Shown here: piece after piece, positions 1 to 64,000 of the stretch
Numbering within the stretch: the stretch's first letter is position 1
Layout of the letters: every line of letters starts with the position of its first letter
Source: Bacteroidota bacterium
GTDB taxonomy: Bacteria; Bacteroidota; Bacteroidia; Chitinophagales; Chitinophagaceae
Reading direction: 5' to 3'
Assembly: GCA_016868455.1 (NCBI GenBank)
Contig: VGGV01000009.1
Span: forward strand, 1-64,000
Length of the DNA: 64,000 bases
Made by a program: the position numbers and the translations under genes
The notes under the pieces: generated by a model
Databases searched by the model: none
Told to the model about the DNA's origin: nothing
What the model saw: only the letters and a program-made list of their open reading frames with translations

Positions 1-39
1 ATATGAACACAGTAGGTCAACATGGGACGGAAGATGTAA

Positions 40-500
40 TCAGGAAATATGTGGAAAGTCAAGGTAGGGTAAACGAATATGAAAAGGTATATTCAAAACA
101 GTTGAGACTGTTCTAAGATACCCAGAGAGCTTGCCCCTGGGAGCTTCATTAGCATCCATAAAAATAGGTTTGGCGTATCCGGCCGCATCTTCTGCCGCAC
201 GGTTAATCTGGAGTATGGCTCTATCCACCATCTTGCCCATACCAAGGTCACGCAGGGTATTTTCAATTTTCTTAGCATCCGGCGGCATCAGTATTTTATA
301 AAATGCATCCTTAAAGAAGCCATCTTCTTTATTAAGCTGCAACACGGCTTTTACCAGCCCCTGGCCAAGGGCTTCTTTAATGCCTTCACCCGCTTCTGTC
401 TCTGTAACACCGTTTCCCGTTGCACCCGGCAACTGTGACAAAACATCACAGCCACTAAAAACAAGGCTGCTAAAGCCCAGGGAAATCAATAGTTTTTCAT
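40..500 (-). pseudogene. DUF4197 lipoprotein, frameshifted and truncated
   Basis: The frame matches the DUF4197 family in its conserved middle: an EALGQGL-like helix, a DGF segment, a short-chain P-D-A-K region, the LGMGK turn and an N-R-A-A-E stretch followed by AKPIFMDA. The ATG at 500 reads only four codons (ATGAAAAACTATTGA). Adding one A to the A5 run at 493-497 would give MKKLL joined to a lipoprotein signal with a lipobox ending FSGC, so the start is frameshifted. After AKPIFMDA the family similarity stops, about half way through the normal length of roughly 220 residues, and the frame ends at 40. The frame visible without correction uses TTG at 489. The function of the family is unknown. 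I infer a decayed gene; a one-base assembly error explains the start but not the missing C-terminus. Confidence 0.65.
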
Positions 501-882
501 GAAATGGGTTTTATTAATCAAAAGGTTAACAACTGCAACTTACGGGTTTCGGTCCAATGATGTTCGGGCCCGGGGCAGGGTTGCTCCAAAATCAGGTAGT
601 TTTACAATTAGGTTGGCCAAGGCTGCTTTTAGTATGAAAGGCAAGGCAATTCAATCCTTTCGCCCGGTGGAGCCGGTTTATCCGTTCTTTATAATTATTT
701 GCTCATCCCCCCTTATCCGTTAATTTTGCGCTGGTTTTGAAAAAGTCATTATCTTAACCCTGATTTTCGGGCCGGTTTTCTGTACAGCCCGGATGTGAAC
801 GTCAGCAAACATAACTGAAATCCCTTTTTAAAGGGCGCCACTGCCGAAAAGCGATAAGAGTAGGCAAACCAAAATAACTGAT
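501..882. other. gene-free interval with promoter-like site
   Basis: No convincing gene is present. A 74-codon open frame on the plus strand (499-723) has no recognisable family, is basic and low in structure, and is treated as chance. The only signal seen is the promoter-like pair at 698-728 described separately. Confidence 0.5.
698..728 (+). promoter_or_regulatory. Bacteroidota-type promoter for the 883 gene
   Basis: TTTG at 698-701 is followed after 19 bases by TAATTTTG at 721-728, matching the -33 TTTG / -7 TAnnTTTG consensus. It would give a leader of about 150 bases before the beta-barrel gene at 883. Confidence 0.45.
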
Positions 883-1560
883 ATGAAAAAAGCATTGTTT
901 CTTTTCATTACAGCCGCTTGTTTACTGCAAATCAGCAGTTTTGCACAAAAAGCTCAGGTAGGACTTACCGGCGGCGTATCCGTTACCAATGTGTATGGAA
1001 GTTTGAATAACCTGGATACCCGTGGCGAAGCCAGGGCCGGTTATACAGTAGGGCTGATAGTGGATGCCCCTATCGGAAAATCCAATTTCAGTTTTCAACC
1101 GGGTATTCATTACGTTCAAAAAGGCAAGTTTACCTTAAAAAATGAAGCAGTCAGGGAAGCTGATGCCCTTCGCTATGCTGATCTTTTACTGAATTTTCTA
1201 TTGCATGCAGGAAACAGACAGGGAACCCACCTGGTGTTTGGCCTGGGCCCCCAACTGGGATTTAATCTGCCCTCCAAAAAAATAAAAGTGGAAGATGGCG
1301 ATCGCAGTGAATTAAGAAGCATTTCTTTTGGGAATACGGCTGCCAATGATTACCGGGGTATTGACTGGGGCGCCAACGGTGTAGTTGGTGTTATTATTAA
1401 AAAATGTGTTGGTTTCTCCGTTAATTATACTTTCGGCATCCGCAACCTGGTTCCCGAAGAACTGATAGAAGGAGATGATCTTCTCCGCAATGGCGCCCTG
1501 GGTTTCAGGCTCACTTATTTCTTCCCGAACACTCCTAAAGAAAAGAAGAACAAAAAATAA
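883..1560 (+). CDS. outer-membrane beta-barrel (PorT-like) protein
   Basis: A 225-residue protein with a clear Sec signal peptide (MKKALFLFITAACLLQISSFAQ). The mature part is made of alternating strands with glycine and aromatic residues, and ends in a run of lysines after the last strand (LTYFFPNTPKEKK). This fits the outer membrane protein beta-barrel domain (OMP_b-brl_2 / PorT-like) common in Bacteroidota. The internal segment QVGLTGGVSVTNVYG is the usual first strand after cleavage. It stands alone between a promoter-like site and a strong terminator, so it is likely monocistronic. No ligand or partner can be named from sequence. Confidence 0.75.
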   Translation: MKKALFLFITAACLLQISSFAQKAQVGLTGGVSVTNVYGSLNNLDTRGEARAGYTVGLIVDAPIGKSNFSFQPGIHYVQKGKFTLKNEAVREADALRYADLLLNFLLHAGNRQGTHLVFGLGPQLGFNLPSKKIKVEDGDRSELRSISFGNTAANDYRGIDWGANGVVGVIIKKCVGFSVNYTFGIRNLVPEELIEGDDLLRNGALGFRLTYFFPNTPKEKKNKK

Positions 1561-1596
1561 TGCCCTGCTTCAGACAAAAATTTATTGCAGCATATC

Positions 1597-1620
1597 AAAA
1601 AGCCCCGGCCGGGGCTTTTT
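1597..1620. terminator. intrinsic terminator after the 883 gene
   Basis: A perfect GC-rich hairpin, AGCCCCGG facing CCGGGGCT, flanked by A5 on the left and T5 on the right, lies 37 bases after the stop codon at 1560. The flanks let it work in both directions. Confidence 0.85.
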
Positions 1621-1651
1621 GATTGCATACTGCTTTGCTCCCGTACCTTTG
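1618..1651 (+). promoter_or_regulatory. lysS promoter
   Basis: TTTG at 1618-1621 (the T-run of the preceding terminator) is followed after 22 bases by TACCTTTG at 1644-1651. The same TACCTTTGCC box occurs at the typA promoter. Transcription would start around 1657, inside the repeat hairpin at 1651-1684. Confidence 0.45.
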
Positions 1652-1684
1652 CCCTCCTTTGCAAATGCTTCGGAGGGCAAGCTT
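1651..1684. repeat. palindromic element in the lysS leader
   Basis: GCCCTCC at 1651-1657 is the inverse of GGAGGGC at 1672-1678. Read on the minus strand the right half is GCTTGCCCTCCGAA, which differs in one base from GCTTGCCCACCGAA at 31763-31776. It therefore looks like a copy of a dispersed element that also forms a hairpin at the start of the lysS transcript. Confidence 0.55.
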
Positions 1685-1733
1685 GCTTTACCGAACTTTG
1701 AACTGTTTTTTAAAACAACAGACTAAATTGCTC

Positions 1734-3278
1734 ATGAGCACAGCACATTTATCAGAACAGGAACTGCTTCGGCGTGAAAAACTGGCCGAGCTGATTATGA
1801 TGGGCATTGAACCCTACCCTGCCCCATTGTACCCGGTTAATACCGATTCAGTAAGCATAAAACAAAATTTTTCTGAACAAACCAAAGACCGGTTTGCGGA
1901 TGTATGCCTGGCCGGACGCATTATGAGTGTACGGGATATGGGTAAGGCCAATTTCGCTGTGATACAGGACAGCCGTGGCCGTATTCAGCTATATATAAAA
2001 AGAGATGATATATGCCCCGGCGAAGACAAGACGCTATATGATATCGTATGGAAAAAACTGCTGGATATCGGCGACATTATCGGGGTAAAAGGATATGTTT
2101 TTGTAACCAAAACGGGTGAAATTTCGGTGCATATAAAAGAGCTGACATTGCTCAGCAAGTCATTGCGTCCGCTCCCAATTGTAAAAGAGGCCGAAGGCCA
2201 GACATTTGATGCCGTAACCGACCCTGAATTTAAATACCGTCAGCGCTATGCCGACCTGATCATCAACCCGGCAGTGAAAGAAACGTTCATCAAAAGAACA
2301 AAGATGATCGACTCCATCCGTGAGTTTCTGAATGCACATGGTGCTTTGGAAGTGGAAACTCCTGTGCTGCAAAGCATCCCGGGCGGGGCGGCAGCAAGGC
2401 CTTTCATCACTCATCACAATGCACTGGATATTCCGCTGTATCTCCGCATTGCAAATGAACTGTATTTAAAAAGGCTGATTGTTGGGGGTTTTGACTGGGT
2501 ATATGAGTTCAGCCGCAACTTCCGCAACGAAGGGATGGACCGGACCCATAACCCCGAATTCACCATTCTGGAATTTTATACCGCTTACAGGGATTATTTC
2601 TGGATGATGGAAATTACCGAGCAACTGATTGAAAAAACAGCGCTGGATGTGTGCGGCACCACTGACGTTGTTGTTGGAGATCAAATCATCTCCTTCAAAG
2701 CCCCTTATAAACGCATCAGCATTTATGATGCAATACTGGAACATACCGGCACCGATGTAAGCCGGATGAATGAAGAGCAACTGCGTTCGGTTTGCAAACA
2801 ATTGCATATTCACACCGACAAAACAATGGGCACGGGTAAACTCATTGACGAAATCTTTAGTGAGAAATGTGAAAAGAATTATGTACAGCCCGTTTTCATC
2901 ATGGATTACCCGGTAGAAATGAGTCCGCTAACCAAGAAACACCGGAAGAAAAGAGGACTGGTGGAAAGATTTGAACTGATGATCAACGGCAAAGAAATCG
3001 CCAATGCGTATAGTGAGCTGAATGATCCTCTTGACCAGCGGGAACGGTTTGAAGAACAGGCCCGCCTCATGGAGCGGGGCGACCCTGAAGCCATGTTTAT
3101 TGATTATGATTTTCTGCGGGCACTGGAGTACGGCATGCCGCCCGCTTCGGGCATCGGTATTGGAATTGACAGACTTTGTATGCTGCTTACCAATAATGCC
3201 TCGATACAGGATGTGCTCCTGTTTCCGCAGATGCGGCCGGAGAACAGAGGTGAGGTTGCTGAAGGTAATAATGAATAA
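1734..3278 (+). CDS. lysS: lysine--tRNA ligase (class II)
   Basis: Charges tRNA-Lys with lysine in the cytoplasm. The 514-residue product has the N-terminal OB-fold anticodon-binding domain (about residues 65-165, with GRIMSVRDMGKANFAVIQD) followed by the class II catalytic core. Motif 2 is visible near residue 260 (RNFRNEGMDRTHNPEFT) and motif 3 near 470 (GIGIGIDRLCMLLT). The segment ETPVLQSIPGGAAARPF is typical of LysS. I chose the ATG at 1734 (MSTAHLSEQEL) because the 37 codons upstream in the same frame cross the promoter and repeat and do not resemble any LysS. Length is normal for the family. The gene is preceded by its own promoter and a leader hairpin. Confidence 0.97.
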   Translation: MSTAHLSEQELLRREKLAELIMMGIEPYPAPLYPVNTDSVSIKQNFSEQTKDRFADVCLAGRIMSVRDMGKANFAVIQDSRGRIQLYIKRDDICPGEDKTLYDIVWKKLLDIGDIIGVKGYVFVTKTGEISVHIKELTLLSKSLRPLPIVKEAEGQTFDAVTDPEFKYRQRYADLIINPAVKETFIKRTKMIDSIREFLNAHGALEVETPVLQSIPGGAAARPFITHHNALDIPLYLRIANELYLKRLIVGGFDWVYEFSRNFRNEGMDRTHNPEFTILEFYTAYRDYFWMMEITEQLIEKTALDVCGTTDVVVGDQIISFKAPYKRISIYDAILEHTGTDVSRMNEEQLRSVCKQLHIHTDKTMGTGKLIDEIFSEKCEKNYVQPVFIMDYPVEMSPLTKKHRKKRGLVERFELMINGKEIANAYSELNDPLDQRERFEEQARLMERGDPEAMFIDYDFLRALEYGMPPASGIGIGIDRLCMLLTNNASIQDVLLFPQMRPENRGEVAEGNNE

Positions 3279-3308
3279 AGTGCCTTACAACCGATTCTGT
3301 TACAGCCC

Positions 3309-3868
3309 CTATCGTTCCACAAGTATATTGAATCCGAGGGTTTTGAATTTATCAGCGTCAAGTCCATGCTTATAAAAAAGGCCAACAGTTGTGCGCCAGT
3401 TGGAGCGAAAACGAATACCTAATCTTCCTATAGGGCCATAAGTGTTTATTGATTCTGTTTCACCATCAACTCTGTATCCTGTATACATATATCCAAATCC
3501 GCCACCGATGTACCCCCAAATTTTTTTTCATTCTCCGGAGTTGACATATTGCCCATGTTGTAATCAAAAGCAACAGGTGCATCTGCTCCCCATGCAATGC
3601 CGGTTGCATTACCAGCACTGGTCAAAAACCCGACTCCAGCACCCATCGGGAATCCCACAGTTAGCGAAGAGTTATCCCCGTTGGTAAGAATGAAACGGGG
3701 TGTGTAAGAAAAATGAGTCACCGCCATCACAAAATCATACTGCTCAGAAGGTGTATTAATATCGGCGGTTAGTAGCGAAATATTTGAGCCCAGTCCGTAC
3801 ATATACTTTTGGGCATTGCTCTCATCACCGATGTTAAAAAGAAACAGGATAATTAGTAGCTTTTTCAT
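3309..3868 (-). pseudogene. beta-barrel protein, frameshifted at an A8 run
   Basis: The frame from 3868 codes for a signal peptide (MKKLLIILFLFNIGDESNAQ) and an outer-membrane beta-barrel-like protein, but stops at 3446 with an uncharacteristic tail. The other frame continues the barrel: WGYIGGGFGYMYTGYRVDGE and on to LGFNILVER, stopping at 3309-3311. The switch falls on the T8 run at 3521-3528 (A8 in the gene). One extra A restores a continuous protein of about 186 residues ending in a typical terminal strand. A single-base assembly error at the homopolymer is as likely as a real mutation. No specific function is recognised. Confidence 0.7.
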
Positions 3869-3930
3869 ATTTATTGTTTAACCGGTAATCAGCATTTATT
3901 AATTTAACTTTGAAATCTAAAGAAAATCAC

Positions 3931-4749
3931 TTACACAAACAAATCCGTGTAGAGTTTGGCCCCGGGAACCACGGAGTATTTTTCCAAATCGCTGATGCCT
4001 TCTTTTGCCAGCACCTGTTCATCAATAAACAGGTTGCCGGTGCATTCGGTTGACGGCTGTCTTAAAATATAATAAGCAGCGTCAGCCAGTATTTCCGGTG
4101 TACGGCTCATATTGGCCAGCATGGCCCCGCCCAGCAGGTTTCTTACTGCAGCCGTGTCAATGGTAGTTTTGGGCCAGAGTGCATTGGCAGCTATTTTATC
4201 TTTCTTAAATTCAGCCGCCCAGCCAATGGTCATCATGCTCATATTATACTTGGTAAGCGTATAGGCCACATGCTTTTCAAACCATTTTAAGTCAAGGTTA
4301 ATGGGAGGCGACAATGTAAGGATATGCGGGTTGGATGACTTTTTAAGATACGGGATGCAGGCTTTTGTTACCAAAAAAGTTCCCCGCACATTGATGCTGT
4401 GCATCAGATCGAACCGTTTGGCTTCGGTTTGTTCCGTAGTGGTTAAGGATATGGCCGAAGCATTGTTCACCAGTATATCAATGCCGGCGAATGTTTCAAC
4501 CGCTTTATTCACCGCATTCTGTATCTGGTCTTCAAACCGGATATCGCATTGCATTGCCAGTGCTTTACCACCTGCTTCTTCTATTTCAGCCGCAGCAGAA
4601 AAAATAGTGCCGCCCAGTTTGGGGTTTTCTTCCACACTTTTGGCAGCTATTACAATATTGGCTCCTTCAGCAGCGAGGCGAAGCGCAATGGCTTTCCCTA
4701 TTCCACGGGTGGCGCCTGTTATCAGCGCTGTTTTACCGGCAAAAGACAT
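3931..4749 (-). CDS. short-chain dehydrogenase (HSDL2-like)
   Basis: NAD(P)-dependent oxidoreductase of the short-chain dehydrogenase/reductase superfamily, 272 residues. The cofactor motif TGATRGIG is at residues 11-18, NNAS at 95-98, a serine at 147 and the catalytic Y163-x3-K167 (YTLTK). The loop KSVEENPKLGGTIF and the tail resemble hydroxysteroid-dehydrogenase-like protein 2, a group linked to fatty-acid or lipid metabolism, but the substrate cannot be read from sequence. The start MSFAGKTALITG is standard for the fold. The gene stands alone on this strand. Confidence 0.85.
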   Translation of the reverse strand: MSFAGKTALITGATRGIGKAIALRLAAEGANIVIAAKSVEENPKLGGTIFSAAAEIEEAGGKALAMQCDIRFEDQIQNAVNKAVETFAGIDILVNNASAISLTTTEQTEAKRFDLMHSINVRGTFLVTKACIPYLKKSSNPHILTLSPPINLDLKWFEKHVAYTLTKYNMSMMTIGWAAEFKKDKIAANALWPKTTIDTAAVRNLLGGAMLANMSRTPEILADAAYYILRQPSTECTGNLFIDEQVLAKEGISDLEKYSVVPGAKLYTDLFV

Positions 4750-5034
4750 ATTACTGATTTTGCGCTGAAGATATTAATTGATTCGTTGATGTACGGTTTT
4801 CTTTTAGTAATACTACGGCCATACCGTAAATCAGCAGGGCTGTGTGCGTCAGGTTTGGCACAGTGGCAGGCTATTTGATTTTTTAGCGAAGACCCGTTAT
4901 TGAATCCAATATCCTGCTGACCAGTCACCTGATGGTTATCGGGGTGATCAGGCTCTTAAAAACCAACTACTACATGAGGTAAAGGAAACCGTCCGTATGA
5001 AAACATGGCAAAAGGCCCTGTCCCCATGTAATTG
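4750..5034. other. gene-free interval
   Basis: No frame here resembles a protein; a 68-codon minus-strand frame (4722-4928) overlaps the dehydrogenase start and has no family features. The interval ends at a strong hairpin with a T-run facing the plus strand, although no plus-strand gene lies upstream of it. Confidence 0.4.
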
Positions 5035-5066
5035 AAACCTTTCCGCAATATGCGGAAAGGTTTTTT
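5035..5066. terminator. intrinsic terminator, 13-bp perfect stem
   Basis: AAACCTTTCCGCA (5035-5047) is exactly complementary to TGCGGAAAGGTTT (5051-5063) with a three-base loop. A T6 run (5061-5066) follows on the plus strand; on the minus strand the hairpin begins at the stop codon of the aldo/keto reductase, but its downstream T-run is short. Confidence 0.75.
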
Positions 5067-6054
5067 AATATTCGGGCAAAACAGGTTTTGTCTGCATAAT
5101 TGATTCAATACGCCCCGCCACTTCGTCTGAAAGTTTTAAAACAGCTTCTGTTGCCTTAAGGTTTTGCAGCAACTGCTCTTTTTGGGTAGCGCCAAGTATT
5201 GCAGTAGTTACATCCGGGTTTTTTATGCACCAGGCAATGCTGAGTTCGGCCAGGGATATACCCAGTTCTTTTGCCAGCGCCGCCAGTTTCTTTACTTTGC
5301 CCAGCATTTCCTCTTTCATCCACCGGTCTTTCAGCCAGTCAAACCCGCTGAGGCCAAAGCGGCTTCCTTCAGGAATGCCATCATTGTATTTTCCGCTAAG
5401 CAAACCGGAAGCAAGAGGGCTCCAGATGGTGGTACCCATACCAACAGTTCTGAATATCATCAGGTATTCATTCTCCATTTTGTTTCTTTCAAAAAGGTTG
5501 TATTGGGGTTGCTCCACGGCAGGCCCTATGAGGCCATACTGGAGCGCCACCCTGTGAGCTTCCATAATTTCCACCCCGCTCCATTCACTGGTTCCCCAGT
5601 AAAGTGTTTTTCCCTGCTGAATAAGGTTATGCATTGTCCACACGGTTTCTTCTATGGGTGTGCCTTTGTCAGGCCGGTGGCAGAAATACAGGTCCAGGTA
5701 ATCAAGCTGCAGACGCTGTAATGCTTCATTACATGCTTCCACCAGGTGTTTGCGGCTAAGCCCTGTTTGGTTCGGTTTATTTTGTTTTCCCCTCCACCCC
5801 CAGAATGCTTTGGACGAAATGGTGTACGAAGTACGGTCCCAGTTTTTTCTTTTCAGCACCCGACCCATCATTTTTTCACTTTCACTGAGGGCATATGCTT
5901 CAGCGTTATCAAAAAAATTAACCCCATGATCATACGCAATGCCCATCAGTTCATCGGCTTTGCTGTCGTCAATTTGCTTATGAAAACTGACCCAGCTGCC
6001 AAATGAAAGTATGCTCAGCTGCAATCCTGTTTTTCCCATGCGTCGGTATTCCAT
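5065..6054 (-). CDS. aldo/keto reductase
   Basis: NADPH-dependent carbonyl reductase of the AKR superfamily, 329 residues, closest in layout to the potassium-channel beta-subunit / YghZ group (long loop, GWRGK insert, R-K-H-L-V-E-A). The catalytic tetrad is visible: D49, Y54, K82 and H126 (DLYFCHRPD). The cofactor-binding C-terminus has the usual ATQKEQLLQNL helix. The gene lies alone, with a terminator at its stop codon and 104 bases from lptC upstream. The physiological substrate is unknown. Confidence 0.9.
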   Translation of the reverse strand: MEYRRMGKTGLQLSILSFGSWVSFHKQIDDSKADELMGIAYDHGVNFFDNAEAYALSESEKMMGRVLKRKNWDRTSYTISSKAFWGWRGKQNKPNQTGLSRKHLVEACNEALQRLQLDYLDLYFCHRPDKGTPIEETVWTMHNLIQQGKTLYWGTSEWSGVEIMEAHRVALQYGLIGPAVEQPQYNLFERNKMENEYLMIFRTVGMGTTIWSPLASGLLSGKYNDGIPEGSRFGLSGFDWLKDRWMKEEMLGKVKKLAALAKELGISLAELSIAWCIKNPDVTTAILGATQKEQLLQNLKATEAVLKLSDEVAGRIESIMQTKPVLPEY

Positions 6055-6158
6055 TTTTAGTTAATCGTTTTTAGTTTGAAGTGTATGATTATGAGAACCC
6101 TTTTCATTTTCTAAAGTATTAAAGGTAGGAAGAGCCTTTTAGTTTTAAGTGTAAGACT

Positions 6159-6734
6159 CTATTTTGGGAACCCGCTTTCTGAAACCTGTACGGTACCGGT
6201 AGGCTGGTTGAAGATAACGCTGCTGAGGTCCTGTGTGGCGGTTAGTCCCTTTCCGCCATGTATGTTTTTTCCCACACCGTGGTAAATGGCATATTTGTCT
6301 GTATAAAACATTTTGCTGTTCTGGTCCCACCACAGGTCGGGGCTTTTCAATGTATCGCCTTTCACCGTTATTACCGTTACACTGTCCCGCAGGTATACCT
6401 TGTTCAGGCTTTCAAAGTATTTGCCATAGCGGCTGTCAAGTCTTGATTCCACCCGGGCGCTGTCATCAAAAAAATCAACATGCAGGGTTTTCGGGAATTC
6501 CACATAAATGGTATCGGCATATACCCGCAGCATCAGCGGCGCCTTCAGCCGGGCCTTCATCACCCCGTTCTGGCTAAAGTAGCTGTCAATATCCACCGCT
6601 TCCTCCTGCATAATTATTTTTTCAGTCCAGTCCTTCACCTTCTGGGCATCATTCTCGCAGGCATAAAGAAAACAGCAGCCGGTAATAACAGCTGCTGCAT
6701 AAAATTTTTTGATATGCCGGAATGCGTTAATCAT
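6159..6734 (-). CDS. lptC: LPS export protein LptC
   Basis: LptC is the bitopic inner-membrane/periplasmic link that receives lipopolysaccharide from the LptBFG transporter and hands it to LptA. The 191-residue product has an N-terminal hydrophobic segment with a lipobox-like LYAC (C26) and then the repeating beta-jellyroll pattern of the family (D-x-Y-F-S-x-x-G, short strands ending in E or K, SPDLWWDQNSKMFYTDK). It overlaps the upstream barrel gene by 8 bases and is the last gene of the minus operon. The coaX / OMP / lptC order is usual in Bacteroidota. Confidence 0.85.
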   Translation of the reverse strand: MINAFRHIKKFYAAAVITGCCFLYACENDAQKVKDWTEKIIMQEEAVDIDSYFSQNGVMKARLKAPLMLRVYADTIYVEFPKTLHVDFFDDSARVESRLDSRYGKYFESLNKVYLRDSVTVITVKGDTLKSPDLWWDQNSKMFYTDKYAIYHGVGKNIHGGKGLTATQDLSSVIFNQPTGTVQVSESGFPK

Positions 6735-8154
6735 ACTTTCTTTTAATAAACCATATATCGCTCAGCGAAAATCCAGCCGACAGCCTGAAAAGGTTTTCCT
6801 TCAGCAAATTATCATTATTTCCCCTTTTGATATACTCAAATGCCAGGTTGATGACCGTCGTCTGGTTGGGAGCGTTTCTTACATATTTTAATGGAAGGCC
6901 CAAACCCATGGATACTCCAAATTGAGGAAGCTTTTGTCTTATGTTGACATAATCGGGGCCAAAGAAAAATCCCCAGCGATACTCAACGTTTTTAAAGTAG
7001 TTCTGACCGGGTACGGGGTTAACCTGTGCCCCGATCCGTACTTCCCATTTATTCCTTAATGAATCGGCCTGGCCATAAACCCGGTACTTCTCCCAATTTT
7101 GGTACGCAAAATCAATTCCAACAAGCCAACCGCCTTTTCGTTTGGCATAGTCAGGGTATTGCTGCACTAAAAACCCCGCAGTAATGGAAGCAGGCATCAC
7201 TACTTTACCCTTGATATCCTTTATGTCGGATACACTGTCCAGCCTGAGATCACCAAGTGTCAGGTCGTAAACAAATGTTTCCCTTATCCTGTCCTGTGTG
7301 GCATTCAGGGTTTGTTTCAGGCTACCGTAAACACCGGCTGAGAAAAACATATTTTCTTTCTTCAGCGGCTTTACATATAACAGCCCGCCGGCCAGGTAAA
7401 TATTATTATAGTTGGTTTTTGTTTCAAAATTGCCGCTGAAGTATTGTACTGTATCATTTCTGAATTCACGGCGGCTGCTGCTGTTTCGTTTGCCAAAATA
7501 ATAACCGGCATTAAACCCCACGCTGAGACTTTCCTCCAGTTTATTGGAAGATGTTTTTTTAAAAATCTTGAATCCTGTTCCTGCAGTAGCGAGAGAGGAA
7601 CCGCCATCGCCATCGTAGAGGGTGGTTACGCTGTCAATGGGCAGGCCTGTAAGCGGGTCTTTCAGTCTTTCTGCACTAAAAATTTTGTAGCTCACCCTTG
7701 AAACCGGACGAAGTCCAAAACTGATACCCCAGTTTTTCTTCACCGGCACGCTTACCTGTACATAAGAAAACAGCAGGTTACCGGCTGTAAATTTGCGGGC
7801 AGGATTGGTTTCCCGCAATGTGCGGCTTTCCAGGTTAATGCCGATATCCAGCACAGCCCGGCCATTGGCCAGTTTTCGGCTCCTGGCTTCGGGGTTAGCT
7901 TCAAAAAAAGAATAAGAAGCAGGATTGGCAAAATTGATGGTCCGATAATCAATGTAGCCGGCAGAAATACCGCCCATGGCCCTTGTGTTGATATTGGTTG
8001 AAGGTGCCAGGTCGCCAATGCCATAGCGGGAATTAGGTGAATTATCCTGGGCAGCAAGAACCAAAAAAACAGCGGGAAACAACAACGCAAAAACCAGTAA
8101 TAGGCAGTGTAACGTCTTGATTTTCTTAAGGATTATTGACTTCACTAATTGCAT
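6727..8154 (-). CDS. outer-membrane beta-barrel protein of the coaX-lptC cluster
   Basis: A 475-residue protein with a hydrophobic signal segment (LHCLLLVFALLFPAVFLVLAAQ) followed by SRYGIGDL and RAMGGISAGYID, then many amphipathic strands ending in an aromatic/charged tail. The start of the mature protein resembles the FadL/PorV-type outer-membrane barrels found beside coaX and lptC in this phylum. It overlaps coaX by 29 bases and lptC by 8, so the three are translated from one mRNA. No transport substrate can be assigned. Confidence 0.75.
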   Translation of the reverse strand: MQLVKSIILKKIKTLHCLLLVFALLFPAVFLVLAAQDNSPNSRYGIGDLAPSTNINTRAMGGISAGYIDYRTINFANPASYSFFEANPEARSRKLANGRAVLDIGINLESRTLRETNPARKFTAGNLLFSYVQVSVPVKKNWGISFGLRPVSRVSYKIFSAERLKDPLTGLPIDSVTTLYDGDGGSSLATAGTGFKIFKKTSSNKLEESLSVGFNAGYYFGKRNSSSRREFRNDTVQYFSGNFETKTNYNNIYLAGGLLYVKPLKKENMFFSAGVYGSLKQTLNATQDRIRETFVYDLTLGDLRLDSVSDIKDIKGKVVMPASITAGFLVQQYPDYAKRKGGWLVGIDFAYQNWEKYRVYGQADSLRNKWEVRIGAQVNPVPGQNYFKNVEYRWGFFFGPDYVNIRQKLPQFGVSMGLGLPLKYVRNAPNQTTVINLAFEYIKRGNNDNLLKENLFRLSAGFSLSDIWFIKRKYD

Positions 8155-8854
8155 ACAGACCTTTAAAGATTAAATCGGGGTCTGCAAATATCTTGTTTTT
8201 GATGTGCGAAGCCAAATACACTATATCACCCCCGGTTAACAGGACGTTAAAGTTCCTGTACCGCTCCCGGTAAGCTTCAATAAAGCCATCAATCTCTTTG
8301 GCCATGCCCAGCACCACACCCGATGTGATATTGGTGGTTGTATCGTACCCAATCAGCGGCACATTACTGTCGGCCTTCACCAATGGCAGTTTGGCGGTAT
8401 AGTAGTTAAGAGACTTCAATCGCATTTCAAGCCCCGGCGAAATGCCGCCGCCTATAAACTCATGGTATTTGTTGATGAAGTTGTAAGTAACACAGGTGCC
8501 TAGGCCTATCATCAGGTTATTGCTGGTGGGATAGTAATGAACTGCTGCCGCAGACAGTGCCAGCCTGTCTGCGCCGATGGTTTCCGGTTTACCAACCGGT
8601 TTGGTAAAAGGTACTTTTGTATGATGGTTGAGTTTATGAAATTTTGTAGCTGATTGCAGCAGTTCTTCTATTGCCGGGTTATGGTCAATAACAGAGGATA
8701 GAATGGATTTAGCTGGGCTGAATTGTGCGATCAGCAGTTTGACGGTTTCTGTGGCATCATCGGGCAGGGTAATGGCTTCTTTCATTTCCGGGCCTTCAAA
8801 AACCGCTACTTTTTTGCGGGTATTGCCAAAATCGAAACAAAGGGTGTAAAGCAT
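8126..8854 (-). CDS. coaX: type III pantothenate kinase
   Basis: Phosphorylates pantothenate, the first step of coenzyme A synthesis, in the cytoplasm. The 242-residue protein belongs to the ASKHA fold: a phosphate-1 motif DFGNTRKK (residues 8-15), the pantothenate site with IGADRLAL (G94-A95-D96-R97), a second phosphate loop GLGTCVTYNF, and the C-terminal glycine turn LLTGGD. Length is normal. It sits 12 bases after the Lon-domain gene and overlaps the barrel gene, within a five-gene minus operon. Confidence 0.93.
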   Translation of the reverse strand: MLYTLCFDFGNTRKKVAVFEGPEMKEAITLPDDATETVKLLIAQFSPAKSILSSVIDHNPAIEELLQSATKFHKLNHHTKVPFTKPVGKPETIGADRLALSAAAVHYYPTSNNLMIGLGTCVTYNFINKYHEFIGGGISPGLEMRLKSLNYYTAKLPLVKADSNVPLIGYDTTTNITSGVVLGMAKEIDGFIEAYRERYRNFNVLLTGGDIVYLASHIKNKIFADPDLIFKGLYAISEVNNP

Positions 8855-8866
8855 GAATGTCGTTTG

Positions 8867-9511
8867 TTATTTTGAACCAATATCAAACCCGCCCGGACTT
8901 TTAAAATGCCCGTTCATTTTTATTTTTTCTTTTAACTGCTCCATACCCGCCACCATCGGTATCATTTTGGCGAGAAAACGCTTCAGGTACTCCTGCCGCT
9001 GGCGCTCATCCAGCAGGCCCAGCAGTTCATATTCTTCTTCCAGCGAAAGACCGATATGATGGGCCACATCATACACTTTTATTTTGTCTTCCTCTTTCTT
9101 AAATTCCTTATTCACCTTAAGAAGCTGATGCAGGTCCCGTATGCTGTTCATCACTTTGCGCATCAGCTCCGGGTTGCCCTGCTCATAGGTTTCAGGATAA
9201 TTTACAATGGCCCCGCTGTACAGTTTATCCGGTACATCCTTTATTACCTCCAGAATGCGAAAGACCCGGATGCCTTTTGTTTTGATATCCATCTCGCCGT
9301 TTTCATGCACAGCCGATAGTTCAGTTATTTCCACCAGCGATCCGTAATCCTGCACCTTGTTTTCAATCACTGTTGGAATACCGAAAGGTTTTTTCGTCGT
9401 ATGGCATTCGTTGATAAGCTGCGTGTACCTTGGCTCAAAAATGTGGAGGTTCAGGTTTTCGCCGGGGTACACCACAATGCCAAGCGGGAATATAGGGATG
9501 AAATTGGTCAT
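8867..9511 (-). CDS. Lon substrate-binding (LON) domain protein
   Basis: A 214-residue stand-alone LON N-terminal domain without the AAA+ or protease parts. The start IPIFPLGIVVYPGENLNLHIFEPRY is the family signature, followed by the beta-rich pseudobarrel (residues 1-110) and a helical tail. Such proteins occur widely but their role is unclear; peptide or substrate recognition is inferred from homology to Lon. It lies 20 bases after a glycosyltransferase gene and 12 before coaX. Confidence 0.85.
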   Translation of the reverse strand: MTNFIPIFPLGIVVYPGENLNLHIFEPRYTQLINECHTTKKPFGIPTVIENKVQDYGSLVEITELSAVHENGEMDIKTKGIRVFRILEVIKDVPDKLYSGAIVNYPETYEQGNPELMRKVMNSIRDLHQLLKVNKEFKKEEDKIKVYDVAHHIGLSLEEEYELLGLLDERQRQEYLKRFLAKMIPMVAGMEQLKEKIKMNGHFKSPGGFDIGSK

Positions 9512-9531
9512 AGTTCACAATAAAGTACAAA

Positions 9532-10305
9532 TTACGAAATACGAAGTTCCTTTTTTTTGCGTTGCATTCCTTCCAGTTTTGTATACTTCAGGGCGGTGTA
9601 CCGGGCCGTAATTTTTGCGCTCAGGTATCCTTCCTTTCCGTCTAAAAAGCCCAGTTTTAAAATATAGTTGCTGAAGAAGGAAAAAAATGGTGAAAGTTTT
9701 CGCTTTATCCAGCCCGCCTTTTTGCCCTGCCGGTAATATTTTTCCGCCCCCAATTGTGCATAGTGGTCCATTTTTCTTTTGTAATCATCAAGGCTCTTCA
9801 GTGTGCGGTGCAGAATGCAACCTTTCATTCTTTTGATAACTGCGCCGGCAGGAAGTAATAATTTTTCATGCACCGGCGCTTCATCCCATTGTACCGTTTT
9901 GCGGTTAAACAAACGAACATGAAAGTCTTTACCCCACTCACCGAATTGCAATGGTTTGTCTTTAAAAAAATTTTTGAAAGCCATCTCATAAACCACCGTT
10001 TTACTTTCGGGTTCCCATTGCTGAAGTGTTTTTTTCAGTTCTTCATCAACCGCCTCATCTGCATCCAGAAAAAGCACCCAGTCGTGCCGGGCAAGAGTCA
10101 GCGCTTTGCCTTTGGTTTTGCCAAACCCTTCCCAACTGCCCTCATATAACCTCACACCGAACCGCCTTACCAGTTCCTGCGTGCCATCAGTACTTCCGTT
10201 ATCATAAATCACAATATCATCACTAAGGCCCTGCAGGCTTTGCAGGGTTGAGCCGATAACATCAGCTTCATTTTTACAAACTATTACCACAGACAGGGGG
10301 TGCAT
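9532..10305 (-). CDS. glycosyltransferase family 2 (WaaE/KdtX-like)
   Basis: A GT-A enzyme of 257 residues. It begins SVVIVCKNEADVIGSTLQSL, has the nucleotide-binding DNGSTDGT, and the metal-binding LDADEA (D-A-D). The later R-L-F-N-R and H-x-x-L segment resembles WaaE/KdtX-type LPS core transferases, which often act in envelope polysaccharide synthesis. It is the first gene of the minus operon ending in lptC, consistent with an envelope role; the sugar donor and acceptor cannot be stated. Confidence 0.82.
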   Translation of the reverse strand: MHPLSVVIVCKNEADVIGSTLQSLQGLSDDIVIYDNGSTDGTQELVRRFGVRLYEGSWEGFGKTKGKALTLARHDWVLFLDADEAVDEELKKTLQQWEPESKTVVYEMAFKNFFKDKPLQFGEWGKDFHVRLFNRKTVQWDEAPVHEKLLLPAGAVIKRMKGCILHRTLKSLDDYKRKMDHYAQLGAEKYYRQGKKAGWIKRKLSPFFSFFSNYILKLGFLDGKEGYLSAKITARYTALKYTKLEGMQRKKKELRIS

Positions 10306-10397
10306 GTATGCAAATATGAAATCTTTTCGGCGTCCGGCCCCATTCCTTTTTACCCGTCATTTAAAAATGTGTAAGTTGCCGCACAATCAAATTGCAG

Positions 10398-11297
10398 ATG
10401 AACTGGCAGGAGTTATTGCGGCAAATGCAGCAGGGCGATATAAAGGCGCTGGCCCGCAGTATATCTTTGGTGGAAAATGAGCTTCCGGGTTATGCATCGC
10501 TGCTGCAGGCGCTTCCCGTGTCAGCAGCAAAGGTTATTGGCATTACCGGGCCGCCCGGCGCCGGGAAAAGCACCCTGGTTGATGTTATTATCGGGTTGCT
10601 TGTGAATTCAGGGAAAAAAGTTGGTGTTCTTTGTGTTGACCCCTCATCGCCATTTAACCTGGGCGCTGTGCTGGGCGACCGCATCCGCATGAGCGACTGG
10701 TACACCCATCCTGATGTGTTTATCCGCTCCCTGGCTACAAGGGGTTCGATGGGCGGGCTGAACCCGAAGATCATTGAGATTACCGACCTGCTGAAAGCCT
10801 TTCATTTCGATTATATCCTTGTGGAAACGGTGGGTGTGGGGCAAAGTGAAATTGAGATTGCAGGTCTGGCGGATGTAACGGTGGTGGTGGTGGTTCCGGA
10901 ATCAGGCGATGAAGTGCAAACGATGAAGTCAGGGCTGATGGAAATTGCGGATGTGTTTGTGGTAAACAAAGCTGACCGGCCTGATGCTGACTTGTTTGAA
11001 AAAAATCTCCGCCAGATGCTGGCTCCGGCATTCAGCAAACATTATCATGAGGTGCCGGTAATAAAAACCATTGCTTCGCAAAGGGAAGGTGTCCGGGAGT
11101 TGCTGGACATTATATTGCACCAGTGCCAGAAGTCGCATATTTCCGATCGTCATTTCTGGCTGCTGGCTGAAAAAGCATGGTGCCTGATTGAACAAAAAAG
11201 AATGAAGGATGTTGATAAGGCCGTATTAAAAAGAGAAATTGAATTACTTTTTCAGAAGGGGACATTCAACCTGTATCAATTTATTGCAGACAAATAA
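10398..11297 (+). CDS. meaB: methylmalonyl-CoA mutase-associated GTPase MeaB
   Basis: A G3E P-loop GTPase that protects and reactivates the adenosylcobalamin enzyme methylmalonyl-CoA mutase. The 299-residue protein has the Walker A GPPGAGKS (residues 51-58), the CVDPSSPFNLGAVLGDRIRM segment typical of MeaB/ArgK, the base-recognition NKAD and a helical dimerisation C-terminus. I use the ATG at 10398 rather than the TTG two codons upstream. The mutase subunits are not in this window, so the partner is inferred from the family. It is divergent from the glycosyltransferase at 10305 and followed by a CDGSH gene after 5 bases. Confidence 0.93.
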   Translation: MNWQELLRQMQQGDIKALARSISLVENELPGYASLLQALPVSAAKVIGITGPPGAGKSTLVDVIIGLLVNSGKKVGVLCVDPSSPFNLGAVLGDRIRMSDWYTHPDVFIRSLATRGSMGGLNPKIIEITDLLKAFHFDYILVETVGVGQSEIEIAGLADVTVVVVVPESGDEVQTMKSGLMEIADVFVVNKADRPDADLFEKNLRQMLAPAFSKHYHEVPVIKTIASQREGVRELLDIILHQCQKSHISDRHFWLLAEKAWCLIEQKRMKDVDKAVLKREIELLFQKGTFNLYQFIADK

Positions 11298-11302
11298 AGT
11301 TT

Positions 11303-11575
11303 ATGGACACAATACCCAATGAAGGCCTTCCGAAAATTGCCGCCTGCGAGCCCGCCGGTGTAATGGTGGAGCCGGGAAAAGTTTATTCCTGGTGCAGTTG
11401 CGGCCTGAGTGAAAAAGAGCCTTTTTGCGACAGCAGCCATAAAAAAGTGGAAGGCATGCCTTTCCGCAGTGTAAAAGTGGTTTTTGATAAGGCTGAAGAA
11501 ATATGGTTTTGTCAGTGCAAACAAACCAGGACGCCGCCGTTTTGCGATGAAACGCATAAAACACTCCGTAAATAA
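11303..11575 (+). CDS. CDGSH-type iron-sulfur protein, two clusters
   Basis: A 90-residue protein with two CDGSH-like motifs, each giving three Cys and one His for a 2Fe-2S cluster: C31, C33, C42, H46 (CSC...FCDSSH) and C70, C72, C81, H85 (CQC...FCDETH). No signal peptide is visible, so it should be cytoplasmic. Tandem CDGSH proteins are small redox or cluster-transfer proteins; the partner is unknown. It probably shares a transcript with meaB. Confidence 0.88.
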   Translation: MDTIPNEGLPKIAACEPAGVMVEPGKVYSWCSCGLSEKEPFCDSSHKKVEGMPFRSVKVVFDKAEEIWFCQCKQTRTPPFCDETHKTLRK

Positions 11576-11670
11576 CCACCGGCCTGAAGGTATTTTAAGA
11601 AATAACACAGTTATCAAGGGCTGTGGATTTTACTTATATCAGAATTAAGAGGATGTCCTTATTTTTCTGA

Positions 11671-12797
11671 ACCAATGAAAGGGTTACCCCAGCCAGAAAA
11701 TTCCGGTTGGTATTGGCGGAGGCAATTCCAGTTCACTTGGATGTACCACTACGCTGCGTGGGCTTGGAGGAAAGGCATTAAGTAACTGGTCGGGAACAAG
11801 AATCTTTTCAGGCGGTGGCGGCGCCGCCGGTCATTCAAATAACGGATTTAGCTCTGTTCATGGAGGCAATGGCGGCGGAATTGTTTTTATCTGGGCCAAT
11901 AACCTGACCGGTAATAACGAACATATTTCAGCAAACGGGGCTAACGGAGGCGATTCACAATCTGACGGAGCCGGGGGTACTATTATTATGAATGTAGCTA
12001 ATTATACCGGCAATTCAGTAATCAGGGCCAATGGCGGAAACTCGGCTAATGGCGGTACTATAGGCGGGTGTTATGGCGGAGGGGGAGACGGAAGCGGTGG
12101 CGCTGTTTATTTTACCGGCGCTGTTCGGGCTATTACTGTTTCTGTAAATGGCGGCGCTGCCGGAGTAGAAAGTGGGAGGGACGGAACATGTGCAGCAGAA
12201 CAGGCCGCAGGTGCAGGAAGCAACGGGCAAATATTTTCTGTTTACAGCTTCCGCCGTTCATTCGATCCTGCCGGGTATTGTCTTTTACTATTGCCTTCAA
12301 AGCTGCTTTACTTCAAAGCACAGTTGATGAATCAATCGGTGCTGCTTAACTGGCAGGTGGATCACCCCGAACTGGTGAAGCAGTTTACAGTAGAAAAGAA
12401 AACCGGCAACGATTGGGTAGTTATTGCAGTTGTTGACCCGGCTGATGGTCGCTTTAAATATTCCGCCACGGACTTATATCCTGCTACCGGTCACAATTTT
12501 TACCGACTGAAAGTGACCGAAAGAAGCGGCAGCAGTGATTATTCTGAAACAAGAATGGTGTGGATGGGTAACCGGAGTGAAGACTTTTTTATTTATCCCA
12601 ATCCTGCCTCAGGTAATGTATTTGTAACCGGAAAGTTGGTAAGGGGGGAAATGCTGCAGTTAATCAATCTTTATGGAAGTATATTGTGGCAGCAAAAAAT
12701 TCAGGCTGAAAACCAGACAATCGGATTACCACCGCTTCCACCCGGCGTTTATCTTGTCAGGTATAAAAAAACAGTAAAAAAACTGATCGTTCGTTAA
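11671..12797 (+). pseudogene. T9SS-secreted glycine-rich protein, 5'-truncated
   Basis: The reading frame is open from just after a TGA at 11668 to 12797, but the first ATG in frame is at 11988, in the middle of the glycine-rich region. The N-terminal signal peptide needed for type IX secretion is missing. What remains is a glycine/serine/asparagine-rich stretch of about 180 residues, then a beta-sandwich-like segment (VLLNWQVDHPELVKQFTVEK) and a C-terminal type IX sorting domain (FFIYPNPASGNVFV to YLVRYKKTVKKLIVR). The coding similarity begins abruptly near 11690. I infer that the 5' part was deleted and that the gene is dead. Confidence 0.7.
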
Positions 12798-12823
12798 TCG
12801 CCTTCCCATAAGTTTCAAACATC

Positions 12824-12831
12824 TACTTTTG
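12824..12831 (+). promoter_or_regulatory. -7 box upstream of the GT17 gene
   Basis: TACTTTTG matches TAnnTTTG and lies 20 bases before the ATG at 12851. No good -33 element is visible, so this is a partial match. Confidence 0.3.
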
Positions 12832-12850
12832 CCTGCATCATTTAATTCCC

Positions 12851-13720
12851 ATGAAAGTATTTGATTGCTTTACCTTTTTTAATGAACTGGATCTGCCCGA
12901 ATTGCGTCTGAAGTTGCTGGACGATTATGTGGATTGGTTTGTTCTGACTGAATCAAACCTCACATTTTCCGGGAAAGACAAATCTTATTATTTTGAAGAG
13001 AATAAAAACCGGTATGCCCCGTGGCTTCATAAGATTATTCATATTAAAGCCCGTCAAAGCAGGGAAGGAATGGATTTTTCTTCAGTTGAAACATCCTATA
13101 ATCCTCTCAGCGCTGCTTTCCGGATGGGGTATTAGCACCGCAATACACTGGCACAGGCTGTTTCTTCTGTTGCCGGTGAAGATTTGGTTCTGATCGGCGA
13201 CGTGGATGAAATTCCCGATCCTTTAAAACTTTCAAAAATAAATCCTGTTAATGGCCCGGTTGTTCTATCCATGCTTTTTCATTATTATTTCCTGAATTGT
13301 CAGAATGCCGGGAAAGAAAGATGGTGGAACGGAACCATTGCATTAACGGGAAAACAATTTAAGGAAACTACGCCCCAGGCGCTGAGAGATAAACGCAATG
13401 AGCTTCCTGTTGTAAAAAAATCGGGCTGGCATTTTTCCTATCTGGGTGGCCTGGAAAAAATCAAAGAAAAAATAAAGTCGTTTGCGCATACGGAATTCAA
13501 TAAAGAAGAATTTCTGAATGACCAGAACATTCTTGAAGCCATGAGGCTGGGAAAAGATATCTTTAAAAGCCCGGAAGTACATTATCAATTTGTTTCTGTA
13601 CATTATTATCCGCCTTATCTCAGAAAGGTCATGTTGCAATATCCTGCTTTTCTGCATCAAACAGGTAAAGAAACTATATTGCAGCGGTTGTATTATTCTG
13701 TCAATAATTTATTCCGCTAA
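12851..13720 (+). pseudogene. GT17-family glycosyltransferase with in-frame TAG
   Basis: Matches the family-17 glycosyltransferases (beta-1,4-N-acetylglucosaminyltransferase-like): the opening VFDCFTFFNELDLPELRL, the YYFEENKNRYAPWL region, the metal-binding DVDEIPDP and the later GWHFSYLGG and FAHTEFNKEEF. Codon 95 (13133-13135) is TAG. The sequence on both sides of it is in the same frame and continues the family alignment (FRMGY, stop, HRNTLAQAV), so this is a point nonsense change, not a frameshift; CAG or TAC to TAG would explain it. An internal start at 13184 would lose the first third. Total length, about 289 residues, is otherwise normal. Confidence 0.75.
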
Positions 13721-14485
13721 ATGACTGCCCTGATAGGCCGAATTTCCTGTTTTGTAAATGAAAAAAATCTTGGTTACAATAAAAATTTTGAAAAAGGATT
13801 TCGTTTCGCAAAAGGTGATTATATCGCACCCTGCGACCAGGATGATATCTGAGAAGCCGGCAAGGTTGAAATAATGATGAAGCAATGGCCGGTTGGTTGC
13901 GGCTTTGTTTATTCTTTGTCGGGAAATTTTTCCGGGAATGACTTTGCAGGCAGAACGGCGGCACCGAAAGTTCATTACAGTGATGTTGATGATATACACA
14001 AACTTGTTTTCAACAGCCCGGTACATGGCCATGCCTGCATGTTCAAAAAAGAATTATTAAATACCTGCACTCCGTTTCCCGCTGATATTTTTTATGACTG
14101 GTGGATCAGTATGCATGCCGCCAGCACAGGGATTATCGGCTGCATTCCTCAAACCCTTACATGGCACCGGGTGCATGAAAAAATTTTTTTCCTGCATCTT
14201 ACTTCGATAAAGGATAAACAAGAAAGAGAAACCCGCCTCAGGAAACAAATGATCCATTCTATCGAAACATTCTTTCAAAAACCCGTGGCAAGAGAAAAAG
14301 AAAAACGGTCGTTGCTGCACTATACCTCATTGCTGAAAGAAATGGATGGGAAAACATGTTCTCCGGCCATGTTCCGCTATATCATGAAAAACAGAAAACT
14401 GATTTTTCATTACAAAAAAAAACCAATGGTTTTCTTTTCGCGTCTTAAACATGCAATTCGAATGGCCAGAAAAGGATTATTGTAA
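13721..14485 (+). pseudogene. GT2 glycosyltransferase, 5'-truncated, in-frame TGA
   Basis: The frame begins directly after the GT17 stop codon. It enters a family-2 glycosyltransferase well past the usual start, at FVNEKNLGYNKNFEKGF, so the first 45 or so residues with the nucleotide-binding strand are missing. Codon 44 (13850-13852) is TGA in the metal-binding motif, where the family has Trp (CDQDDI followed by stop; normally DQDDIW). Beyond it the frame continues without a break (EAGKVEIMMKQW ... WHRVHEK) to 14485. Both lesions hit essential parts, so the gene should be inactive. Its adjoining position to the damaged GT17 gene suggests loss of a shared glycosylation function. Confidence 0.72.
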
Positions 14486-14492
14486 AGATCAG

Positions 14493-14717
14493 TTAAACAG
14501 TCTTCCGGTTATTTTTCCACCACCGATAACTAATATAACCTACTATGGCAAAAGGCGCAAAGGCCAGGTACAGGATACCGGAATTCATTCCTTTGGCTGG
14601 TTTTTCACCTAATTGCTGGGCTGTTTTAGTGCAAATGGAACACTGGGCAGAAGAAATATAAAATGCAGAATGTAAAATGCAAACCGTAAAAATGAAAGCC
14701 AGTACCCGCTGTTTCAT
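14493..14717 (-). CDS. small CxxC membrane protein
   Basis: A 74-residue protein with an N-terminal signal segment, the motif AQCSICTKTAQQLGEKPAKGMNSGI just after it, and one transmembrane helix (ILYLAFAPFAIVGYISYRWW) followed by a basic end. Only the CxxC pair suggests redox or metal binding on the periplasmic side. I do not recognise a characterised family; similar small proteins are common in Bacteroidota. It is separated from the glycosyltransferase at 14752 by 34 bases on the same strand. Confidence 0.65.
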   Translation of the reverse strand: MKQRVLAFIFTVCILHSAFYISSAQCSICTKTAQQLGEKPAKGMNSGILYLAFAPFAIVGYISYRWWKNNRKTV

Positions 14718-14751
14718 CCCCTGTTATTTGATGCAAAGATAACTCTTACGG

Positions 14752-15888
14752 CTAAAGCCTAATCAATTGTCCGGCAATTTTCTGAAATTGATAGCCCCAA
14801 TGATCCCAGTTCAGTTTTTCTTCATAATACTTTCTGGCAGATTGTTTTAAATTTCGAAAAGCATGTTGATCAAAAAAAAGCTGACCAATCTTTTCGGCAT
14901 ATGACCCTGCCGCGGCCGAATGGGGAAGGGCAAAGCCGTTAATACCGTCTTTTACATATGTAGAAACGCCGCCGGTATCGGTTGTAATGGAAGGAATGCC
15001 ATAGGCTGAAGCTTCGCTGAAAACTATGCCTGCACATTCAGCACGGGTAGGAAGCAGCAGGCAATCTGTTTGCAGAAAAATCTGGTGCAGTTGCCTGAAA
15101 TCTTCATCTTTATTCTTGTCAAGGTAGGGGATCACCGTAATTCCGCTATCTTTTATTTCATACGGAGGTACACACCCTATGATATGCAAATGTGCATTTA
15201 TTCCATCCTGTTTTAATTTTCGGTAGGTCTCAAGAGCTATATCACCGCCTTTTCTTTCCCAATCAACTCCGAGAAACAGCAAATTGCATATACCGTTTCG
15301 TTTAAAGTTTATTTCCTCAGCATTGGGTATCCTGTCCAGGTTGGCCCCACAAGGCGCTACAGATATTTTCCCGCTGTTTATTCCATAGTCATTCACTGCT
15401 GAAATTTTATTCCAGTCGGATGCGAGCATACAATGCGATGCTTTTTGGAAAGCTTTTTTATCCAGTTCAATTCCCTTCCGGACATTGTAACGGGCCAGGT
15501 TGCTGAAACCGGGGTAATACCCCTGCAGCTGCTGAAAAGTGGCATCCGTCATGTAGATAACCGGAATATCCGTTTCCACATAAGCAATCATTTGGGAAGA
15601 AGCTGATACAAATAATACATCAACCGGTCTTTTTTTCAATTCTCTGGTCAGCTTTTTACTGAAATAGTTTGCGTAAGAAGTTAAAAATTCAACCGAAGTA
15701 TGTTTCTGAAACCAGCGGCGGTTAATGCTTTTTTGCGTAGTGAGCCACTCCTGCAGCAACTTGGGCAATTTATACTGAAATATTTCCACTTCCCCGTATT
15801 TCTTCAGTTGCTGAAGAGTATAATAGCTGATGCCCGACCAGGTCTTTTTATCTTCTGGATTATATCTGGCTGCAAATCCGATTTTCAT
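14752..15888 (-). CDS. glycosyltransferase family 4 (GT-B)
   Basis: A 378-residue GT-B enzyme. The N-terminal domain begins MKIGFAARYNPEDKKTWSGISYYTL; the C-terminal domain holds FLGVDWERKGGDIALETYRKL and the donor-binding motif ECAGIVFSEASAYGIPSITTDTGG, in which two glutamates seven residues apart are typical of family 4. It is the last of three adjoining glycosyltransferases (gap of 2 bases to the one upstream), so they probably build the same polysaccharide or glycan. Substrates are unknown. Confidence 0.85.
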   Translation of the reverse strand: MKIGFAARYNPEDKKTWSGISYYTLQQLKKYGEVEIFQYKLPKLLQEWLTTQKSINRRWFQKHTSVEFLTSYANYFSKKLTRELKKRPVDVLFVSASSQMIAYVETDIPVIYMTDATFQQLQGYYPGFSNLARYNVRKGIELDKKAFQKASHCMLASDWNKISAVNDYGINSGKISVAPCGANLDRIPNAEEINFKRNGICNLLFLGVDWERKGGDIALETYRKLKQDGINAHLHIIGCVPPYEIKDSGITVIPYLDKNKDEDFRQLHQIFLQTDCLLLPTRAECAGIVFSEASAYGIPSITTDTGGVSTYVKDGINGFALPHSAAAGSYAEKIGQLFFDQHAFRNLKQSARKYYEEKLNWDHWGYQFQKIAGQLIRL

Positions 15889-15890
15889 TT

Positions 15891-16730
15891 TTATAGAAAT
15901 CTTCTGGCTATCCGGTTATAGGTTGTTTCTTCAGACTGAATATGCGCTGCAGTAAGCTTCGACAAATATTTTTCCCATGCAAATGACTCCCACAGGTGAT
16001 GCAGATAAGCTTCGGGAAATTCATTTACTTCTACAAACATCGCCTTCAATCCTGCATCATCATAAAGCGGGTAATGAAATGCGAACGGGCCGCATTGTGT
16101 AAGCCTGTCAGGAAATTGCTCTGCCAGCCGCTGTGGTACCAGTACCGAATGCTCATTCCAGTATCTATCTCTTCCCCGGGAGCGGAAATTTTTATATCTC
16201 TGCAACCAAAGGTTTACAAATTCGCTGTTTTTTTCTGAAAGCAAAACAGCATTACAAAGTCCCGTTGAGCCGTTTTTATTTCTTTTCAGCAACCCTAGTT
16301 TTAATTTTAAATGTTGTCTCCAGTTTTGGGGAACAAACTGAGCTTTCAGCTCCTGGCCGATTACGAACCGGTTATTCAATAATTCGCACAGCGGTTTCAC
16401 AGAAATTGTATCAAGATCAAGATAAATGCCGCCGGATTCCTTTAAAACCTGCAACCGCACCACATCGGCCTTATGCGCCACATGGTAAAGTTTATTTCCC
16501 ATAATGCTTTCCGGCGCTGTTATCTTATTCAGGATAAGAAGCGGCTTTGCCCTCTCCCACCACTCGCCTTCCGGTTCATACTGGTAATGAAAATAAGCAG
16601 TTACCGGTTTATTTAACTCAACGGCAGATTTCATTGATAAATAATGGACCAGTGAAAAGGGCTTGCCGCCAAAATCAGCCGCCATGCCAAAAACAAAATG
16701 AAGCATATTCGGAATCATTGATTGGCCCAT
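15891..16730 (-). CDS. DXD sugar-transferase (GT32-like)
   Basis: A 279-residue protein with the Gly_transf_sug signature: IPNMLHFVFG at the start, AHKADVVRLQVLKESGGIYLDLDT in the middle (DLD being the metal-binding DXD), and SVKPLCELL after it. This arrangement is found in OCH1-like and capsular polysaccharide transferases. The start overlaps the upstream GT25 gene by 16 bases; an alternative ATG at 16718 (MIPNMLHF) would remove most of the overlap and fits the family start better. Middle gene of a three-gene glycosyltransferase group. Confidence 0.8.
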   Translation of the reverse strand: MGQSMIPNMLHFVFGMAADFGGKPFSLVHYLSMKSAVELNKPVTAYFHYQYEPEGEWWERAKPLLILNKITAPESIMGNKLYHVAHKADVVRLQVLKESGGIYLDLDTISVKPLCELLNNRFVIGQELKAQFVPQNWRQHLKLKLGLLKRNKNGSTGLCNAVLLSEKNSEFVNLWLQRYKNFRSRGRDRYWNEHSVLVPQRLAEQFPDRLTQCGPFAFHYPLYDDAGLKAMFVEVNEFPEAYLHHLWESFAWEKYLSKLTAAHIQSEETTYNRIARRFL

Positions 16731-17506
16731 TTTTCCCTGATATTCGACCTGTCGGTATTATCAGTAAACACTTCCTGGTTGAATAAAAATTTTTTTACAG
16801 CAAATGCTTTTAATTCATCCTTTAACACCAGCGCCGTTAAAAGATTATCCGCCCGGTAATGCACCGGTGTTTGGGCAGCGAGCAATTTTCTGGCGGCTGA
16901 TTTGCTCACGGCATAAGTATGGGTGCAGTCATGGAAGCCTGCCCTCCACAAATGTGCGCTGAATTTTTTGGGCAGCCCGTTCTTTATCATACCCGCCGGT
17001 ATTTTGCTTAGTCCCAGTGCGGACATTAAAAGGTAAATGGCGTTTTTTATCCTTTTGCCAAAGGTCAGTTTATCGTTTTTTAAATAGCCCAGGTAAAACA
17101 ATTCCCAGTCAGGTGGCAGTTCTTTCAGACAATCATCGAGCAAGCCAAGTTGATTATAGTCGGGCACCACATCATCTTCCAATACCAGTACTTTTTGCCA
17201 GTTATTGTCAACCATCGCCTGGTAAACCATCCGGTGAGAAAAGGCGCAGGCGATTTCTCCTGTATTTAATAGTTTAAAATAATATCCGGGCGACAATGTA
17301 TTTTTTTTATCGTAGCGGTAATTATTGCTAATAAACTCTTCTGTCAGTTCATTTTTATCGGCGCCATAAAAAAATTCAAATGAAATACCTTCCAGCCGTT
17401 GCTTTACTTTCTCCTGCCGGTCTTTAAAGCGGGGAACGGTTACCACCAGCACTTTGTCAAAATAAGCCTGCAGCAGTTCGTTCGTTTTTCTGATAATATC
17501 CGGCAT
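16715..17506 (-). CDS. glycosyltransferase family 25 (LPS type)
   Basis: A 263-residue protein of the GT25 LPS glycosyltransferase family: VLVVTVPRFKDRQEKVKQRLEG at the start, a short FYGADKNEL segment, LNTGEIACAFSHRMVYQ and the acidic VLVLEDDVVP, then YAVSKSAARKLL. I start it at the ATG at 17506 (MPDIIRK); the 42 codons further upstream cross the typA terminator and are not family-like. It heads the three-gene group and may be read from a promoter close to its start or by read-through from typA. Confidence 0.82.
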   Translation of the reverse strand: MPDIIRKTNELLQAYFDKVLVVTVPRFKDRQEKVKQRLEGISFEFFYGADKNELTEEFISNNYRYDKKNTLSPGYYFKLLNTGEIACAFSHRMVYQAMVDNNWQKVLVLEDDVVPDYNQLGLLDDCLKELPPDWELFYLGYLKNDKLTFGKRIKNAIYLLMSALGLSKIPAGMIKNGLPKKFSAHLWRAGFHDCTHTYAVSKSAARKLLAAQTPVHYRADNLLTALVLKDELKAFAVKKFLFNQEVFTDNTDRSNIREKWANQ

Positions 17507-17529
17507 CCGTACAAATGTAGAAAACAAAA

Positions 17530-17555
17530 CAGCAAATACCGGGGGGTATTTGCTG
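17530..17555 (-). terminator. typA terminator
   Basis: CAGCAAATACC (17530-17540) and GGTATTTGCTG (17545-17555) form an 11-bp perfect stem with a four-base loop. On the minus strand it is followed by TTTTGTTTTC. It lies 25 bases after the typA stop codon. Confidence 0.8.
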
Positions 17556-17579
17556 TAGCAATCAATTATAGGGGATCGC

Positions 17580-19418
17580 TTAAACGGCTTCTGCCTCCAT
17601 CTTCTTCTGTACCTTCTTCCGTTCTTCCTCATTCATTATCACTTTCCGCATACGCACAAAATTCGGAGTCACTTCAATACATTCGTCCTGCTGAATGTAT
17701 TCCATGCATTCTTCCAGTGTCATTAATGTTTTGGGGGCAATGTTGGTAGCCGCATCACTGCCACTGGCCCGCATATTGGTCAGTTTTTTCCCTTCAATTA
17801 CATTTACCACAAGGTCGCCGGGTTTTACGTTTTCAGCAACTATCTGCCCGGCATAAACTTCTTCTCCCGGGTCAATAAAAAAGGTGCCGCGGTCCTGCAG
17901 TTTATCAATGGAGTACCCGGTGGCTGTTCCGTTTTGTTTTGCAATCAGTACGCCGTTATTTCTTCCGGGTATCGGGCCTTTCCAGGGTTTGTATTCGGTA
18001 AACCGGTGGGCCATTACCGCTTCGCCGGTAGTTGCAGTTAGCATTTGCGTACGCAGGCCAATTAATCCTCTCGAGGGTATTTCAAATTCCAGGTGCTGCA
18101 TCTCCCCTTTGGTTTCCATCATATGTATTTCGCCTTTTCGTCTTGTAACAAGGTCAATCACCTTGCTGGCAAACTCCTGCGGCACATCCACCACCAGGTT
18201 TTCATAAGGTTCACATTTTACACCATTGATTTCTTTCACAATCACCTGCGGCTGGCCTACCGTTAATTCATATCCTTCCCGCCGCATCGTTTCTATTAAA
18301 ATACCCAAATGAAGAATGCCGCGGCCATAAACAATAAAACTGTCGCCGCCTTCACTGTCTTCTACCCTTAAGGCAAGGTTTTTTTCTGTTTCTTTCATCA
18401 GCCTGTCGCGGAGATGCCTTGATGTAACAAATTTTCCGTCTCTGCCGAAGAAAGGTGAGTTGTTGATGGAAAACAGCATGTTCATCGTAGGTTCATCCAC
18501 ACTGATAACGGGTAGCCCTTCGGGATTCTCAAAGTCGGCAATGGTATCCCCGATATTAAAATCTTCAATACCTACTACGGCACATAAATCACCTGCTGAA
18601 ACTTCATTTACCTTTTTCTTGCCCATGCCTTCAAACACATATAATTCCTTTACCCTTGACTTCTTCACCGTGCCATCGGCCTGAACCAAACTTACCGGCT
18701 GGTTTTCTTTAATAATGCCGCGACCTACCTTACCTACGGCTATCCTGCCAAGAAAGGAGGAATAATCCAGTGAAGTGATCTGCATCTGCAATGTACTAGC
18801 CTCCCCCTGGCCCCCTCCTTCTGAGAGGGAAACTTTTGGCGGAGGAACATATTTAATAATTCCATCCAGCAGCGGTTCTATATTATCAACCGGTGTCAGC
18901 GAATCGTTGAACCAGCCGTTTTTTCCCGAGCCATAAAAAGTAGGGAAGTTCAGTTGCTCTTCAGTTGCATCCAGGTTAAAGAATAAATCAAAAACCGCAT
19001 CATGCACTTCATCGGGCCGGCAGTTGGGTTTATCCACTTTATTGATAACAACAATCGGATGAAGATTTAACTGTAATGCTTTTTGCAAAACAAACCGTGT
19101 TTGCGGCATGGGGCCTTCAAAAGCATCCACCAGCAACAGTACGACATCTGCCATTTTCAGCACCCTTTCCACCTCACCGCCAAAGTCGGCGTGACCGGGA
19201 GTGTCAATCACATTGATCTTTACTCCTTTATATTCAACCGCAGCATTCTTGGAAAAAATGGTGATACCCCGTTCCCTTTCCAGATCATTGCTATCCATAA
19301 TGAGTTCACCGGTTTCCTGGTTTTCCCGGAATACCTTGGTGGCATGTAATATCTTATCTACCAGGGTGGTTTTTCCGTGGTCAACATGGGCTATAATCGC
19401 AATATTTCTGATCTCCAT
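17580..19418 (-). CDS. typA: translational GTPase TypA/BipA
   Basis: Ribosome-associated GTPase of the EF-G-like family, involved in ribosome assembly and stress adaptation. The 612-residue protein has G1 AHVDHGKT, the switch RERGITI, G3 [14 protein letters not shown] and G4 NKVD, then EF-G domain II, III and V and the TypA-specific C-terminal domain ending in a lysine-rich tail. All GTPase motifs are intact. Near residue 200 the linker before [13 protein letters not shown] carries an extra [12 protein letters not shown] segment encoded by a repeat-like GC-rich stretch (18800-18829). A promoter with TACCTTTG lies 80 bases upstream and a terminator follows. Confidence 0.96.
18800..18829. repeat. 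GC-rich repeat element inserted in frame in typA
   Basis: The plus strand carries a run of C-rich triplets (CCTCCCCCTGGCCCCCTCC) ending in TTCTGAGAGGG. It codes for the extra residues [12 protein letters not shown] between the G domain and domain II. The base composition is unlike the rest of typA, and the stretch resembles short repeats that are scattered between genes in many Bacteroidota (known from general experience, not checked here). Confidence 0.5.
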
Positions 19419-19420
19419 TT

Positions 19421-19476
19421 TTTAGCTTTTAGCTAGTAGCTGCAAACCGCCACCCAAAGGCTAAAAGCTTGCAGTT
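19421..19476. repeat. AGCTTTTAGC inverted repeat upstream of typA
   Basis: AGCTTTTAGC (19424-19433) is inverted at 19460-19469. The 14-mer TTTAGCTTTTAGCT at 19421-19434 occurs again exactly at 55333-55346, in front of actC. Here it lies 3 bases before the typA start codon, within its leader. Confidence 0.7.
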
Positions 19477-19498
19477 ATACGCTGTTTTTAACGAGCGG

Positions 19499-19530
19499 CA
19501 AAGGTATGGCAATTAAGCGGGGGCAGCAAA
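19499..19530 (-). promoter_or_regulatory. typA promoter
   Basis: On the minus strand TTTG (19530-19527) is followed after 20 bases by TACCTTTG (19506-19499), a full match to the Bacteroidota consensus. The predicted leader of about 75 bases includes the repeat at 19421-19476. Confidence 0.6.
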
Positions 19531-19604
19531 CGAAAGGGATATTAAATGATAATTGTTTACATTGAAAAACAGAGATTTAATGTAGTTTTAGCAAAACAGC
19601 TGGT

Positions 19605-20597
19605 ATGAGGTTTTTAAAATGGATTGGACTTGCCCTGTTATTATTGATTGTGGTTTACTTTTTAGGGCCTAAGCCTTCACATCCTAAATATAACAATGAA
19701 CTGTCTGCTGTTCCTGTTCAGCCGGCTGCACTGGATAGTTTTGTGGCAACACTGGAAGCAAAACATAAATTAAAACCCGACAATGAAGCAAGGATCATGT
19801 GGTTGAATGATACCGCCCGCCAGAAAACAGAATATGCTGTTGTTTACCTGCACGGCTTCAGTGCATCGCAGGAAGAAGGTGACCCGGTACATTATGAGTT
19901 TGCACAAAAGTTTGGATGTAATCTATACTTAAGCCGTTTGGATGCTCATGGGATAGACACAACAATACCGCTTGCCGGTTTTACTGCAGATGGTTTATGG
20001 AATTCTGCGAAAGAAGCTTATGCCATCGGAAAACAACTGGGCAATAAAGTGATCCTCTTGTCCACTTCCACGGGCGGCACCCTGGCGCTGAAACTGGCGG
20101 CTGAAAACCCGGATATTGCCGGGCTGATCCTGCTTTCTCCCAATATTGCCATCAATGATCCCAATGCATGGCTGCTGAACAATCCCTGGGGACTACAGAT
20201 TGCCCACCTGGTACAGGGCAAATACAGAAAAGTGTCAGACACCACTGCCATTTATGCCCAGTACTGGAACAACAGGTATGTTACCAAATCCCTTGTACAG
20301 CTTGAAGAGCTGCTCGAAACCACCATGAAGGAATCAACCTTCAGAAAAGTGAAGCAGCCTGTTCTGATGTTGTATTATTATAAAGATGAAAAGAACCAGG
20401 ACAAAGTGGTAAAGGTATCAGCCATGAAAAGGATGTTTCGCCAGCTGGGCACTCCTGAAAACCTGAAAAGAGAAGTGGCAGTACCCAATGCAGGCGATCA
20501 TGTCATTGGTTCTTATATAAAATCAAAGGATGTGGAAACTGTAATAACTGAATGTGAAAAGTTTGCCATGGATATCCTTAAAATGCAACAACAATAA
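19605..20597 (+). CDS. alpha/beta hydrolase, membrane-anchored
   Basis: A 330-residue serine hydrolase with one N-terminal hydrophobic helix (FLKWIGLALLLLIVVYFLG) that should anchor or export it. The oxyanion loop HGFSAS is at residues 83-88; the nucleophile elbow is STSTGG (S155 in the centre), with Ser in place of the usual first Gly of G-x-S-x-G; the catalytic His is probably in NAGDHVIGS near the C-terminus. This fits esterases/lipases of the Hydrolase_4 type. It starts a plus-strand group with 8 bases to the next gene. The substrate is not known. Confidence 0.8.
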   Translation: MRFLKWIGLALLLLIVVYFLGPKPSHPKYNNELSAVPVQPAALDSFVATLEAKHKLKPDNEARIMWLNDTARQKTEYAVVYLHGFSASQEEGDPVHYEFAQKFGCNLYLSRLDAHGIDTTIPLAGFTADGLWNSAKEAYAIGKQLGNKVILLSTSTGGTLALKLAAENPDIAGLILLSPNIAINDPNAWLLNNPWGLQIAHLVQGKYRKVSDTTAIYAQYWNNRYVTKSLVQLEELLETTMKESTFRKVKQPVLMLYYYKDEKNQDKVVKVSAMKRMFRQLGTPENLKREVAVPNAGDHVIGSYIKSKDVETVITECEKFAMDILKMQQQ

Positions 20598-20605
20598 AAA
20601 ATACC

Positions 20606-21973
20606 ATGCCTTCCAGTCTGTCACGCCGCGATGCGCTTAAGGCCATCAGTTTTGCTGCCGCTTCATTCCCTCTTTCTTCATGGGCCATGAATGAAAAAGG
20701 CGAACGGATTATTTTGCCGGATAACCCGCTGCATAAAAAAATGAAGAAGCCCGTTACTGCTATTACCTGCGGTGCAGGCGCAAGAGGAAATGTTTATGGA
20801 AACTATGCGGTTCAATATCCGGACCAACTGGATATTGTGGGTGTGGCCGAACCTATTCCTATCCGCATTCAGCGTTACAGCAAAAAACATAATATCCCGG
20901 AGGAAAACCAGTTCAAAACATGGGAAGATGTTTTTAAAAGACCCAAGTTTGCTGATGCTATCATCATCACCACACCGGATAACCTTCACTATGGCCCATG
21001 TATGGAAGCACTGAAGATGGGATATGATGTATTGCTTGAAAAACCCATCTCACCCAGCGAAAAAGAATGCCGGGATATTTTACAGCTTGCCAAAAAGAAT
21101 AACCGGATTGTGGCTGTTTGCCATGTGCTGCGTTATGCCCCATATTTTATCAAGTTAAGAGAACTGATGAACAGCGGTGCTATTGGCGAAGTAATCAGTG
21201 TACAGCACCTGGAACCCATCGGTCATGTGCACATGAGCCATTCTTATGTACGGGGCAACTGGCATAACAGTAAGCAAACTACTCCTATCATTTTGGCCAA
21301 ATCCTGCCATGATTTGGATATACTCAAATGGATGATCAATAAACCATCTAAAAAAATTCAGGCTTTTGGCGATTTGAAATGGTTTCGGAAAGAAAATGCA
21401 CCGGAAGGCAGTACAGCAAGATGTGCTGATGGTTGTAAAGTGGAAGCTGAATGTCCCTACTCGGCCCAGCGTATTTATTTCCAAAACAGGACCTGGACCT
21501 ATGTTTTTGATATGCCGGAAGATAAAAGCAAACACGGTGACCACATTTTAGAAAAATTAAAGACCACCAACTATGGCCGTTGTGTTTATCGTATGGAAAA
21601 CGATCAGCCCGACCATTACATCTGCAACATCCAGTTTGCAGATAATGTAACTGCCAGTTTTTCGATGGAAGCTTTTACTTCGTATGAAGGAAGAAGAACA
21701 AGGGTAATGGGCAGCATGTGTGATATTGTCGGTGATATGAATTCTTTTGTGCTGACCGACTTTCGTACGGGTAAAAAAACAGAATGGAAACAAAACAGCG
21801 ACGGACATGGCGGCGGCGACTGGCGGCTGGTGGCCGACTGGATACAGGCTGTTGATCAGCAAAACCCGGCTTTACTAACATCAACAATTGATGCCTCCAT
21901 TGAAAGCCATGTAATGGGCTTTGCGGCAGAGAAAAGCAGAAAAGAGAATAAGGTGGTGGAGGTGAGGATGTAA
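20606..21973 (+). CDS. Gfo/Idh/MocA oxidoreductase with secretion signal
   Basis: A 455-residue NAD(P)-binding oxidoreductase. The N-terminus MPSSLSRRDALKAISFAAASFPLSS has paired arginines and a hydrophobic stretch, like twin-arginine signals of this family. The Rossmann part follows (AITCGAGARGNVYG), with TTPDNLHY and the EKPIS motif of the Gfo/Idh/MocA family, then the C-terminal beta-sheet domain with the H-D-L-D-I helix. A cysteine group (ARCADGCKVEAECPYSA) sits in the middle, as seen in a subset of secreted members acting on sugars. Substrate unknown. It follows the hydrolase gene by 8 bases. Confidence 0.85.
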   Translation: MPSSLSRRDALKAISFAAASFPLSSWAMNEKGERIILPDNPLHKKMKKPVTAITCGAGARGNVYGNYAVQYPDQLDIVGVAEPIPIRIQRYSKKHNIPEENQFKTWEDVFKRPKFADAIIITTPDNLHYGPCMEALKMGYDVLLEKPISPSEKECRDILQLAKKNNRIVAVCHVLRYAPYFIKLRELMNSGAIGEVISVQHLEPIGHVHMSHSYVRGNWHNSKQTTPIILAKSCHDLDILKWMINKPSKKIQAFGDLKWFRKENAPEGSTARCADGCKVEAECPYSAQRIYFQNRTWTYVFDMPEDKSKHGDHILEKLKTTNYGRCVYRMENDQPDHYICNIQFADNVTASFSMEAFTSYEGRRTRVMGSMCDIVGDMNSFVLTDFRTGKKTEWKQNSDGHGGGDWRLVADWIQAVDQQNPALLTSTIDASIESHVMGFAAEKSRKENKVVEVRM

Positions 21974-22054
21974 AAGCCGAAAAATGCAATAGTTGTTTCC
22001 TGAAATAGTTTCATTTCCTGCCTATTTCCTATCTTCCTCGTTCAATTGCCTGCT

Positions 22055-23107
22055 ATGATTAGAAGCAAGATTGCTGGTATCGGCATGTATGTTCCTGCCA
22101 ATGTGGTTACCAATATCGACCTGATGAAATATATGGATACCACTGATGAGTGGATACAGGAACGTACCGGCATCAAAGAACGCCGGTATGCTCATCGCAC
22201 TAAAGAAACCACCACCACTATGGGTGTAGAAGCCGCTAAAATTGCAATTGAAAGGGCCGGCATTACCCCGAAGGATATTGATTTTATCGTTTTTGCCACG
22301 CTTTGCCCTGATTATTATTTTCCCGGATGCGGTGTATTGCTGCAGCGGGCCATGCAAATGAAAGAAATTGGCGCTTTGGATGTACGCAACCAGTGCAGTG
22401 GTTTTGTTTATGCCTTGAGTGTAGCCGATCAGTTCATTAAAACCGGTATGTATAAAAATATGCTGGTAGTTGGTTCAGAAAAACATTCTTTTGGTCTTGA
22501 TTTCAGCACAAGGGGAAGAAATGTAAGTGTAATATTTGGTGATGGCGCCGGGGCGGTGGTATTACAACCCACGGAAGATGAAAACCGCGGTATACTCAGC
22601 ACTCACCTACACAGCGATGGTACCAACGCAGAAATACTGGCCATGTACAATCCCGGAACACATGCCAATCACTGGGTGAACGGGCAAAAGCTGGCAGACT
22701 TTGATAACGCTGAAATCGGGCAAATGTTTTTCAGCCATTCCATGATTGATAAAGCACAGGTATTTCCGAATATGGATGGTCAGGCTGTATTTAAAGTAGC
22801 AGTAGAGAAATTTCCGGCAGTTATCAGAGAGTCGCTGGAAGCCAACAACCATCAAACATCTGACCTAAGACTTCTGATTCCACACCAGGCTAATTTGCGT
22901 ATTTCACAGTATGTCCAAAAGAAACTTGGACTGACTGACGACCAGGTTTACAACAATATTCAGAAATACGGAAACACTACGGCAGCCTCTGTCCCCATTG
23001 CCTTATGCGAAGCATGGGAAAACGGGTTGGTAAAAGAAGGCGATCTTATCTGCCTGGCTGCCTTCGGCAGTGGCTTTACCTGGGCCAGCGCCCTGCTCAG
23101 GTGGTAA
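22055..23107 (+). CDS. fabH: 3-oxoacyl-ACP synthase III (FabH-like)
   Basis: Condenses an acyl-CoA starter with malonyl-ACP to begin fatty-acid synthesis, or a related condensation. The 350-residue thiolase-fold protein carries the Cys-His-Asn triad: C114 in NQCSGF, the His of IPHQANLRI and the Asn of YGNTTAAS. The TGIKERR loop and GDGAGAVVL are also typical. The ATG at 22055 (MIRSKIAGIG) is preferred over a TTG three codons upstream. It is somewhat longer than E. coli FabH because of an insert around HWVNGQKLADFDN, which is common in the Bacteroidota paralogues; a role in a special lipid instead of the housekeeping step is possible. Confidence 0.88.
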   Translation: MIRSKIAGIGMYVPANVVTNIDLMKYMDTTDEWIQERTGIKERRYAHRTKETTTTMGVEAAKIAIERAGITPKDIDFIVFATLCPDYYFPGCGVLLQRAMQMKEIGALDVRNQCSGFVYALSVADQFIKTGMYKNMLVVGSEKHSFGLDFSTRGRNVSVIFGDGAGAVVLQPTEDENRGILSTHLHSDGTNAEILAMYNPGTHANHWVNGQKLADFDNAEIGQMFFSHSMIDKAQVFPNMDGQAVFKVAVEKFPAVIRESLEANNHQTSDLRLLIPHQANLRISQYVQKKLGLTDDQVYNNIQKYGNTTAASVPIALCEAWENGLVKEGDLICLAAFGSGFTWASALLRW

Positions 23108-23141
23108 ATTGTGTAATCCGGAGCCAACTTTCATCTCCAAT

Positions 23142-23161
23142 ATGCCATCATTAAATGGCAT
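23142..23161. promoter_or_regulatory. 7-bp inverted repeat after fabH
   Basis: ATGCCAT (23142-23148) and ATGGCAT (23155-23161) flank six bases. It lies 35 bases after the fabH stop and 22 before the next ATG, followed by an A/T-rich stretch. It could be a weak terminator or an operator of the small gene at 23184. Confidence 0.3.
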
Positions 23162-23183
23162 GATTATTTAATATTTTAGCAAC

Positions 23184-23600
23184 ATGAAGAAGCTACTTAC
23201 AATACTGACAATTATCTGCCTGGCTGAAACTGTTTCGGCACAGGACAGTTGGAAAGTAGTATTGCATAAGAAACTATTGCTTACCGGCAAAGGAGCGGAT
23301 GAAGAAAAAAATATAAAACTTATTAAATTATCTGAGTGGGAAAAAAGCGGTTACCTGGAAGTAAGTTACAAAGAAGAACAACCCTCTGCCTGGCTCCACT
23401 CCATCCGTTTTGCAGACGAACAAGGGAATGAACTGCTGGTCAAAGACAGTACAACCAGTACAAAGGTTTCTACCATTGCGCTCAGGAAAACTTTTTCGGG
23501 GAAAAAACAGGTGAAAATTTATATGGTAATCGCCCCTTCTGACCCCATGATAATGGCTCCTGCAAGACGAATACATCTGGCCACCCTGAAACTGCCTTAA
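23184..23600 (+). CDS. small secreted protein of unknown function
   Basis: A 138-residue protein with a Sec signal peptide (MKKLLTILTIICLAETVSAQ). The mature part is predicted to be mostly beta, with W-K-V-V-L-H-K-K-L-L near the start and a hydrophobic, Met/Pro-rich end. No family is recognised. It ends 3 bases before the lipid kinase gene, so the two are probably co-transcribed; a role in envelope or lipid homeostasis is only inferred from this. Confidence 0.65.
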   Translation: MKKLLTILTIICLAETVSAQDSWKVVLHKKLLLTGKGADEEKNIKLIKLSEWEKSGYLEVSYKEEQPSAWLHSIRFADEQGNELLVKDSTTSTKVSTIALRKTFSGKKQVKIYMVIAPSDPMIMAPARRIHLATLKLP

Positions 23601-23603
23601 GGC

Positions 23604-24503
23604 ATGCGGAATATTATTTACATCATTAACCCTGTTGCCGGTACCCGGGCAAAGAATGATTTGCAGCAATTGATTGAAAAGGAAACCGGCAAAGCAGGAA
23701 TAGCTTTCCGTGTATTTCCTTCAGTCGCCAGTGGTGATTATTCTTTTCTCCGCCCTTTAATCAAAGAAGAAAAAGTAACCGATGTGGTAATCGCCGGCGG
23801 CGATGGCACGGTAAACCAGGTGGTAAGCAGCCTGATGGACTGTAATGTGAATTTTGGCATCATCCCCTGCGGCTCAGGAAACGGGCTGGCCTATGCAGCA
23901 AATATTCCCAAACAAACGAAAAAGGCCCTGCAGATTATTTTCAACGGAAAATCTGTTGCCACCGATGGTTTCTGTATCAATGACCACTTTGCCTGCATGC
24001 TTTGCGGACTGGGCTTTGATGCTAAAGTGGCCCATGATTTTGCACAGCAGCCCAAAAGAGGTTTGGCAACCTATGTAAAACAGGTCGTGAAGAATTTTTT
24101 TGGCGCCCGGTCGTACAGTTTTGAAATAACCGTTAAGAACAAAGTATTCACCGCCGATGCTTTTTTTATCTGCATTGCCAACAGCAACCAGTTTGGAAAT
24201 CATTTCACCATTGCCCCTAAAGCCAGCCTGAGCGACGGGCTGCTGGATCTTGTTATAGTAACCAAACAAAACAAACTGAGCTGGATGCTGCAAACACTGA
24301 AACAGGTCAGCGGGCACAATAAGCCGGTTCCCGAAACGGTAGTGGATGACAAAAGAGCGATAATCTATTTTCAGACAGACAGCATCTCCATTAAAAACCT
24401 TTCACAGGCGCCATTGCATATTGACGGTGATCCTGCTGAAACGCCTCAGCAGTTAAAAGTTGAAGTACAAAAAGGATGTTTCCGGCTGCTGCAACCCGCC
24501 TGA
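23604..24503 (+). CDS. diacylglycerol kinase-family lipid kinase
   Basis: A 299-residue soluble kinase of the DAGK catalytic/YegS family that phosphorylates lipid alcohols. It shows NPVAGTRAKND at the start, the ATP-binding GGDGTVNQVVSSL near residue 72, the PCGSGNGLA loop and the C-terminal beta-sandwich domain with ANSNQFGNHFTIAPKASLSDGLLDL, where the acidic residues bind metal and substrate. Length is normal. It is convergent with the patatin gene (stop codons are adjacent). Confidence 0.9.
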   Translation: MRNIIYIINPVAGTRAKNDLQQLIEKETGKAGIAFRVFPSVASGDYSFLRPLIKEEKVTDVVIAGGDGTVNQVVSSLMDCNVNFGIIPCGSGNGLAYAANIPKQTKKALQIIFNGKSVATDGFCINDHFACMLCGLGFDAKVAHDFAQQPKRGLATYVKQVVKNFFGARSYSFEITVKNKVFTADAFFICIANSNQFGNHFTIAPKASLSDGLLDLVIVTKQNKLSWMLQTLKQVSGHNKPVPETVVDDKRAIIYFQTDSISIKNLSQAPLHIDGDPAETPQQLKVEVQKGCFRLLQPA

Positions 24504-26777
24504 TCACCATACGGGAAATATCATTTTAAGATTGTTGGTCCCGGCAGGGAGTTTTCTGTTCAGCAACTCTGCCGCCTGCCGGAAACTTTTTTGATTTGCT
24601 GCTGAGCGGATGGATGAAATTATATCCTTTTCTTCCCGCTTGGTAAGATGGAAATTCAGCGCTGCTTTATTTTCTTCCTTGTCTGTTGCATACTGAAACA
24701 CTATTTTATATACCCTGTTGCCGCTGTAAGCAGTATAAAAATTCAGTAATTCACTCTGTGAATATTCCATCATTTTAAACCAGTTGTGCTGTAACAGGAA
24801 AAAGGGGTTGGTTGCATGATCGCTTATATTGTCGGATACATAGGGATGCTCCCAGCCTCCTGAAGTACGGTGCCTTATCTGCAGCACCAGTACCCCACTT
24901 GTATTTTCTTTAATCCAGCTGTCCATAGTAAACAGGAACCGTAATGTTGTTTCTTCACCATAGTTATCCCGCAGGCCGGCATCCATTACATCAATCACAG
25001 GCTCAGAGGGCAGCCATACATTCGGTAGCACCACCGGGAAAGTGGCGTTCATCCGTAAGGCTGTGAGTATACGGAGATTCATAGGATCCTGCTTCGAAAA
25101 AAAAGTAATGAAATCAATCGCATCAGGATCTGCAAAAGGTATACGGGCGGTATCCCTGGGGGCCTGCATCATAAAGCGTACAGGCTGTGTGGAGATGATC
25201 ATTTTTCTTCCGTCACGGCTGATAACCGAGTTAAAAAACATGAGGGGAATATTGGCTGATTTTTCTTCGGCTGCATAATCCTTTAGCTGCTTGCTCAGAA
25301 AACCTCTTGTATTGCTGTTCAATTTTTGCTCAAAGGCATAGCCCCTGTCTTTTACATAGCGGTAAGGCCCGACTTTAAATTTTTGTGCCGGTGAAATCAG
25401 GTCCCTTGCAAAAAAAGAAGTGAAAACGGGGTTCAGTAAATCCCCGGCAATATCATCAATATATTGCGGGTTCTGCAGGTTAACAGGCAGTCCTTGTTCT
25501 TTACGCAGATACAACTCCCTGAAGTAGGCAGCCCCGATCATACCTCCTGATGCGCCGTTGATGAGAAAGGTTTTTTTCATCAGATTTCCCTTTGTTACAC
25601 TGTCAAGCTGCTGCAGCACACTTATGGTAAAAGTGGCGCTTCGGTGTCCGCCTCCGCTTGTATTGATGATAACCAGCAGGGGTTTTCCCTCGTTCTGCTT
25701 CTTCTTCCAGTTGTCTAATATGCCTGTCATATTCCGGCGATCTGCTTCCGTGTTTTCTTTATTGCATAAAGCAAGAAGAGTGTCCCGTGAATAAGCCGGC
25801 CGTTCTGTCTTATTGGTATAGTTCAATCCATATGCCTTGTTCCGGGGATCTATCCAGTCGAGTTTATAAAAAACATTCAGCAGTAACACCACAGCTATGA
25901 GATAAGGTATACTCCAGCTTTGCAAAAAGTAGGTAATGGCTGCCGCCACCCCTATCAGCACTGAAAAGAAAATAGTGATGCTGGCTGCCGCCGGCAACTG
26001 GAAAAAAGGATTGTCCAGCAAAAAACCAATCAGCAGCAAAAAAAGAAAGGCCGCAAATACAGAAAGTATAGCTGCAAAGTGGTGCCGTTTGAAAATAGAT
26101 TCAATAAAATCGTCTGTGTAATGCGATACGTCCCTCACTCTGCGCAACCGCAAGGGCGATTCAAAATACCATTCCACTTTAATCAGCGGTGAGCCATGAT
26201 ATATCTCTTTTACCGGACTCAGATGGGTGATATAGGAACGGGGGTCCCTTATAACCGGCATCATGCGCCGCAAAATAGAACGGTCGGCCCGGAAAAAATA
26301 AATAAAGGAAGCTGCCAGTATAAATATCAGCCCGCAAAGAAATCCCCCGCTGAGAAAAAGTATTTCAGAAACCGGAATCAGTTCCCTGTAATGATCAAAC
26401 CGGTAAGCTTTGATGAAATAAAACAGCAGGAAAAGTAAAGGGATGACTGCATTGTTAATACAATATTTTAAAAAAGGATTGGTAGTGGCCGATAAAAACC
26501 GGAACTGCCGGCTGAATAAAATAAAAGTGGCAATATTCCAGCTCATTATAAACATGCCGATAGATGCCCCGACAATGGCTGTACTCAGCGAGTTTACATT
26601 TCCAAGATATTCAGGCGCCAGGTATAGAGAGTCGGCGCCAAATGTTTTCATAAAGGAACCACTGATGGTACTGAACAGGACTATCCAGAATAGCAGCAGT
26701 ACCTGGTACTTCCGCAGATGCAGAAATACCAGTTGAACGGGAAAAGAATATAAGAACCCTCTCAGCCAGGTTTTCAT
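24504..26777 (-). CDS. membrane patatin-like phospholipase
   Basis: A 757-residue protein joining a large N-terminal membrane part to a patatin domain. Residues 1-320 contain about seven or eight hydrophobic helices; residues 350-750 carry the lipase: the glycine-rich oxyanion loop GGGHRSATF, the nucleophile in GASGG, and the second dyad residue in DAGLRDNYG. Patatins usually have DGG/DGA at that point, here DAG. The enzyme should hydrolyse acyl esters of membrane lipids; substrate unknown. I start at the ATG at 26777, not the TTG two codons before it. It lies 49 bases after heme A synthase on the same strand. Confidence 0.82.
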   Translation of the reverse strand: MKTWLRGFLYSFPVQLVFLHLRKYQVLLLFWIVLFSTISGSFMKTFGADSLYLAPEYLGNVNSLSTAIVGASIGMFIMSWNIATFILFSRQFRFLSATTNPFLKYCINNAVIPLLFLLFYFIKAYRFDHYRELIPVSEILFLSGGFLCGLIFILAASFIYFFRADRSILRRMMPVIRDPRSYITHLSPVKEIYHGSPLIKVEWYFESPLRLRRVRDVSHYTDDFIESIFKRHHFAAILSVFAAFLFLLLIGFLLDNPFFQLPAAASITIFFSVLIGVAAAITYFLQSWSIPYLIAVVLLLNVFYKLDWIDPRNKAYGLNYTNKTERPAYSRDTLLALCNKENTEADRRNMTGILDNWKKKQNEGKPLLVIINTSGGGHRSATFTISVLQQLDSVTKGNLMKKTFLINGASGGMIGAAYFRELYLRKEQGLPVNLQNPQYIDDIAGDLLNPVFTSFFARDLISPAQKFKVGPYRYVKDRGYAFEQKLNSNTRGFLSKQLKDYAAEEKSANIPLMFFNSVISRDGRKMIISTQPVRFMMQAPRDTARIPFADPDAIDFITFFSKQDPMNLRILTALRMNATFPVVLPNVWLPSEPVIDVMDAGLRDNYGEETTLRFLFTMDSWIKENTSGVLVLQIRHRTSGGWEHPYVSDNISDHATNPFFLLQHNWFKMMEYSQSELLNFYTAYSGNRVYKIVFQYATDKEENKAALNFHLTKREEKDIISSIRSAANQKSFRQAAELLNRKLPAGTNNLKMIFPVW

Positions 26778-26825
26778 TAACAAGAAATGGTTGTTACCTA
26801 AAAATACTGATAATTGGCTGCTGTG

Positions 26826-27905
26826 TCAAACCGGTGCGGTCCTGTTATTATTCCTGACAATATAAAGCACCCATACCAGCGAAAGCAACAGAAGTATTGC
26901 CCCCAGCTGGTGCAGTTGCGCCATCCACTCAAATTCACCCCACTGATTGGGAATAATATTTACACTCTTAAGAACAGAAAGAATACCCAAAACAACTTGC
27001 AGCAACACCAGCAATATCGGCCACCAGCGGGTTTTTCGCAACAGGGACGGGCCATTGGTTTTTAGTAACCGCCAGGTGAGTACAGCCACCAGCACCACAA
27101 GGATATAAGCCAGTCCGCGGTGAATAAAATGAAGGGTGATCCTGTTATCAATAAGATTCAGCAGCCCCTCATCATTTTTCATCATATTGGGCGGCATCAT
27201 ATCGCCGTTTATATCCGGCCAGGTGGGGGCCGATGCCGCAGCTTTATGCCCGGCCATCAGGGCGCCATAAATCAGCTGTATGACCAGAATGGATATAATA
27301 GCCATTGTCAGTTTTCTTGTGTTAGTACTATACCCCCGCTGCTCCTTGGGGACCAACAGTTCCATTGCAAACCAAAATGTATAACATAGCAACCCCAGCG
27401 CTAAAATGAAATGCAGTGCCAGCCGGACGGGTTTTACATAAATCGCATCGCCGGTAAGTCCGCTGGTCACCATGATCCAGCCGACAGCCCCCTGCAAAGC
27501 ACCAAGCAGGAAAAGGATGATCATAGGCTTTACCATAGAAGGCCTGAATCTTTTTTGAAAAAGAAAGATGATAAACGGAACAAGAAATACCACACCAATA
27601 AGCCTGGCCCAAAAACGGTGAAGCCATTCCCAAAAGAAGATGAACTTAAAATCTCTGAGGGTGAAATCAGTATTCAGCAGGTGATACTGGGGTGTTTGTT
27701 TATACTTTGCAAATTCATCTATCCATGTTGCCTCACTCATGGGCGGCAGTGTGCCGGTGATCACATCCCATTCAGTAATGGAAAGACCTGAGCCTGTAAG
27801 CCGGGTGATGCCCCCAAGCAGTATTTGAACAATAATCATTCCCGCACCCACAAGCAGCCAAATGGCGACGGGCCTGGAAGACCGTTGTAACAATACATTT
27901 TCCAT
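26826..27905 (-). CDS. ctaA: heme A synthase (COX15/CtaA)
   Basis: Converts heme O to heme A in the membrane for the aa3-type oxidase encoded at 45-51 kb. The 359-residue protein has eight hydrophobic helices, with heme-ligand histidines in the WEWLHRFWAR and TLHFIHRGLAY segments and the conserved GGITRLTGSGLSITEW opening typical of the COX15 type. I start at the ATG at 27905 (MENVLLQRSS) because the 18 codons before it are outside the family. Unusually for the phylum it lies 20 kb from the rest of the heme/oxidase genes in this window. Confidence 0.92.
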   Translation of the reverse strand: MENVLLQRSSRPVAIWLLVGAGMIIVQILLGGITRLTGSGLSITEWDVITGTLPPMSEATWIDEFAKYKQTPQYHLLNTDFTLRDFKFIFFWEWLHRFWARLIGVVFLVPFIIFLFQKRFRPSMVKPMIILFLLGALQGAVGWIMVTSGLTGDAIYVKPVRLALHFILALGLLCYTFWFAMELLVPKEQRGYSTNTRKLTMAIISILVIQLIYGALMAGHKAAASAPTWPDINGDMMPPNMMKNDEGLLNLIDNRITLHFIHRGLAYILVVLVAVLTWRLLKTNGPSLLRKTRWWPILLVLLQVVLGILSVLKSVNIIPNQWGEFEWMAQLHQLGAILLLLSLVWVLYIVRNNNRTAPV

Positions 27906-27980
27906 TGCGGCAGCAAAGTTAGACCCCGTGTGCCGGAGGAAATAATTTTTGTTCAGCAATATTCATGAAATTGCAGTTGC

Positions 27981-28589
27981 ATGCTGAAATCCTTTCTGCA
28001 GGAAAAGCTTATTGAAGCCGGTTGTGATGAAGCGGGCCGTGGCTGCCTGGCCGGGCCGGTATTTGCTGCAGCCGTTATTTTACCCAGACCATTTTATCAC
28101 CCTTTGCTGAATGATTCCAAACAGGTATCATCGAAAGACAGAAATGAACTCCGGAAGGTGATTGAAAAAGAAGCAATAGCTTTTGCTGTAGCCCATGTTT
28201 CAAACCTGGAGATTGATGCTATTAATATTCTGAAAGCCTCATTTAAAGCTATGCATCTCGCCCTTGATAAACTGGACCAAAAGCCCGGAATGATTTTGGT
28301 GGACGGCAACCGGTTTATTCCCTACAAAAAAATACCGCATCGCTGCATCATTCAGGGCGATGCCGCGTATATGTCCATTGCTGCAGCCAGCATACTGGCA
28401 AAAACCTGCCGTGATGAATACATGATGCAGTTGCATGAGGAATATCCTCAGTACGGATGGCAGCACAACAAAGGCTATGGCACCCCGGGGCACCGGAATG
28501 CCATCAATCAAAACGGATTATGCAAGTATCATCGTAAAAGTTTTCGGATAATTTCGGTTCAGGCATCCTTATTTCAAACAGATGATTGA
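27981..28589 (+). CDS. rnhB: ribonuclease HII
   Basis: Removes RNA from RNA/DNA hybrids and misincorporated ribonucleotides. The 202-residue protein has the catalytic acidic residues D16-E17 (CDEAGRGCLAGP), D108 (LVDGN) and D145 (CRDEYM), with GYGTPGH near the end. Length and motif order are normal for RNase HII. It is divergent from ctaA and stands alone on its strand up to the small gene at 28650. Confidence 0.95.
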   Translation: MLKSFLQEKLIEAGCDEAGRGCLAGPVFAAAVILPRPFYHPLLNDSKQVSSKDRNELRKVIEKEAIAFAVAHVSNLEIDAINILKASFKAMHLALDKLDQKPGMILVDGNRFIPYKKIPHRCIIQGDAAYMSIAAASILAKTCRDEYMMQLHEEYPQYGWQHNKGYGTPGHRNAINQNGLCKYHRKSFRIISVQASLFQTDD

Positions 28590-28649
28590 TCCGCTGATTA
28601 AACCACAAGGACATCATGCCGTCTTATACCTGAGTTAAAATGAACAGTA

Positions 28650-28931
28650 ATGAAAAAGATATTTCCCGTTTTAATCTTCTTTCTGCTGCTCACCGTTGCA
28701 GTTCAGGCACAAAGAGGTCTGCGTCATTACAGAACAAGGGTTGACGGCATAACCAGGTTTGAAAGATGGCAGCTGCAAAGAGATAATCTACAGTTCAGGA
28801 TAGCGCAGCGAAATGCTGAACGGGATGGAGTGGTAACCCCGTTTGAAAGAAGAAAAATCTGCAAACTCAAACAAAAGACCCGGCGTGATGCCTTTCGCTT
28901 CCGTCATAACAGCCGGAACAGGGTTATTTAA
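28650..28931 (+). CDS. small basic secreted protein
   Basis: A 93-residue protein: Sec signal peptide (MKKIFPVLIFFLLLTVAVQAQ) and a highly basic mature part of about 70 residues rich in Arg and Gln, with RNAERDGVVTPFERRKICKLKQK. The D-G-V-V-T-P segment is shared by small periplasmic proteins seen in related genomes, whose role is unknown. A terminator follows at 28979. Confidence 0.6.
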   Translation: MKKIFPVLIFFLLLTVAVQAQRGLRHYRTRVDGITRFERWQLQRDNLQFRIAQRNAERDGVVTPFERRKICKLKQKTRRDAFRFRHNSRNRVI

Positions 28932-28978
28932 AATCAGCACTCATCATATAAAGAAAGAATCCCGTGAAAATGGAAGGT

Positions 28979-29005
28979 ACCGCCGCAAAGGCGGTTTTCT
29001 TTTCC
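28979..29005 (+). terminator. intrinsic terminator
   Basis: ACCGCC (28979-28984), loop GCAAA, GGCGGT (28990-28995), then TTTCTTTTCC. It lies 48 bases after the stop of the basic secreted protein. Confidence 0.75.
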
Positions 29006-29056
29006 ATGTCCTTTCTCCGTTGTCATTTATCCGGCAATTCGTATTTTCACCCCGTT

Positions 29057-29064
29057 TATCTTTG
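29057..29064 (+). promoter_or_regulatory. -7 box upstream of the cupin-8 gene
   Basis: TATCTTTG, followed by C, matches TAnnTTTG and is 19 bases before the ATG at 29084. No clear -33 TTTG is seen at the right distance. Confidence 0.35.
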
Positions 29065-29083
29065 CGAAATCTAACTTTTTGAT

Positions 29084-29971
29084 ATGCAGTTAAAGCCGGT
29101 AGCCACCTTTGACACCATTGAGCCTGAGGTGTTTAAAAAAGAGTTTTATGAACCCGGCGTACCCGTAGTTTTGAAAGGCCTTGCCCGTGAATGGCCCGCC
29201 TTTACCAGGTGGAACTGGGATTATTTTAAACAACTCATCGGTAGCAAAAGGGTCCCGCTTTACCACAATGAGAAAAGCGATGCCTATACCCCAATTAACA
29301 GGGCAGATGATTATAAGACCTTCGGGGAATATGTGGATATGATCAGGAAGGGGTCTGCCGCCTGGCGGATTTTCCTGTTTAATATTTTTGACCATGCCCC
29401 GCAGCTCCTGAACGATTTTACCTGGCCAGAGCATTTAATGAAAGGCTTTGTAAAAAAATACCCGATGCTTTTTACCGGAGGCGCCGGCAGCATCACCCAT
29501 ATGCATTTTGATATTGACCTTTCTCATATTTTCCATACCCAGTTTTGCGGCCGAAAAAAGGTGCTGATGTTTCCTTATAAAGAGCAGCATAAACTGTACC
29601 GCAAACCCTGGGAAGTGCTGAGTCTTGCTGATTTTTCCAACTATTATGTGGGAGGTAAAATTGATTATGAAAAATTCCCGGCTCTGAAATTGGCCGAAGG
29701 TCTTGATTTTACGCTGGAACACGGCGATACCTTATTTATGCCTGCCGGATACTGGCACCATATGGAATACCTGGAAAGCGGCTTTGCCATGAGCCTTCGT
29801 GCCATGCAGCCATCACTAAGCGGCAAATTAAGGGGCATGTGGAATTTATTCGCCATGAGAAATATTGATACCATGATGAAAAAAACGGCGCCCAAATGGT
29901 GGTATGGCAGAAAAGAAAAAAGGGTATTTGCCAATGCAAGCAAAGAAATGAAAAGCACTATGCCGGCTTAA
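29084..29971 (+). CDS. cupin-8/JmjC-type oxygenase
   Basis: A 295-residue Fe(II)/2-oxoglutarate-dependent oxygenase-like protein (cupin-8, JmjC fold). The start EFYEPGVPVVLKGLAREWPA is the family opening; the metal site is H141-x-D143 (HMHFDID) with the distal His in PAGYWHHMEYL near residue 224; FHTQFCGRKKVLMFPY lies between. Such proteins hydroxylate side chains of proteins or small molecules; the target is unknown. Nothing in the neighbourhood suggests one. Confidence 0.85.
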   Translation: MQLKPVATFDTIEPEVFKKEFYEPGVPVVLKGLAREWPAFTRWNWDYFKQLIGSKRVPLYHNEKSDAYTPINRADDYKTFGEYVDMIRKGSAAWRIFLFNIFDHAPQLLNDFTWPEHLMKGFVKKYPMLFTGGAGSITHMHFDIDLSHIFHTQFCGRKKVLMFPYKEQHKLYRKPWEVLSLADFSNYYVGGKIDYEKFPALKLAEGLDFTLEHGDTLFMPAGYWHHMEYLESGFAMSLRAMQPSLSGKLRGMWNLFAMRNIDTMMKKTAPKWWYGRKEKRVFANASKEMKSTMPA

Positions 29972-29972
29972 G

Positions 29973-30383
29973 TTACATTCCCAACTCCTTCACCGGATCC
30001 CAAAATAATTTTTCGAAATCCACCACCTTATCATCTTTCACTTTTATTCCTTCTTTCAGGAGCAATTTTTCCATACTGCCGGGCGGAGAAAAATGATGCT
30101 TGCCTGATAAGATACCCAACCGGTTAACTACCCGGTGGGCAGGCACTTTTGGTTTTATCCTCCCGGCGCCATTCATGGCCCAGCCTACCATGCGGGCTGA
30201 AAGCCTGGTGCCGATACATGCGGCAATAGCCCCATAAGAAGTAACCCTCCCTCTCGGTATTTGCCGGGCCACTTCATATACCAGTTCAAAAAAACTTTCC
30301 TCCCGGGCGCCCGATGGCTTTACTGACCTTAGTTTTTCAGATGACTTTACGCCGGAACGGCGTACAGGTTTTTTTACGGGCAT
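29973..30383 (-). CDS. alkyltransferase-like (ATL) DNA-binding protein
   Basis: A 136-residue protein with the C-terminal MGMT/Ada fold: IPRGRVTSYGAIAACIG (helix-turn-helix), RMVGWAMNGAG (arginine finger region) and VPAHRVVNRLG. In O6-alkylguanine transferases the last motif is PCHRV with the alkyl-accepting Cys; here Cys is replaced by Ala (PAHR). This is the mark of alkyltransferase-like proteins, which bind alkylated guanine and pass it to nucleotide excision repair. A basic Lys/Arg/Ser tail of about 25 residues precedes the domain. It is the last gene of a minus group with DUF5522 and trmB. Confidence 0.85.
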   Translation of the reverse strand: MPVKKPVRRSGVKSSEKLRSVKPSGAREESFFELVYEVARQIPRGRVTSYGAIAACIGTRLSARMVGWAMNGAGRIKPKVPAHRVVNRLGILSGKHHFSPPGSMEKLLLKEGIKVKDDKVVDFEKLFWDPVKELGM

Positions 30384-30398
30384 GTCGTGAAGATACGT

Positions 30399-30587
30399 CT
30401 AATCCGTTTTTTTCTTTCCGGCAAGCAGTTCAGATTTTTTGGGTTCAGGAACATTGTCATACCGGTAGGGGCAGTGCAGGCACCCGTTGCCACAACAATA
30501 CCCCTTTTCGAGGTGATATTTTTCTGTAAGCACCACGTAGCCGTCTTCATTAATATAATAATGATGCCCTTCAATCAGCCCGTTCAT
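30399..30587 (-). CDS. DUF5522 cysteine-rich small protein
   Basis: A 62-residue protein with the family core LTEKYHLEKGYCCGNGCLHCPYRYDN: four cysteines in CC-x3-C-x2-C, probably a zinc or iron-sulfur site. Function unknown. Its start overlaps the end of trmB by 17 bases, so the two are translationally coupled, which hints at an RNA-related or housekeeping role without proving it. Confidence 0.8.
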   Translation of the reverse strand: MNGLIEGHHYYINEDGYVVLTEKYHLEKGYCCGNGCLHCPYRYDNVPEPKKSELLAGKKKTD

Positions 30588-31281
30588 ATTCTTTCAGTTT
30601 TTCTTTGAGCAGCAGGTCTTTTTCTTTACTGCCAAGATCCTGCGGCAGCGAGAAACATACATAATGAATCCTGTTGCTGCCGGCGATATCCAGCGATTCA
30701 TAATGGGTTTTTATTTTGAGTTCTTCCCGCACGGATGTTTCTGCAAGAACATTATCCTTTTCGGTATGCAGCAGGCAATCATACATTTTGATTACAGTTT
30801 TGGTAAACCGAAACAGATGGGGACTGTCCGTTTTCAGGTGTATTAAACCACCGGGAGCAAGAAATGGTTGATAGAGCCGCAAAAATTTTGGATGCGTCAG
30901 CCGTTTTTTAGCTTTGGAAAGCCGGAGTTGCGGGTCTGGAAACGTAATCCAAATTTCAGCTACTTCGCCGGGGGCAAAATAGTTTGCCACCTGGTCTATT
31001 TGCGTTCTTAGAAAAGCCACATTCTCCAGTTTTTCCTGCAAAGCTTTTTTGGCTCCTACCCAGATGCGGTTGCCTTTCAGGTCTACCCCGATAAAATTTC
31101 TGTCGGCATACATTCGGCCGAGCCCAACGGCATATTCACCTTTGCCGCAGGCCAGTTCAAGTGTTATGGGATTGTTGTTGTGAAAAAAACCATTCCACTT
31201 TCCCGCCATTCCTTGTGGGAACTGCAGCACATTGGGAAATGTTTTGATCTCTGCGAAGCGTTGTAGTTTTTTTTGTCCCAT
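30571..31281 (-). CDS. trmB: tRNA (guanine-N7-)-methyltransferase
   Basis: Methylates G46 in the variable loop of tRNAs using S-adenosylmethionine. The 236-residue Rossmann-fold enzyme has ELACGKGEYAVGL (SAM-binding), FIGVDLKGNRIWVGAKKA, the substrate motif WITFPDPQ and KKRLTHPKFL, all typical of TrmB. The start MGQKKLQRFAEIKTF is the usual one in related species. It is the first gene of the trmB / DUF5522 / ATL group. Confidence 0.94.
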   Translation of the reverse strand: MGQKKLQRFAEIKTFPNVLQFPQGMAGKWNGFFHNNNPITLELACGKGEYAVGLGRMYADRNFIGVDLKGNRIWVGAKKALQEKLENVAFLRTQIDQVANYFAPGEVAEIWITFPDPQLRLSKAKKRLTHPKFLRLYQPFLAPGGLIHLKTDSPHLFRFTKTVIKMYDCLLHTEKDNVLAETSVREELKIKTHYESLDIAGSNRIHYVCFSLPQDLGSKEKDLLLKEKLKEYERAD

Positions 31282-31542
31282 GGGCCCGCAAAGATAACAA
31301 TAGCCTTGACGGTGTTGCCGGATGCTTTGATATCACATTCATCTTTTTTAACGGGCTTGCCTGATTCGGCCTGCAGGTTTTTTACAGTTTGGCCTGGTGC
31401 ATATGCTTGCTGTACAAAAGCAGCAGTTGCTGCAGTCATAGAAATTTTTTCATTTGTGCAGATTTTGATAAAACAAATTCAACAGCAAAAAAGGCTTTAG
31501 AATATCTTAGGAAAATGGGCTTTGTGAGACAAAAAGTGAATG
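31282..31542. other. interval upstream of trmB without a sure gene
   Basis: A minus-strand frame (starting 31439, running into trmB) would code for about 55 residues with a signal-like start if one A were added to the A6 run at 31445-31450 (MKKIS). It matches no family and is not called. The right end joins the terminator of the candidate RNA. Confidence 0.3.
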
Positions 31543-31577
31543 TAAATAAAAAGCCTTCCTGATTTTTCAGAAAGGCT
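31543..31577 (-). terminator. terminator of the candidate RNA
   Basis: AGCCTTCCTGA (31552-31562) pairs with TCAGAAAGGCT (31567-31577) with one G-T pair and a four-base loop. On the minus strand it is followed by TTTTTATTT. Confidence 0.8.
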
Positions 31578-31682
31578 CTGTTATGCTGTAGGGGGAGGGT
31601 TCGAACCTCCACGGAGCAGTTAGCCGCTGCACAAATTAGAAGAGAGAGTTACTCTCAGCCTACTGGTGGTCAACCCCAGTCG

Positions 31683-31700
31683 GTCCGCCCGTCGGCGGAT
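31683..31700. repeat. GTCCGCC-N4-GGCGGAT palindrome
   Basis: GTCCGCC, CGTC, GGCGGAT. The same two arms with a different core (AGCT) occur at 42313-42330 inside the AhpD-like gene. It forms one of the hairpins of the candidate RNA. Confidence 0.75.
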
Positions 31701-31754
31701 CGGCGTTATGCAGTGTTTATCCTGTGATCTCCACCCCCGAGACAAGGGGGCATG

Positions 31755-31805
31755 TCTGCCAGGCTTGCCCACCGAATTCTCGTTTGAAACGAGACGAAGG
31801 CGGGC
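31755..31805. repeat. long palindromic repeat inside the candidate RNA
   Basis: GCTTGCCCACCGAA (31763-31776) opens an imperfect hairpin closed by GAAGGCGGGC (31796-31805), with CTCGTTTGAAACGAG at the tip. The opening sequence matches, with one difference, the element in the lysS leader (1671-1684, minus strand). TCTGCCAGGC precedes it. Confidence 0.6.
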
Positions 31806-31880
31806 TTATGCCATTTCATCACCCCACATTATTGAAAAAACTTGTTTTAGCCATCCCGGCTTGAATCATGATTGATAGAA

Positions 31881-31913
31881 CAAATATAGACTTAATGGTA
31901 TTTTCTTTCCAAA
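31881..31913 (-). promoter_or_regulatory. promoter of the candidate RNA
   Basis: On the minus strand TTTG (31913-31910) is followed after 21 bases by TATATTTG (31888-31881), a full consensus match. Transcription would begin near 31875, about 47 bases before the acceptor-like stem. The region between this and the lrp start is strongly A/T-rich and divergent. Confidence 0.6.
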
Positions 31914-31996
31914 TTTTCTAATAAAAATTTTATAACTATTAAATTTATCTAATTATTTTTGGATATATTAGAAAATATTCAAAAATCTATGTTCAA

Positions 31997-32464
31997 ATGG
32001 CAGTAAAATTGAATCTTGACAAACTTGACCTGCAGATTATTCAGCACATGGTAGACAGCGGCGATGTATCGTATGCTGATTTGGGTAAAAAATTATTTGT
32101 TTCCGGTGGTACCGTGCATGTGCGGATAAAAAAAATGCAGGATGCCGGCATCGTAAAGGGGTATAAACTGAATGTGGACTTTAAAAAAATGGGCTACGAT
32201 GTAATTGCCTTCATCGGTATCTATCTTGAAAAAAGTTCGTTGTATGATTCAGTTGCCAAAGAACTGCAGAAGATTAAAGAAATAGTACGATTAAATTATA
32301 CAACGGGCAATTACAGCATTTTTGCAGAAATAGTTTGCAAGGATATTACGCAACTCAGGCATGTGCTGCACGATGACCTGCAAAAAATAAAAGGCATTGA
32401 ACGTACGGAAACCTTTATTTCGCTGGAAGAAAGCCTGAACAGGCCGGTAAATGTATTTGGATAG
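31997..32464 (+). CDS. Lrp/AsnC-family transcription regulator
   Basis: A 155-residue regulator with an N-terminal winged helix-turn-helix (LDKLDLQIIQHMVDSGDVSYADLGKKLFVSGGTVHVRIKKMQDAGIVKGY) and a C-terminal RAM ligand-binding domain (AFIGIYLEKSSLYDSVAKEL ... GNYSIFAEIVCKD). The family controls amino-acid metabolism in response to small effectors. No operator can be named, but the A/T-rich 120 bases upstream, shared with the divergent RNA promoter, is the natural place for one. The gene is followed after 46 bases by a lipoprotein gene. Confidence 0.88.
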   Translation: MAVKLNLDKLDLQIIQHMVDSGDVSYADLGKKLFVSGGTVHVRIKKMQDAGIVKGYKLNVDFKKMGYDVIAFIGIYLEKSSLYDSVAKELQKIKEIVRLNYTTGNYSIFAEIVCKDITQLRHVLHDDLQKIKGIERTETFISLEESLNRPVNVFG

Positions 32465-32510
32465 ACGACGGATAATTGCTAATTTAAGGCCTTCAAATAT
32501 TGCAGTAATT

Positions 32511-32930
32511 ATGAAATCTGTTCAGAGAATGCTGGCTTTGATTTTTGTATGCTCACTGCTTATTTCGTCTGGTTGTAAAAAAAGCGGCGGTGGCGGAGGA
32601 GGAGGAGGAAACAATGAAGCTAACCTGGCTGTAACCACTAACCCCCCATCCGGATCGGTACAGGCCCCTTCGCTCGGGCCATTTGATCTTACTGTAACCA
32701 TTACATCGGCCATGCCTCCCGGAGGGGTTAAAATTGAGGTAACTGCAAAAAGAGAAGACAATGGTACGCAGTTCTACAGCCAAACCATTAATAATACCTT
32801 TTCTGTCACCAGCAATTTTACGATTACAGGTACCCCGCAAACGGTGGTATGCGTGGTTGATATAAAAGTTACCTCCAACAGCAAGCCCACCAATATATGG
32901 AGGGGCAGCTACCGGTATTCCAAAAAATAA
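32511..32930 (+). CDS. lipoprotein of unknown function
   Basis: The ATG at 32511 gives a 139-residue protein with a lipoprotein signal (MLALIFVCSLLISSGCKK, Cys lipidated), then eight glycines in a row as a flexible linker, and a beta-sandwich-like domain of about 100 residues (LTVTITSAMPPGGVKIEVTAKRED ... WRGSYRYSKK). The 20 codons upstream of that ATG in the same frame overlap the end of the lrp gene and are not used. No family is recognised; surface or periplasmic location is likely. Confidence 0.7.
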   Translation: MKSVQRMLALIFVCSLLISSGCKKSGGGGGGGGNNEANLAVTTNPPSGSVQAPSLGPFDLTVTITSAMPPGGVKIEVTAKREDNGTQFYSQTINNTFSVTSNFTITGTPQTVVCVVDIKVTSNSKPTNIWRGSYRYSKK

Positions 32931-32936
32931 AGTGGA

Positions 32937-34013
32937 TTATCTCACATTCAAAGCATCTCTCAGCCCGTTTCCCAGCAGGTTAAAAGCCAGCACCAGCAGC
33001 ATAATGGCAAAACCAGGCGCCAGGGCCAGCATAGGATTTTGAGTGATGATAAAATTGTAATTCTCTTTTATCATTAATCCCCAGCTTGGTTGCGGCGGCT
33101 GCACACCCACCCCAAGAAAACTCAAACCTGCTTCTATAACTATTGCCGAAGCAAAATTGGATGCTGCTATTACCATCACCGGTCCCATTATATTGGGCCA
33201 TATATGCAGGGTGATTGTTCTGATTCCGGAAAAACCCAATGCCCTTGTAGCTTCTATGTATTCCAGTTCTCTTACCGCAAGTACCTGCCCTCTCACCAGT
33301 CTTGCAACATTAACCCACATGGATAATCCAATAGCAATAAACACCTGCCAGAATCCTTTCCCTAATGCCAGCGTAATGGCGAAAACAAGCAGCAAAGTTG
33401 GAATGCTCCAGATAATATTGATGAACCACATAATAACATCATCCGTTCTGCCGCGGTAGTAACCGGCAAGTGAGCCAAGCATCAGGCCTATACTCAGTGA
33501 AATAACAACGGTTATCAGCCCAACACTCAGGCTCACCCTTGTCCCCACAATGATTCGGCTCAGTATATCCCGGCCATATTTATCAGTTCCCAGTAAAAAT
33601 TGTTTTGTAACCACCGGCTCTGCAGCAGTTAGTGAAAGGTGCCAGGCTTTTCGTTCAGTAACACCTTCATCTATGAATTGCTGAACGATAATACTATCCC
33701 CTTGTTTTTGAAACTCATTTATCGGGATATAATAATAAGCATCCTCCCTTCCTGAAATCATCTGTTGCAATAAGCCGGGAGCTGTTACCTCTTTTTCTTT
33801 TTTAACCTTCAGAAATTGTTTTGTGAAGCCCGGCTTGTTGCCCCCGGTTTCAAGTATAATGCGGTTGGCAAAGGGTGAGGGGTCGGGGGCAATAAAATAG
33901 GCAAGCACCGCTACAAGCACAGCCAGTGTAATGACGACAAGGCCAAACACAGCGCCTTTATTTTTCTTCAATCTCCGCCATGCTGCCTGCCAATATGAGG
34001 AAGCGTTGCCCAT
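32937..34013 (-). CDS. ABC transporter permease (DppC/OppC type)
   Basis: A 358-residue inner-membrane permease of the peptide/nickel ABC transporter group. It has a short N-terminal OppC-like segment with one helix, an extra periplasmic domain of about 90 residues (GFTKQFLKVKKEKE to VTKQFLLG), the TDKYGRDILSRIIVGTRVSLSVG signature and five more helices with the ATPase-contact loop EYIEATRALGFSG. The permease partner, ATPase and binding protein are not adjacent, which is usual for single-gene copies in Bacteroidota. The substrate is therefore not known. Confidence 0.88.
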   Translation of the reverse strand: MGNASSYWQAAWRRLKKNKGAVFGLVVITLAVLVAVLAYFIAPDPSPFANRIILETGGNKPGFTKQFLKVKKEKEVTAPGLLQQMISGREDAYYYIPINEFQKQGDSIIVQQFIDEGVTERKAWHLSLTAAEPVVTKQFLLGTDKYGRDILSRIIVGTRVSLSVGLITVVISLSIGLMLGSLAGYYRGRTDDVIMWFINIIWSIPTLLLVFAITLALGKGFWQVFIAIGLSMWVNVARLVRGQVLAVRELEYIEATRALGFSGIRTITLHIWPNIMGPVMVIAASNFASAIVIEAGLSFLGVGVQPPQPSWGLMIKENYNFIITQNPMLALAPGFAIMLLVLAFNLLGNGLRDALNVR

Positions 34014-34046
34014 GCAGGGAAGTTAAGCTGAAAAGCGGAAATGCGT

Positions 34047-35168
34047 TTACCTTACCCTCCTTCCCTTCCACTCGTATTTTCCAAACTGGCTGAAAAAACC
34101 TGAAATAACCGTGTAAAGAATATGCAGCGGCTGAAATATGAAAAAAAGTGGGGCAGACCCTCGTTTGTCAAAAAAAGCAGCGGCCGATATAAACAGCGGC
34201 AATTCAACCATTGTTTTTCCTCCCAGCAAAGCAGCCAGATACAACCAGTAATGATAACAGAAAAATCCTGCAGCAAACAAAACAGGAAATAAAAGATTAA
34301 ACAAATAAACCAGCAGCAACACCGGAAAAAATCGTTTGTCCTCATACCTGGCCGCCTTGCTGGCCCAGCGGATACGCTGATTAAAAAATGCTTTCCAGGT
34401 TTCCTGTGGACGGGTGGCCACGATAGCTTCTTTTGATTTCAGGTAATGTACTTCGCCGGGATACTGTTTCCATATTTTATACATCAGCAGCATATCATCC
34501 CCTGAAGCAATACTGTCAATGCCGCTGAAACCATTTACATCATAGAAAGCTTGTCTTGTATAAGCAATATTGGCCCCGTTACTCATGCTGAGCTTTTTGT
34601 TGTGCACCACTGCTCCTGTTATGGCCTGCAGTATCATAAAATCCATAGCCTGGAAAATTTGCAGAACAGATGAATTACAGTTTATAACAACAGGCGCGGC
34701 AATGAACGTTGCCTTTTTTTCAGCAGCAAACCAGGCTATTACTCTTAACCAGCCGGGGCCGGGTACACAGTCAGCATCCGTACATACTATCAGTTCTCCC
34801 GAAGCATGGACAACTCCGGTTTCCACTGCTCTCTTTTTATAGGAATTGAGATCATCTGCCTGCAGCGAAACCAGTTTTACTCCGCCAAAATTTTTTACAA
34901 CAACGGCCGTATTATCGGTGGAGTGATCGTCCACTACGATGATTTCAAATAAACCGGGCGGATACGTTTGCTTTTGTAATGCTTCAAGCAGCGCAGCAAT
35001 ATTTTCAGCCTCATTCCTTGCCGGGATAATAACGCTGATTGTTACAGGTGTCTTTACGTCATTGTTGTCCGGTGTAAACAGGGGGACAGATTTCCAGCCA
35101 TACCAGAAATAAATGACCAGCAGGCTGTAACATAAAAAAAGTATCCCGCATATCAGCAGCAGTATCAT
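34047..35168 (-). CDS. membrane glycosyltransferase family 2
   Basis: A 373-residue GT2 enzyme with one N-terminal helix, a GT-A domain (SVIIPARNEAENIAALLEAL; DDHSTDNTAVV; the metal-binding TDADCVPGPGWL), an ARG-QXXRW-like QRIRWASK motif near residue 270 and two or three C-terminal helices. This layout is shared by membrane transferases such as CrtQ-like and processive enzymes that build lipid-linked sugars. The product is unknown. It lies 33 bases before the DppC gene and 22 after the hydrolase gene on the same strand. Confidence 0.82.
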   Translation of the reverse strand: MILLLICGILFLCYSLLVIYFWYGWKSVPLFTPDNNDVKTPVTISVIIPARNEAENIAALLEALQKQTYPPGLFEIIVVDDHSTDNTAVVVKNFGGVKLVSLQADDLNSYKKRAVETGVVHASGELIVCTDADCVPGPGWLRVIAWFAAEKKATFIAAPVVINCNSSVLQIFQAMDFMILQAITGAVVHNKKLSMSNGANIAYTRQAFYDVNGFSGIDSIASGDDMLLMYKIWKQYPGEVHYLKSKEAIVATRPQETWKAFFNQRIRWASKAARYEDKRFFPVLLLVYLFNLLFPVLFAAGFFCYHYWLYLAALLGGKTMVELPLFISAAAFFDKRGSAPLFFIFQPLHILYTVISGFFSQFGKYEWKGRRVR

Positions 35169-35190
35169 TAAGGCAAATCTACCGGAAATC

Positions 35191-36015
35191 TTAACCTGTT
35201 AAAGCCTGCAACATATATTCAGCATGCTTTTCATGCAGCACCTGGTGACCGGAAGGAATAACGGTTACCCGGCATTGATTTTCTATCCCCTTCCTGAATT
35301 TTTCGCCAACTGAAGAAAGCATGATACGGTCATGCTTTCCGTACACCAGCCTTACCGGAGTGTGGTGTTCCCCTATCAAAGATTTTATTTCCTCAATATC
35401 CGGTTTTATTTTTCTCAATGAGGTCCAGCGGGCATAAAGCAAATCTCTTAACCCTGCATTTCCGATGTAATAGTTCACAAACTTGAAAATGCTGGCATTC
35501 ACCAGTCCCAGTATATTCATCAGTTTCAGCAACCCAAAGAACCAGCCGGGATACCGCATGGTAATGAAAAAGAGTTTATTTCCCAGCATTGTCTGCGTGG
35601 AAAGCCAGTACCAGAAATTTACTTTCAGTCCGTCTGGAGCCAGCAATACCAGCTTATTTATCTTCTCAGGCATGGCCTGGTAAATGCTGAGGGCTGTCCT
35701 TCCCCCCAGGCTAAAACCCATCAGGGTAATTTGACCGGTATCTGCTGCTTTTTCGGTTTCTGCTTTCAAAATGGATTTAATGATAGTCGTAAGATCCTCT
35801 CTGGTAAATAAAAGCCCCTCCCGCCACTCCGTTTCACCATGAAAAGGAAGATCAACGGCATAAACAGTGTATTGACTGCCAATATATTTCTCAAGAAAAT
35901 CAAATGCAACAGCTTGCTCGGCATAACCATGAAAACAGAGTAAAATATGGGACCCGGTACCAAACCGGCTGTAATGAATAACTGATTTCTTATAGCTAAG
36001 CAGTTGTTGCGGCAT
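35191..36015 (-). CDS. alpha/beta hydrolase
   Basis: The ATG at 36015 gives a 274-residue protein with the alpha/beta-hydrolase fold: LLCFHGYAEQ (oxyanion), the nucleophile in MGFSLGGRTAL, the Asp in VYGKHDRIM and the His in PSGHQVLHEKH. The five codons upstream begin with TTG and are not used. A role in hydrolysis of esters or thioesters is likely but the substrate is unknown. It is divergent from marR with 86 bases between starts. Confidence 0.82.
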   Translation of the reverse strand: MPQQLLSYKKSVIHYSRFGTGSHILLCFHGYAEQAVAFDFLEKYIGSQYTVYAVDLPFHGETEWREGLLFTREDLTTIIKSILKAETEKAADTGQITLMGFSLGGRTALSIYQAMPEKINKLVLLAPDGLKVNFWYWLSTQTMLGNKLFFITMRYPGWFFGLLKLMNILGLVNASIFKFVNYYIGNAGLRDLLYARWTSLRKIKPDIEEIKSLIGEHHTPVRLVYGKHDRIMLSSVGEKFRKGIENQCRVTVIPSGHQVLHEKHAEYMLQALTG

Positions 36016-36072
36016 GCTGAAAAAAAACAAAATTTTTTAACCTCCCGATGCTGGATGATTCAAAAATAAGAC

Positions 36073-36101
36073 TAATTTTGGATAGTTGCACAAACAACTA
36101 T
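36073..36101 (+). promoter_or_regulatory. marR promoter with overlapping operator
   Basis: TAATTTTG (36073-36080) is a -7 box. One base further the perfect inverted repeat ATAGTTG (36082-36088) / CAACTAT (36095-36101), with a six-base spacer, covers the probable transcription start and ends at the ATG of marR. The size and position fit a MarR dimer site for autoregulation. Confidence 0.6.
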
Positions 36102-36542
36102 ATGCCAAACAACCAATTTAAGAAAGGAGAGCTCTACAGCTTTATCACGGGAAAGGCCTCCACGGCCATTGCCCGCAGGCTGCAGAAAAAATTCAATACG
36201 GCCGGTCTCAATCTCACCATTGAGCAGTGGAGTGTGCTTTATCATCTCTGGAAGCAGGATGGCATCAGCCAGCAGGAACTGTGCAATGCTACTTTCCGCG
36301 ACAAACCCAGTATCACCCGCCTTGTAGATAATCTGGAAAAACTGAATCTCGTAAAAAGGGTGGCTTCCGAAAATGACCGGCGCATCAATCTGATTTACCT
36401 CACAAAACAGGCACAAAAATTACAGGAAGAAACAATGGTACTGGCAGAAGAAACCCTAAATGAAGCGCTTGAAACAGTGCCGGTGGGAAAAGTGGATGTG
36501 TGCAAGGAAGTGTTGCAGGTGGTGTATGATAACCTGAAATAA
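36102..36542 (+). CDS. MarR-family transcription regulator
   Basis: The ATG at 36102 (MPNNQFKKGELYSF) gives a 146-residue MarR protein: dimerisation helix, winged helix-turn-helix (GISQQELCNATFRDKPSITRLVDNLEKLNLVKRVASENDRRI) and the closing helices. The D-R-R wing motif is present. It is 38 bases before acyl-CoA dehydrogenase on the same strand; in Bacteroidota a MarR gene in this position usually controls a fatty-acid degradation set, so acyl-CoA or fatty acid is a likely effector. A palindromic operator covers its own promoter. Confidence 0.88.
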   Translation: MPNNQFKKGELYSFITGKASTAIARRLQKKFNTAGLNLTIEQWSVLYHLWKQDGISQQELCNATFRDKPSITRLVDNLEKLNLVKRVASENDRRINLIYLTKQAQKLQEETMVLAEETLNEALETVPVGKVDVCKEVLQVVYDNLK

Positions 36543-36580
36543 AAAAAACTTTTTGATCTATAACCTTAAAACTGATTTGT

Positions 36581-38374
36581 ATGAGCACAGCAGCAACAGC
36601 AAAAAAAGTCCTTAAAGGGGGTGAGTGGCTGGTAAAAGAATCGTCACCATTCGAAACATTTACTGCTGAAGATTTTACCGAAGAACAGCTGATGGTTCGG
36701 GATATGTGCAACCAATTTCTGGATGCCGAGATTTACCCCAATCTTGATCGTATTGACAACCTGGAACCCGGGTTAATGAAAAGCCTGGTAACCAAAGGCG
36801 GTGAACAGGGCTTGCTGGCTGTTTCGTTTCCTGAAGAATACGGGGGGCTGGGAAAAGATTTTGTAACCTCCACAATCGTTAATGAATATCTTGGAGCCGG
36901 CCACTCTTTCTCTGTGGCTATAGCAGCGCATACCGGCATCGGCACATTGCCTATTTTATATTTCGGAACGCCTGAACAAAAACAGAAATACATTCCTAAG
37001 CTCATCAATGGTGAATGGACCGGTGCTTATGGGCTTACAGAGCCCAACAGCGGCAGTGATGCCCTTGGGGCAAAAACAACAGCCAAGCTGTGCGCAGACG
37101 GGAAATATTATATCCTCAATGGGCAGAAATGCTGGATCACCAACGGAGGCTTTGCCGATGTGTACACCGTTTTTGCCAAAGTGGATGGCGATAAGTTTAC
37201 CGGATTCATTGTAGAAAGAGGCACTGAAGGTTTTACACAAGGTCCCGAAGAACACAAAATGGGTATCAAAGGCTCGTCAACCGTGCAGCTCTATTTCCAG
37301 GATTGTAAAGTTCCGGCCGAAAATCTATTAGGCGAAATTGGCAAGGGGCATAAAATTGCTTTCAACATCCTGAACATAGGCCGTTTGAAACTTGCAGCAG
37401 CAGCCATTGGCGGTTCAAAGCGATCTGTTACAGGCTCGGTAGAGTATGCCAAAACAAGAGAGCAGTTTAAGCAACCCATTTCCAATTTTGGTGCCATTAA
37501 ATATAAACTGGCGCAAATGGCCGTCCGTGTATTTGTTGCTGAAAGTGCCCTATACCGCACCGCACAATGGATAGGCGATAAAGAGCATGAACTTCTCTCA
37601 TCCGGCAAACCCTTCAACGAATCATTACTTGGCGCTGCAGAAGAGTACGCCATTGAATGCGCCATGCTGAAGGTGGATGGCAGTGAAGCGCTGGATTATG
37701 TAGTGGATGAGGGTGTGCAAATTCACGGCGGCAATGGTTTTAGCGCTGAGTATAATATCTCAAGAGCATACCGCGACAGCCGAATCAACCGCATCTACGA
37801 AGGCACCAATGAAATAAACAGGCTGCTTACACTGGATATGACACTGAAAAGGGCCATGGGCGGCCGGCTTGACCTGATGGGGCCCGCCATGGCCGTACAA
37901 AAAGAACTGATGAGTATTCCGGATTTTGGTGCCGATGATGAAGCACCATTTGCAAAGGAGAAAAAACTGGTGGCCAATCTTAAGAAAGCCATCCTGATGA
38001 CAGCCGGGGCTGCAGTACAAAAACTAATGATGAAAATTGAAAGTGAACAGGAGGTCCTGATGAACCTTGCAGATATGGCCATCCAGACCTTTAATGCTGA
38101 AAGTATTTTGCTGAGGGTAATGAAGATGGCAGATCAGCGGGGAGATGCAGCCTGCAGTCAGTATATGGACATGATGCGGGTCTGTCTTTACGACGCCGCC
38201 GATTATGTAAACAAGTACGGTAAAGATGCTATCAATGCTTTTGCCGAAGGAGATGAACAGAGGATGATACTGATGGGATTAAAACGCTTTACCAAAGCAG
38301 AACCGTTCAACAGTAAAGAAGCAAGGAGAAGAATTGCAGATAAAATGATTGCAGAAGGGCGGTATTGTTATTAA
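36581..38374 (+). CDS. acyl-CoA dehydrogenase
   Basis: FAD enzyme that introduces the trans-2 double bond in beta-oxidation. The 597-residue protein has the N-terminal helical domain, the beta domain with YGLTEPNSGSDALGAKTTA and WITNG, and the C-terminal helical domain with the catalytic Glu region RIYEGTNEINR near residue 405. The extra C-terminal part of about 150 residues places it with the long VLCAD-like group, acting on long chains. It probably forms an operon with marR. The other beta-oxidation genes (hydratase/dehydrogenase, thiolase) are not adjacent. Confidence 0.92.
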   Translation: MSTAATAKKVLKGGEWLVKESSPFETFTAEDFTEEQLMVRDMCNQFLDAEIYPNLDRIDNLEPGLMKSLVTKGGEQGLLAVSFPEEYGGLGKDFVTSTIVNEYLGAGHSFSVAIAAHTGIGTLPILYFGTPEQKQKYIPKLINGEWTGAYGLTEPNSGSDALGAKTTAKLCADGKYYILNGQKCWITNGGFADVYTVFAKVDGDKFTGFIVERGTEGFTQGPEEHKMGIKGSSTVQLYFQDCKVPAENLLGEIGKGHKIAFNILNIGRLKLAAAAIGGSKRSVTGSVEYAKTREQFKQPISNFGAIKYKLAQMAVRVFVAESALYRTAQWIGDKEHELLSSGKPFNESLLGAAEEYAIECAMLKVDGSEALDYVVDEGVQIHGGNGFSAEYNISRAYRDSRINRIYEGTNEINRLLTLDMTLKRAMGGRLDLMGPAMAVQKELMSIPDFGADDEAPFAKEKKLVANLKKAILMTAGAAVQKLMMKIESEQEVLMNLADMAIQTFNAESILLRVMKMADQRGDAACSQYMDMMRVCLYDAADYVNKYGKDAINAFAEGDEQRMILMGLKRFTKAEPFNSKEARRRIADKMIAEGRYCY

Positions 38375-39128
38375 TTCCACTGCTCCCTGTCAAAATCAAG
38401 CATGGCTGTTCTCCGTATGGGGGGGCAGCCTTTTTTTCATTGGCATAGATATCAGAAAGCTCCTGCCGGGTCTGTTTTAATTCATTCAGTTTGCGGATAC
38501 GTTTCTCTTCCAGAATAATTCCGGCTGATAAGAGCAGGGCCGATAAAGTTACCACCAGAAAGTAAATAAGGAATGCATCTGCCACATAGGGCGTTTTAAA
38601 AATATAATACATCAGGTAAATGATGCCATAACATCCGTATGCAAAAAGCAATGCAGCAGTAATAAGCGCTTTGCCGGCCGCTTTGTGATGCACTTCAACA
38701 ATTTTGGTATGCCGGATAAAGAAGTACAGGCAAAGTGAAATAATCAGCAAAATACCGGGGCCCAGTATAACAGTAATGGCATTTACAGTTATCCCAAAGA
38801 TGGCCACAACAGTTAATTCAAACAATATAAAAGCGGCAATAAGCATTTTAATCCGCCGGGTAAAAGCGGGTGAAGTGTTGAAATAAAGCAGAAAACCAAG
38901 CATCAGCGGGGCATCCAGCAGGTTATTTACCAGCCCCCAGTAATGAACCAGTTTCGGAGAAGCGGTAATATATCCTTCTGTCATCAGGTTATACACCAGC
39001 ACACTGCTGTAATAAAAAAGCAGTGCAGGGAATGTTCTGTAAGCACCCAGTCTTAATAAGAGAATTAGCAATACAGGACAGAAAAGGGCAAGGGATGATA
39101 CAATACCCATGACAGAATTCCATGTCAT
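38371..39128 (-). pseudogene. seven-helix membrane protein, frameshifted near the end
   Basis: The frame from 39128 encodes about seven hydrophobic helices followed by a cytoplasmic stretch (RIRKLNELKQTRQELSDIYANEKKAAPP). It then runs on into acyl-CoA dehydrogenase with an unlikely tail. Adding one C to the C7 run (plus-strand G7 at 38419-38425) gives the ending IRRTAMLDFDREQWN and a stop at 38371-38373, just touching the dehydrogenase stop codon; this ending looks natural. The function is unknown. Only the last 18 or so residues are affected, so a working protein is possible, or the base is an assembly error. Confidence 0.6.
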
Positions 39129-39437
39129 ATTCTATTGGTTTTTCAAGGATAAAGACTCAAGGACAACACTTACAAAAACCTGTAATGATGTCTAATGATT
39201 AACGGGTATGAAATACGTATAGTGCTTGAAGAGAAGAGTTTACAGAAAAATTCAGTAAAAGCATGTGATCTGCTCGTAATAATACGAAAAAATGAGCAGG
39301 GTGTTTTTAGGTATCGCGGCTGTGATGTTACGATATCTCTTTAAAAACTGCCAGCCATCCCTTTTGTCTGCTACAGCCCTAAAAGGCTCACCCGGCCAAT
39401 AAGAGGAACTTCATTACCGTGGTAATTAAAAAGCTGC
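39129..39437. other. gene-free interval
   Basis: No frame longer than a few dozen codons resembles a protein. A hairpin with CTGCTC (39270-39275) and GAGCAG (39294-39299) arms and an inner CGTA/TACG pair is present; it has no T-run and its role is unclear. Confidence 0.4.
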
Positions 39438-39833
39438 TCAGTATTCAGGAGGAAAGGCCTCACCCCGGTGGCAATGCCTGCAGGTAACTGTTTTCAGGTA
39501 TTCAGGCTGGGTATTTTTGTTATACCAGAAATTGTTTTTATTGATGTCTATTACCATCCGCATCATTTTTCTTGCTTCCTCTTTCATGGGTTCAGCATCG
39601 GATGCATAATCAAGGCTGTCGGCAAAGCCTTTTACTTTGGCATGGCAGAATTCACACTTCACACCCAGCGCAATGTTATAAGTCTCCATAATGCTGTCCA
39701 GCTTCTGATCGCTGATGTCTTTGGGCAGCACTTTCAGATTTCTTTCCTTTTGAAAAGGGGCATGGGCGGCTGCCACTCCCAGCAATATAAAAAAGGATAG
39801 CCCGGTAATTACTTTTAGTTTGTTTCTGTACAT
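39438..39833 (-). CDS. c-type cytochrome (CytoC_RC-like)
   Basis: A 131-residue periplasmic protein: signal/anchor segment (VITGLSFFILLGVAAAHA), then two heme c motifs, CEFCH and CRHCH, about 60 residues apart. The N-L-K-V-L-P-K-D-I-S-D-Q-K-L-D and F-W-Y-N segments are characteristic of small cytochromes related to the photosynthetic reaction-centre cytochrome family found in non-photosynthetic Bacteroidota. A role as electron carrier is likely; the partner is unknown, though the ACIII/oxidase locus lies 4 kb away. Confidence 0.8.
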   Translation of the reverse strand: MYRNKLKVITGLSFFILLGVAAAHAPFQKERNLKVLPKDISDQKLDSIMETYNIALGVKCEFCHAKVKGFADSLDYASDAEPMKEEARKMMRMVIDINKNNFWYNKNTQPEYLKTVTCRHCHRGEAFPPEY

Positions 39834-39886
39834 AGCAGGTTCAGCTTAGACGTCCGGTATTAAAAAATAGTGGTATCACCCTTAAT

Positions 39887-42046
39887 TTATTTATTGATCC
39901 AGCGTTCAAAAAATTCATAGGTCCGCAGCATCTGGTCAATCCGCTGACGGTTATTACCGCTGCGGGTGATTTCATGGGTAGCATTGGGGTGCCGCACATA
40001 TTCCACCGGTCGGCCCAATGCCTTTAAGCTTTTATACAGCATTTCGCTCTGCACAAAACCCGTTCTGCGGTCATTATCCCCATGAAAAATGATATAGGGA
40101 GTACGGATGTTGTGTACATAATGAATCGGCGATTCTCTTCCCAGTGTTGCCTTGGTTGCCGGCTCCCACGGGTACCCTCCAAAATAATTGGGTACCAGCC
40201 GCCAGGCATTCCCTTCTCCAAAAAAAGTAGCCAGGTCATATACCCCCCGCTGGGAGCAGGCGGCAGCAAACCGCTGGTCATGGGCAATGATCCATGCCAC
40301 TAAGTATCCGGCATATGAACCGCCGGTTACCAGCAGTTTGGCGGTATCAGCCCACCCTTCAGCCACCGTTTTATCCAACGCCGTCAGTACATCATTCGTG
40401 GGGCCGGCTCCCCAGTCATTAATATTTCCTCTTAAAAAATTAAACCCATAGCCGCCGCTTCCCCTCGGATTGCAGTATACCACCCCGTAGCCCCTGCTGC
40501 AGAAAAACTGGTATTCATGCCACATGGTGCTTTCACCGGGTCCCCACATGGATGAGGGACCGCCATGAATTTCCAGCAGCAACGGGTATTTTTTCCCCGC
40601 TTCATAGTTTACCGGTTTCATCACCCAGTATTCCACTTCCATTCCTTTCTCATTTTTAAAACTATGCTTCTCCGGTATACTAAGTTTTTTTGATGCAATC
40701 CATTCTGCATTAAAACTGGTGAGCCTTTTTTGATTTTTGGCTGATGCATCCGCAACATATAATTCAAATGGATTTGCCACTTCTGTTTTTACAAAAACGA
40801 TTTTATTGCCTGCTACATCAAAACTGCCGGTGCCGCCGTTGAAATCTGTCAGTTGCTCTGTTTTTTTAGTATTTACATCCGCCCGGTACATGGGCTGGCC
40901 GCCATTACTTTGGGCTGAAAAGTAAATATATCTCTCATCATCACTCCAGGTGATATTGCCCTTGGTTCTGTCAAAGGGAATATCGGTTTTATCATTCATT
41001 GATCCATTTAGCGGCATAATGGCCATGGTGGGTATACTTACAAATGAAGTGTTGCTGTACTGAAAGGCCAGCCATTTGCCGGATGGGGAAACCCGGGGAG
41101 AGTTATAGTTCCTGTCTTTTTCACCCAGCAGTTTGCGCAGGTTGCTGCCGTCTGTATTCATTATATATATTTCGCCTTCAAGTGAACGGTCAGGATGCTC
41201 GGTTGAATCCATGTCTCCTGCCAGTAAGAGTTGTTTACCGTCGGGAGTAAAATCTGCAAAATTATAGCGGTAAAACCCTTTGGTAACAGCTGCGGGTTTT
41301 GCATCCGGCTTTGCTTCCATAATAAAAAAATAGTTAAAGCTGATATCGGCATTTACATCTGTTTCATCCAGGAAATTGAGTTTGTATATCACTTTGGCCT
41401 TTTTATCATTCGCATTATTCTCCAGGTAAGCCCTTATCTCTTCCATGGTTCCATCGGGGTCGGGTTTGGCGGATGATACTTTCATGTGCTGATTTTTATC
41501 AAAACCCGGTCTTTCCATTGGCCATTTGGGGATCTCTGCACCGGGGTTCAGTATCGAATCCTTAAGCAGGTTTTTCATGGGCACAGAAACAGAAAATAAA
41601 ATATGTTTACCATCCGGGCTCCAGCGGGGGTTACCGGCGCCGTATTTATGTTTGGTAAGCTGAACAGCCTCGCCGCCATCCAATGACAACAGAAACAACT
41701 GGGCTTTGCCATCCACCTGCCGCACAAAAACAATCTGCTTTCCATCCGGGCTGAAAACGGGTTGTGATGAATTTTCTTTCGCCGTAGTAATCTGTTTTGG
41801 AGCAGCAGACCCGTCTGTGTTCACCAGCCACAGCTGTGTTACATATTTATATTCCCCTTTGCTCTCTCCTTCCGGTTCAATGGCTGTAACAGTAAATACC
41901 GCCTTGCTGCCGTCTTTATTCAGCGATACACTGCCTATAGACTTTATCTTAAGCATATCCGTCACCTTCACCGGCTCTTTTCCGTTTTGAGCTACGCTGA
42001 AAGCTGCCGACAGCCAGAATACAATTGCCAGTATTGTTCTTTGCAT
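39887..42046 (-). CDS. S9 family prolyl oligopeptidase-like peptidase
   Basis: A 719-residue secreted serine peptidase. The ATG at 42046 gives a signal peptide (MQRTILAIVFWLSAAFSVAQ); 19 codons before it are not family-like. Residues 40-430 form a WD40-like beta-propeller (repeats such as SPDGKQIVFVRQ, SPSGKWLAFQYS); the alpha/beta-hydrolase domain follows with the nucleophile in GGSYAGYL, the Asp in HGDNDRRTG and the His in PNATHEI. It is probably a dipeptidyl- or acylaminoacyl-type peptidase for peptide scavenging in the periplasm. Confidence 0.9.
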   Translation of the reverse strand: MQRTILAIVFWLSAAFSVAQNGKEPVKVTDMLKIKSIGSVSLNKDGSKAVFTVTAIEPEGESKGEYKYVTQLWLVNTDGSAAPKQITTAKENSSQPVFSPDGKQIVFVRQVDGKAQLFLLSLDGGEAVQLTKHKYGAGNPRWSPDGKHILFSVSVPMKNLLKDSILNPGAEIPKWPMERPGFDKNQHMKVSSAKPDPDGTMEEIRAYLENNANDKKAKVIYKLNFLDETDVNADISFNYFFIMEAKPDAKPAAVTKGFYRYNFADFTPDGKQLLLAGDMDSTEHPDRSLEGEIYIMNTDGSNLRKLLGEKDRNYNSPRVSPSGKWLAFQYSNTSFVSIPTMAIMPLNGSMNDKTDIPFDRTKGNITWSDDERYIYFSAQSNGGQPMYRADVNTKKTEQLTDFNGGTGSFDVAGNKIVFVKTEVANPFELYVADASAKNQKRLTSFNAEWIASKKLSIPEKHSFKNEKGMEVEYWVMKPVNYEAGKKYPLLLEIHGGPSSMWGPGESTMWHEYQFFCSRGYGVVYCNPRGSGGYGFNFLRGNINDWGAGPTNDVLTALDKTVAEGWADTAKLLVTGGSYAGYLVAWIIAHDQRFAAACSQRGVYDLATFFGEGNAWRLVPNYFGGYPWEPATKATLGRESPIHYVHNIRTPYIIFHGDNDRRTGFVQSEMLYKSLKALGRPVEYVRHPNATHEITRSGNNRQRIDQMLRTYEFFERWINK

Positions 42047-42124
42047 ACAGAATGATTTAGCCGGCTGAATATACAACAACCTCTTTGTTTCCCGCTTTGG
42101 CAAATGACAAACGGCCGTGTTTTC

Positions 42125-42132
42125 TACTTTTG
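42125..42132 (+). promoter_or_regulatory. -7 box upstream of the AhpD-like gene
   Basis: TACTTTTG matches TAnnTTTG, 18 bases before the ATG at 42151. The nearest TTTG (42096-42099) is 25 bases upstream, longer than usual. Confidence 0.3.
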
Positions 42133-42150
42133 ATACCTAAATTTTTTTCT

Positions 42151-42508
42151 ATGGGCAATCTTGCAAAAGAATTCAACGAATACCGAACTAAAATGAACGA
42201 GGTGATTCCTGGCAATGACAACCTGGTGCTCAAACGTCTCTGGAATCTTGACACCAATACGTATACCCCCGGGGCTCTTGATGTAAAGACCAAAGAGCTG
42301 CTGGGACTGGTTGTCCGCCAGCTGGCGGATGCTTCGCTGCGATGACTGCATTAAATACCACCTTGGCAAAAGCCATGAACTGGGAGTAACCACGGAACAG
42401 CTATATGAGGTATTTGCTGTAGCCAATATCGTTGGGGGCACCATTGTAATCCCGCACACCCGCCGGGCGGCTGAATACCGGGAAGAACTGCAAAATCAAG
42501 CTATTTAA
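42151..42508 (+). pseudogene. AhpD-like / carboxymuconolactone decarboxylase, disrupted by a palindrome
   Basis: Two overlapping frames make one protein. The first reads MGNLAKEFNEYRTKMNEVIPGND to KTKELLGLV; the second reads MLRCDDCIKYHLGKSHELGVT to AAEYREELQNQAI, with the CxxC and H-x3-H-type active site of the AhpD-like family (RCDDCIKYHLGKSHE). Between LLGLV (ends 42312) and the ATG at 42329 lie 16 bases, most of the palindrome GTCCGCCAGCTGGCGGAT (42313-42330). Sixteen is not a multiple of three, so the palindrome accounts for the frame change. A few residues normally present here (about ASMV) are missing. The gene should not give the full protein unless a ribosomal frameshift occurs. Confidence 0.7.
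42313..42330. repeat. GTCCGCC-N4-GGCGGAT palindrome inside a gene
   Basis: GTCCGCC, AGCT, GGCGGAT. The arms are identical to those at 31683-31700 in the candidate RNA. It splits the AhpD-like gene. Confidence 0.75.
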
Positions 42509-42514
42509 AGCCAC

Positions 42515-42544
42515 TTGCCGGGCATTCCTAATTCATTAAATTTG
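42515..42544 (+). promoter_or_regulatory. korB promoter
   Basis: TTG (42515-42517) and TAAATTTG (42537-42544) with 19 bases between them. The ATG of korB is 18 bases further on. Confidence 0.45.
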
Positions 42545-42561
42545 TGCGAATATGATCGTCG

Positions 42562-43590
42562 ATGAGTGAAACTACAACAGCGCAGGCCCTCACCGCCAAA
42601 GATTTTGCCACCGACCAGGAAGTACGCTGGTGTCCCGGATGTGGCGACTATTCCATTCTGGCACAGGTGCAAAAAGTAATGCCTTCCCTTGGCATACCCC
42701 GTGAAAATATTGCTATTATTTCCGGCATCGGATGCAGCAGCCGCTTCCCTTATTATATGAACACGTACGGCATGCACTCCATTCATGGCAGGGCCACAGC
42801 CGTGGCCTCAGGTCTGAAAGCCGCCAGACCAGATTTGAGTGTGTGGATCGTTACTGGTGATGGTGACGGGCTCAGCATCGGTGGCAATCATACTATTCAT
42901 TTGCTTCGCCGCAACTTTGATGTAAATGTTCTACTTTTCAATAACCAGATATATGGTTTGACCAAAGGACAGTACTCTCCCACATCTGAAGAAAATAAAA
43001 TAACCAAGAGCACTCCGATGGGAAGCATTGACCACCCGTTCAATCCGCTTGCACTGACGCTGGGCGCCGATGCCACTTTTGTGGCCCGCACCATGGACCG
43101 TGACCCCAAACACATGCAGGCTATGCTCATCCGGGCTAACCAACACAGAGGAGCTTCTTTCCTGGAGATATACCAGAACTGCAACATCTTTAACGATGGC
43201 GCTTTTGAAATCTTTACAGAAAAAGCCACCAAGGCACAGGAAACTCTTTTCCTTGAGCAGGGCAAGCCGCTGCTCTTTGGCGCCAACAATGAAAAGGGTA
43301 TCCGGCTTGATGGTTTCACCCCACGGGTGGTAAACATGGGCGAAGGCTTCAGCGCCGATGACTGCTGGATACATGATGAAAACGATATGTACAAGGCCCA
43401 GATACTGGTCCGCATATTTGATGATCCAAAAATTGAAGGCCACCTGCCTCGGCCTTTTGGTGTTTTTTACCAAACTGAACGCCCCTGCTATGAAGCCATG
43501 CTGACAGAACAAATTGAACTGGCCAAAGCCAAAAAACCCGCCGATTTGGACAAATTGCTTAGGGGAAATGAAGTGTGGGTGATTAACTAA
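42562..43590 (+). CDS. korB: 2-oxoacid:ferredoxin oxidoreductase, beta subunit
   Basis: Thiamine-diphosphate subunit of a 2-oxoglutarate- or similar 2-oxoacid:ferredoxin oxidoreductase, which makes acyl-CoA and reduced ferredoxin in the cytoplasm. The 342-residue protein has WCPGCGDY and GIGCSSR (4Fe-4S ligands), the TPP motif GDGDGLSIGGNH with NNQIYGLTKGQ, and a further Cys in QNCNIFND. The alpha/gamma subunit gene (korA) normally precedes korB; here a damaged AhpD-like gene is upstream instead, and no alpha subunit is in the window. The stop overlaps that of ctaM (convergent). Confidence 0.92.
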   Translation: MSETTTAQALTAKDFATDQEVRWCPGCGDYSILAQVQKVMPSLGIPRENIAIISGIGCSSRFPYYMNTYGMHSIHGRATAVASGLKAARPDLSVWIVTGDGDGLSIGGNHTIHLLRRNFDVNVLLFNNQIYGLTKGQYSPTSEENKITKSTPMGSIDHPFNPLALTLGADATFVARTMDRDPKHMQAMLIRANQHRGASFLEIYQNCNIFNDGAFEIFTEKATKAQETLFLEQGKPLLFGANNEKGIRLDGFTPRVVNMGEGFSADDCWIHDENDMYKAQILVRIFDDPKIEGHLPRPFGVFYQTERPCYEAMLTEQIELAKAKKPADLDKLLRGNEVWVIN

Positions 43591-44168
43591 TAATAAGGGC
43601 TGATCATTAAATACACCACCACACCCGTTACCGCCACATAAAACCATAAAGGCCATGTAATACGGGCCAGTTTTTTATGCCTGCTGTATTCACCTGTTAA
43701 GGCCCTGTATGCTGTAAACAAAATAAAGGGAAGTACGATGCCCGCCAGCGGGATATGCGTACCCAAAATGATATAATAAAGTGTTCGCTTACTGCCAACG
43801 GCGTTTTTTTCTGTATCAGTTATCACACCATCATGATTCACATCACCAAACCTGGTTTCTCCGGCAAACAGGTGATGCCCGATGTAACTCAGCAAAAACA
43901 AAACCGACAGCAGTAATGCCGACAGCATGATGTTGCGGTGCAGTTTATAGTTCTTCATCTTTACCGCTATGAGTGCAGAAAGGAGAAATACCGTTACCAC
44001 AGAGTTGATAATAGCATTGGCTTTGGCAAACAGGTGTACATCAAACCCCGGATTCACATTCAGCTTTAGACGGCCCAGCGCCATGACCGCTGCAAATACA
44101 ATGGCCGAAAAAGTGAATATCAGCATTCTTGCTTTTTTGTCATTCTTTTTCCAGGCAGCCTGAAGCAT
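43587..44168 (-). CDS. ctaM: DUF420 / CtaM oxidase assembly protein
   Basis: A 193-residue membrane protein of the DUF420 (CtaM/YozB) family, needed for maturation of heme A oxidases. About five helices are visible (FSAIVFAAVMALG, ANAIINSVVTVFLLSALIAV, MLSALLLSVLFLLSYIGHHLF, YYIILGTHIPLAGIVLPFILF and the last). The conserved histidines HHLFAGETRFG and THIPLAG are present. Between helices 3 and 4 lies DVNHDGVITDTE, which has the spacing of an EF-hand calcium loop and is not part of the Bacillus protein. It is 3 bases after the sco gene. Confidence 0.85.
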   Translation of the reverse strand: MLQAAWKKNDKKARMLIFTFSAIVFAAVMALGRLKLNVNPGFDVHLFAKANAIINSVVTVFLLSALIAVKMKNYKLHRNIMLSALLLSVLFLLSYIGHHLFAGETRFGDVNHDGVITDTEKNAVGSKRTLYYIILGTHIPLAGIVLPFILFTAYRALTGEYSRHKKLARITWPLWFYVAVTGVVVYLMISPYY

Positions 44169-44171
44169 GTA

Positions 44172-44969
44172 TCATTGTTTTTTACGGAGTAAAAAGAAAA
44201 GCAGCCCCACACCAAAGATGGCCAGCAGAAAAACAATTGTAATCAACTGAAGTTTGCCCGCAAAGAAACTTTTTTTGTTGGGGTCCTTTTCCATGGTCAG
44301 CAGCACCAGGTCCGACGAAAGTTTTGCCAGTGATGCAGCATCCAGCCCGTTGTAATAACCACGAACATGGCGGTTACTGTCAATCAATATAAATTTATCG
44401 CTGTGGATGAAGTTGGTATCAATCCCTTCCCCGTCCTCTGCGCCCACTTTCAGTTCATTGATGGCAAGGTCATAAATCACCTTTTTATCGCCGGTAAGCA
44501 GCCACCATTGCTCAGGATTGATCTGGAAACGGTCAGCCCATTTTTTCAGTTGCGGTACCGAATCTCTTTCGGGGTCAATGCTGAGAGAAAGAAAATGCAC
44601 CAGCTTATTGGTTTGATCACCCACTCTTTTACCGTTATGAATTGATTCAGCCAGTCGTTTCATATTTCTCGTCATACCCGGGCAGATGGTGGGACAGCGG
44701 GTAAAGAAAAGATCGGCTATAACGATCTTACCCTTCAAACTGTCCCAGTTAACGGCAACGCCATCCTGGTTGGTAAGCGAGAAATCCCTGACAGCATGCC
44801 AGACCGTATCGTTATATCTTTTCCCTTTTCTTACATTTTCAATTACGGTATCGGCATAATAATGCGCCGGCATAACCACTGCTTTCTCGCTTTTTTGTTT
44901 TACGATGAAGTAGGCGATCAGCGGCAGCAGAAGCGCCATCATGATGGCATACAGGGCTTTTTGATTCAC
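44172..44969 (-). CDS. SCO1/SenC copper chaperone
   Basis: Delivers copper to the CuA centre of cytochrome oxidase subunit II, in the periplasm. The 265-residue protein has an N-terminal helix, the thioredoxin-like fold with copper ligands CPTICP (C-x3-C) and the His of NFIHSDKFILID, and a C-terminal helix (LITIVFLLAIFGVGLLFFLL), so it is anchored at both ends. Context between ctaM and cox4 supports the role. Confidence 0.92.
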   Translation of the reverse strand: MNQKALYAIMMALLLPLIAYFIVKQKSEKAVVMPAHYYADTVIENVRKGKRYNDTVWHAVRDFSLTNQDGVAVNWDSLKGKIVIADLFFTRCPTICPGMTRNMKRLAESIHNGKRVGDQTNKLVHFLSLSIDPERDSVPQLKKWADRFQINPEQWWLLTGDKKVIYDLAINELKVGAEDGEGIDTNFIHSDKFILIDSNRHVRGYYNGLDAASLAKLSSDLVLLTMEKDPNKKSFFAGKLQLITIVFLLAIFGVGLLFFLLRKKQ

Positions 44970-45064
44970 TTTTTTCTTCTTCGGTTATCCAATGAAAAAA
45001 CTATTAAACACCGTCCTTAACAGGCTGGTAATTCAATGGTTTTGGTTTTAATGCGTCTATGGGT

Positions 45065-45529
45065 TTATTCTTTCCCGCTTTTTTCCACGGGAGTAGTCTC
45101 CTTTTTATCCTTTTGCTGATGCTTTTTCGGCATGGTGCTTTCTTTAAAATGCGGGTCATATTTGTTCCGCAGGTTTTTATAGGAGTTACCATCTGTTATA
45201 AAGGCGATGATGAACCAGATAAACAACATCAGCGGCACCACAATGGTCATGATCATATTCCTGATCTCATCTCCCAGGTGCATGAATACTGAAACAATAT
45301 AAAATGCCTTGGCCAGCGAAAGGATACATACCATCCCTTTAAACATCAGTACAAGTGTGGCGTTGGGATTTGCCCCTTTATGAATAGTATAGATGGTTAA
45401 GCCAATCCCAAGCTCTATCACTGTTATGATAGACAAAAGGATTGTTGTTTTTCTCACCTTCTTTCTGAAAGCCGCATCGTCTTGAACATGGTGATGAACA
45501 GTTACTTCTTCAAATGCCGGATGTTGCAT
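45065..45529 (-). CDS. cytochrome c oxidase subunit IV-like
   Basis: The ATG at 45529 (MQHPAFEEVTVHHHVQ) gives a 154-residue protein with three helices (TTILLSIITVIELGIGLTIY, MFKGMVCILSLAKAFYIVSV, MIMTIVVPLMLFIWFIIAFI), a layout typical of the prokaryotic subunit IV family, and a Lys-rich tail. An accessory subunit of the aa3 oxidase. The six codons before the ATG are not family-like. It is 48 bases after subunit III in an operon with sco and ctaM. Confidence 0.85.
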   Translation of the reverse strand: MQHPAFEEVTVHHHVQDDAAFRKKVRKTTILLSIITVIELGIGLTIYTIHKGANPNATLVLMFKGMVCILSLAKAFYIVSVFMHLGDEIRNMIMTIVVPLMLFIWFIIAFITDGNSYKNLRNKYDPHFKESTMPKKHQQKDKKETTPVEKSGKE

Positions 45530-45577
45530 AACACATAAAAATTTCAAAAGTCAAATAACAAATTTCAAACTGATCGT

Positions 45578-46462
45578 TTATATTAAATAGAAACAAAGGA
45601 AAACAAATACCCAAACAAGGTCTACAAAGTGCCAGTACAGACCGGCTTTCTCAATCATGAGGTAATGACCCCTTCTTTCAAAAACACCCTTTTGTGACAT
45701 CAGGAGCATAATGATATTAATGATAACACCGGAAAACACATGGAAACCGTGAAAGCCGGTAATGCCATAGAAATATCCGCCAAAAGCAATCGGGCCTTTT
45801 TCGCGGATATGTAAATGTTCGAGTTGAACCATTCCCACAAGTTTTTCGTGGCTTAAACCCGCAAGCTGACCATTATCTTTTATCCCGCTTTCCCTTACCA
45901 GATGCAATAAGGTTTCATGGGAAGAATTATTGAGCGCAACCATCGCTGTATTATGATCCGCAAGTTGACCCCAGGGGTTTCCGCCCATTGTCTGCCCGAT
46001 TATATCAATATACTGTTTTCCATCAGCAGCGGTTGCCAGTACAGCATGTTCGCCAGTGATGAGGTGATGCCATTCCCAAGCCTGGCAGCCAAGAAAAGCC
46101 AATCCGCCTACAATCGTCCAGGCCAGCCATTTTATTACCCCTTTCTTATCCTCTTTATGACCGGCATGCACAGCCAGCACCATAGTAACTGAACTGATGA
46201 TAAGGATAAAGGTCATAATGCTTACAAAAGCGAGAGGGAGATTGGCATGCCCTGCCCCGGGAAATGCATTAAACACTACGTTAGGGTCGGGCCAGAAATT
46301 CTGACTGAAGCGGATGGAACCATACGATATCAAAAAAGCCCCAAAGGTGAATGCATCACTCATCAAAAAATACCACATCATCAGCTTGCCGTATTCCAGG
46401 TTGAACGGGCTTTTACCGCCGCTCCACCATTTGGTCTGATGTACTGTTGTTTGTGTTGACAT
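45578..46462 (-). CDS. cytochrome c oxidase subunit III, long form
   Basis: A 294-residue member of the heme-copper oxidase subunit III family. Hydrophobic helices cover the N-terminal half (LMMWYFLMSDAFTFGAFLIS, LAFVSIMTFILIISSVTMVLAV, WLAWTIVGGLAFLGCQAWEW) and the end (GFHGFHVFSGVIINIIMLLM, YWHFVDLVWVFVFLCFYLI). The helices are split by a soluble insert of about 80 residues (residues 135-215, including SHETLLHLVRES). The H-x-x-D in YWHFVDLVW is conserved. It is one of two subunit III genes side by side. Confidence 0.88.
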   Translation of the reverse strand: MSTQTTVHQTKWWSGGKSPFNLEYGKLMMWYFLMSDAFTFGAFLISYGSIRFSQNFWPDPNVVFNAFPGAGHANLPLAFVSIMTFILIISSVTMVLAVHAGHKEDKKGVIKWLAWTIVGGLAFLGCQAWEWHHLITGEHAVLATAADGKQYIDIIGQTMGGNPWGQLADHNTAMVALNNSSHETLLHLVRESGIKDNGQLAGLSHEKLVGMVQLEHLHIREKGPIAFGGYFYGITGFHGFHVFSGVIINIIMLLMSQKGVFERRGHYLMIEKAGLYWHFVDLVWVFVFLCFYLI

Positions 46463-46519
46463 AACGGTTTATAAAAAATACAAAATACAAATTTCAATTT
46501 GCTGCGCCGGAATCCTATG

Positions 46520-47092
46520 TTATCCCACCGCAAGAAAAAAGACCATGATATACACCCAGAGTAAATCCACAAAATGCCAGTAAGTGGCCGCCACTTCCAC
46601 CGGCACAGCACTGTACAGTTTTGTTCTGCCAGCAAATGCCCTGATGAACATTACGATCAAAGCAATTACACCGCCCAGCACATGCAGGGCATGCAACCCA
46701 AAGATCACATACAGGAACTGCCCGGCGCCACCTCCTTTAAAAGTGATGTTCTGCACATCCCACAACTGCTGAAAACCCAGCCATTGCATTATAATGAAAG
46801 CCGCTCCCAACAGCAGTGTCAGCCCCATCAGCAGCCTGTACTGCTGCATACCCCTTTGTTTAAAAGAACGAAGCGCCATCTGCATGGCAATGCTGCTGAC
46901 AACGATAACAGCTGTTGATAACCAGAATACCCGAGGCACTTCCACCGGCATCCAGGTGCTTTGATTGCTTTTTACAATAAAAGCGCTGGTCAGCCCGGCA
47001 AACATCATCACAATACTGCCAATGGCCACCCACAGGATAAACTTGTGGGGGTGCATCCTCTTTTTTTGTTGATTGCTCACTATATCCATCAC
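46520..47092 (-). CDS. cytochrome c oxidase subunit III, short form
   Basis: A 190-residue subunit III paralogue with five helices and the same end motif YWHFVDLLWVYIMVFFL; the long-form insert is absent. The N-terminus is short and basic (MHPHKFILWVAIGSIVMMFAGL). A pair of short and long subunit III genes in tandem is common in this phylum; their separate roles are not settled. It is 9 bases after ctaB and 57 before the long form. Confidence 0.85.
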   Translation of the reverse strand: MMDIVSNQQKKRMHPHKFILWVAIGSIVMMFAGLTSAFIVKSNQSTWMPVEVPRVFWLSTAVIVVSSIAMQMALRSFKQRGMQQYRLLMGLTLLLGAAFIIMQWLGFQQLWDVQNITFKGGGAGQFLYVIFGLHALHVLGGVIALIVMFIRAFAGRTKLYSAVPVEVAATYWHFVDLLWVYIMVFFLAVG

Positions 47093-47101
47093 TACTTTTA
47101 A

Positions 47102-47983
47102 TCAAATTTTACTTAACAACCAGGCCAGCATTACCACCGGCAGGTACATATAACTGGCAAACATCACTTTCCTGGCTGAACCAACATCCATTTTACTATA
47201 CAGCTTCAAACACCTTTGTATCATAAACGCATTGGCCAGTGCTACCAATCCCAGGCTTATCATGCCTTTTACATCGCCATAGCTGCACATACCGGTATAA
47301 TAAGGCGCCAGCGTTACAGGTACCAGCATCAGTGAATAGATCACTGTTTGCAGGGCTGTAAATTTTGTAGGTCCTTCGTCAGCCGGCAGCAGTTTAAATC
47401 CGGCCGTGGTATAATCTCTGTGTGCCACCCAGGCAATTGCCCAAAAATGGGGAAACTGCCATAAAAACTGAAAGGCAAACAGTATCCACCCGCCCAACGT
47501 CAGCGCATTATCACCGGCTGCCCATCCGATTAAACAGGGCAGGGCTCCCGGCACTGCGCCTGCCAGCACAGCCATTGAACTTATCTTTTTCAACGGTGTG
47601 TAGATAAAGGCATACAGGAATAAACTGAATGCCCCCAATGCCGCTGTAAGCCAGTTAAAGTAATGACCAAGAATAAAAACACCCGCCGCCCCTGTAATGA
47701 TGGCAAACACCCATCCCTCTTTCGGGGTAACACGGCCTGAAGCCACAGGTCTTTTTGCTGTACGCTTCATAATGGCATCGGTATCTTTTTCCACTACCTG
47801 GTTTATGGCATTGGCACTGCCTGTTACCAGTATCCCGCCTGCAAAGAGCAAGAGTATCCTTTCCCAGAAATCCACATAATTCTCCGATCCTTTTGTCAGC
47901 GCAAAACTCATAATGCTGCTGAACACCACCATGATACTCAGCGAAGGCTTTATCAGCAACAAATAATCTTTTATCTTATTCAT
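47102..47983 (-). CDS. ctaB: protoheme IX farnesyltransferase (heme O synthase)
   Basis: Attaches a farnesyl group to heme b to give heme O, the substrate of CtaA at 26.8 kb. The 293-residue UbiA-family protein has seven to nine helices and the metal-binding motif NAINQVVEKDTDAIMKRTAKRP followed by YTPLKK and the second loop WQFPHFWAIAWVAHRDYTTAG. Length and motifs are normal. Its start is separated from coxA by a repeat-filled gap. Confidence 0.93.
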   Translation of the reverse strand: MNKIKDYLLLIKPSLSIMVVFSSIMSFALTKGSENYVDFWERILLLFAGGILVTGSANAINQVVEKDTDAIMKRTAKRPVASGRVTPKEGWVFAIITGAAGVFILGHYFNWLTAALGAFSLFLYAFIYTPLKKISSMAVLAGAVPGALPCLIGWAAGDNALTLGGWILFAFQFLWQFPHFWAIAWVAHRDYTTAGFKLLPADEGPTKFTALQTVIYSLMLVPVTLAPYYTGMCSYGDVKGMISLGLVALANAFMIQRCLKLYSKMDVGSARKVMFASYMYLPVVMLAWLLSKI

Positions 47984-48016
47984 TTACTCCTTCGCTTATT
48001 ATAAAGAACATTTTTT

Positions 48017-48260
48017 ATGTACCCGGTACCTGTACTGCTACCCGCCTGCTGGCTGGCAGGTCAGCTTCGTTGCCTCGCTCCCGATAGCTACCGGGATACT
48101 TCCTGTTCTCTATTCATCAACGTTGAACCACTTCGGGGTTCCTCAAATAATCTTTCCATTTTATCTCTCCGGGTTTCATCCGGGGCTACCCATATTTAGC
48201 CCCTTGGGGGCATTAAGAACTTATCAAAATTTCATGCTTCCCCCACTCACCATTCACTAC
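48017..48260. repeat. composite repeat region between coxA and ctaB
   Basis: The gap holds several short palindromes in sequence: GCTGGCTGGCAGG-like bases near 48046, CTCCCGATAGCTACCGGGAT near 48088, a GAACCACTTCGGGGTTC hairpin near 48124, and CCGGGTTTCATCCGGGG near 48167 with TAGCCCCTTGGGG near 48197. These look like several dispersed Bacteroidota repeat units placed side by side (family memberships not checked). No protein frame is plausible. Confidence 0.6.
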
Positions 48261-48270
48261 TCACCACTCA

Positions 48271-50082
48271 CTAATGCTTGCTCTCATTCTCCCCTATTGG
48301 CTCCGTCTGTGGAATAAACTCCCTCCCATCTTTTCCATAATCATACGCCCAACGGTGCACTTCGGGTATCTCTCCTTCCCAGTTGCCATGGCCGGGTCTT
48401 ATCGGCGTTGTCCATTCCAGTGTATTGGCACCCCATGGGTTGGTTGTGGTTACTTTTCTTCCTTTGAATATTGAGTAGAAGAAGTTAAACACAAACATCA
48501 GCTGCACGGCAAATACAATGATGGAAACAATGGTTATCATTTTATCCAGTTCGCCAAACTGCGTAAAGGAGACCCAGCTGCTCTTGTCAAGGTAACGGCG
48601 CGGCATACCGGCAAGGCCCTGGTAATGCATCGGCCAGAATATGAGATACGCCCCGACCATTGTTACCCAGAAATGGATATAGCCCAGTGTACTGTTCAGG
48701 TAGCGGCCAAACATTTTCGGGAACCAGTGATATACTCCTGCAAACATGCCGAACATAGAAGCCACCCCCATCACAATATGGAAGTGCGCCACAACAAACA
48801 TGGTGTCATGCAGGTGAATATCAATGGTTGAGTTGCCAAGAAAGATACCTGTAAGTCCGCCGGAGATGAATAAGCTTACAAACCCTATGGCAAATAAGGT
48901 GGCCGGTGTAAACCGGATATTGCCACGCCACAATGTCGTAAGCCAGTTAAATACTTTGATGGCTGATGGTACGGCAATCAGTAAGGTAAGTAACACAAAG
49001 ATGGAACCGAGGAATGGGTTCAATCCTGTTACAAACATGTGGTGGGCCCATACCAGGAAGGCAAGGATGCAGATGGCGAACAAGGAACCCAGCATCGCCA
49101 TGTATCCGAAAATGGGTTTACGGCTGTTCACTGATAATATTTCACTCACCATGCCCATAGCAGGTAACAAAATGATATATACTTCAGGGTGCCCAAGGAA
49201 CCAGAACAGATGCTGAAACAGGATGGCGCTTCCGCCTTCGTTGGGCAATATTTCACCGTTCACCACAATATCACTCAGGTAAAAACTGGTTCCGAGGTTT
49301 CTGTCAAACAGCAGCAAAATAGCTCCTGACAGCAAAACCGGAAACGATAATACACCCAGTACGGCAGTGAAGAACATGGCCCAGATGGTAAGCGGCATTC
49401 GGGTCATGCTCATACCCTTGGTACGCATATTCAGGATAGTGGAAATATAGTTAAGACCCCCCAGCAGCGATGAAACCACAAACAGCGCCATACTTATCAG
49501 CCAGAGGTCCATACCGAGTTTTGATCCCTCCAAAGCCTGACCCAGGGCGCTTAGCGGAGGATAGACCGTCCATCCGCCCGAAGCAGGGCCGGTAGTAATA
49601 AACAATGAAGAAAACATAACCACACTGGCCATAAAGAAAAACCAGTAAGAAAGCATGTTCAGAAAAGGCGAAGCCATGTCCCTTGCCCCAATCTGCAAAG
49701 GAATAAGGATGTTGGCAAAAGTACCGCTCAGCCCGGCTGTGAGGACAAAGAACACCAGGACCGTTCCATGAATAGTTATCAGGGCATAATAAAACTCCGG
49801 TTGTATCTGTCCGCCCCTGGCCCATTTACCAAAAAATGTTTCAAGTATAGGGAAGGTCTGGTCAGGATAACCCAATTGCAGGCGAAACAGCACCGAAAAC
49901 AACCCGCCGATAATGGCCCAGATGATCCCGGTAATCAGAAACTGCTTCCCAATGGTCTTGTGGTCCTGGCTGAATATGTACTTGGTGATAAATGTTTCTT
50001 TGTGATGGTGCACATGGTGTTCATCATGATGAACAGCATGTGAAGTAGTCACTTCCGGATAAACATTCATTGCTTCACTCAT
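48271..50082 (-). CDS. ctaD: cytochrome c oxidase subunit I
   Basis: Catalytic subunit of the aa3-type oxidase in the inner membrane. The 603-residue protein has 12 helices, a histidine-rich start (HAVHHDEHHVHHH), the heme a ligand region (TIHGTVLVFFVL), the CuB/Tyr site GHPEVYIILLPAMG, and the last heme ligands in HFHIVMG. The K-channel helix and D-channel motif regions look intact. Followed downstream by the repeat region; upstream is coxB with 70 bases between them. Confidence 0.96.
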   Translation of the reverse strand: MSEAMNVYPEVTTSHAVHHDEHHVHHHKETFITKYIFSQDHKTIGKQFLITGIIWAIIGGLFSVLFRLQLGYPDQTFPILETFFGKWARGGQIQPEFYYALITIHGTVLVFFVLTAGLSGTFANILIPLQIGARDMASPFLNMLSYWFFFMASVVMFSSLFITTGPASGGWTVYPPLSALGQALEGSKLGMDLWLISMALFVVSSLLGGLNYISTILNMRTKGMSMTRMPLTIWAMFFTAVLGVLSFPVLLSGAILLLFDRNLGTSFYLSDIVVNGEILPNEGGSAILFQHLFWFLGHPEVYIILLPAMGMVSEILSVNSRKPIFGYMAMLGSLFAICILAFLVWAHHMFVTGLNPFLGSIFVLLTLLIAVPSAIKVFNWLTTLWRGNIRFTPATLFAIGFVSLFISGGLTGIFLGNSTIDIHLHDTMFVVAHFHIVMGVASMFGMFAGVYHWFPKMFGRYLNSTLGYIHFWVTMVGAYLIFWPMHYQGLAGMPRRYLDKSSWVSFTQFGELDKMITIVSIIVFAVQLMFVFNFFYSIFKGRKVTTTNPWGANTLEWTTPIRPGHGNWEGEIPEVHRWAYDYGKDGREFIPQTEPIGENESKH

Positions 50083-50152
50083 AGTCTTTTATTTTACCCT
50101 GTTCTCAGGGAATTCTCAATTTATTTCATCAACCCCCGGTCAGGTGTTTGTA

Positions 50153-51202
50153 TCACTGATTCATGACCGCTGCAACAGGTTTAACTGCTGCCGTGGTATC
50201 CTTTTTCACCGAAGGGTCTTTGTCGGGATTAGCCGCCAGATACTGGGGCTTTTTGCCGGCCAGCCAGGCATCCAACTCCTCCTGTGTTTCCACAATAATC
50301 GTTCCCCTCATACCGGTATGTCCTTTTCCGCACATCTGGTCGCAGGAGATTTCGTAAACAAAATCCGGGTTGCCGGTTTCCTCAATCATTTGCTTTGTCG
50401 TTTTGGTGGGAGTAAACCACATGGTGGTTGGCGTGCCGGGCACAGCATCCATCTTCATTCTGAAGTGTGCCAGTCCCACATCATGTATTACATCCTTGGC
50501 ATTGATGATCATCCTTACGGGCTTGTTTACCACTAAATGAAGCGCATCGCCGGCGATGTAAATATCATCATGATTGGCCGGGTCATCCCACAACTGACCA
50601 AGCGGATTGGCTTTGGCTTCATCTGTTTTTTTATAATATTTCTTGCCGAATATTTTGTCTTTGCCCGGGTAGCGGTACTCCCATTTAAACTGGCTCCCGA
50701 TCACCTCCACTTCCATTGCATTTTTGGGTGCCTTGCCGGTAATCTTAAACCAGTAAAATATACCAAAACCCACCAGCACAGTAAGTGCAATGGCCGGTAC
50801 CACGGTCCAGATCAATTCCAGTTTGTTGTTATGGGGGTAGTAATAGGCTTTTCGTTTATCGGAGTGCTGGTATTTAAAGGAGAACCAGAACAGGGCCACC
50901 TGAGTGATAATAAAAACAACGAATGTAATGGCCAGTGTGATGTACAGCATCCGGTCAATCAGCACCCCGTGATCAGATGCCGGCGTCCCGAGAATTTTTC
51001 CCTTCAGCTTCTCATTGCAATAATAAACGCCGATCAGCCCGATAATCAGGAACATCAGCAGCATAAAGGCATTGATCCGGTTGGTTTGTTTACGGGCTTT
51101 TTCCTCGCCACGCAATACCGCCACATACTCGCTGGCCTTGGCTATCTGAAAAGTGATCAGAAAGCCCAAAACTAAAATTGCAACGATGAAAAATGTTTGC
51201 AT
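50153..51202 (-). CDS. ctaC: cytochrome c oxidase subunit II (CuA)
   Basis: Carries the CuA entry centre for electrons. The 349-residue protein has four predicted helices, two more than usual at the N-terminus, then the cupredoxin domain with the CuA ligands in CDQMCGKGHTGM (C-x3-C-x3-H-x2-M) and the earlier H of GLAHFRMKM. It ends in a short low-complexity tail (KKDTTAAVKPVAAVMNQ); no heme c motif follows, so this is not the caa3 type. It follows actF by 63 bases. Confidence 0.95.
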   Translation of the reverse strand: MQTFFIVAILVLGFLITFQIAKASEYVAVLRGEEKARKQTNRINAFMLLMFLIIGLIGVYYCNEKLKGKILGTPASDHGVLIDRMLYITLAITFVVFIITQVALFWFSFKYQHSDKRKAYYYPHNNKLELIWTVVPAIALTVLVGFGIFYWFKITGKAPKNAMEVEVIGSQFKWEYRYPGKDKIFGKKYYKKTDEAKANPLGQLWDDPANHDDIYIAGDALHLVVNKPVRMIINAKDVIHDVGLAHFRMKMDAVPGTPTTMWFTPTKTTKQMIEETGNPDFVYEISCDQMCGKGHTGMRGTIIVETQEELDAWLAGKKPQYLAANPDKDPSVKKDTTAAVKPVAAVMNQ

Positions 51203-51225
51203 AACTAATTATATAAATACCAAAA

Positions 51226-51238
51226 AACAAATTTCAAA
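51226..51238. repeat. A/T-rich spacer repeat between actF and coxB
   Basis: AACAAATTTCAAA; the identical 13-mer is at 45557-45569 (coxC to cox4 gap), and ACAAATTTCAA at 46487-46497 (between the two subunit III genes). A looser copy is near 53825. Confidence 0.55.
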
Positions 51239-51265
51239 TTCCAACTATTTGTGTCAGGCACTTGC

Positions 51266-52528
51266 CTAAGTATGATGTATCACACTCTCTTTTACAAACG
51301 GATGGTTTCTGGCAATCAACGGATATTTGCTCAACACCCTTCCGGTTACATACATTATCAATCCGGCAAATCCCAGCGCTATACAAAAATCATAAAGTAT
51401 TAAAGGCATTTGCGTTTCTCCTGTTTTAGCATTTGTCATAGGGCCGGGAAAAACCATCTGGAAGAAATCGAGCCAGTGGCCGAATATGATAAGCAAAGAC
51501 ATAAAGGTCACGGTTGTATAATTCCGTTTTGATCCCCTTCTCATCAATATTAATAACGGTGCAATGAAATTGATGAGGAACATCATCCAGAAAACACCTT
51601 TATAAATACCCTGCGCCCTTGGGGCGAAATAAGTTGTTTCTTCCGGTATATTGGCATACCAGATCAGCATGAATTGGGAGAACCACAGGTATGTCCAGAA
51701 TACCGAGAAGGCAAACATAAACTTGCCCAGGTCATGCAGGTGTTCCTCATTGGTCAGTTCCAGGTAATTATTGTTCTTGAGGAATATTACAAACAAGGCG
51801 ATAAGTGCAATACCCGAAACCCAGGTGCTTGCAAAAGTGTACCAGCTGTACATGGTGCTGTACCAGTGTGCATCTATGCTCATCAGCCAGAGCCAGGGAA
51901 TGGATGACATAACGGTAAGGGCAAAAACAACGAGGTACAAGGCTGCCCAAACCGTGTTGTTCCAGACATATTTTTTGCCTTCCTCCCTTGATTGCAGGGG
52001 TTTCTGATCAAGGCTGCGGGATAACTGCCGCATCTTCCAGCCAAGGAAAGACCAAAGGCCGATGGTCAGTACCGACATCACAGCAAAAAAACCTTTGTTC
52101 AAAAATCCTTTCTTAAAATTCAGAATGGCATCATGCTTTACATGTTCTGTATCTGTCCAGTGATAAATACTATGGTTGCCGCCGAATGCAATTGCCAGTA
52201 AAATGAAGAGGGTGAGCAGGCCGATTAGAGGGACGCAGGCAGAAATTGCCTCCGGTACCCTGCGGAACGACATTTGCCAGCCACCCCATGCCAGTGTGGT
52301 GGCGCAGATAAAGAACATGGAAGCATTTACCACCAGCAAAAAGAAAACACTGTTCTGCAATAGGCTGGCCCAGAAACGGGCATCTTTCAAATTTTTTTCT
52401 TCCGGGGTACCGCCGCCGCCATGCGTGGTAACATACAATCCAATAACGGCCAGTACTCCCAGCGCCATCAGCGCCAGAGCTACTGTATTGTATTTTTTTG
52501 GTACTGTAAATTGTTCCCTTATTATCAT
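51266..52528 (-). CDS. actF: ACIII subunit ActF (quinone-binding membrane subunit)
   Basis: A 420-residue membrane protein of alternative complex III with about ten helices, related to the NrfD/ActC type. Helices include FFLLVVNASMFFICATTLAW, ACVPLIGLLTLFILLAIAF and FMSLLIIFGHWLDFFQMVF. It pairs with ActC to form the quinol-oxidising membrane part. It is 27 bases after actE in the operon. Confidence 0.88.
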   Translation of the reverse strand: MIIREQFTVPKKYNTVALALMALGVLAVIGLYVTTHGGGGTPEEKNLKDARFWASLLQNSVFFLLVVNASMFFICATTLAWGGWQMSFRRVPEAISACVPLIGLLTLFILLAIAFGGNHSIYHWTDTEHVKHDAILNFKKGFLNKGFFAVMSVLTIGLWSFLGWKMRQLSRSLDQKPLQSREEGKKYVWNNTVWAALYLVVFALTVMSSIPWLWLMSIDAHWYSTMYSWYTFASTWVSGIALIALFVIFLKNNNYLELTNEEHLHDLGKFMFAFSVFWTYLWFSQFMLIWYANIPEETTYFAPRAQGIYKGVFWMMFLINFIAPLLILMRRGSKRNYTTVTFMSLLIIFGHWLDFFQMVFPGPMTNAKTGETQMPLILYDFCIALGFAGLIMYVTGRVLSKYPLIARNHPFVKESVIHHT

Positions 52529-52555
52529 CAGTGTTCTTTTATAATGTCTTCAAAA

Positions 52556-53194
52556 TTATTTAGCCGTTTTGGCAGTACTGTCGGCAGCCAGCGGGGCGGT
52601 TGCTGCAGCACCGCCAGTGCTTGCGGCCTGTTTTTCTTTAATATAATGAATAACCATCCAGCGCTGTTCTGTTGAAAGCTGGGATGCATAGCTGCCCATG
52701 GTATTGAACCCGTAAGTAACAGAATGAAACATGGTTCCCTCTGTCATGGCCATGTACTTGGGATCACCCACCAATGTAGCCGGCTTTGCCGCAAAGGGTC
52801 CGTCGCCTCCTTTATACAAAGGCCCGTTGCCATCCAGTTTTTCGCCGTGGCAAATACCACAATGTATCAGGTACAGCCTGGCTGCTTCCAGGTATTGTCC
52901 GGCATCCAGTTTCGGATGAGGATTTGTTACATTTTTTGAATTGGCATAACCCGCTGAGTCGTTGGCATAGGGATAACGCCATGCTATATCGCCACGGGCA
53001 ACAGTTCCTGCAACCGGCATGGCATTATAGCTGACCCCCGCTTTTTGCAATTCTTCTGTAGAAGCATACGTTTCATATGCCCGGCTGTAGGCCATATCCG
53101 GCATGTAGGTTCGGCCAGGGCTCCGTCTAACTTTTTTACAGGCGGTTACTAATGCAAGTGTCAATACAAGTATTATTATCCCAGGTTTTTTCAT
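52556..53194 (-). CDS. actE: ACIII subunit ActE (mono-heme cytochrome c)
   Basis: A 212-residue lipoprotein: signal ending LALVTAC (C19 lipidated), then a cytochrome c domain with one heme motif, CGICH, in LYLIHCGICHGEKLDGNG, and a Met ligand probably in FNTMGSYASQL. The C-terminus is a short Ala/Thr-rich tail. It sits on the periplasmic face of ACIII. Neighbours actD and actF are 18 and 27 bases away. Confidence 0.9.
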   Translation of the reverse strand: MKKPGIIILVLTLALVTACKKVRRSPGRTYMPDMAYSRAYETYASTEELQKAGVSYNAMPVAGTVARGDIAWRYPYANDSAGYANSKNVTNPHPKLDAGQYLEAARLYLIHCGICHGEKLDGNGPLYKGGDGPFAAKPATLVGDPKYMAMTEGTMFHSVTYGFNTMGSYASQLSTEQRWMVIHYIKEKQAASTGGAAATAPLAADSTAKTAK

Positions 53195-53212
53195 TATCAG
53201 TTTATTATACTA

Positions 53213-53809
53213 TTAATGAACTGCTTCTTGTTCTTTTTTCCTTTCAAATCGCATGGTATCCTTATCATACCGGCCAAGCCACCAGCCTGTTTCTTTGTAT
53301 TGCACCTGCACTTCCGCTGCTCCCACTTCCTTCAAAAACTTCATGGCTTCGGCTTCATTTGTTTTTTCTGTGCATTCCAGTGCCATCACAAATGTGTCGT
53401 CAGTAGAACGGATATTAAAATGATCCTTTTTTACAAATGGGGCTAACTGGCACAGGTAGCAGAACGTAAGCACCATACCCACCGAGGCAAACAACACCGT
53501 TAGCTCAAACGTAATGGGTATCCAGGCCGGCAGGGAGAAAAAAGGCTTGCCGCCAAAGTTCAGTTTCCAGTCCACCGATAAGGCCCAGGTAATAAATCCT
53601 ACGGCCGTGGCAGTACCGGTGATGCCGTAAATGAACCCCGCCGTATGCAGGCTGGTATCACGCAGGCCCATGGCTTTGTCAAGACCATGAATGGGAAAAG
53701 GTGTAAAGACATCATGGATCTTGTACCCGGCACGGCGAACTTTCTTCACCGCAGGAAACAAAATGGCTTCATCATAAAAATTGCCAACAATAAATTTTTT
53801 AACTGCCAT
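53213..53809 (-). CDS. actD: ACIII subunit ActD (DUF3341)
   Basis: A 198-residue membrane protein with two helices (GFIYGITGTATAVGFITWALS and WIPITFELTVLFASVGMVLTF) between a soluble N-terminal domain and a C-terminal domain. The FPIHGLDKAMGLRDT motif is the DUF3341 signature. Structural subunit of ACIII. Confidence 0.9.
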   Translation of the reverse strand: MAVKKFIVGNFYDEAILFPAVKKVRRAGYKIHDVFTPFPIHGLDKAMGLRDTSLHTAGFIYGITGTATAVGFITWALSVDWKLNFGGKPFFSLPAWIPITFELTVLFASVGMVLTFCYLCQLAPFVKKDHFNIRSTDDTFVMALECTEKTNEAEAMKFLKEVGAAEVQVQYKETGWWLGRYDKDTMRFERKKEQEAVH

Positions 53810-53870
53810 AATTAATAAAATATCAAATCATAAATTCAAATTCCCCATTTAACAATAAAGCAATTAACCT

Positions 53871-55325
53871 TTATGCCCCGTGATCATGTCCGTGCTTTTC
53901 CACAAACTCCTCAGTGCTTTCATGTTCTATTTCATCCATTTTTTCTTTATAGTTTTCCCCGCTTCTCTTTAAAATATGTTTTATCTCGGCAATTGCAATA
54001 ACCGGGAAGAATTTGGCAAACAGGAAATAGCAGGTGAAAAAAAGCCCGAATGTTCCAAGATAAAAACCCACTTCCCAGATAGTCGGAGTATAATAAGTAC
54101 TCCAGGCGCTGGGCAAATAATCCCGGTATACTGATGTAACGATGATCACAAACCGTTCGAACCACATCCCGATATTAACCAGTATACTCATAAAGAAAGT
54201 AACCACCAGGCTTCTCCTCATTTTGCGGAACCAGAATATTTGCGGCGACAGTACATTACAGCCCATCATGATCCAGTAGCTCCAGCCATAAGGGCTGTTC
54301 AAATTCAGCCTGTTTTCAAAGAATGCAAAATTTTCATACTCCACAGCAGAGTACCACGCCATAAACAATTCGGTGAGATAGGCAATGCCTACAATAGAGC
54401 CTGTGAGCACTATGATCTTATTCATCACATCAATATGCTCAATGGTTATATAATCTTCCAGCGCCAGTACTTTTCTTGTAACCACCAGCAGGGTTTGCAC
54501 CATGGCAAAACCCGAGAAGATGGCTCCTGCCACGAAATAGGGGGGAAAGATGGTGGTGTGCCATCCGGGAACAACGGAGGTGGCGAAGTCGAAGGATACA
54601 ATGGTATGCACCGACAGTACCAGCGGGGTGCTCAGGCCGGCCAGTACCAACGATAATGCTTCATGCCGCTGCCAGTGTTTGGTGCTTCCCGTCCATCCGA
54701 AAGCAGCCACACCATAAAACATTTTTGCCCATTTCTTTTTGGCCCTGTCACGCAGGGTAGCCACATCGGGAATAAGACCTGAATACCAGAACAACAATGA
54801 AACGGTGAAGTAGGTGGATATCGCAAACACATCCCAGAGCAGGGGGGAATTAAAGTTAACCCACAGCGGACCTCTTGTGTTGGGATAAGGCAATACAAAA
54901 AAGGCATTCCATACACGGCCCATGTGCCAGATGGGAAATTGCCCGGCACACATCACCGCAAAAATCGTCATCGCTTCAGCGGCACGGTTTACACCGGTAC
55001 GCCAGCCCTGACGGAATAATAATAAGATAGCTGAGATCAGTGTTCCGGCGTGACCGATACCGATCCACCATACGAAGTTGGTAATATCCCATCCCCAGCC
55101 CACGGTTTTGTGAAGGTTCCACTGCCCGATACCATAAATCACCTCTATGGTAACGGAAAGAATTCCGAAACACAAAAACAATACAGAAACAATAAACCCG
55201 ATCCACCATGCACGGGTAGGGCGGGCCTCCACCGGGCGGCAAATATCTTCGGTTACCTGGTGATAATCCTTATCGCCTTCCACCAGTGGTGGTCTTACCT
55301 GTGATTCGTATCTGAGTAATGCCAT
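53871..55325 (-). CDS. actC: ACIII subunit ActC (NrfD/PsrC type)
   Basis: A 484-residue integral membrane protein of the NrfD/PsrC family with about ten helices (WWIGFIVSVLFLCFGILSV, VWWIGIGHAGTLISAILLLF and so on), containing the quinone-binding region. The C-terminus is acidic and histidine-rich (EKHGHDHGA). It is 53 bases after actB, and the gap contains a 14-mer repeated upstream of typA. Confidence 0.93.
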   Translation of the reverse strand: MALLRYESQVRPPLVEGDKDYHQVTEDICRPVEARPTRAWWIGFIVSVLFLCFGILSVTIEVIYGIGQWNLHKTVGWGWDITNFVWWIGIGHAGTLISAILLLFRQGWRTGVNRAAEAMTIFAVMCAGQFPIWHMGRVWNAFFVLPYPNTRGPLWVNFNSPLLWDVFAISTYFTVSLLFWYSGLIPDVATLRDRAKKKWAKMFYGVAAFGWTGSTKHWQRHEALSLVLAGLSTPLVLSVHTIVSFDFATSVVPGWHTTIFPPYFVAGAIFSGFAMVQTLLVVTRKVLALEDYITIEHIDVMNKIIVLTGSIVGIAYLTELFMAWYSAVEYENFAFFENRLNLNSPYGWSYWIMMGCNVLSPQIFWFRKMRRSLVVTFFMSILVNIGMWFERFVIIVTSVYRDYLPSAWSTYYTPTIWEVGFYLGTFGLFFTCYFLFAKFFPVIAIAEIKHILKRSGENYKEKMDEIEHESTEEFVEKHGHDHGA

Positions 55326-55330
55326 AAGTT

Positions 55331-55370
55331 AGTTTAGCTTTTAGCTGTTAGCTTCTAGCCTCGAGCTTTT
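55331..55370. repeat. AGCTTTTAGCT repeat upstream of actC
   Basis: TTTAGCTTTTAGCT at 55333-55346 is identical to 19421-19434 in the typA leader; both are a few bases before the start codon of a minus-strand gene. Further short AGCT-type copies follow (TTAGCTTCTAGCC). Confidence 0.65.
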
Positions 55371-55378
55371 ATTATCTA

Positions 55379-58300
55379 TCAATGTGTTTCTTCCGGTTTT
55401 GTTGCAGCAGGCATGTGATCTTCTTTTTTATCATGCCCTGCATCTTTGTGTTCCTCTGCCCCATGCTCACCTGCCCAATTCGCATCTTCTTCATCTGTAT
55501 TCCTGATTTTGGCCATATAGGTAATGTTGGGCAGCACATGCAGTAGTTCCAGTACATGGAAGCTGCGCAGCTTGTTTTCTTCATTGATCCTGGCAACAAC
55601 GCTTTCCTTATCCACTGCATTACCAAAAACAATAGCGCTAGTTGGGCAGGCGGTCTGGCAGGCGGTTTTTACATCCCCGTCTTTCAGCATCCTGTTTTCT
55701 TTCTTTGCATCCAGTTTGGCGGCCTGAATTTTTTGCACGCAGAAAGAACATTTTTCTATCACCCCCCTTGAACGCACGGTTACATCCGGGTTCAGCACCA
55801 TCCGGGTCAGGCCATCATTCATTTGCTCAATTACCGGATCAAGTTTACCCACCAGCTTTTGGTCACGGTTATTGGGGAAACTGTCCGTTCCATTATAATC
55901 GGCCCAGTTAAAGCGACGTACTTTATACGGGCAGTTTTGTGCACAGTACCTTGTACCGATGCAACGGTTATATGCCATCTGGTTAATTCCTTCCGTGCTG
56001 TGATTGGTAGCCGCAACCGGGCAAACATTTTCGCAAGGGGCATTATCGCAATGCTGGCACAGCATGGGCTGAAACACCACCGCCTTCAGGTTGTCCGGGT
56101 CTTTTTCGTCGGAAACAAAATAGCGGTCAATACGAAGCCAGTGCATGTCATGATAGCGGAGCACTTCACTCTTGCCCACTACAGGAACATTATTTTCGGC
56201 ATGGCAGGCCACCACACAGGCACCGCAACCATTGCAGGCATTCATGTCAATGCTCATGCCCCAGTGTATTTCGTATTGTCTTCTGTTGGGGTCAGGATAC
56301 AAAGTGGCATTGCTCCGGAAATTGCCGCCTGATTTATTATAGAATGCATCCCGGAGGTGCTTGTTGTAGTCCGGAATAATGTTCGGATGTTTTTTAAAAG
56401 CAGCCAGCGTGGTTTCCCTGACCACTTCGTTGCGGTGTTCGTATGAATTGTGTTTTTGCGTCTGGGCAATTTTGTATTTCTTCTGCAGGTTAGTTGCGGT
56501 TGCGCCGGTGGCATAATAGTCAACAGTAGTTCCGTTAAAGGTTGCCAGGGGATACCCATTCTTGCCCACCCCGTCAGCCGTTACACCCATTGCCTTATTT
56601 CTTCCGTATCCAACCGCCACAGCAATTGTATCGGCATTCATGCCCGGGAATACCAGTACGGGCAAGTCCATTTTATTCTTTCCAACGGTCAGTTCTATTA
56701 CCGGTTTATGCGGAAAGTATTCATAATCGTTGTCGAGTTTTATACCAAGTTCCTCCGCTTTTTTAATGGAAATAATGGCATAGTTGTCCCAGGTGGCTTT
56801 GGATACCGGGTCGGGCAACTCCTGCAGCCAGGGGTTACCAGCCTGTGCACCGGTGCCCATTGAAACTTTTTGGTAAAGAACCACTTCGGCACCGCTTGTT
56901 TTTTTATATGCAGCGATAGCGGCGGCGGTTTTTGCCACTGCAGCGCTGCTGTATGAGCCTGCGCTGGCAGCAGGTTGTGTATCTTCCTTCACACCATCCT
57001 GAAGCGCTTTGTTAAATGCTTCTTCAGAACCGAGTTTACCAATCCAGTATTCCTTAAAATAGGTTTCATAGTCCCTTGTATCACCACTCCATTTCAGCAA
57101 GGAAGTCTGGTAGGGCCTTGTTTTAAAAAGCGGGTAAATGGTGGGCTGCATAAAACTGGTGCAGCCGGCACAGGGTTCAGCATCGCCCCAGCTTTCCAGG
57201 TAATGATGATTGGGGATCACATATTCGCAGAGTTCAGTGGTTTCATCCATTTTTTCATTGAATGAAACAATAAGCTTCACTTTTTTCAGTGCAGTTTTAA
57301 AACGTTCTGCATGGTAATAAGTATACGCCGGGTTGGCTCCGTAAATCATTACCGTACCCACTGTACCCGTTTCCATATCAGCCAGCAGTTGTTCAAACTC
57401 ACTGTCAATTCCCTGGCGGTAATTGACCGGGATGCTCCAGTTAATAGTGGTGCCGTAAGCGCCAATTGCATTATTAATTGCATTAACGATTACCTGTACA
57501 TTTTTATCGTTGCTGCCGCAAACCACCAGCGCTTCGCCCTTATGTGCATTTAACTCTGCAGCTACTTTTTTAATGGCCGCTTCCAGCGGGCCGGTAAGTG
57601 TTACAGCGCCTTCAGTGCCGTTAATGGCATTCAGCAGGTCAAGCGCAACGGCGGCAGCTTCAGACGGGCGATGGGTAAACCGTTCATCCGCATTGGAACC
57701 CGTCATGCTCAGGTAACTTTCAAACTGGTAATGTTTGCTCATTACCGGGTTCTTTTCGTCCTTGATCTTTCTGCCCTGTGCGTAGCCCCTCGCAAACTCC
57801 ACCGGGCTGAGCCAGGTACCGAGAAAATCTGCGCCGAGGCTTACTATTACTTGGGTGGTGCCAAAGTTGTAAGAAGGTATTTTTCTTCCAAAACCACTGG
57901 CTTCATTTGCCAGCAGCATGCCGCTGTAAGAAACGGCATCATACTGCACATGCCGCAGACCGGGGAATTTGCCGATAATTTCTTTTGCAGAAGGAGAAAC
58001 AACAGTTGAGGTAAGCAATACGGTTTGTCCTCCTGCTGCTTTCATTGCTTCACCCACCAGTTTATCTGTTTGCTCAAACGAGGGTATTTCCTCAAACTTA
58101 TCCTTTACTTTATGCATCGGGTACCTGGTGCGGTACATATCATACAGATCCAGCACCGAAGCCTGCGCCCTTGCAGACGTACCGCCGCCGGTGGCCGCAT
58201 ATAATTCGTTCCCTTCAATTTTTATTGGCCGGCCATCCCTTACCTTGGCCACTACCGGCACCACATCGCCATCCTGTACATAGGTGGTGGCATAATATTT

Positions 58301-58570
58301 TGCCACTCCCGGTACCAGGTTTTCTGGTTTATTGGCATAGGGGATTGCTTTGCGGACAGGTATTTTACAGCTTGCGGCCAAAGTGGCGGCAGCGGTGCTG
58401 AAGCCGAGGTATTTCAGGAAGTCGCGGCGTGGGGCTTTTGCATCCACCAGCCCTTTATCATCAAAACCCTCAAATGGCAGTTCATCATGAAACTCATCTT
58501 TGGAGAATTTATGCAGATTCTCCGGGTCGTTTACTTCTGCGAAATTTTGCCAGTACTTGTTTTGGCTCAT
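55379..58570 (-). CDS. actB: ACIII subunit ActB (molybdopterin-like/iron-sulfur fusion)
   Basis: A 1063-residue periplasmic subunit. A twin-arginine-like signal (RRDFLK, residues 48-53) and a Cys at 68 come first. Residues 90-760 resemble molybdopterin oxidoreductases, which in ACIII do not bind the cofactor. Residues 780-1000 are a four-cluster iron-sulfur domain, with Cys runs CNGCGACVVAC, CQHCDNAPCENVC, CIGTRYCAQNC and CSFCVQK, and ACQTACPTSA. Electrons pass from quinol through these clusters to ActA. The C-terminus is rich in His, Glu and Lys. Confidence 0.94.
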   Translation of the reverse strand: MSQNKYWQNFAEVNDPENLHKFSKDEFHDELPFEGFDDKGLVDAKAPRRDFLKYLGFSTAAATLAASCKIPVRKAIPYANKPENLVPGVAKYYATTYVQDGDVVPVVAKVRDGRPIKIEGNELYAATGGGTSARAQASVLDLYDMYRTRYPMHKVKDKFEEIPSFEQTDKLVGEAMKAAGGQTVLLTSTVVSPSAKEIIGKFPGLRHVQYDAVSYSGMLLANEASGFGRKIPSYNFGTTQVIVSLGADFLGTWLSPVEFARGYAQGRKIKDEKNPVMSKHYQFESYLSMTGSNADERFTHRPSEAAAVALDLLNAINGTEGAVTLTGPLEAAIKKVAAELNAHKGEALVVCGSNDKNVQVIVNAINNAIGAYGTTINWSIPVNYRQGIDSEFEQLLADMETGTVGTVMIYGANPAYTYYHAERFKTALKKVKLIVSFNEKMDETTELCEYVIPNHHYLESWGDAEPCAGCTSFMQPTIYPLFKTRPYQTSLLKWSGDTRDYETYFKEYWIGKLGSEEAFNKALQDGVKEDTQPAASAGSYSSAAVAKTAAAIAAYKKTSGAEVVLYQKVSMGTGAQAGNPWLQELPDPVSKATWDNYAIISIKKAEELGIKLDNDYEYFPHKPVIELTVGKNKMDLPVLVFPGMNADTIAVAVGYGRNKAMGVTADGVGKNGYPLATFNGTTVDYYATGATATNLQKKYKIAQTQKHNSYEHRNEVVRETTLAAFKKHPNIIPDYNKHLRDAFYNKSGGNFRSNATLYPDPNRRQYEIHWGMSIDMNACNGCGACVVACHAENNVPVVGKSEVLRYHDMHWLRIDRYFVSDEKDPDNLKAVVFQPMLCQHCDNAPCENVCPVAATNHSTEGINQMAYNRCIGTRYCAQNCPYKVRRFNWADYNGTDSFPNNRDQKLVGKLDPVIEQMNDGLTRMVLNPDVTVRSRGVIEKCSFCVQKIQAAKLDAKKENRMLKDGDVKTACQTACPTSAIVFGNAVDKESVVARINEENKLRSFHVLELLHVLPNITYMAKIRNTDEEDANWAGEHGAEEHKDAGHDKKEDHMPAATKPEETH

Positions 58571-58605
58571 AACTCTTGCTTATGTAATAATTTGAAATGG
58601 TACAA

Positions 58606-59880
58606 TCAGTAGTGACATTTCTGGCACTCCAGACCGCCGATATGTTCTACCGTTACACTATCCATTTTCCCGTTCTTTATATCATTATGAAACTTTTCAT
58701 AAATACTGTAAAACTTGTTGCCTTTGCCGGCTGTATAGTTAAAGTCAACTTTGGTCTGGCGGTGGCAGTTCACACACCAGCCCATGCTCAGTTCGCTTAC
58801 CTGTTTTACTTCATCCATTGCGGTTATTTCGCCATGACAGCTCTGGCACTGTACTTTACCGGTCCGCACATGCTGTGAATGGTTAAAGTATACATAATCG
58901 GGCAGGTTATGGATTTTTATCCATTCAATGGGTTTGGATTTGGAAGGGTTCCATACACTGGGGTTCTTGGGGTCAAACCCGGCATATTTATACAGCTTTT
59001 CTATCTCGGCTGTGCCATTGATCTCATCTCCGTTTTCATCATAAAGTTTGGGTCCTTTTTCATAAGTGCTGATAGCTTTATGGCAGTTCATGCACACATT
59101 TACAGAAGGGATAGCGGCATGCTTGCTGTCCCAGGCTGACCCGTGGCAGTATAAGCAGTTAATCTGGTTGATGCCGGCATGCACTTTATGCGAATAATAA
59201 ATTGGTTGCTCCGGCTGATAATTTTTCTGACGGCCCAGGCCGATGGCGCCTTTGGTAACATAGTACCCGCCCACTACAAACAGGAGAATGGAAAACAGGG
59301 TGATGTATACTTTGTTTTTGTAAAAAGGAACCGGATCGGGCCGCATGATGCCTTCCGCATCATCGCTCATCTTTTTCAGGTTGCTGTTAATCTGCATTAA
59401 TATCAAAGCAATGATGGCGAGGATGAGCGAGATGACGCCGAAGATAACAGCGTTTGGGTTGGATTTTTTATCCCCAGTTGCCGTATCACCCTCAGGTTTT
59501 TTTCCACCACCGGGGCCGGCTGCATATGTCTTATTAATGTAATCCCAAATGGCATCTATTTCTGCATCTTTCAGATCCGGAAATGATAACATAACCGAGC
59601 CATATTTGGATTTTAGATCCGAATAGTATGGATCTGAGCTTGCCATACTTGCTGCATTTCTAATCCACTGGTAAGTTTTTTTTGTATCGCCCCCGTATTG
59701 ATCTTTATCCAGGACCTCGCCCAATTTGGGGCCGGTCAGATCTTTGAACACATTGTGACAACTGGCGCACTTGCTCATAAACAGAGCCTTTCCATCCTGG
59801 GCCCAGATATTCACAACTGAAACAATAAAAAAAGAGATAAGAAAGATTACACGCCGGCCTGTTGGTTTACAAGGAATCAT
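58606..59880 (-). CDS. actA: ACIII subunit ActA, six-heme cytochrome c
   Basis: The ATG at 59880 (MIPCKPTGRR) gives a 424-residue protein: signal segment (VIFLISFFIVSVVNIWAQ), a mono-heme cytochrome c domain with CASCH, a linker rich in Gly/Lys, a transmembrane helix (AVIFGVISLILAIIALILMQI), a second helix, and the pentaheme part with CLYCH, CMNCH, CQSCH, CVNCH and CQKCH. Canonical ActA has five hemes, so the extra N-terminal domain makes six. It starts the operon; 27 codons before the chosen ATG in the same frame are not used. Confidence 0.93.
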   Translation of the reverse strand: MIPCKPTGRRVIFLISFFIVSVVNIWAQDGKALFMSKCASCHNVFKDLTGPKLGEVLDKDQYGGDTKKTYQWIRNAASMASSDPYYSDLKSKYGSVMLSFPDLKDAEIDAIWDYINKTYAAGPGGGKKPEGDTATGDKKSNPNAVIFGVISLILAIIALILMQINSNLKKMSDDAEGIMRPDPVPFYKNKVYITLFSILLFVVGGYYVTKGAIGLGRQKNYQPEQPIYYSHKVHAGINQINCLYCHGSAWDSKHAAIPSVNVCMNCHKAISTYEKGPKLYDENGDEINGTAEIEKLYKYAGFDPKNPSVWNPSKSKPIEWIKIHNLPDYVYFNHSQHVRTGKVQCQSCHGEITAMDEVKQVSELSMGWCVNCHRQTKVDFNYTAGKGNKFYSIYEKFHNDIKNGKMDSVTVEHIGGLECQKCHY

Positions 59881-59928
59881 AGCAGAAGTTGATTCAAAAA
59901 ATTGTGGATAAAATCCGTTAACCAGCCG

Positions 59929-59936
59929 CAAAAGTA
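59929..59936 (-). promoter_or_regulatory. -7 box of the act-cox operon
   Basis: On the minus strand TACTTTTG, followed by CGG, matches TAnnTTTG and lies 48 bases before the actA start. The -33 position is T-rich but lacks TTTG, so the promoter is only partly supported. Confidence 0.4.
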
Positions 59937-60173
59937 AGTCAGGAACAGTATAAAAATTCATCTGGTTTAACTTTTTTTGGATCCGCTACCAGCCTGCATT
60001 TCAGCGGATTTGCACGGGCTCTTTGCAAGGCAGGAAATCTCTTTGTCACAAATCGGTAATACCTGTAAAAAACTTTAGCGAAGCTTTCAATAAATACTTT
60101 TTCTGCATTTTTTTCCCGCACTTTTGCAGCCATCTGCGGTGCCCGGTTTAAAATAGTAACATCCTCTCAGCCG

Positions 60174-60488
60174 ATGTTTGAACGTCTTCAAAAAAAATGG
60201 AAAGTAAACAGCCTGCAACTGGCGCTGATCCTCTGCACATTCGCCATCGGCGGCAGCCTTACTGGTTTTGCAGGCAAAAAAATCATGAACGTCCTGCCGG
60301 TGCAGCAGGACTGGCTTTGGGCCATCATTTACATTTTGCTGATAACAATTTTGTGGCCAATGGTAGTAATGCTGGTGAGCATACCTTTCGGGCAGTTCTC
60401 GTTTTTTAAAAAATACATCCGCAAAATTGGTGTGAAGGTGGGAGTGGTGAAGCCTGAGGCCGGAAGCCGGAAGTCAGAAGAGTCTTAG
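60174..60488 (+). CDS. DUF6787 membrane protein
   Basis: A 104-residue protein starting MFERLQKKWKVNSLQLALIL, which matches the DUF6787 family. Two helices (LILCTFAIGGSLTGFAG and WAIIYILLITILWPMVVMLV) and the FGQFSFFKKYIRK segment. The function is unknown. The last nine residues (EAGSRKSEES) come from a GCCGGAAG-type repeat, so the natural end may differ in relatives. Confidence 0.7.
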   Translation: MFERLQKKWKVNSLQLALILCTFAIGGSLTGFAGKKIMNVLPVQQDWLWAIIYILLITILWPMVVMLVSIPFGQFSFFKKYIRKIGVKVGVVKPEAGSRKSEES

Positions 60489-60536
60489 TATGCGAAATCA
60501 TATTGGTCAAAAAGTCATAATAAGTCATTCGTAACT

Positions 60537-61439
60537 TTATTTCATACGCTTCAGTTCTGCTTCTGCAGCAATATAACCAAAGGAGCTCCATTGGTTTCCG
60601 TTAAGTATCTGCTTAAATACTTTTTTTGCTTCTTCCGGTTTCTTATTGCTGAGCAGGTACAGGCCGGCTCCAAAACCAAAAGAAGCGCTGCTCAGGTCTT
60701 TTTTATCCGGCAGGTACTGCATTGCTTTTTCACCAGGAATATTTTGTTTGTACAGCATCAGGATTTCATGATAATCCTTATTCTCCACCAGCTCCATATC
60801 CGCGGAAATAGTCGTCAGCAGGTCATCGGCTTCTTTTAACCTGTTCAGTTTTCGAAGGGTTATGTACAGCCAGTTGGCTGTTGCCACATACATATCGTTA
60901 TTGGTTGATACTGCAAGACATTCCCGGTATGCCTTCAGCGCCTTTTTAAACCCGCCTTTTACAAAATAAGCCAGCCCCAGGTGATACCAGATATTGGATT
61001 GAAGAGTGCTTGTGGGAATATTTTTTGCATTGGGCAATCCGTCCGGTTCGGTTTCATCCTGTTTCCCGTTTGTCAGTTTCCCTGCTTTTTTAAAATCAGC
61101 TATGGCGGCATCAAAGCATCGCAGGGTAATGTAGCGGTGTCCACGGTGACGGTACATACGGGCATCGGCGGGATGAAGTGAAATACCCCTGCTGAAAATT
61201 TCAATTGCTTTATCGTATTGCCCAAGATATGCTTTCCGTCTGCCCAGCCAGATGATATTATCAGCATTCGCACTGTCATTCCGGTAATTATTTTCCGCTT
61301 CGGCAAGTTTTGCTTCGTGATTTTTACGGGTCGCTTCACTTAATTCGGGCCGGGGAAAAGCTTTTCCCAATAAACAGTTTTGTTGTGCCGCCGAAGAAAG
61401 CGAAAATAAAAGTGTTCCGGTAATAAAATAAAAAAGCAT
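60537..61439 (-). CDS. secreted TPR-repeat protein
   Basis: A 300-residue protein with a signal peptide (MLFYFITGTLLFSLSSAAQQ) and several tetratricopeptide repeats (for example IWLGRRKAYLGQYDKAIEIFSRGISLHPADARMY and RGHRYITLRCFDAAIADFKKAG; WYHLGLAYFVKGGFKKALKAYREC). Probably a periplasmic scaffold for protein interactions; partner unknown. It is divergent from purN, with start codons 37 bases apart. Confidence 0.8.
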   Translation of the reverse strand: MLFYFITGTLLFSLSSAAQQNCLLGKAFPRPELSEATRKNHEAKLAEAENNYRNDSANADNIIWLGRRKAYLGQYDKAIEIFSRGISLHPADARMYRHRGHRYITLRCFDAAIADFKKAGKLTNGKQDETEPDGLPNAKNIPTSTLQSNIWYHLGLAYFVKGGFKKALKAYRECLAVSTNNDMYVATANWLYITLRKLNRLKEADDLLTTISADMELVENKDYHEILMLYKQNIPGEKAMQYLPDKKDLSSASFGFGAGLYLLSNKKPEEAKKVFKQILNGNQWSSFGYIAAEAELKRMK

Positions 61440-61476
61440 GGCGAAAAGTTACAACTTTGCTGCTTCAGAAATCAAA

Positions 61477-62061
61477 ATGAAGAAAATCGCCATATTCGCT
61501 TCCGGTGCGGGGTCAAATGCAAAAAACATTATCCTCACCCTTAACACCTCTCCACTGCGTGGAGCGGGTAGAAGCGGTGAGGTTACCCTTATTGTGTGCA
61601 ATAAACCAGGCGCCGGTGTTTTAAAAATTGCAGAAGAAAATAAAATACCAGCACTGCTGATTGAAAAAGAAAAATTTTTCCGGGGAAATGCTTATGTGGA
61701 TGAACTGAAAGCAGCCGGTATTGATTTTATTGTGCTGGCCGGTTTTCTCTGGAAGGTGCCGCCCGCTTTAATTAAGGCTTACCCTCAAAAAATCATCAAC
61801 ATTCATCCCGCCTTATTGCCAAAATACGGCGGCAAGGGCATGTACGGCCATCATGTGCACCAGGCGGTGATTGACAACAGGGAAAAAGAAAGTGGCATCA
61901 CCATTCACTTCGTTGATGAACTGTACGACCATGGCAAAATTATCTTCCAGGCCACCTGTCCCGTGCTTGAAAATGATACTGCCGGCTCGCTGGCGCAGCG
62001 GGTTCATACATTGGAACATGAATATTATCCTAAAGTGATTGAGGAATTGGTTATTGGTTAA
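61477..62061 (+). CDS. purN: phosphoribosylglycinamide formyltransferase
   Basis: Transfers a formyl group from 10-formyl-tetrahydrofolate to GAR in purine synthesis. The ATG at 61477 gives a 194-residue protein with ASGAGSNAKN (phosphate loop), VCNKPGAGVLKIA, the catalytic site INIHPALLPKYGGKGMYG (Asn/His pair) and SGITIHFVDELYDHGKII with the catalytic Asp. Upstream codons (61438) are in the TPR gene start and not used. Where related PurN proteins have about ten residues between NII and V-A-L-I-V, this one has about sixteen, coded by a palindromic element (61533-61582). Confidence 0.93.
   Translation: MKKIAIFASGAGSNAKNIILTLNTSPLRGAGRSGEVTLIVCNKPGAGVLKIAEENKIPALLIEKEKFFRGNAYVDELKAAGIDFIVLAGFLWKVPPALIKAYPQKIINIHPALLPKYGGKGMYGHHVHQAVIDNREKESGITIHFVDELYDHGKIIFQATCPVLENDTAGSLAQRVHTLEHEYYPKVIEELVIG
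61533..61582. repeat. palindromic element in frame inside purN
   Basis: CCTCACC (61533-61539) and GGTGAGG (61576-61582) form the outer arms, CTCCAC (61550-61555) and GTGGAG (61559-61564) the inner hairpin. It codes for LTLNTSPLRGAGRSGEV and resembles a dispersed repeat that is frequent between genes in related bacteria (family knowledge, not checked). Confidence 0.7.
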
Positions 62062-62164
62062 CTAAGGGATTAAGTTTTTGGATGATACTTCCTCCAATCA
62101 CCAATTAACCAAACCCCCAATTAACCTCCCATTTGCATTTTCTTTTGTTACTTGCCTGCCTTAG

Positions 62165-62920
62165 TTGATATACCAAAGCACCATATGGATCATCATCACT
62201 CTTTTAATGGCGATAACCGCCAACGGACAGCTGTATAAAATAAGAGGAGCCGTTTACGACAGCAGCTGCAACTATCCGCTTGAGGCAGTGAGTGTGCTCA
62301 GCACATCCGGTAAAGGCACTTCCACCAACGCCGAGGGAAAATATGAAATAGAGGTGAGTGAAAAAGATTCCATCTGGTTCAGCTACCTGGGCAAACCTAC
62401 CATCAAATTTCCTGTAGCCACCATTCAAAACACACAGCAGTTTGATATTTCACTGCACATTAATATCCCCACGCTTAAAGAAGTGAAAATAAGACCGCGG
62501 AACTACCGGCAGGACTCCATTCAGAACCGGGAAGACTACGCCAAAATTTTCAACTACCAGAAGCCGAAACTGAAAGTGGCGCCAGCCCAATATGGCGCCG
62601 GTGTGGGCTTCGACCTGCAGGAGATCATCAATATGTTCCGCTTTAAAAGAAACAGGAGCATGGCAGGTTTTCAAAAACGGCTCCTGCAGCAGGAAGAGGA
62701 TAAATTTATTGACTACCGGTTTAGCAAGGGGCTGGTGCGCCGGCTTACTTTGCTTACCGGCAATGAACTCGACAGCTTTATGCGGCACTACCGCCCATCT
62801 TACACTTTTACTAAGTTTGCCAGCGACTATGATTTTCAGCTTTACATCAAAAAGGCCTTTGTACGTTTTCAGAACGGGCTTCCGCCGCTTCCTTTTCTGA
62901 AAGAAGAGGAGGAAGAATAG
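62165..62920 (+). CDS. secreted protein with carboxypeptidase-regulatory-like domain
   Basis: A 251-residue protein: signal segment (STIWIIITLLMAITANGQ), a carboxypeptidase regulatory-like beta-sandwich (residues 22-100, IRGAVYDSSCNYPLEAVSVL, with STNAEGKYEIEV), then a helical/charged region with no known family, ending in acidic residues (LKEEEEE). The only start that keeps the whole signal is TTG at 62165; an ATG at 62207 would shorten it. A lost upstream base is possible. Such proteins occur in Bacteroidota at the cell surface; role unknown. Confidence 0.65.
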   Translation: MIYQSTIWIIITLLMAITANGQLYKIRGAVYDSSCNYPLEAVSVLSTSGKGTSTNAEGKYEIEVSEKDSIWFSYLGKPTIKFPVATIQNTQQFDISLHINIPTLKEVKIRPRNYRQDSIQNREDYAKIFNYQKPKLKVAPAQYGAGVGFDLQEIINMFRFKRNRSMAGFQKRLLQQEEDKFIDYRFSKGLVRRLTLLTGNELDSFMRHYRPSYTFTKFASDYDFQLYIKKAFVRFQNGLPPLPFLKEEEEE

Positions 62921-62963
62921 CTGGTAGTGTATCCGTTTCGAAATTTGTTGCCCTAATGTTTAA

Positions 62964-63044
62964 TTTCACGCAAAGACGCAAAGAAAATAAGCCGCTTAGA
63001 ATAAATCCTTTGCGCCTTTGCCTGCTTAGCGTCTTTGCGTGAAA
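62964..63044. repeat. 81-bp inverted repeat (CGCAAAGACGC type)
   Basis: TTTCACGCAAAGACGC (62964-62979) is exactly inverted at 63029-63044 (GCGTCTTTGCGTGAAA). Between them are further CGCAAAG-like words (CTTTGCGCCTTTGC). It lies in the gap between two plus-strand genes and is of the type that is repeated in many Bacteroidota genomes. Confidence 0.8.
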
Positions 63045-63169
63045 AAAATTCAAACTGAGGCACTACCGAATAGATTTCTCGCTTCGTCAATTCAAAAAAG
63101 AAAACTAATTTCCCTGTTCTGCGCACCCTCAGAAACAAATTTTTCAATCATTTATTTAAACCCCCTGCA

Positions 63170-64000
63170 ATGAAGAAAATTTTTTCTGTTTTTGCCTCCC
63201 TCCTGCTGCTGCTGCCTGCTTTTTCTCAAAATGATATTCCTCCTTCATTTTTAAAAGACAGCCTTGACAGCTACATTACCAATGCCATCAAAGAATGGCA
63301 AATACCCGGCGTGGCCGTTTGCGTTGTCAAAGATGGAAAAGTGGTGGTGATGAAGGGCTATGGCGTAAAAGAAACGGGGACAGATGACCGGGTGGATGAG
63401 AATACTTTGTTCATGATTGGCAGTAATACCAAAGCATTTACCGCCACAGCCCTTGCGATGCTCGAAACAGAAAACCTGCCTGCCGGCCTGTCTGCCGACA
63501 AGGCAGGCAAAACAGAAAAATTTTCGCTAGATGACAGGGTACAGAAATGGCTGCCCGGTTTTAAGCTCTATGACCCCTGGGTGGCCAACGAAGCAAACAT
63601 CCGGGATTTATTATGCCACCGGCTTGGTTTTGAAACTTTCCAGGGGGATTTTATGTTTTTCGATTCCGACCTTACTGCACAGCAGGTGTTTGAAAAGTTT
63701 GCGCAAGTAAAACCGCTTTACAGTTTCCGCAGCAAATGGGGTTATACTAATGCAGCCTTTGGCGTGGCCGGTGAGGTAGTCAGCAACGTTTCCGGCAAAA
63801 CATGGGCGGAATTTATCACGGAGAAAATTTTCCTGCCGCTGGGTATGAACAACAGCCTGGCATTGTCAAAAGACATTAAGACGGCAACCAATAAAGCAAC
63901 GGCACATACTGTTGTGATGGGTGAGCTGCGGAAAATACCTTATGGCAATATTGACAACATATCGCCGGCAGGCAGCATTTCCTCTTCGGTAAATGATATG
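63170..64000 (+). CDS. serine hydrolase, beta-lactamase fold (partial)
   Basis: Runs off the window, so only the first 277 codons are seen. It has a signal peptide (MKKIFSVFASLLLLLPAFSQ) and the class C beta-lactamase / penicillin-binding-protein-like fold: the S-x-x-K nucleophile in IGSNTKAFTATALA and the Y-x-N in WGYTNAAFGVAG, with the later PLGM segment. Members are esterases, D-aminopeptidases or peptidases rather than true beta-lactamases. Between ALAMLETE and FSLDDRVQKWLPGF the residues NLPAGLSADKAGKTEK are extra; they are coded by a palindromic element (63478-63508). Confidence 0.88.
   Translation, partial: MKKIFSVFASLLLLLPAFSQNDIPPSFLKDSLDSYITNAIKEWQIPGVAVCVVKDGKVVVMKGYGVKETGTDDRVDENTLFMIGSNTKAFTATALAMLETENLPAGLSADKAGKTEKFSLDDRVQKWLPGFKLYDPWVANEANIRDLLCHRLGFETFQGDFMFFDSDLTAQQVFEKFAQVKPLYSFRSKWGYTNAAFGVAGEVVSNVSGKTWAEFITEKIFLPLGMNNSLALSKDIKTATNKATAHTVVMGELRKIPYGNIDNISPAGSISSSVNDM
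63478..63508. repeat. palindromic element in frame inside the serine hydrolase
   Basis: GCCTGCC (63478-63484) is inverted by GGCAGGC (63502-63508), with CTGTCTGCCGACA between. The stretch codes for PAGLSADKAG and belongs to the CCTGTCTGCC type of repeat seen also, in part, near 31755 (TCTGCCAGGC). Confidence 0.65.

Follow-up and report, generated by a model that had tools for sequence, protein, structure and literature searches.

The closest known kinds of repeat to those considered here are the Rickettsia palindromic elements and the small dispersed repeats (SDRs) of cyanobacteria. The SDRs of Nostoc were reportedly characterised by Elhai and others in 2008 as sequences of 21-27 nt, hairpin forming, mutually nested and often found within heptamer tandem repeats; SDRs are not known to act as in-frame protein inserts. 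Small dispersed repeats are also named in PMC3116915. The Rickettsia palindromic elements are presented as rickettsial sequences of ~105-150 bp, located in frame within conserved protein genes, with further copies in two RNAs, RNase P RNA and tmRNA (PMC2229807, PMC10969869). A paper to which reviews refer calls protein-coding palindromes, in its title, unique yet recurrent in Rickettsia. Among the listings and abstract beginnings of the open-licence literature, no paper was recognised as describing the elements reported below.

The repeats described here were observed in a window, that is, the whole stretch of DNA analysed, of 64,000 nucleotides from a Bacteroidota bacterium. Like the Rickettsia palindromic elements, they are found in frame in conserved proteins, where orthologues miss them, and they are also inserted in a structured RNA, the RNase P RNA. 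However, they measure ~16-50 bp, against the ~105-150 bp given in the Rickettsia papers, they fall into several families, and one of these, F3, spans phyla. The likeness to Rickettsia elements suggested by a sequence-only reading of the window holds for their behaviour but not for their size. F3 also resembles the SDRs as these are described, in being 20 bp long, hairpin forming, nested and in some cases bordered by heptamer-like flanks, although the present elements occur outside cyanobacteria and as in-frame protein inserts. As short hairpins they resemble the REP/REPIN elements associated with RAYT transposases, from which F3 differs in carrying no GTAG or CGTC tag; as small, gene-less and dispersed sequences they resemble MITEs, from which F3 differs in being a palindrome throughout, with nothing between the arms, and in having no constant target duplication. 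These are very probably very small palindromic, gene-less dispersed elements that were inserted at many unrelated places, and whose surviving in-gene copies add loops. Copies are present in proteins, in RNase P RNA, in tRNA remnants and within one another.

The sequence-only reading had placed palindromic stretches in typA, an AhpD-like gene, purN, a serine hydrolase and a candidate RNA, and the sequence at all five places reads as it had stated. Three of the protein cases are in frame, as it had also stated; these are typA, purN and the hydrolase, with extra residues where relatives have shorter loops. The typA/bipA gene (17580..19418, minus strand; 612 aa; assigned by Pfam and by alignment to the E. 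coli-type BipA) contains an F1 element (18799..18830, minus strand) that reads as 11 residues and corresponds to a net gain of 27 nt relative to the nearest relative; the 9 extra residues were present in none of 29 fetched orthologues. In a predicted structure the insert (residues 198-207) was a coil with pLDDT <50, in a poor model (mean pLDDT 61.7, pTM 0.52) that says little. The purN gene (61438..62061, plus strand; 207 aa; Pfam) carries an F1b element (61533..61582, plus strand), a 50-nt imperfect hairpin at a place where relatives have a shorter loop. From 30 loci, two of which could not be extracted, 27 orthologues were aligned, and the net gain of 6 to 7 residues was found in none of them; if the entire 50 nt are counted as the element, PurN would have lost ~29-32 nt. 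The extra residues of TypA and those of PurN are each missing from the respective orthologues. In the serine hydrolase (PF00144 fold; 63170..64000, plus strand, continuing beyond the window end), a composite F3-type element (63475..63508, plus strand) reads as NLPAGLSADKAGK, and ~14 extra residues were counted against PDB chain 7spn_A. The AhpD-like gene of the CMD family (approximately 42085..42505, plus strand) is broken by an F2 element (42313..42331, plus strand), which comprises 19 nt replacing the 12 of relatives and shifts the frame by one, the downstream frame running over 42329-42505 (plus strand); at this site, 10 of 12 loci read GLVASMVLRCDDC.

The intergenic candidate RNA (31550-31830) contains the F2 core TCCGCCCGTCGGCGGA (31684..31699), which is a genuine repeat, and a strong hairpin (31755..31805, minus strand) whose arms resemble by eye those of the F4 hairpin. 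No Rfam family matched the candidate RNA above chance, and its identification as tmRNA was ruled out when the tmRNA was located on contig C14. Two further palindromes were listed in the window, an F2-like one (29354..29369, one mismatch) and an F3-like one between open reading frames (48042..48059, one mismatch to the loose pattern). Measured against 200 shuffles, the AhpD (z -4.2), purN (z -4.8), hydrolase (z -3.5) and candidate RNA stretches (z -2.6 and -4.4) folded beyond expectation, but the typA stretch was not unusual as a hairpin (z 0.75). Perfect inverted repeats were not in excess in the window as a whole (5 vs 0-6 in eight shuffles), so the case stands on the recurrence of the stretches across the genome and on comparison with orthologues.

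Search of the genome with these stretches revealed at least three families of small palindromic repeats: F1/F1b, of ~30-50 bp; F2, a palindrome of 16-18 bp; and F3, of ~20 bp, all of it palindrome. F2 (TCCGCCNNNNGGCGGA) was found at 15 exact places and the loose pattern for F3, close to CCTGCCTGCCGGCAGGCAGG and allowing at most 2 mismatches, at 87 when overlapping registers are included, whereas the reversed controls gave 0 in both cases, so the window stretches of these families are not single-copy. F1 had 4 exact places, every one within a gene and in frame. Its counts were not above controls (4 exact vs 4 reversed; 10 vs 10 for a looser pattern), the reversed control pattern being itself contained in the F1 element, and the repetition of F1 is therefore not established by counts alone. 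Two copies of F3 lay within F1b and one within F4. The earlier proposal of a small spreading element that makes new loops is supported, F2 and F3 being multi-copy and the inserts being absent from orthologues, so that neither of the outcomes it named as refuting was obtained. The proposed element comprises several families, however, and one of them, F3, occurs in more than a single phylum. The F3 22-mer was found in at least 116 stretches of genome contigs, against ~0.015 expected by chance with uniform bases, and among the matches listed it was letter-identical in records from Bacteroidota, Patescibacteria, Planctomycetes and Nitrospirota, among them Dokdonia pacifica and Terrimonas. In viral contigs the F3 20-mer occurred in 33 stretches, and neither of two composition-matched control palindromes was found there.

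In this genome a copy lay inside the reading frame of 13 genes and at the N-terminal edge of 4 more; because these counts were taken from open reading frames, broken genes are under-counted. Relative to solved structures, PurH had 9 extra residues, MiaB 6, YggS 5 and the second site of QueA 6. The copy-bearing genes named by Pfam were PaaC, DNA polymerase III delta', Fe-S_biosyn, S9 peptidase, QueA, TilS, TrpS, MutL, MurF-Alr and PxpA/LamB. Genome G168 has the F3 copies of TilS and TrpS as well, so some copies are old. The RNase P RNA of this genome holds three copies, and a loose F1-F4 match was seen in the RNase P RNA of 11 of the 40 genus genomes read, a count made without control.

Beyond this genome, F3 mostly sits outside genes, and it was rarer in genes than control positions were (14/83 sites vs 243/390; p 3e-14), from which the copies persisting in genes look selected. 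A clean 20-bp insert changes the frame, and in-gene copies are thus likely to be filtered survivors. The LPxGRQ frame was used in 17 of 20 genes with a Pfam-named product, a count that omits L231 (scanned, no Pfam match) and the flagged, unscanned loci L218, L227, L250, L265 and L281; with the 14 flagged loci taken unaltered, the figure was 8/14 (p 0.06).

The boundaries of F3 were investigated by joining the flanks of all 223 distinct sites, allowing 0-15 duplicated or 1-12 lost bases, and searching for the empty site elsewhere in the same locus. A match was obtained at 21 sites and at none with re-dealt flanks. No constant target site duplication was found for F3: 15 of the 21 informative sites fitted a clean 20-bp insert with 0 bases duplicated and 0 lost, and the other 6 were flanked by 14-bp direct repeats, matching their own right flank. 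One of the clean sites, L430, fits 7 duplicated bases equally well. Within genes the edges of the inserts were less clean, as in Daviesbacterium Obg, in PurN and in AhpD, where 12 nt were lost. Direct repeats of 7 bp (6 of 7 or better) flanked 14 of 149 F3 sites (null 0.59) and 0 of 25 genus copies, and heptamer-like flanks accompanied 6/81 F3 sites vs 11/525 non-gene positions; the direct repeats around F3 are either heptamer arrays or a misread duplication. A 5-bp target duplication around the F3 22-mer had been considered and was replaced after the empty-site tests, as was a 7-bp duplication around the 20-mer, since heptamer arrays were indicated by the peaks that appeared at 7, 14 and 21. 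For F2, no target duplication was seen at 44 sites examined. Insertion into functional tRNA genes was also discarded, the tRNA-Leu cases that were read being partial copies adjoining an intact tRNA; in one of the 223 sites, the viral locus L437, the joined flanks made a whole tRNA-Met.

How such palindromes came to these places admits several explanations. That they are ordinary loop length variation or assembly errors is already disfavoured and hardly credible: an assembly error might explain the AhpD frameshift, but the same DNA occurs at unrelated loci, the F2 and F3 controls are zero, and the protein inserts are placed in frame. Local origin by template switching or quasi-palindrome correction, with the likeness of copies due to convergence, would agree with the AhpD site, where two genomes have different hairpins and our own palindrome still contains the native bases GCCAGC, and with Daviesbacterium Obg, which has F3 inside and remains near its usual length. 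This origin is nevertheless improbable in view of the identical 20-22 letters across phyla, the absence of both matched controls from viral contigs and the nested copies, and, for F3, the clean 20-bp inserts beside an empty copy already speak against it. It is also rather unlikely that the repeats belong to the REP type and owe their movement to Y1 (RAYT/IS200-like) transposases, enzymes that insert hairpins in single-stranded form. The Y1 class makes no target duplication on insertion, in agreement with most of the informative F3 sites, and among 42 genus genomes F3 and Y1_Tnp occurred together in 16, F3 only in 7, Y1 only in 2 and neither in 17 (p 1.4e-4). However, this link was not significant in the 25 genomes >2.5 Mb (p 0.55; rank correlation 0.36, p 0.08), and in genome G173 no Y1 match accompanies the 17 F3 places. 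Moreover, whereas a REP element flanks its cognate Y1 gene, F3 clearly adjoined only one of the 32 Y1 loci read (L117), 23 having only other palindromes, such as CAACCCC..GGGGTTG, and 8 none. RAYT mobilisation was thus unsupported by both genome association and Y1 neighbourhoods.

A further explanation, in our judgement doubtful, is that the palindromes were put in place by, or move together with, small GIY-YIG nucleases that stand alone and act at tRNA or other hairpin loops. A partial tRNA with F3 followed by a GIY-YIG gene and an intact tRNA was observed in L363, L375, L376, L393 and L302, and also in L443, with a second tRNA 5' part; the order intact tRNA, GIY-YIG, tRNA 3' part was seen in L277, where the 3' part carries F3, and in L342, where it carries F2. 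PF01541 was detected in all five proteins scanned (L376, L393, L342, L245 and L443), although in L245 the gene lies beyond the intact tRNA. A GIY-YIG gene was present within 600 bp of 8/130 genome-contig F3 sites vs 15/1120 random positions (p 0.0014), and stems of at least 7 bp enclosed 10 of 183 sites (three from one locus, two with common flanks) vs 1.3 with re-dealt flanks and 1.5 at random positions. On the other hand, only 13 of 231 F3 sites (set A, 130; B, 48; C, 35; own genome, 18) had such a gene within 600 bp, 8 of these 13 at 34-69 bp, as did 1 of 48 F2 sites and none of the 18 F3 sites of our own genome; in short genus loci it was equally frequent near random positions (37/320) and F3 (4/35), and the tRNA remnants may be merely neutral landing places. 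A broader proposal, which we regard as speculative, takes the 20-bp palindrome as a unit of spread common to Bacteroidota, Patescibacteria, Planctomycetes and others that moved between phyla, was put into tRNA-gene or hairpin loops, without target duplication, by small GIY-YIG nucleases or another hairpin-inserting enzyme, and serves in genes as a recurrent source of protein loops and RNA stems.

Under the preferred reading of small gene-less dispersed elements, these would be copied blindly as hairpins, with the aid of a putative enzyme supplied either by the host or by some other mobile element. Because nearly every frame of the inserts would be free of stops, a copy that falls within a surface loop can survive, provided that bases gained or lost at its ends make the overall change in length a multiple of three. 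The surviving copy would add a few residues of loop, for instance LPAGRQ or SxxSGGGQGEA, and a benefit to the host would not be required.

Palindromes that behave within genes like those of Rickettsia are thus now found in a member of the Bacteroidota. The element is small and exactly defined, with 20 bp and mostly clean insertion, which allows testing how such repeats move. It would also account for odd loops such as LPAGRQ in environmental proteins and for RNase P stems peculiar to one species, features that otherwise lead annotation and structural studies astray.

The palindromic stretches that the sequence-only reading had placed in typA (18800-18829), an AhpD-like gene (42313-42330), purN (61533-61582), a serine hydrolase gene (63478-63508) and a candidate RNA (31683-31700 and 31755-31805) were all found in the window, which is part of contig C9 in a genome of 2.64 Mb and 64 contigs. 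Among the families of small palindromic repeats, F3, a perfect palindrome close to CCTGCCTGCCGGCAGGCAGG, occupied 87 places in this genome at up to two mismatches, overlapping registers included, and F2 (TCCGCCNNNNGGCGGA) occupied 15 exact places, with controls of 0 for both. F1 consists of GCCTCCCCCTGACCCCCTCC followed by GGAGG(A)GGGGGA, and its longer cousin F1b starts with CCTCACCCC. F1 had four exact matches in the genome, all in frame within genes (typA, purH, miaB and paaC) and encoding S(x)(x)SGGG(Q/R)GEA or LPLPPS; the reversed pattern also gave four, being a poor control because it is contained within the element. A looser F1 pattern gave 10 places against 10 for its control, adding copies in the DNA polymerase III delta' gene and near the starts of the PxpA/LamB and SDR-like genes, and F1 occupied 4 distinct places against 6 for the control across 419 collected loci. 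A perfect 9-bp inverted repeat, CGCAGACAG..CTGTCTGCG, was also seen within an open reading frame at 8549-8573.

In-frame internal copies were found in 13 genes of this genome (typA, purN, purH, miaB, paaC, delta', S9 peptidase, yggS, queA, tilS, mutL, murF-alr and the hydrolase), and four more carried a copy at the N-terminal edge (PxpA/LamB, SDR, Fe-S_biosyn and trpS), where translation may in fact begin downstream of the copy. The expectation that orthologues would lack the extra residues was borne out for TypA (58 genomes searched, 30 loci read) and for PurN (28 of 30 loci alignable). For TypA, variants of VPPPKVNEGPLQM take this position in 29 of 29 other loci, and the insert adds a net 27 nt relative to the nearest. 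PurN is 6-7 residues longer than 27 of 27; counting all 50 nt as element would mean that its former loop has lost about 29-32 nt. AhpD matched in 25 of 58 genomes, and 10 of the 12 loci read have GLVASMVLRCDDC, where 19 nt replace 12 and shift the frame in this genome, so that three of the four protein cases (typA, purN and the hydrolase) are in frame, as had been proposed; in genome G177 this position is taken by another hairpin, which keeps the frame. About 14 residues are extra in the hydrolase (against 7spn_A), and relative to solved homologues PurH gains 9, MiaB 6, YggS 5 and QueA 6 at a second, variant site; the TilS structural (PDB) alignment ends short of its insert. F3 lies at the same place of TilS and TrpS in genome G168, indicating that some copies are inherited. 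Elsewhere, in-frame F3 was found in Patescibacteria records (Obg, Mur ligase, chorismate synthase, class I tRNA synthetase and pseudouridine synthase), and a viral contig (L467) carries F1 in frame within a DnaG-type primase gene.

RNA genes also carry copies. In this genome the RNase P RNA, matched over 454 nt, contains F3 in its first variable stem, one F1b and another F3, with a further F1b at its 3′ edge. Across 40 genus genomes, the measured part of this RNA is between 289 and 427 nt long, and a loose F1-F4 match (up to 2-3 mismatches, counted without a control) was present in 11 of the 40, in differing helices. By eye, an F5 hairpin, TCATCCTGAG..TCGAAGGA, is also present in G174 and G150. 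F5 (TCATCCTGAGC..TCGAAGGA-like) and a further hairpin repeat, F4 (CTCCTTCGCTAAAGCTACGGAGG-like), were seen in RNase P RNA and elsewhere (loci L399, L400, L401, L403 and L145). Among the collected loci, F5 occupied 7 places (control 0) and F4 10 distinct places (control 0), and F3 is nested within F4 at L145. The tmRNA match (L177, C14:49166-49564) is 399 nt long, whereas that of many relatives is about 371 nt; its scan for F1-F3 found none, and its extra stretches are hairpin-like. The intergenic segment 31550-31830 shows, by eye, strong hairpins, a T-arm-like motif and a terminator-like end on the minus strand, and had no match in Rfam.

Small dispersed repeats of Nostoc are small, nested and found in a heptamer setting. 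The elements described here resemble them in these three respects (the Nostoc repeats are named in PMC3116915). The proposed likeness to Rickettsia palindromic elements, which according to PMC2229807 and PMC10969869 lie in frame in proteins and also in tmRNA and RNase P RNA, holds for behaviour (in frame in proteins, and in RNase P RNA) but not for size and taxon. The elements were placed under neither kind, since they differ from the Rickettsia elements in these traits and their likeness to the Nostoc repeats is one of size, nesting and setting.

F3 (one mismatch) was found in 23 of 42 genus genomes, with controls of 0 throughout, and F2 in 52 of 147 family genomes, mostly in 1-4 copies, with higher numbers in five (23 in G086, 22 in G071, 15 here, 10 in G074 and 6 in G100). 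Exact copies of the F3 22-mer are present in at least 116 genome-contig stretches, against a uniform-base chance expectation of about 0.015; the 80 listed matches include the isolates Dokdonia pacifica, Winogradskyella echinorum, Maribacter halichondriae and Terrimonas sp., many Patescibacteria, and Planctomycetes, Nitrospirota and Desulfobacteraceae MAGs. The 20-mer occurs in 33 viral-contig stretches, and two composition-matched control palindromes in none. In the 17 genus genomes of at most 2.1 Mb, F3 is present in only 2 and absent from 15, and Y1_Tnp matches are absent from all 17, as if small repeats had been purged in streamlined lineages.

As to what moves F3, 18 of the 42 genus genomes have Y1 transposase genes. 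Over the whole set Y1 goes together with F3, but the association is not significant once the set is restricted to the 25 genomes larger than 2.5 Mb. The palindromes adjoining Y1 genes are mostly of other kinds, F3 being found at 1 of 32 Y1 loci, and mobilization by these transposases was not supported. At L113, L114, L115, L119 and L124, Y1 genes lie amid arrays of their own palindromes (e.g., CAACCCCGAAGGGGTTG and CGAGACTACAAGTCTCG) in a REP/RAYT-like layout. A second lead links F3 insertion to small GIY-YIG genes at tRNA copies. At L363, L375, L376, L393, L302, L443 and L277, a partial tRNA copy carries F3 in its D-loop or T-loop, and such a gene lies 34-69 bp from the F3, with an intact tRNA on the gene's far side in all except L443, where a second copy of the tRNA 5′ part was found and no tRNA was called. 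PF01541 was found in all five proteins scanned (L376, L393, L342, L245 and L443). At L245, two partial tRNA copies with F3 precede an intact tRNA-Leu, with the GIY-YIG gene past it, and F2 shows the matching layout of partial tRNA copy, GIY-YIG gene and intact tRNA at L342. These nine loci look like a mobile GIY-YIG cassette landing in and rebuilding tRNA genes. In this genome, F2 lies within a partial tRNA-Gly adjoining an intact one (L028), and the short stretch between both looks, by eye, like the tail of a GIY-YIG-type gene. However, such genes lie within 600 bp of a minority of sites, only 13 of 231 for F3 and 1 of 48 for F2; at random positions of four sets, the counts were 15/1120, 2/330, 37/320 and 0/350.

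The mode of insertion was approached through 223 distinct F3 sites, for which element-free flanks were sought within the same locus (0-15 duplicated or 1-12 lost bases, 4 mismatches). A match was obtained at 21 sites, and re-dealt flanks gave none. Fifteen had zero bases duplicated and zero missing (L430 fits 7 equally); the other six matched with 14 bp, and there the matching sequence was the right flank of the site itself, lying between two direct repeats of 14 bp. Direct repeats of 7 bp (at least 6 of 7) surround 14 of 149 F3 sites (null 0.59, maximum 3), and peaks recur at 14 and 21, as would be seen if the element enters heptamer arrays between their units; target duplication may account for some sites. 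Stems of at least 7 bp enclose 10 of 183 sites, three of them from one locus, against 1.3 with re-dealt flanks (maximum 5) and 1.5 at random positions, and this excess suggests that hairpin loops may be preferred targets. Eighty of the at least 116 F3 loci were used for the direct-repeat and in-gene counts, and the other 36 were added for the empty-site, enclosing-stem and GIY-YIG proximity tests.

F3 is rarer in genes (14 of 83 sites against 243 of 390 shifted positions of the same loci), where its boundaries are not clean. A 20-bp insert shifts the reading frame, so a copy can persist within a gene only if a further gain or loss of bases restores it. This agrees with the depletion, with the PurN, AhpD and Obg sites, where native sequence is partly replaced, and with the frameshift in AhpD. 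From this pattern, selection would filter the inserts that fall within genes.
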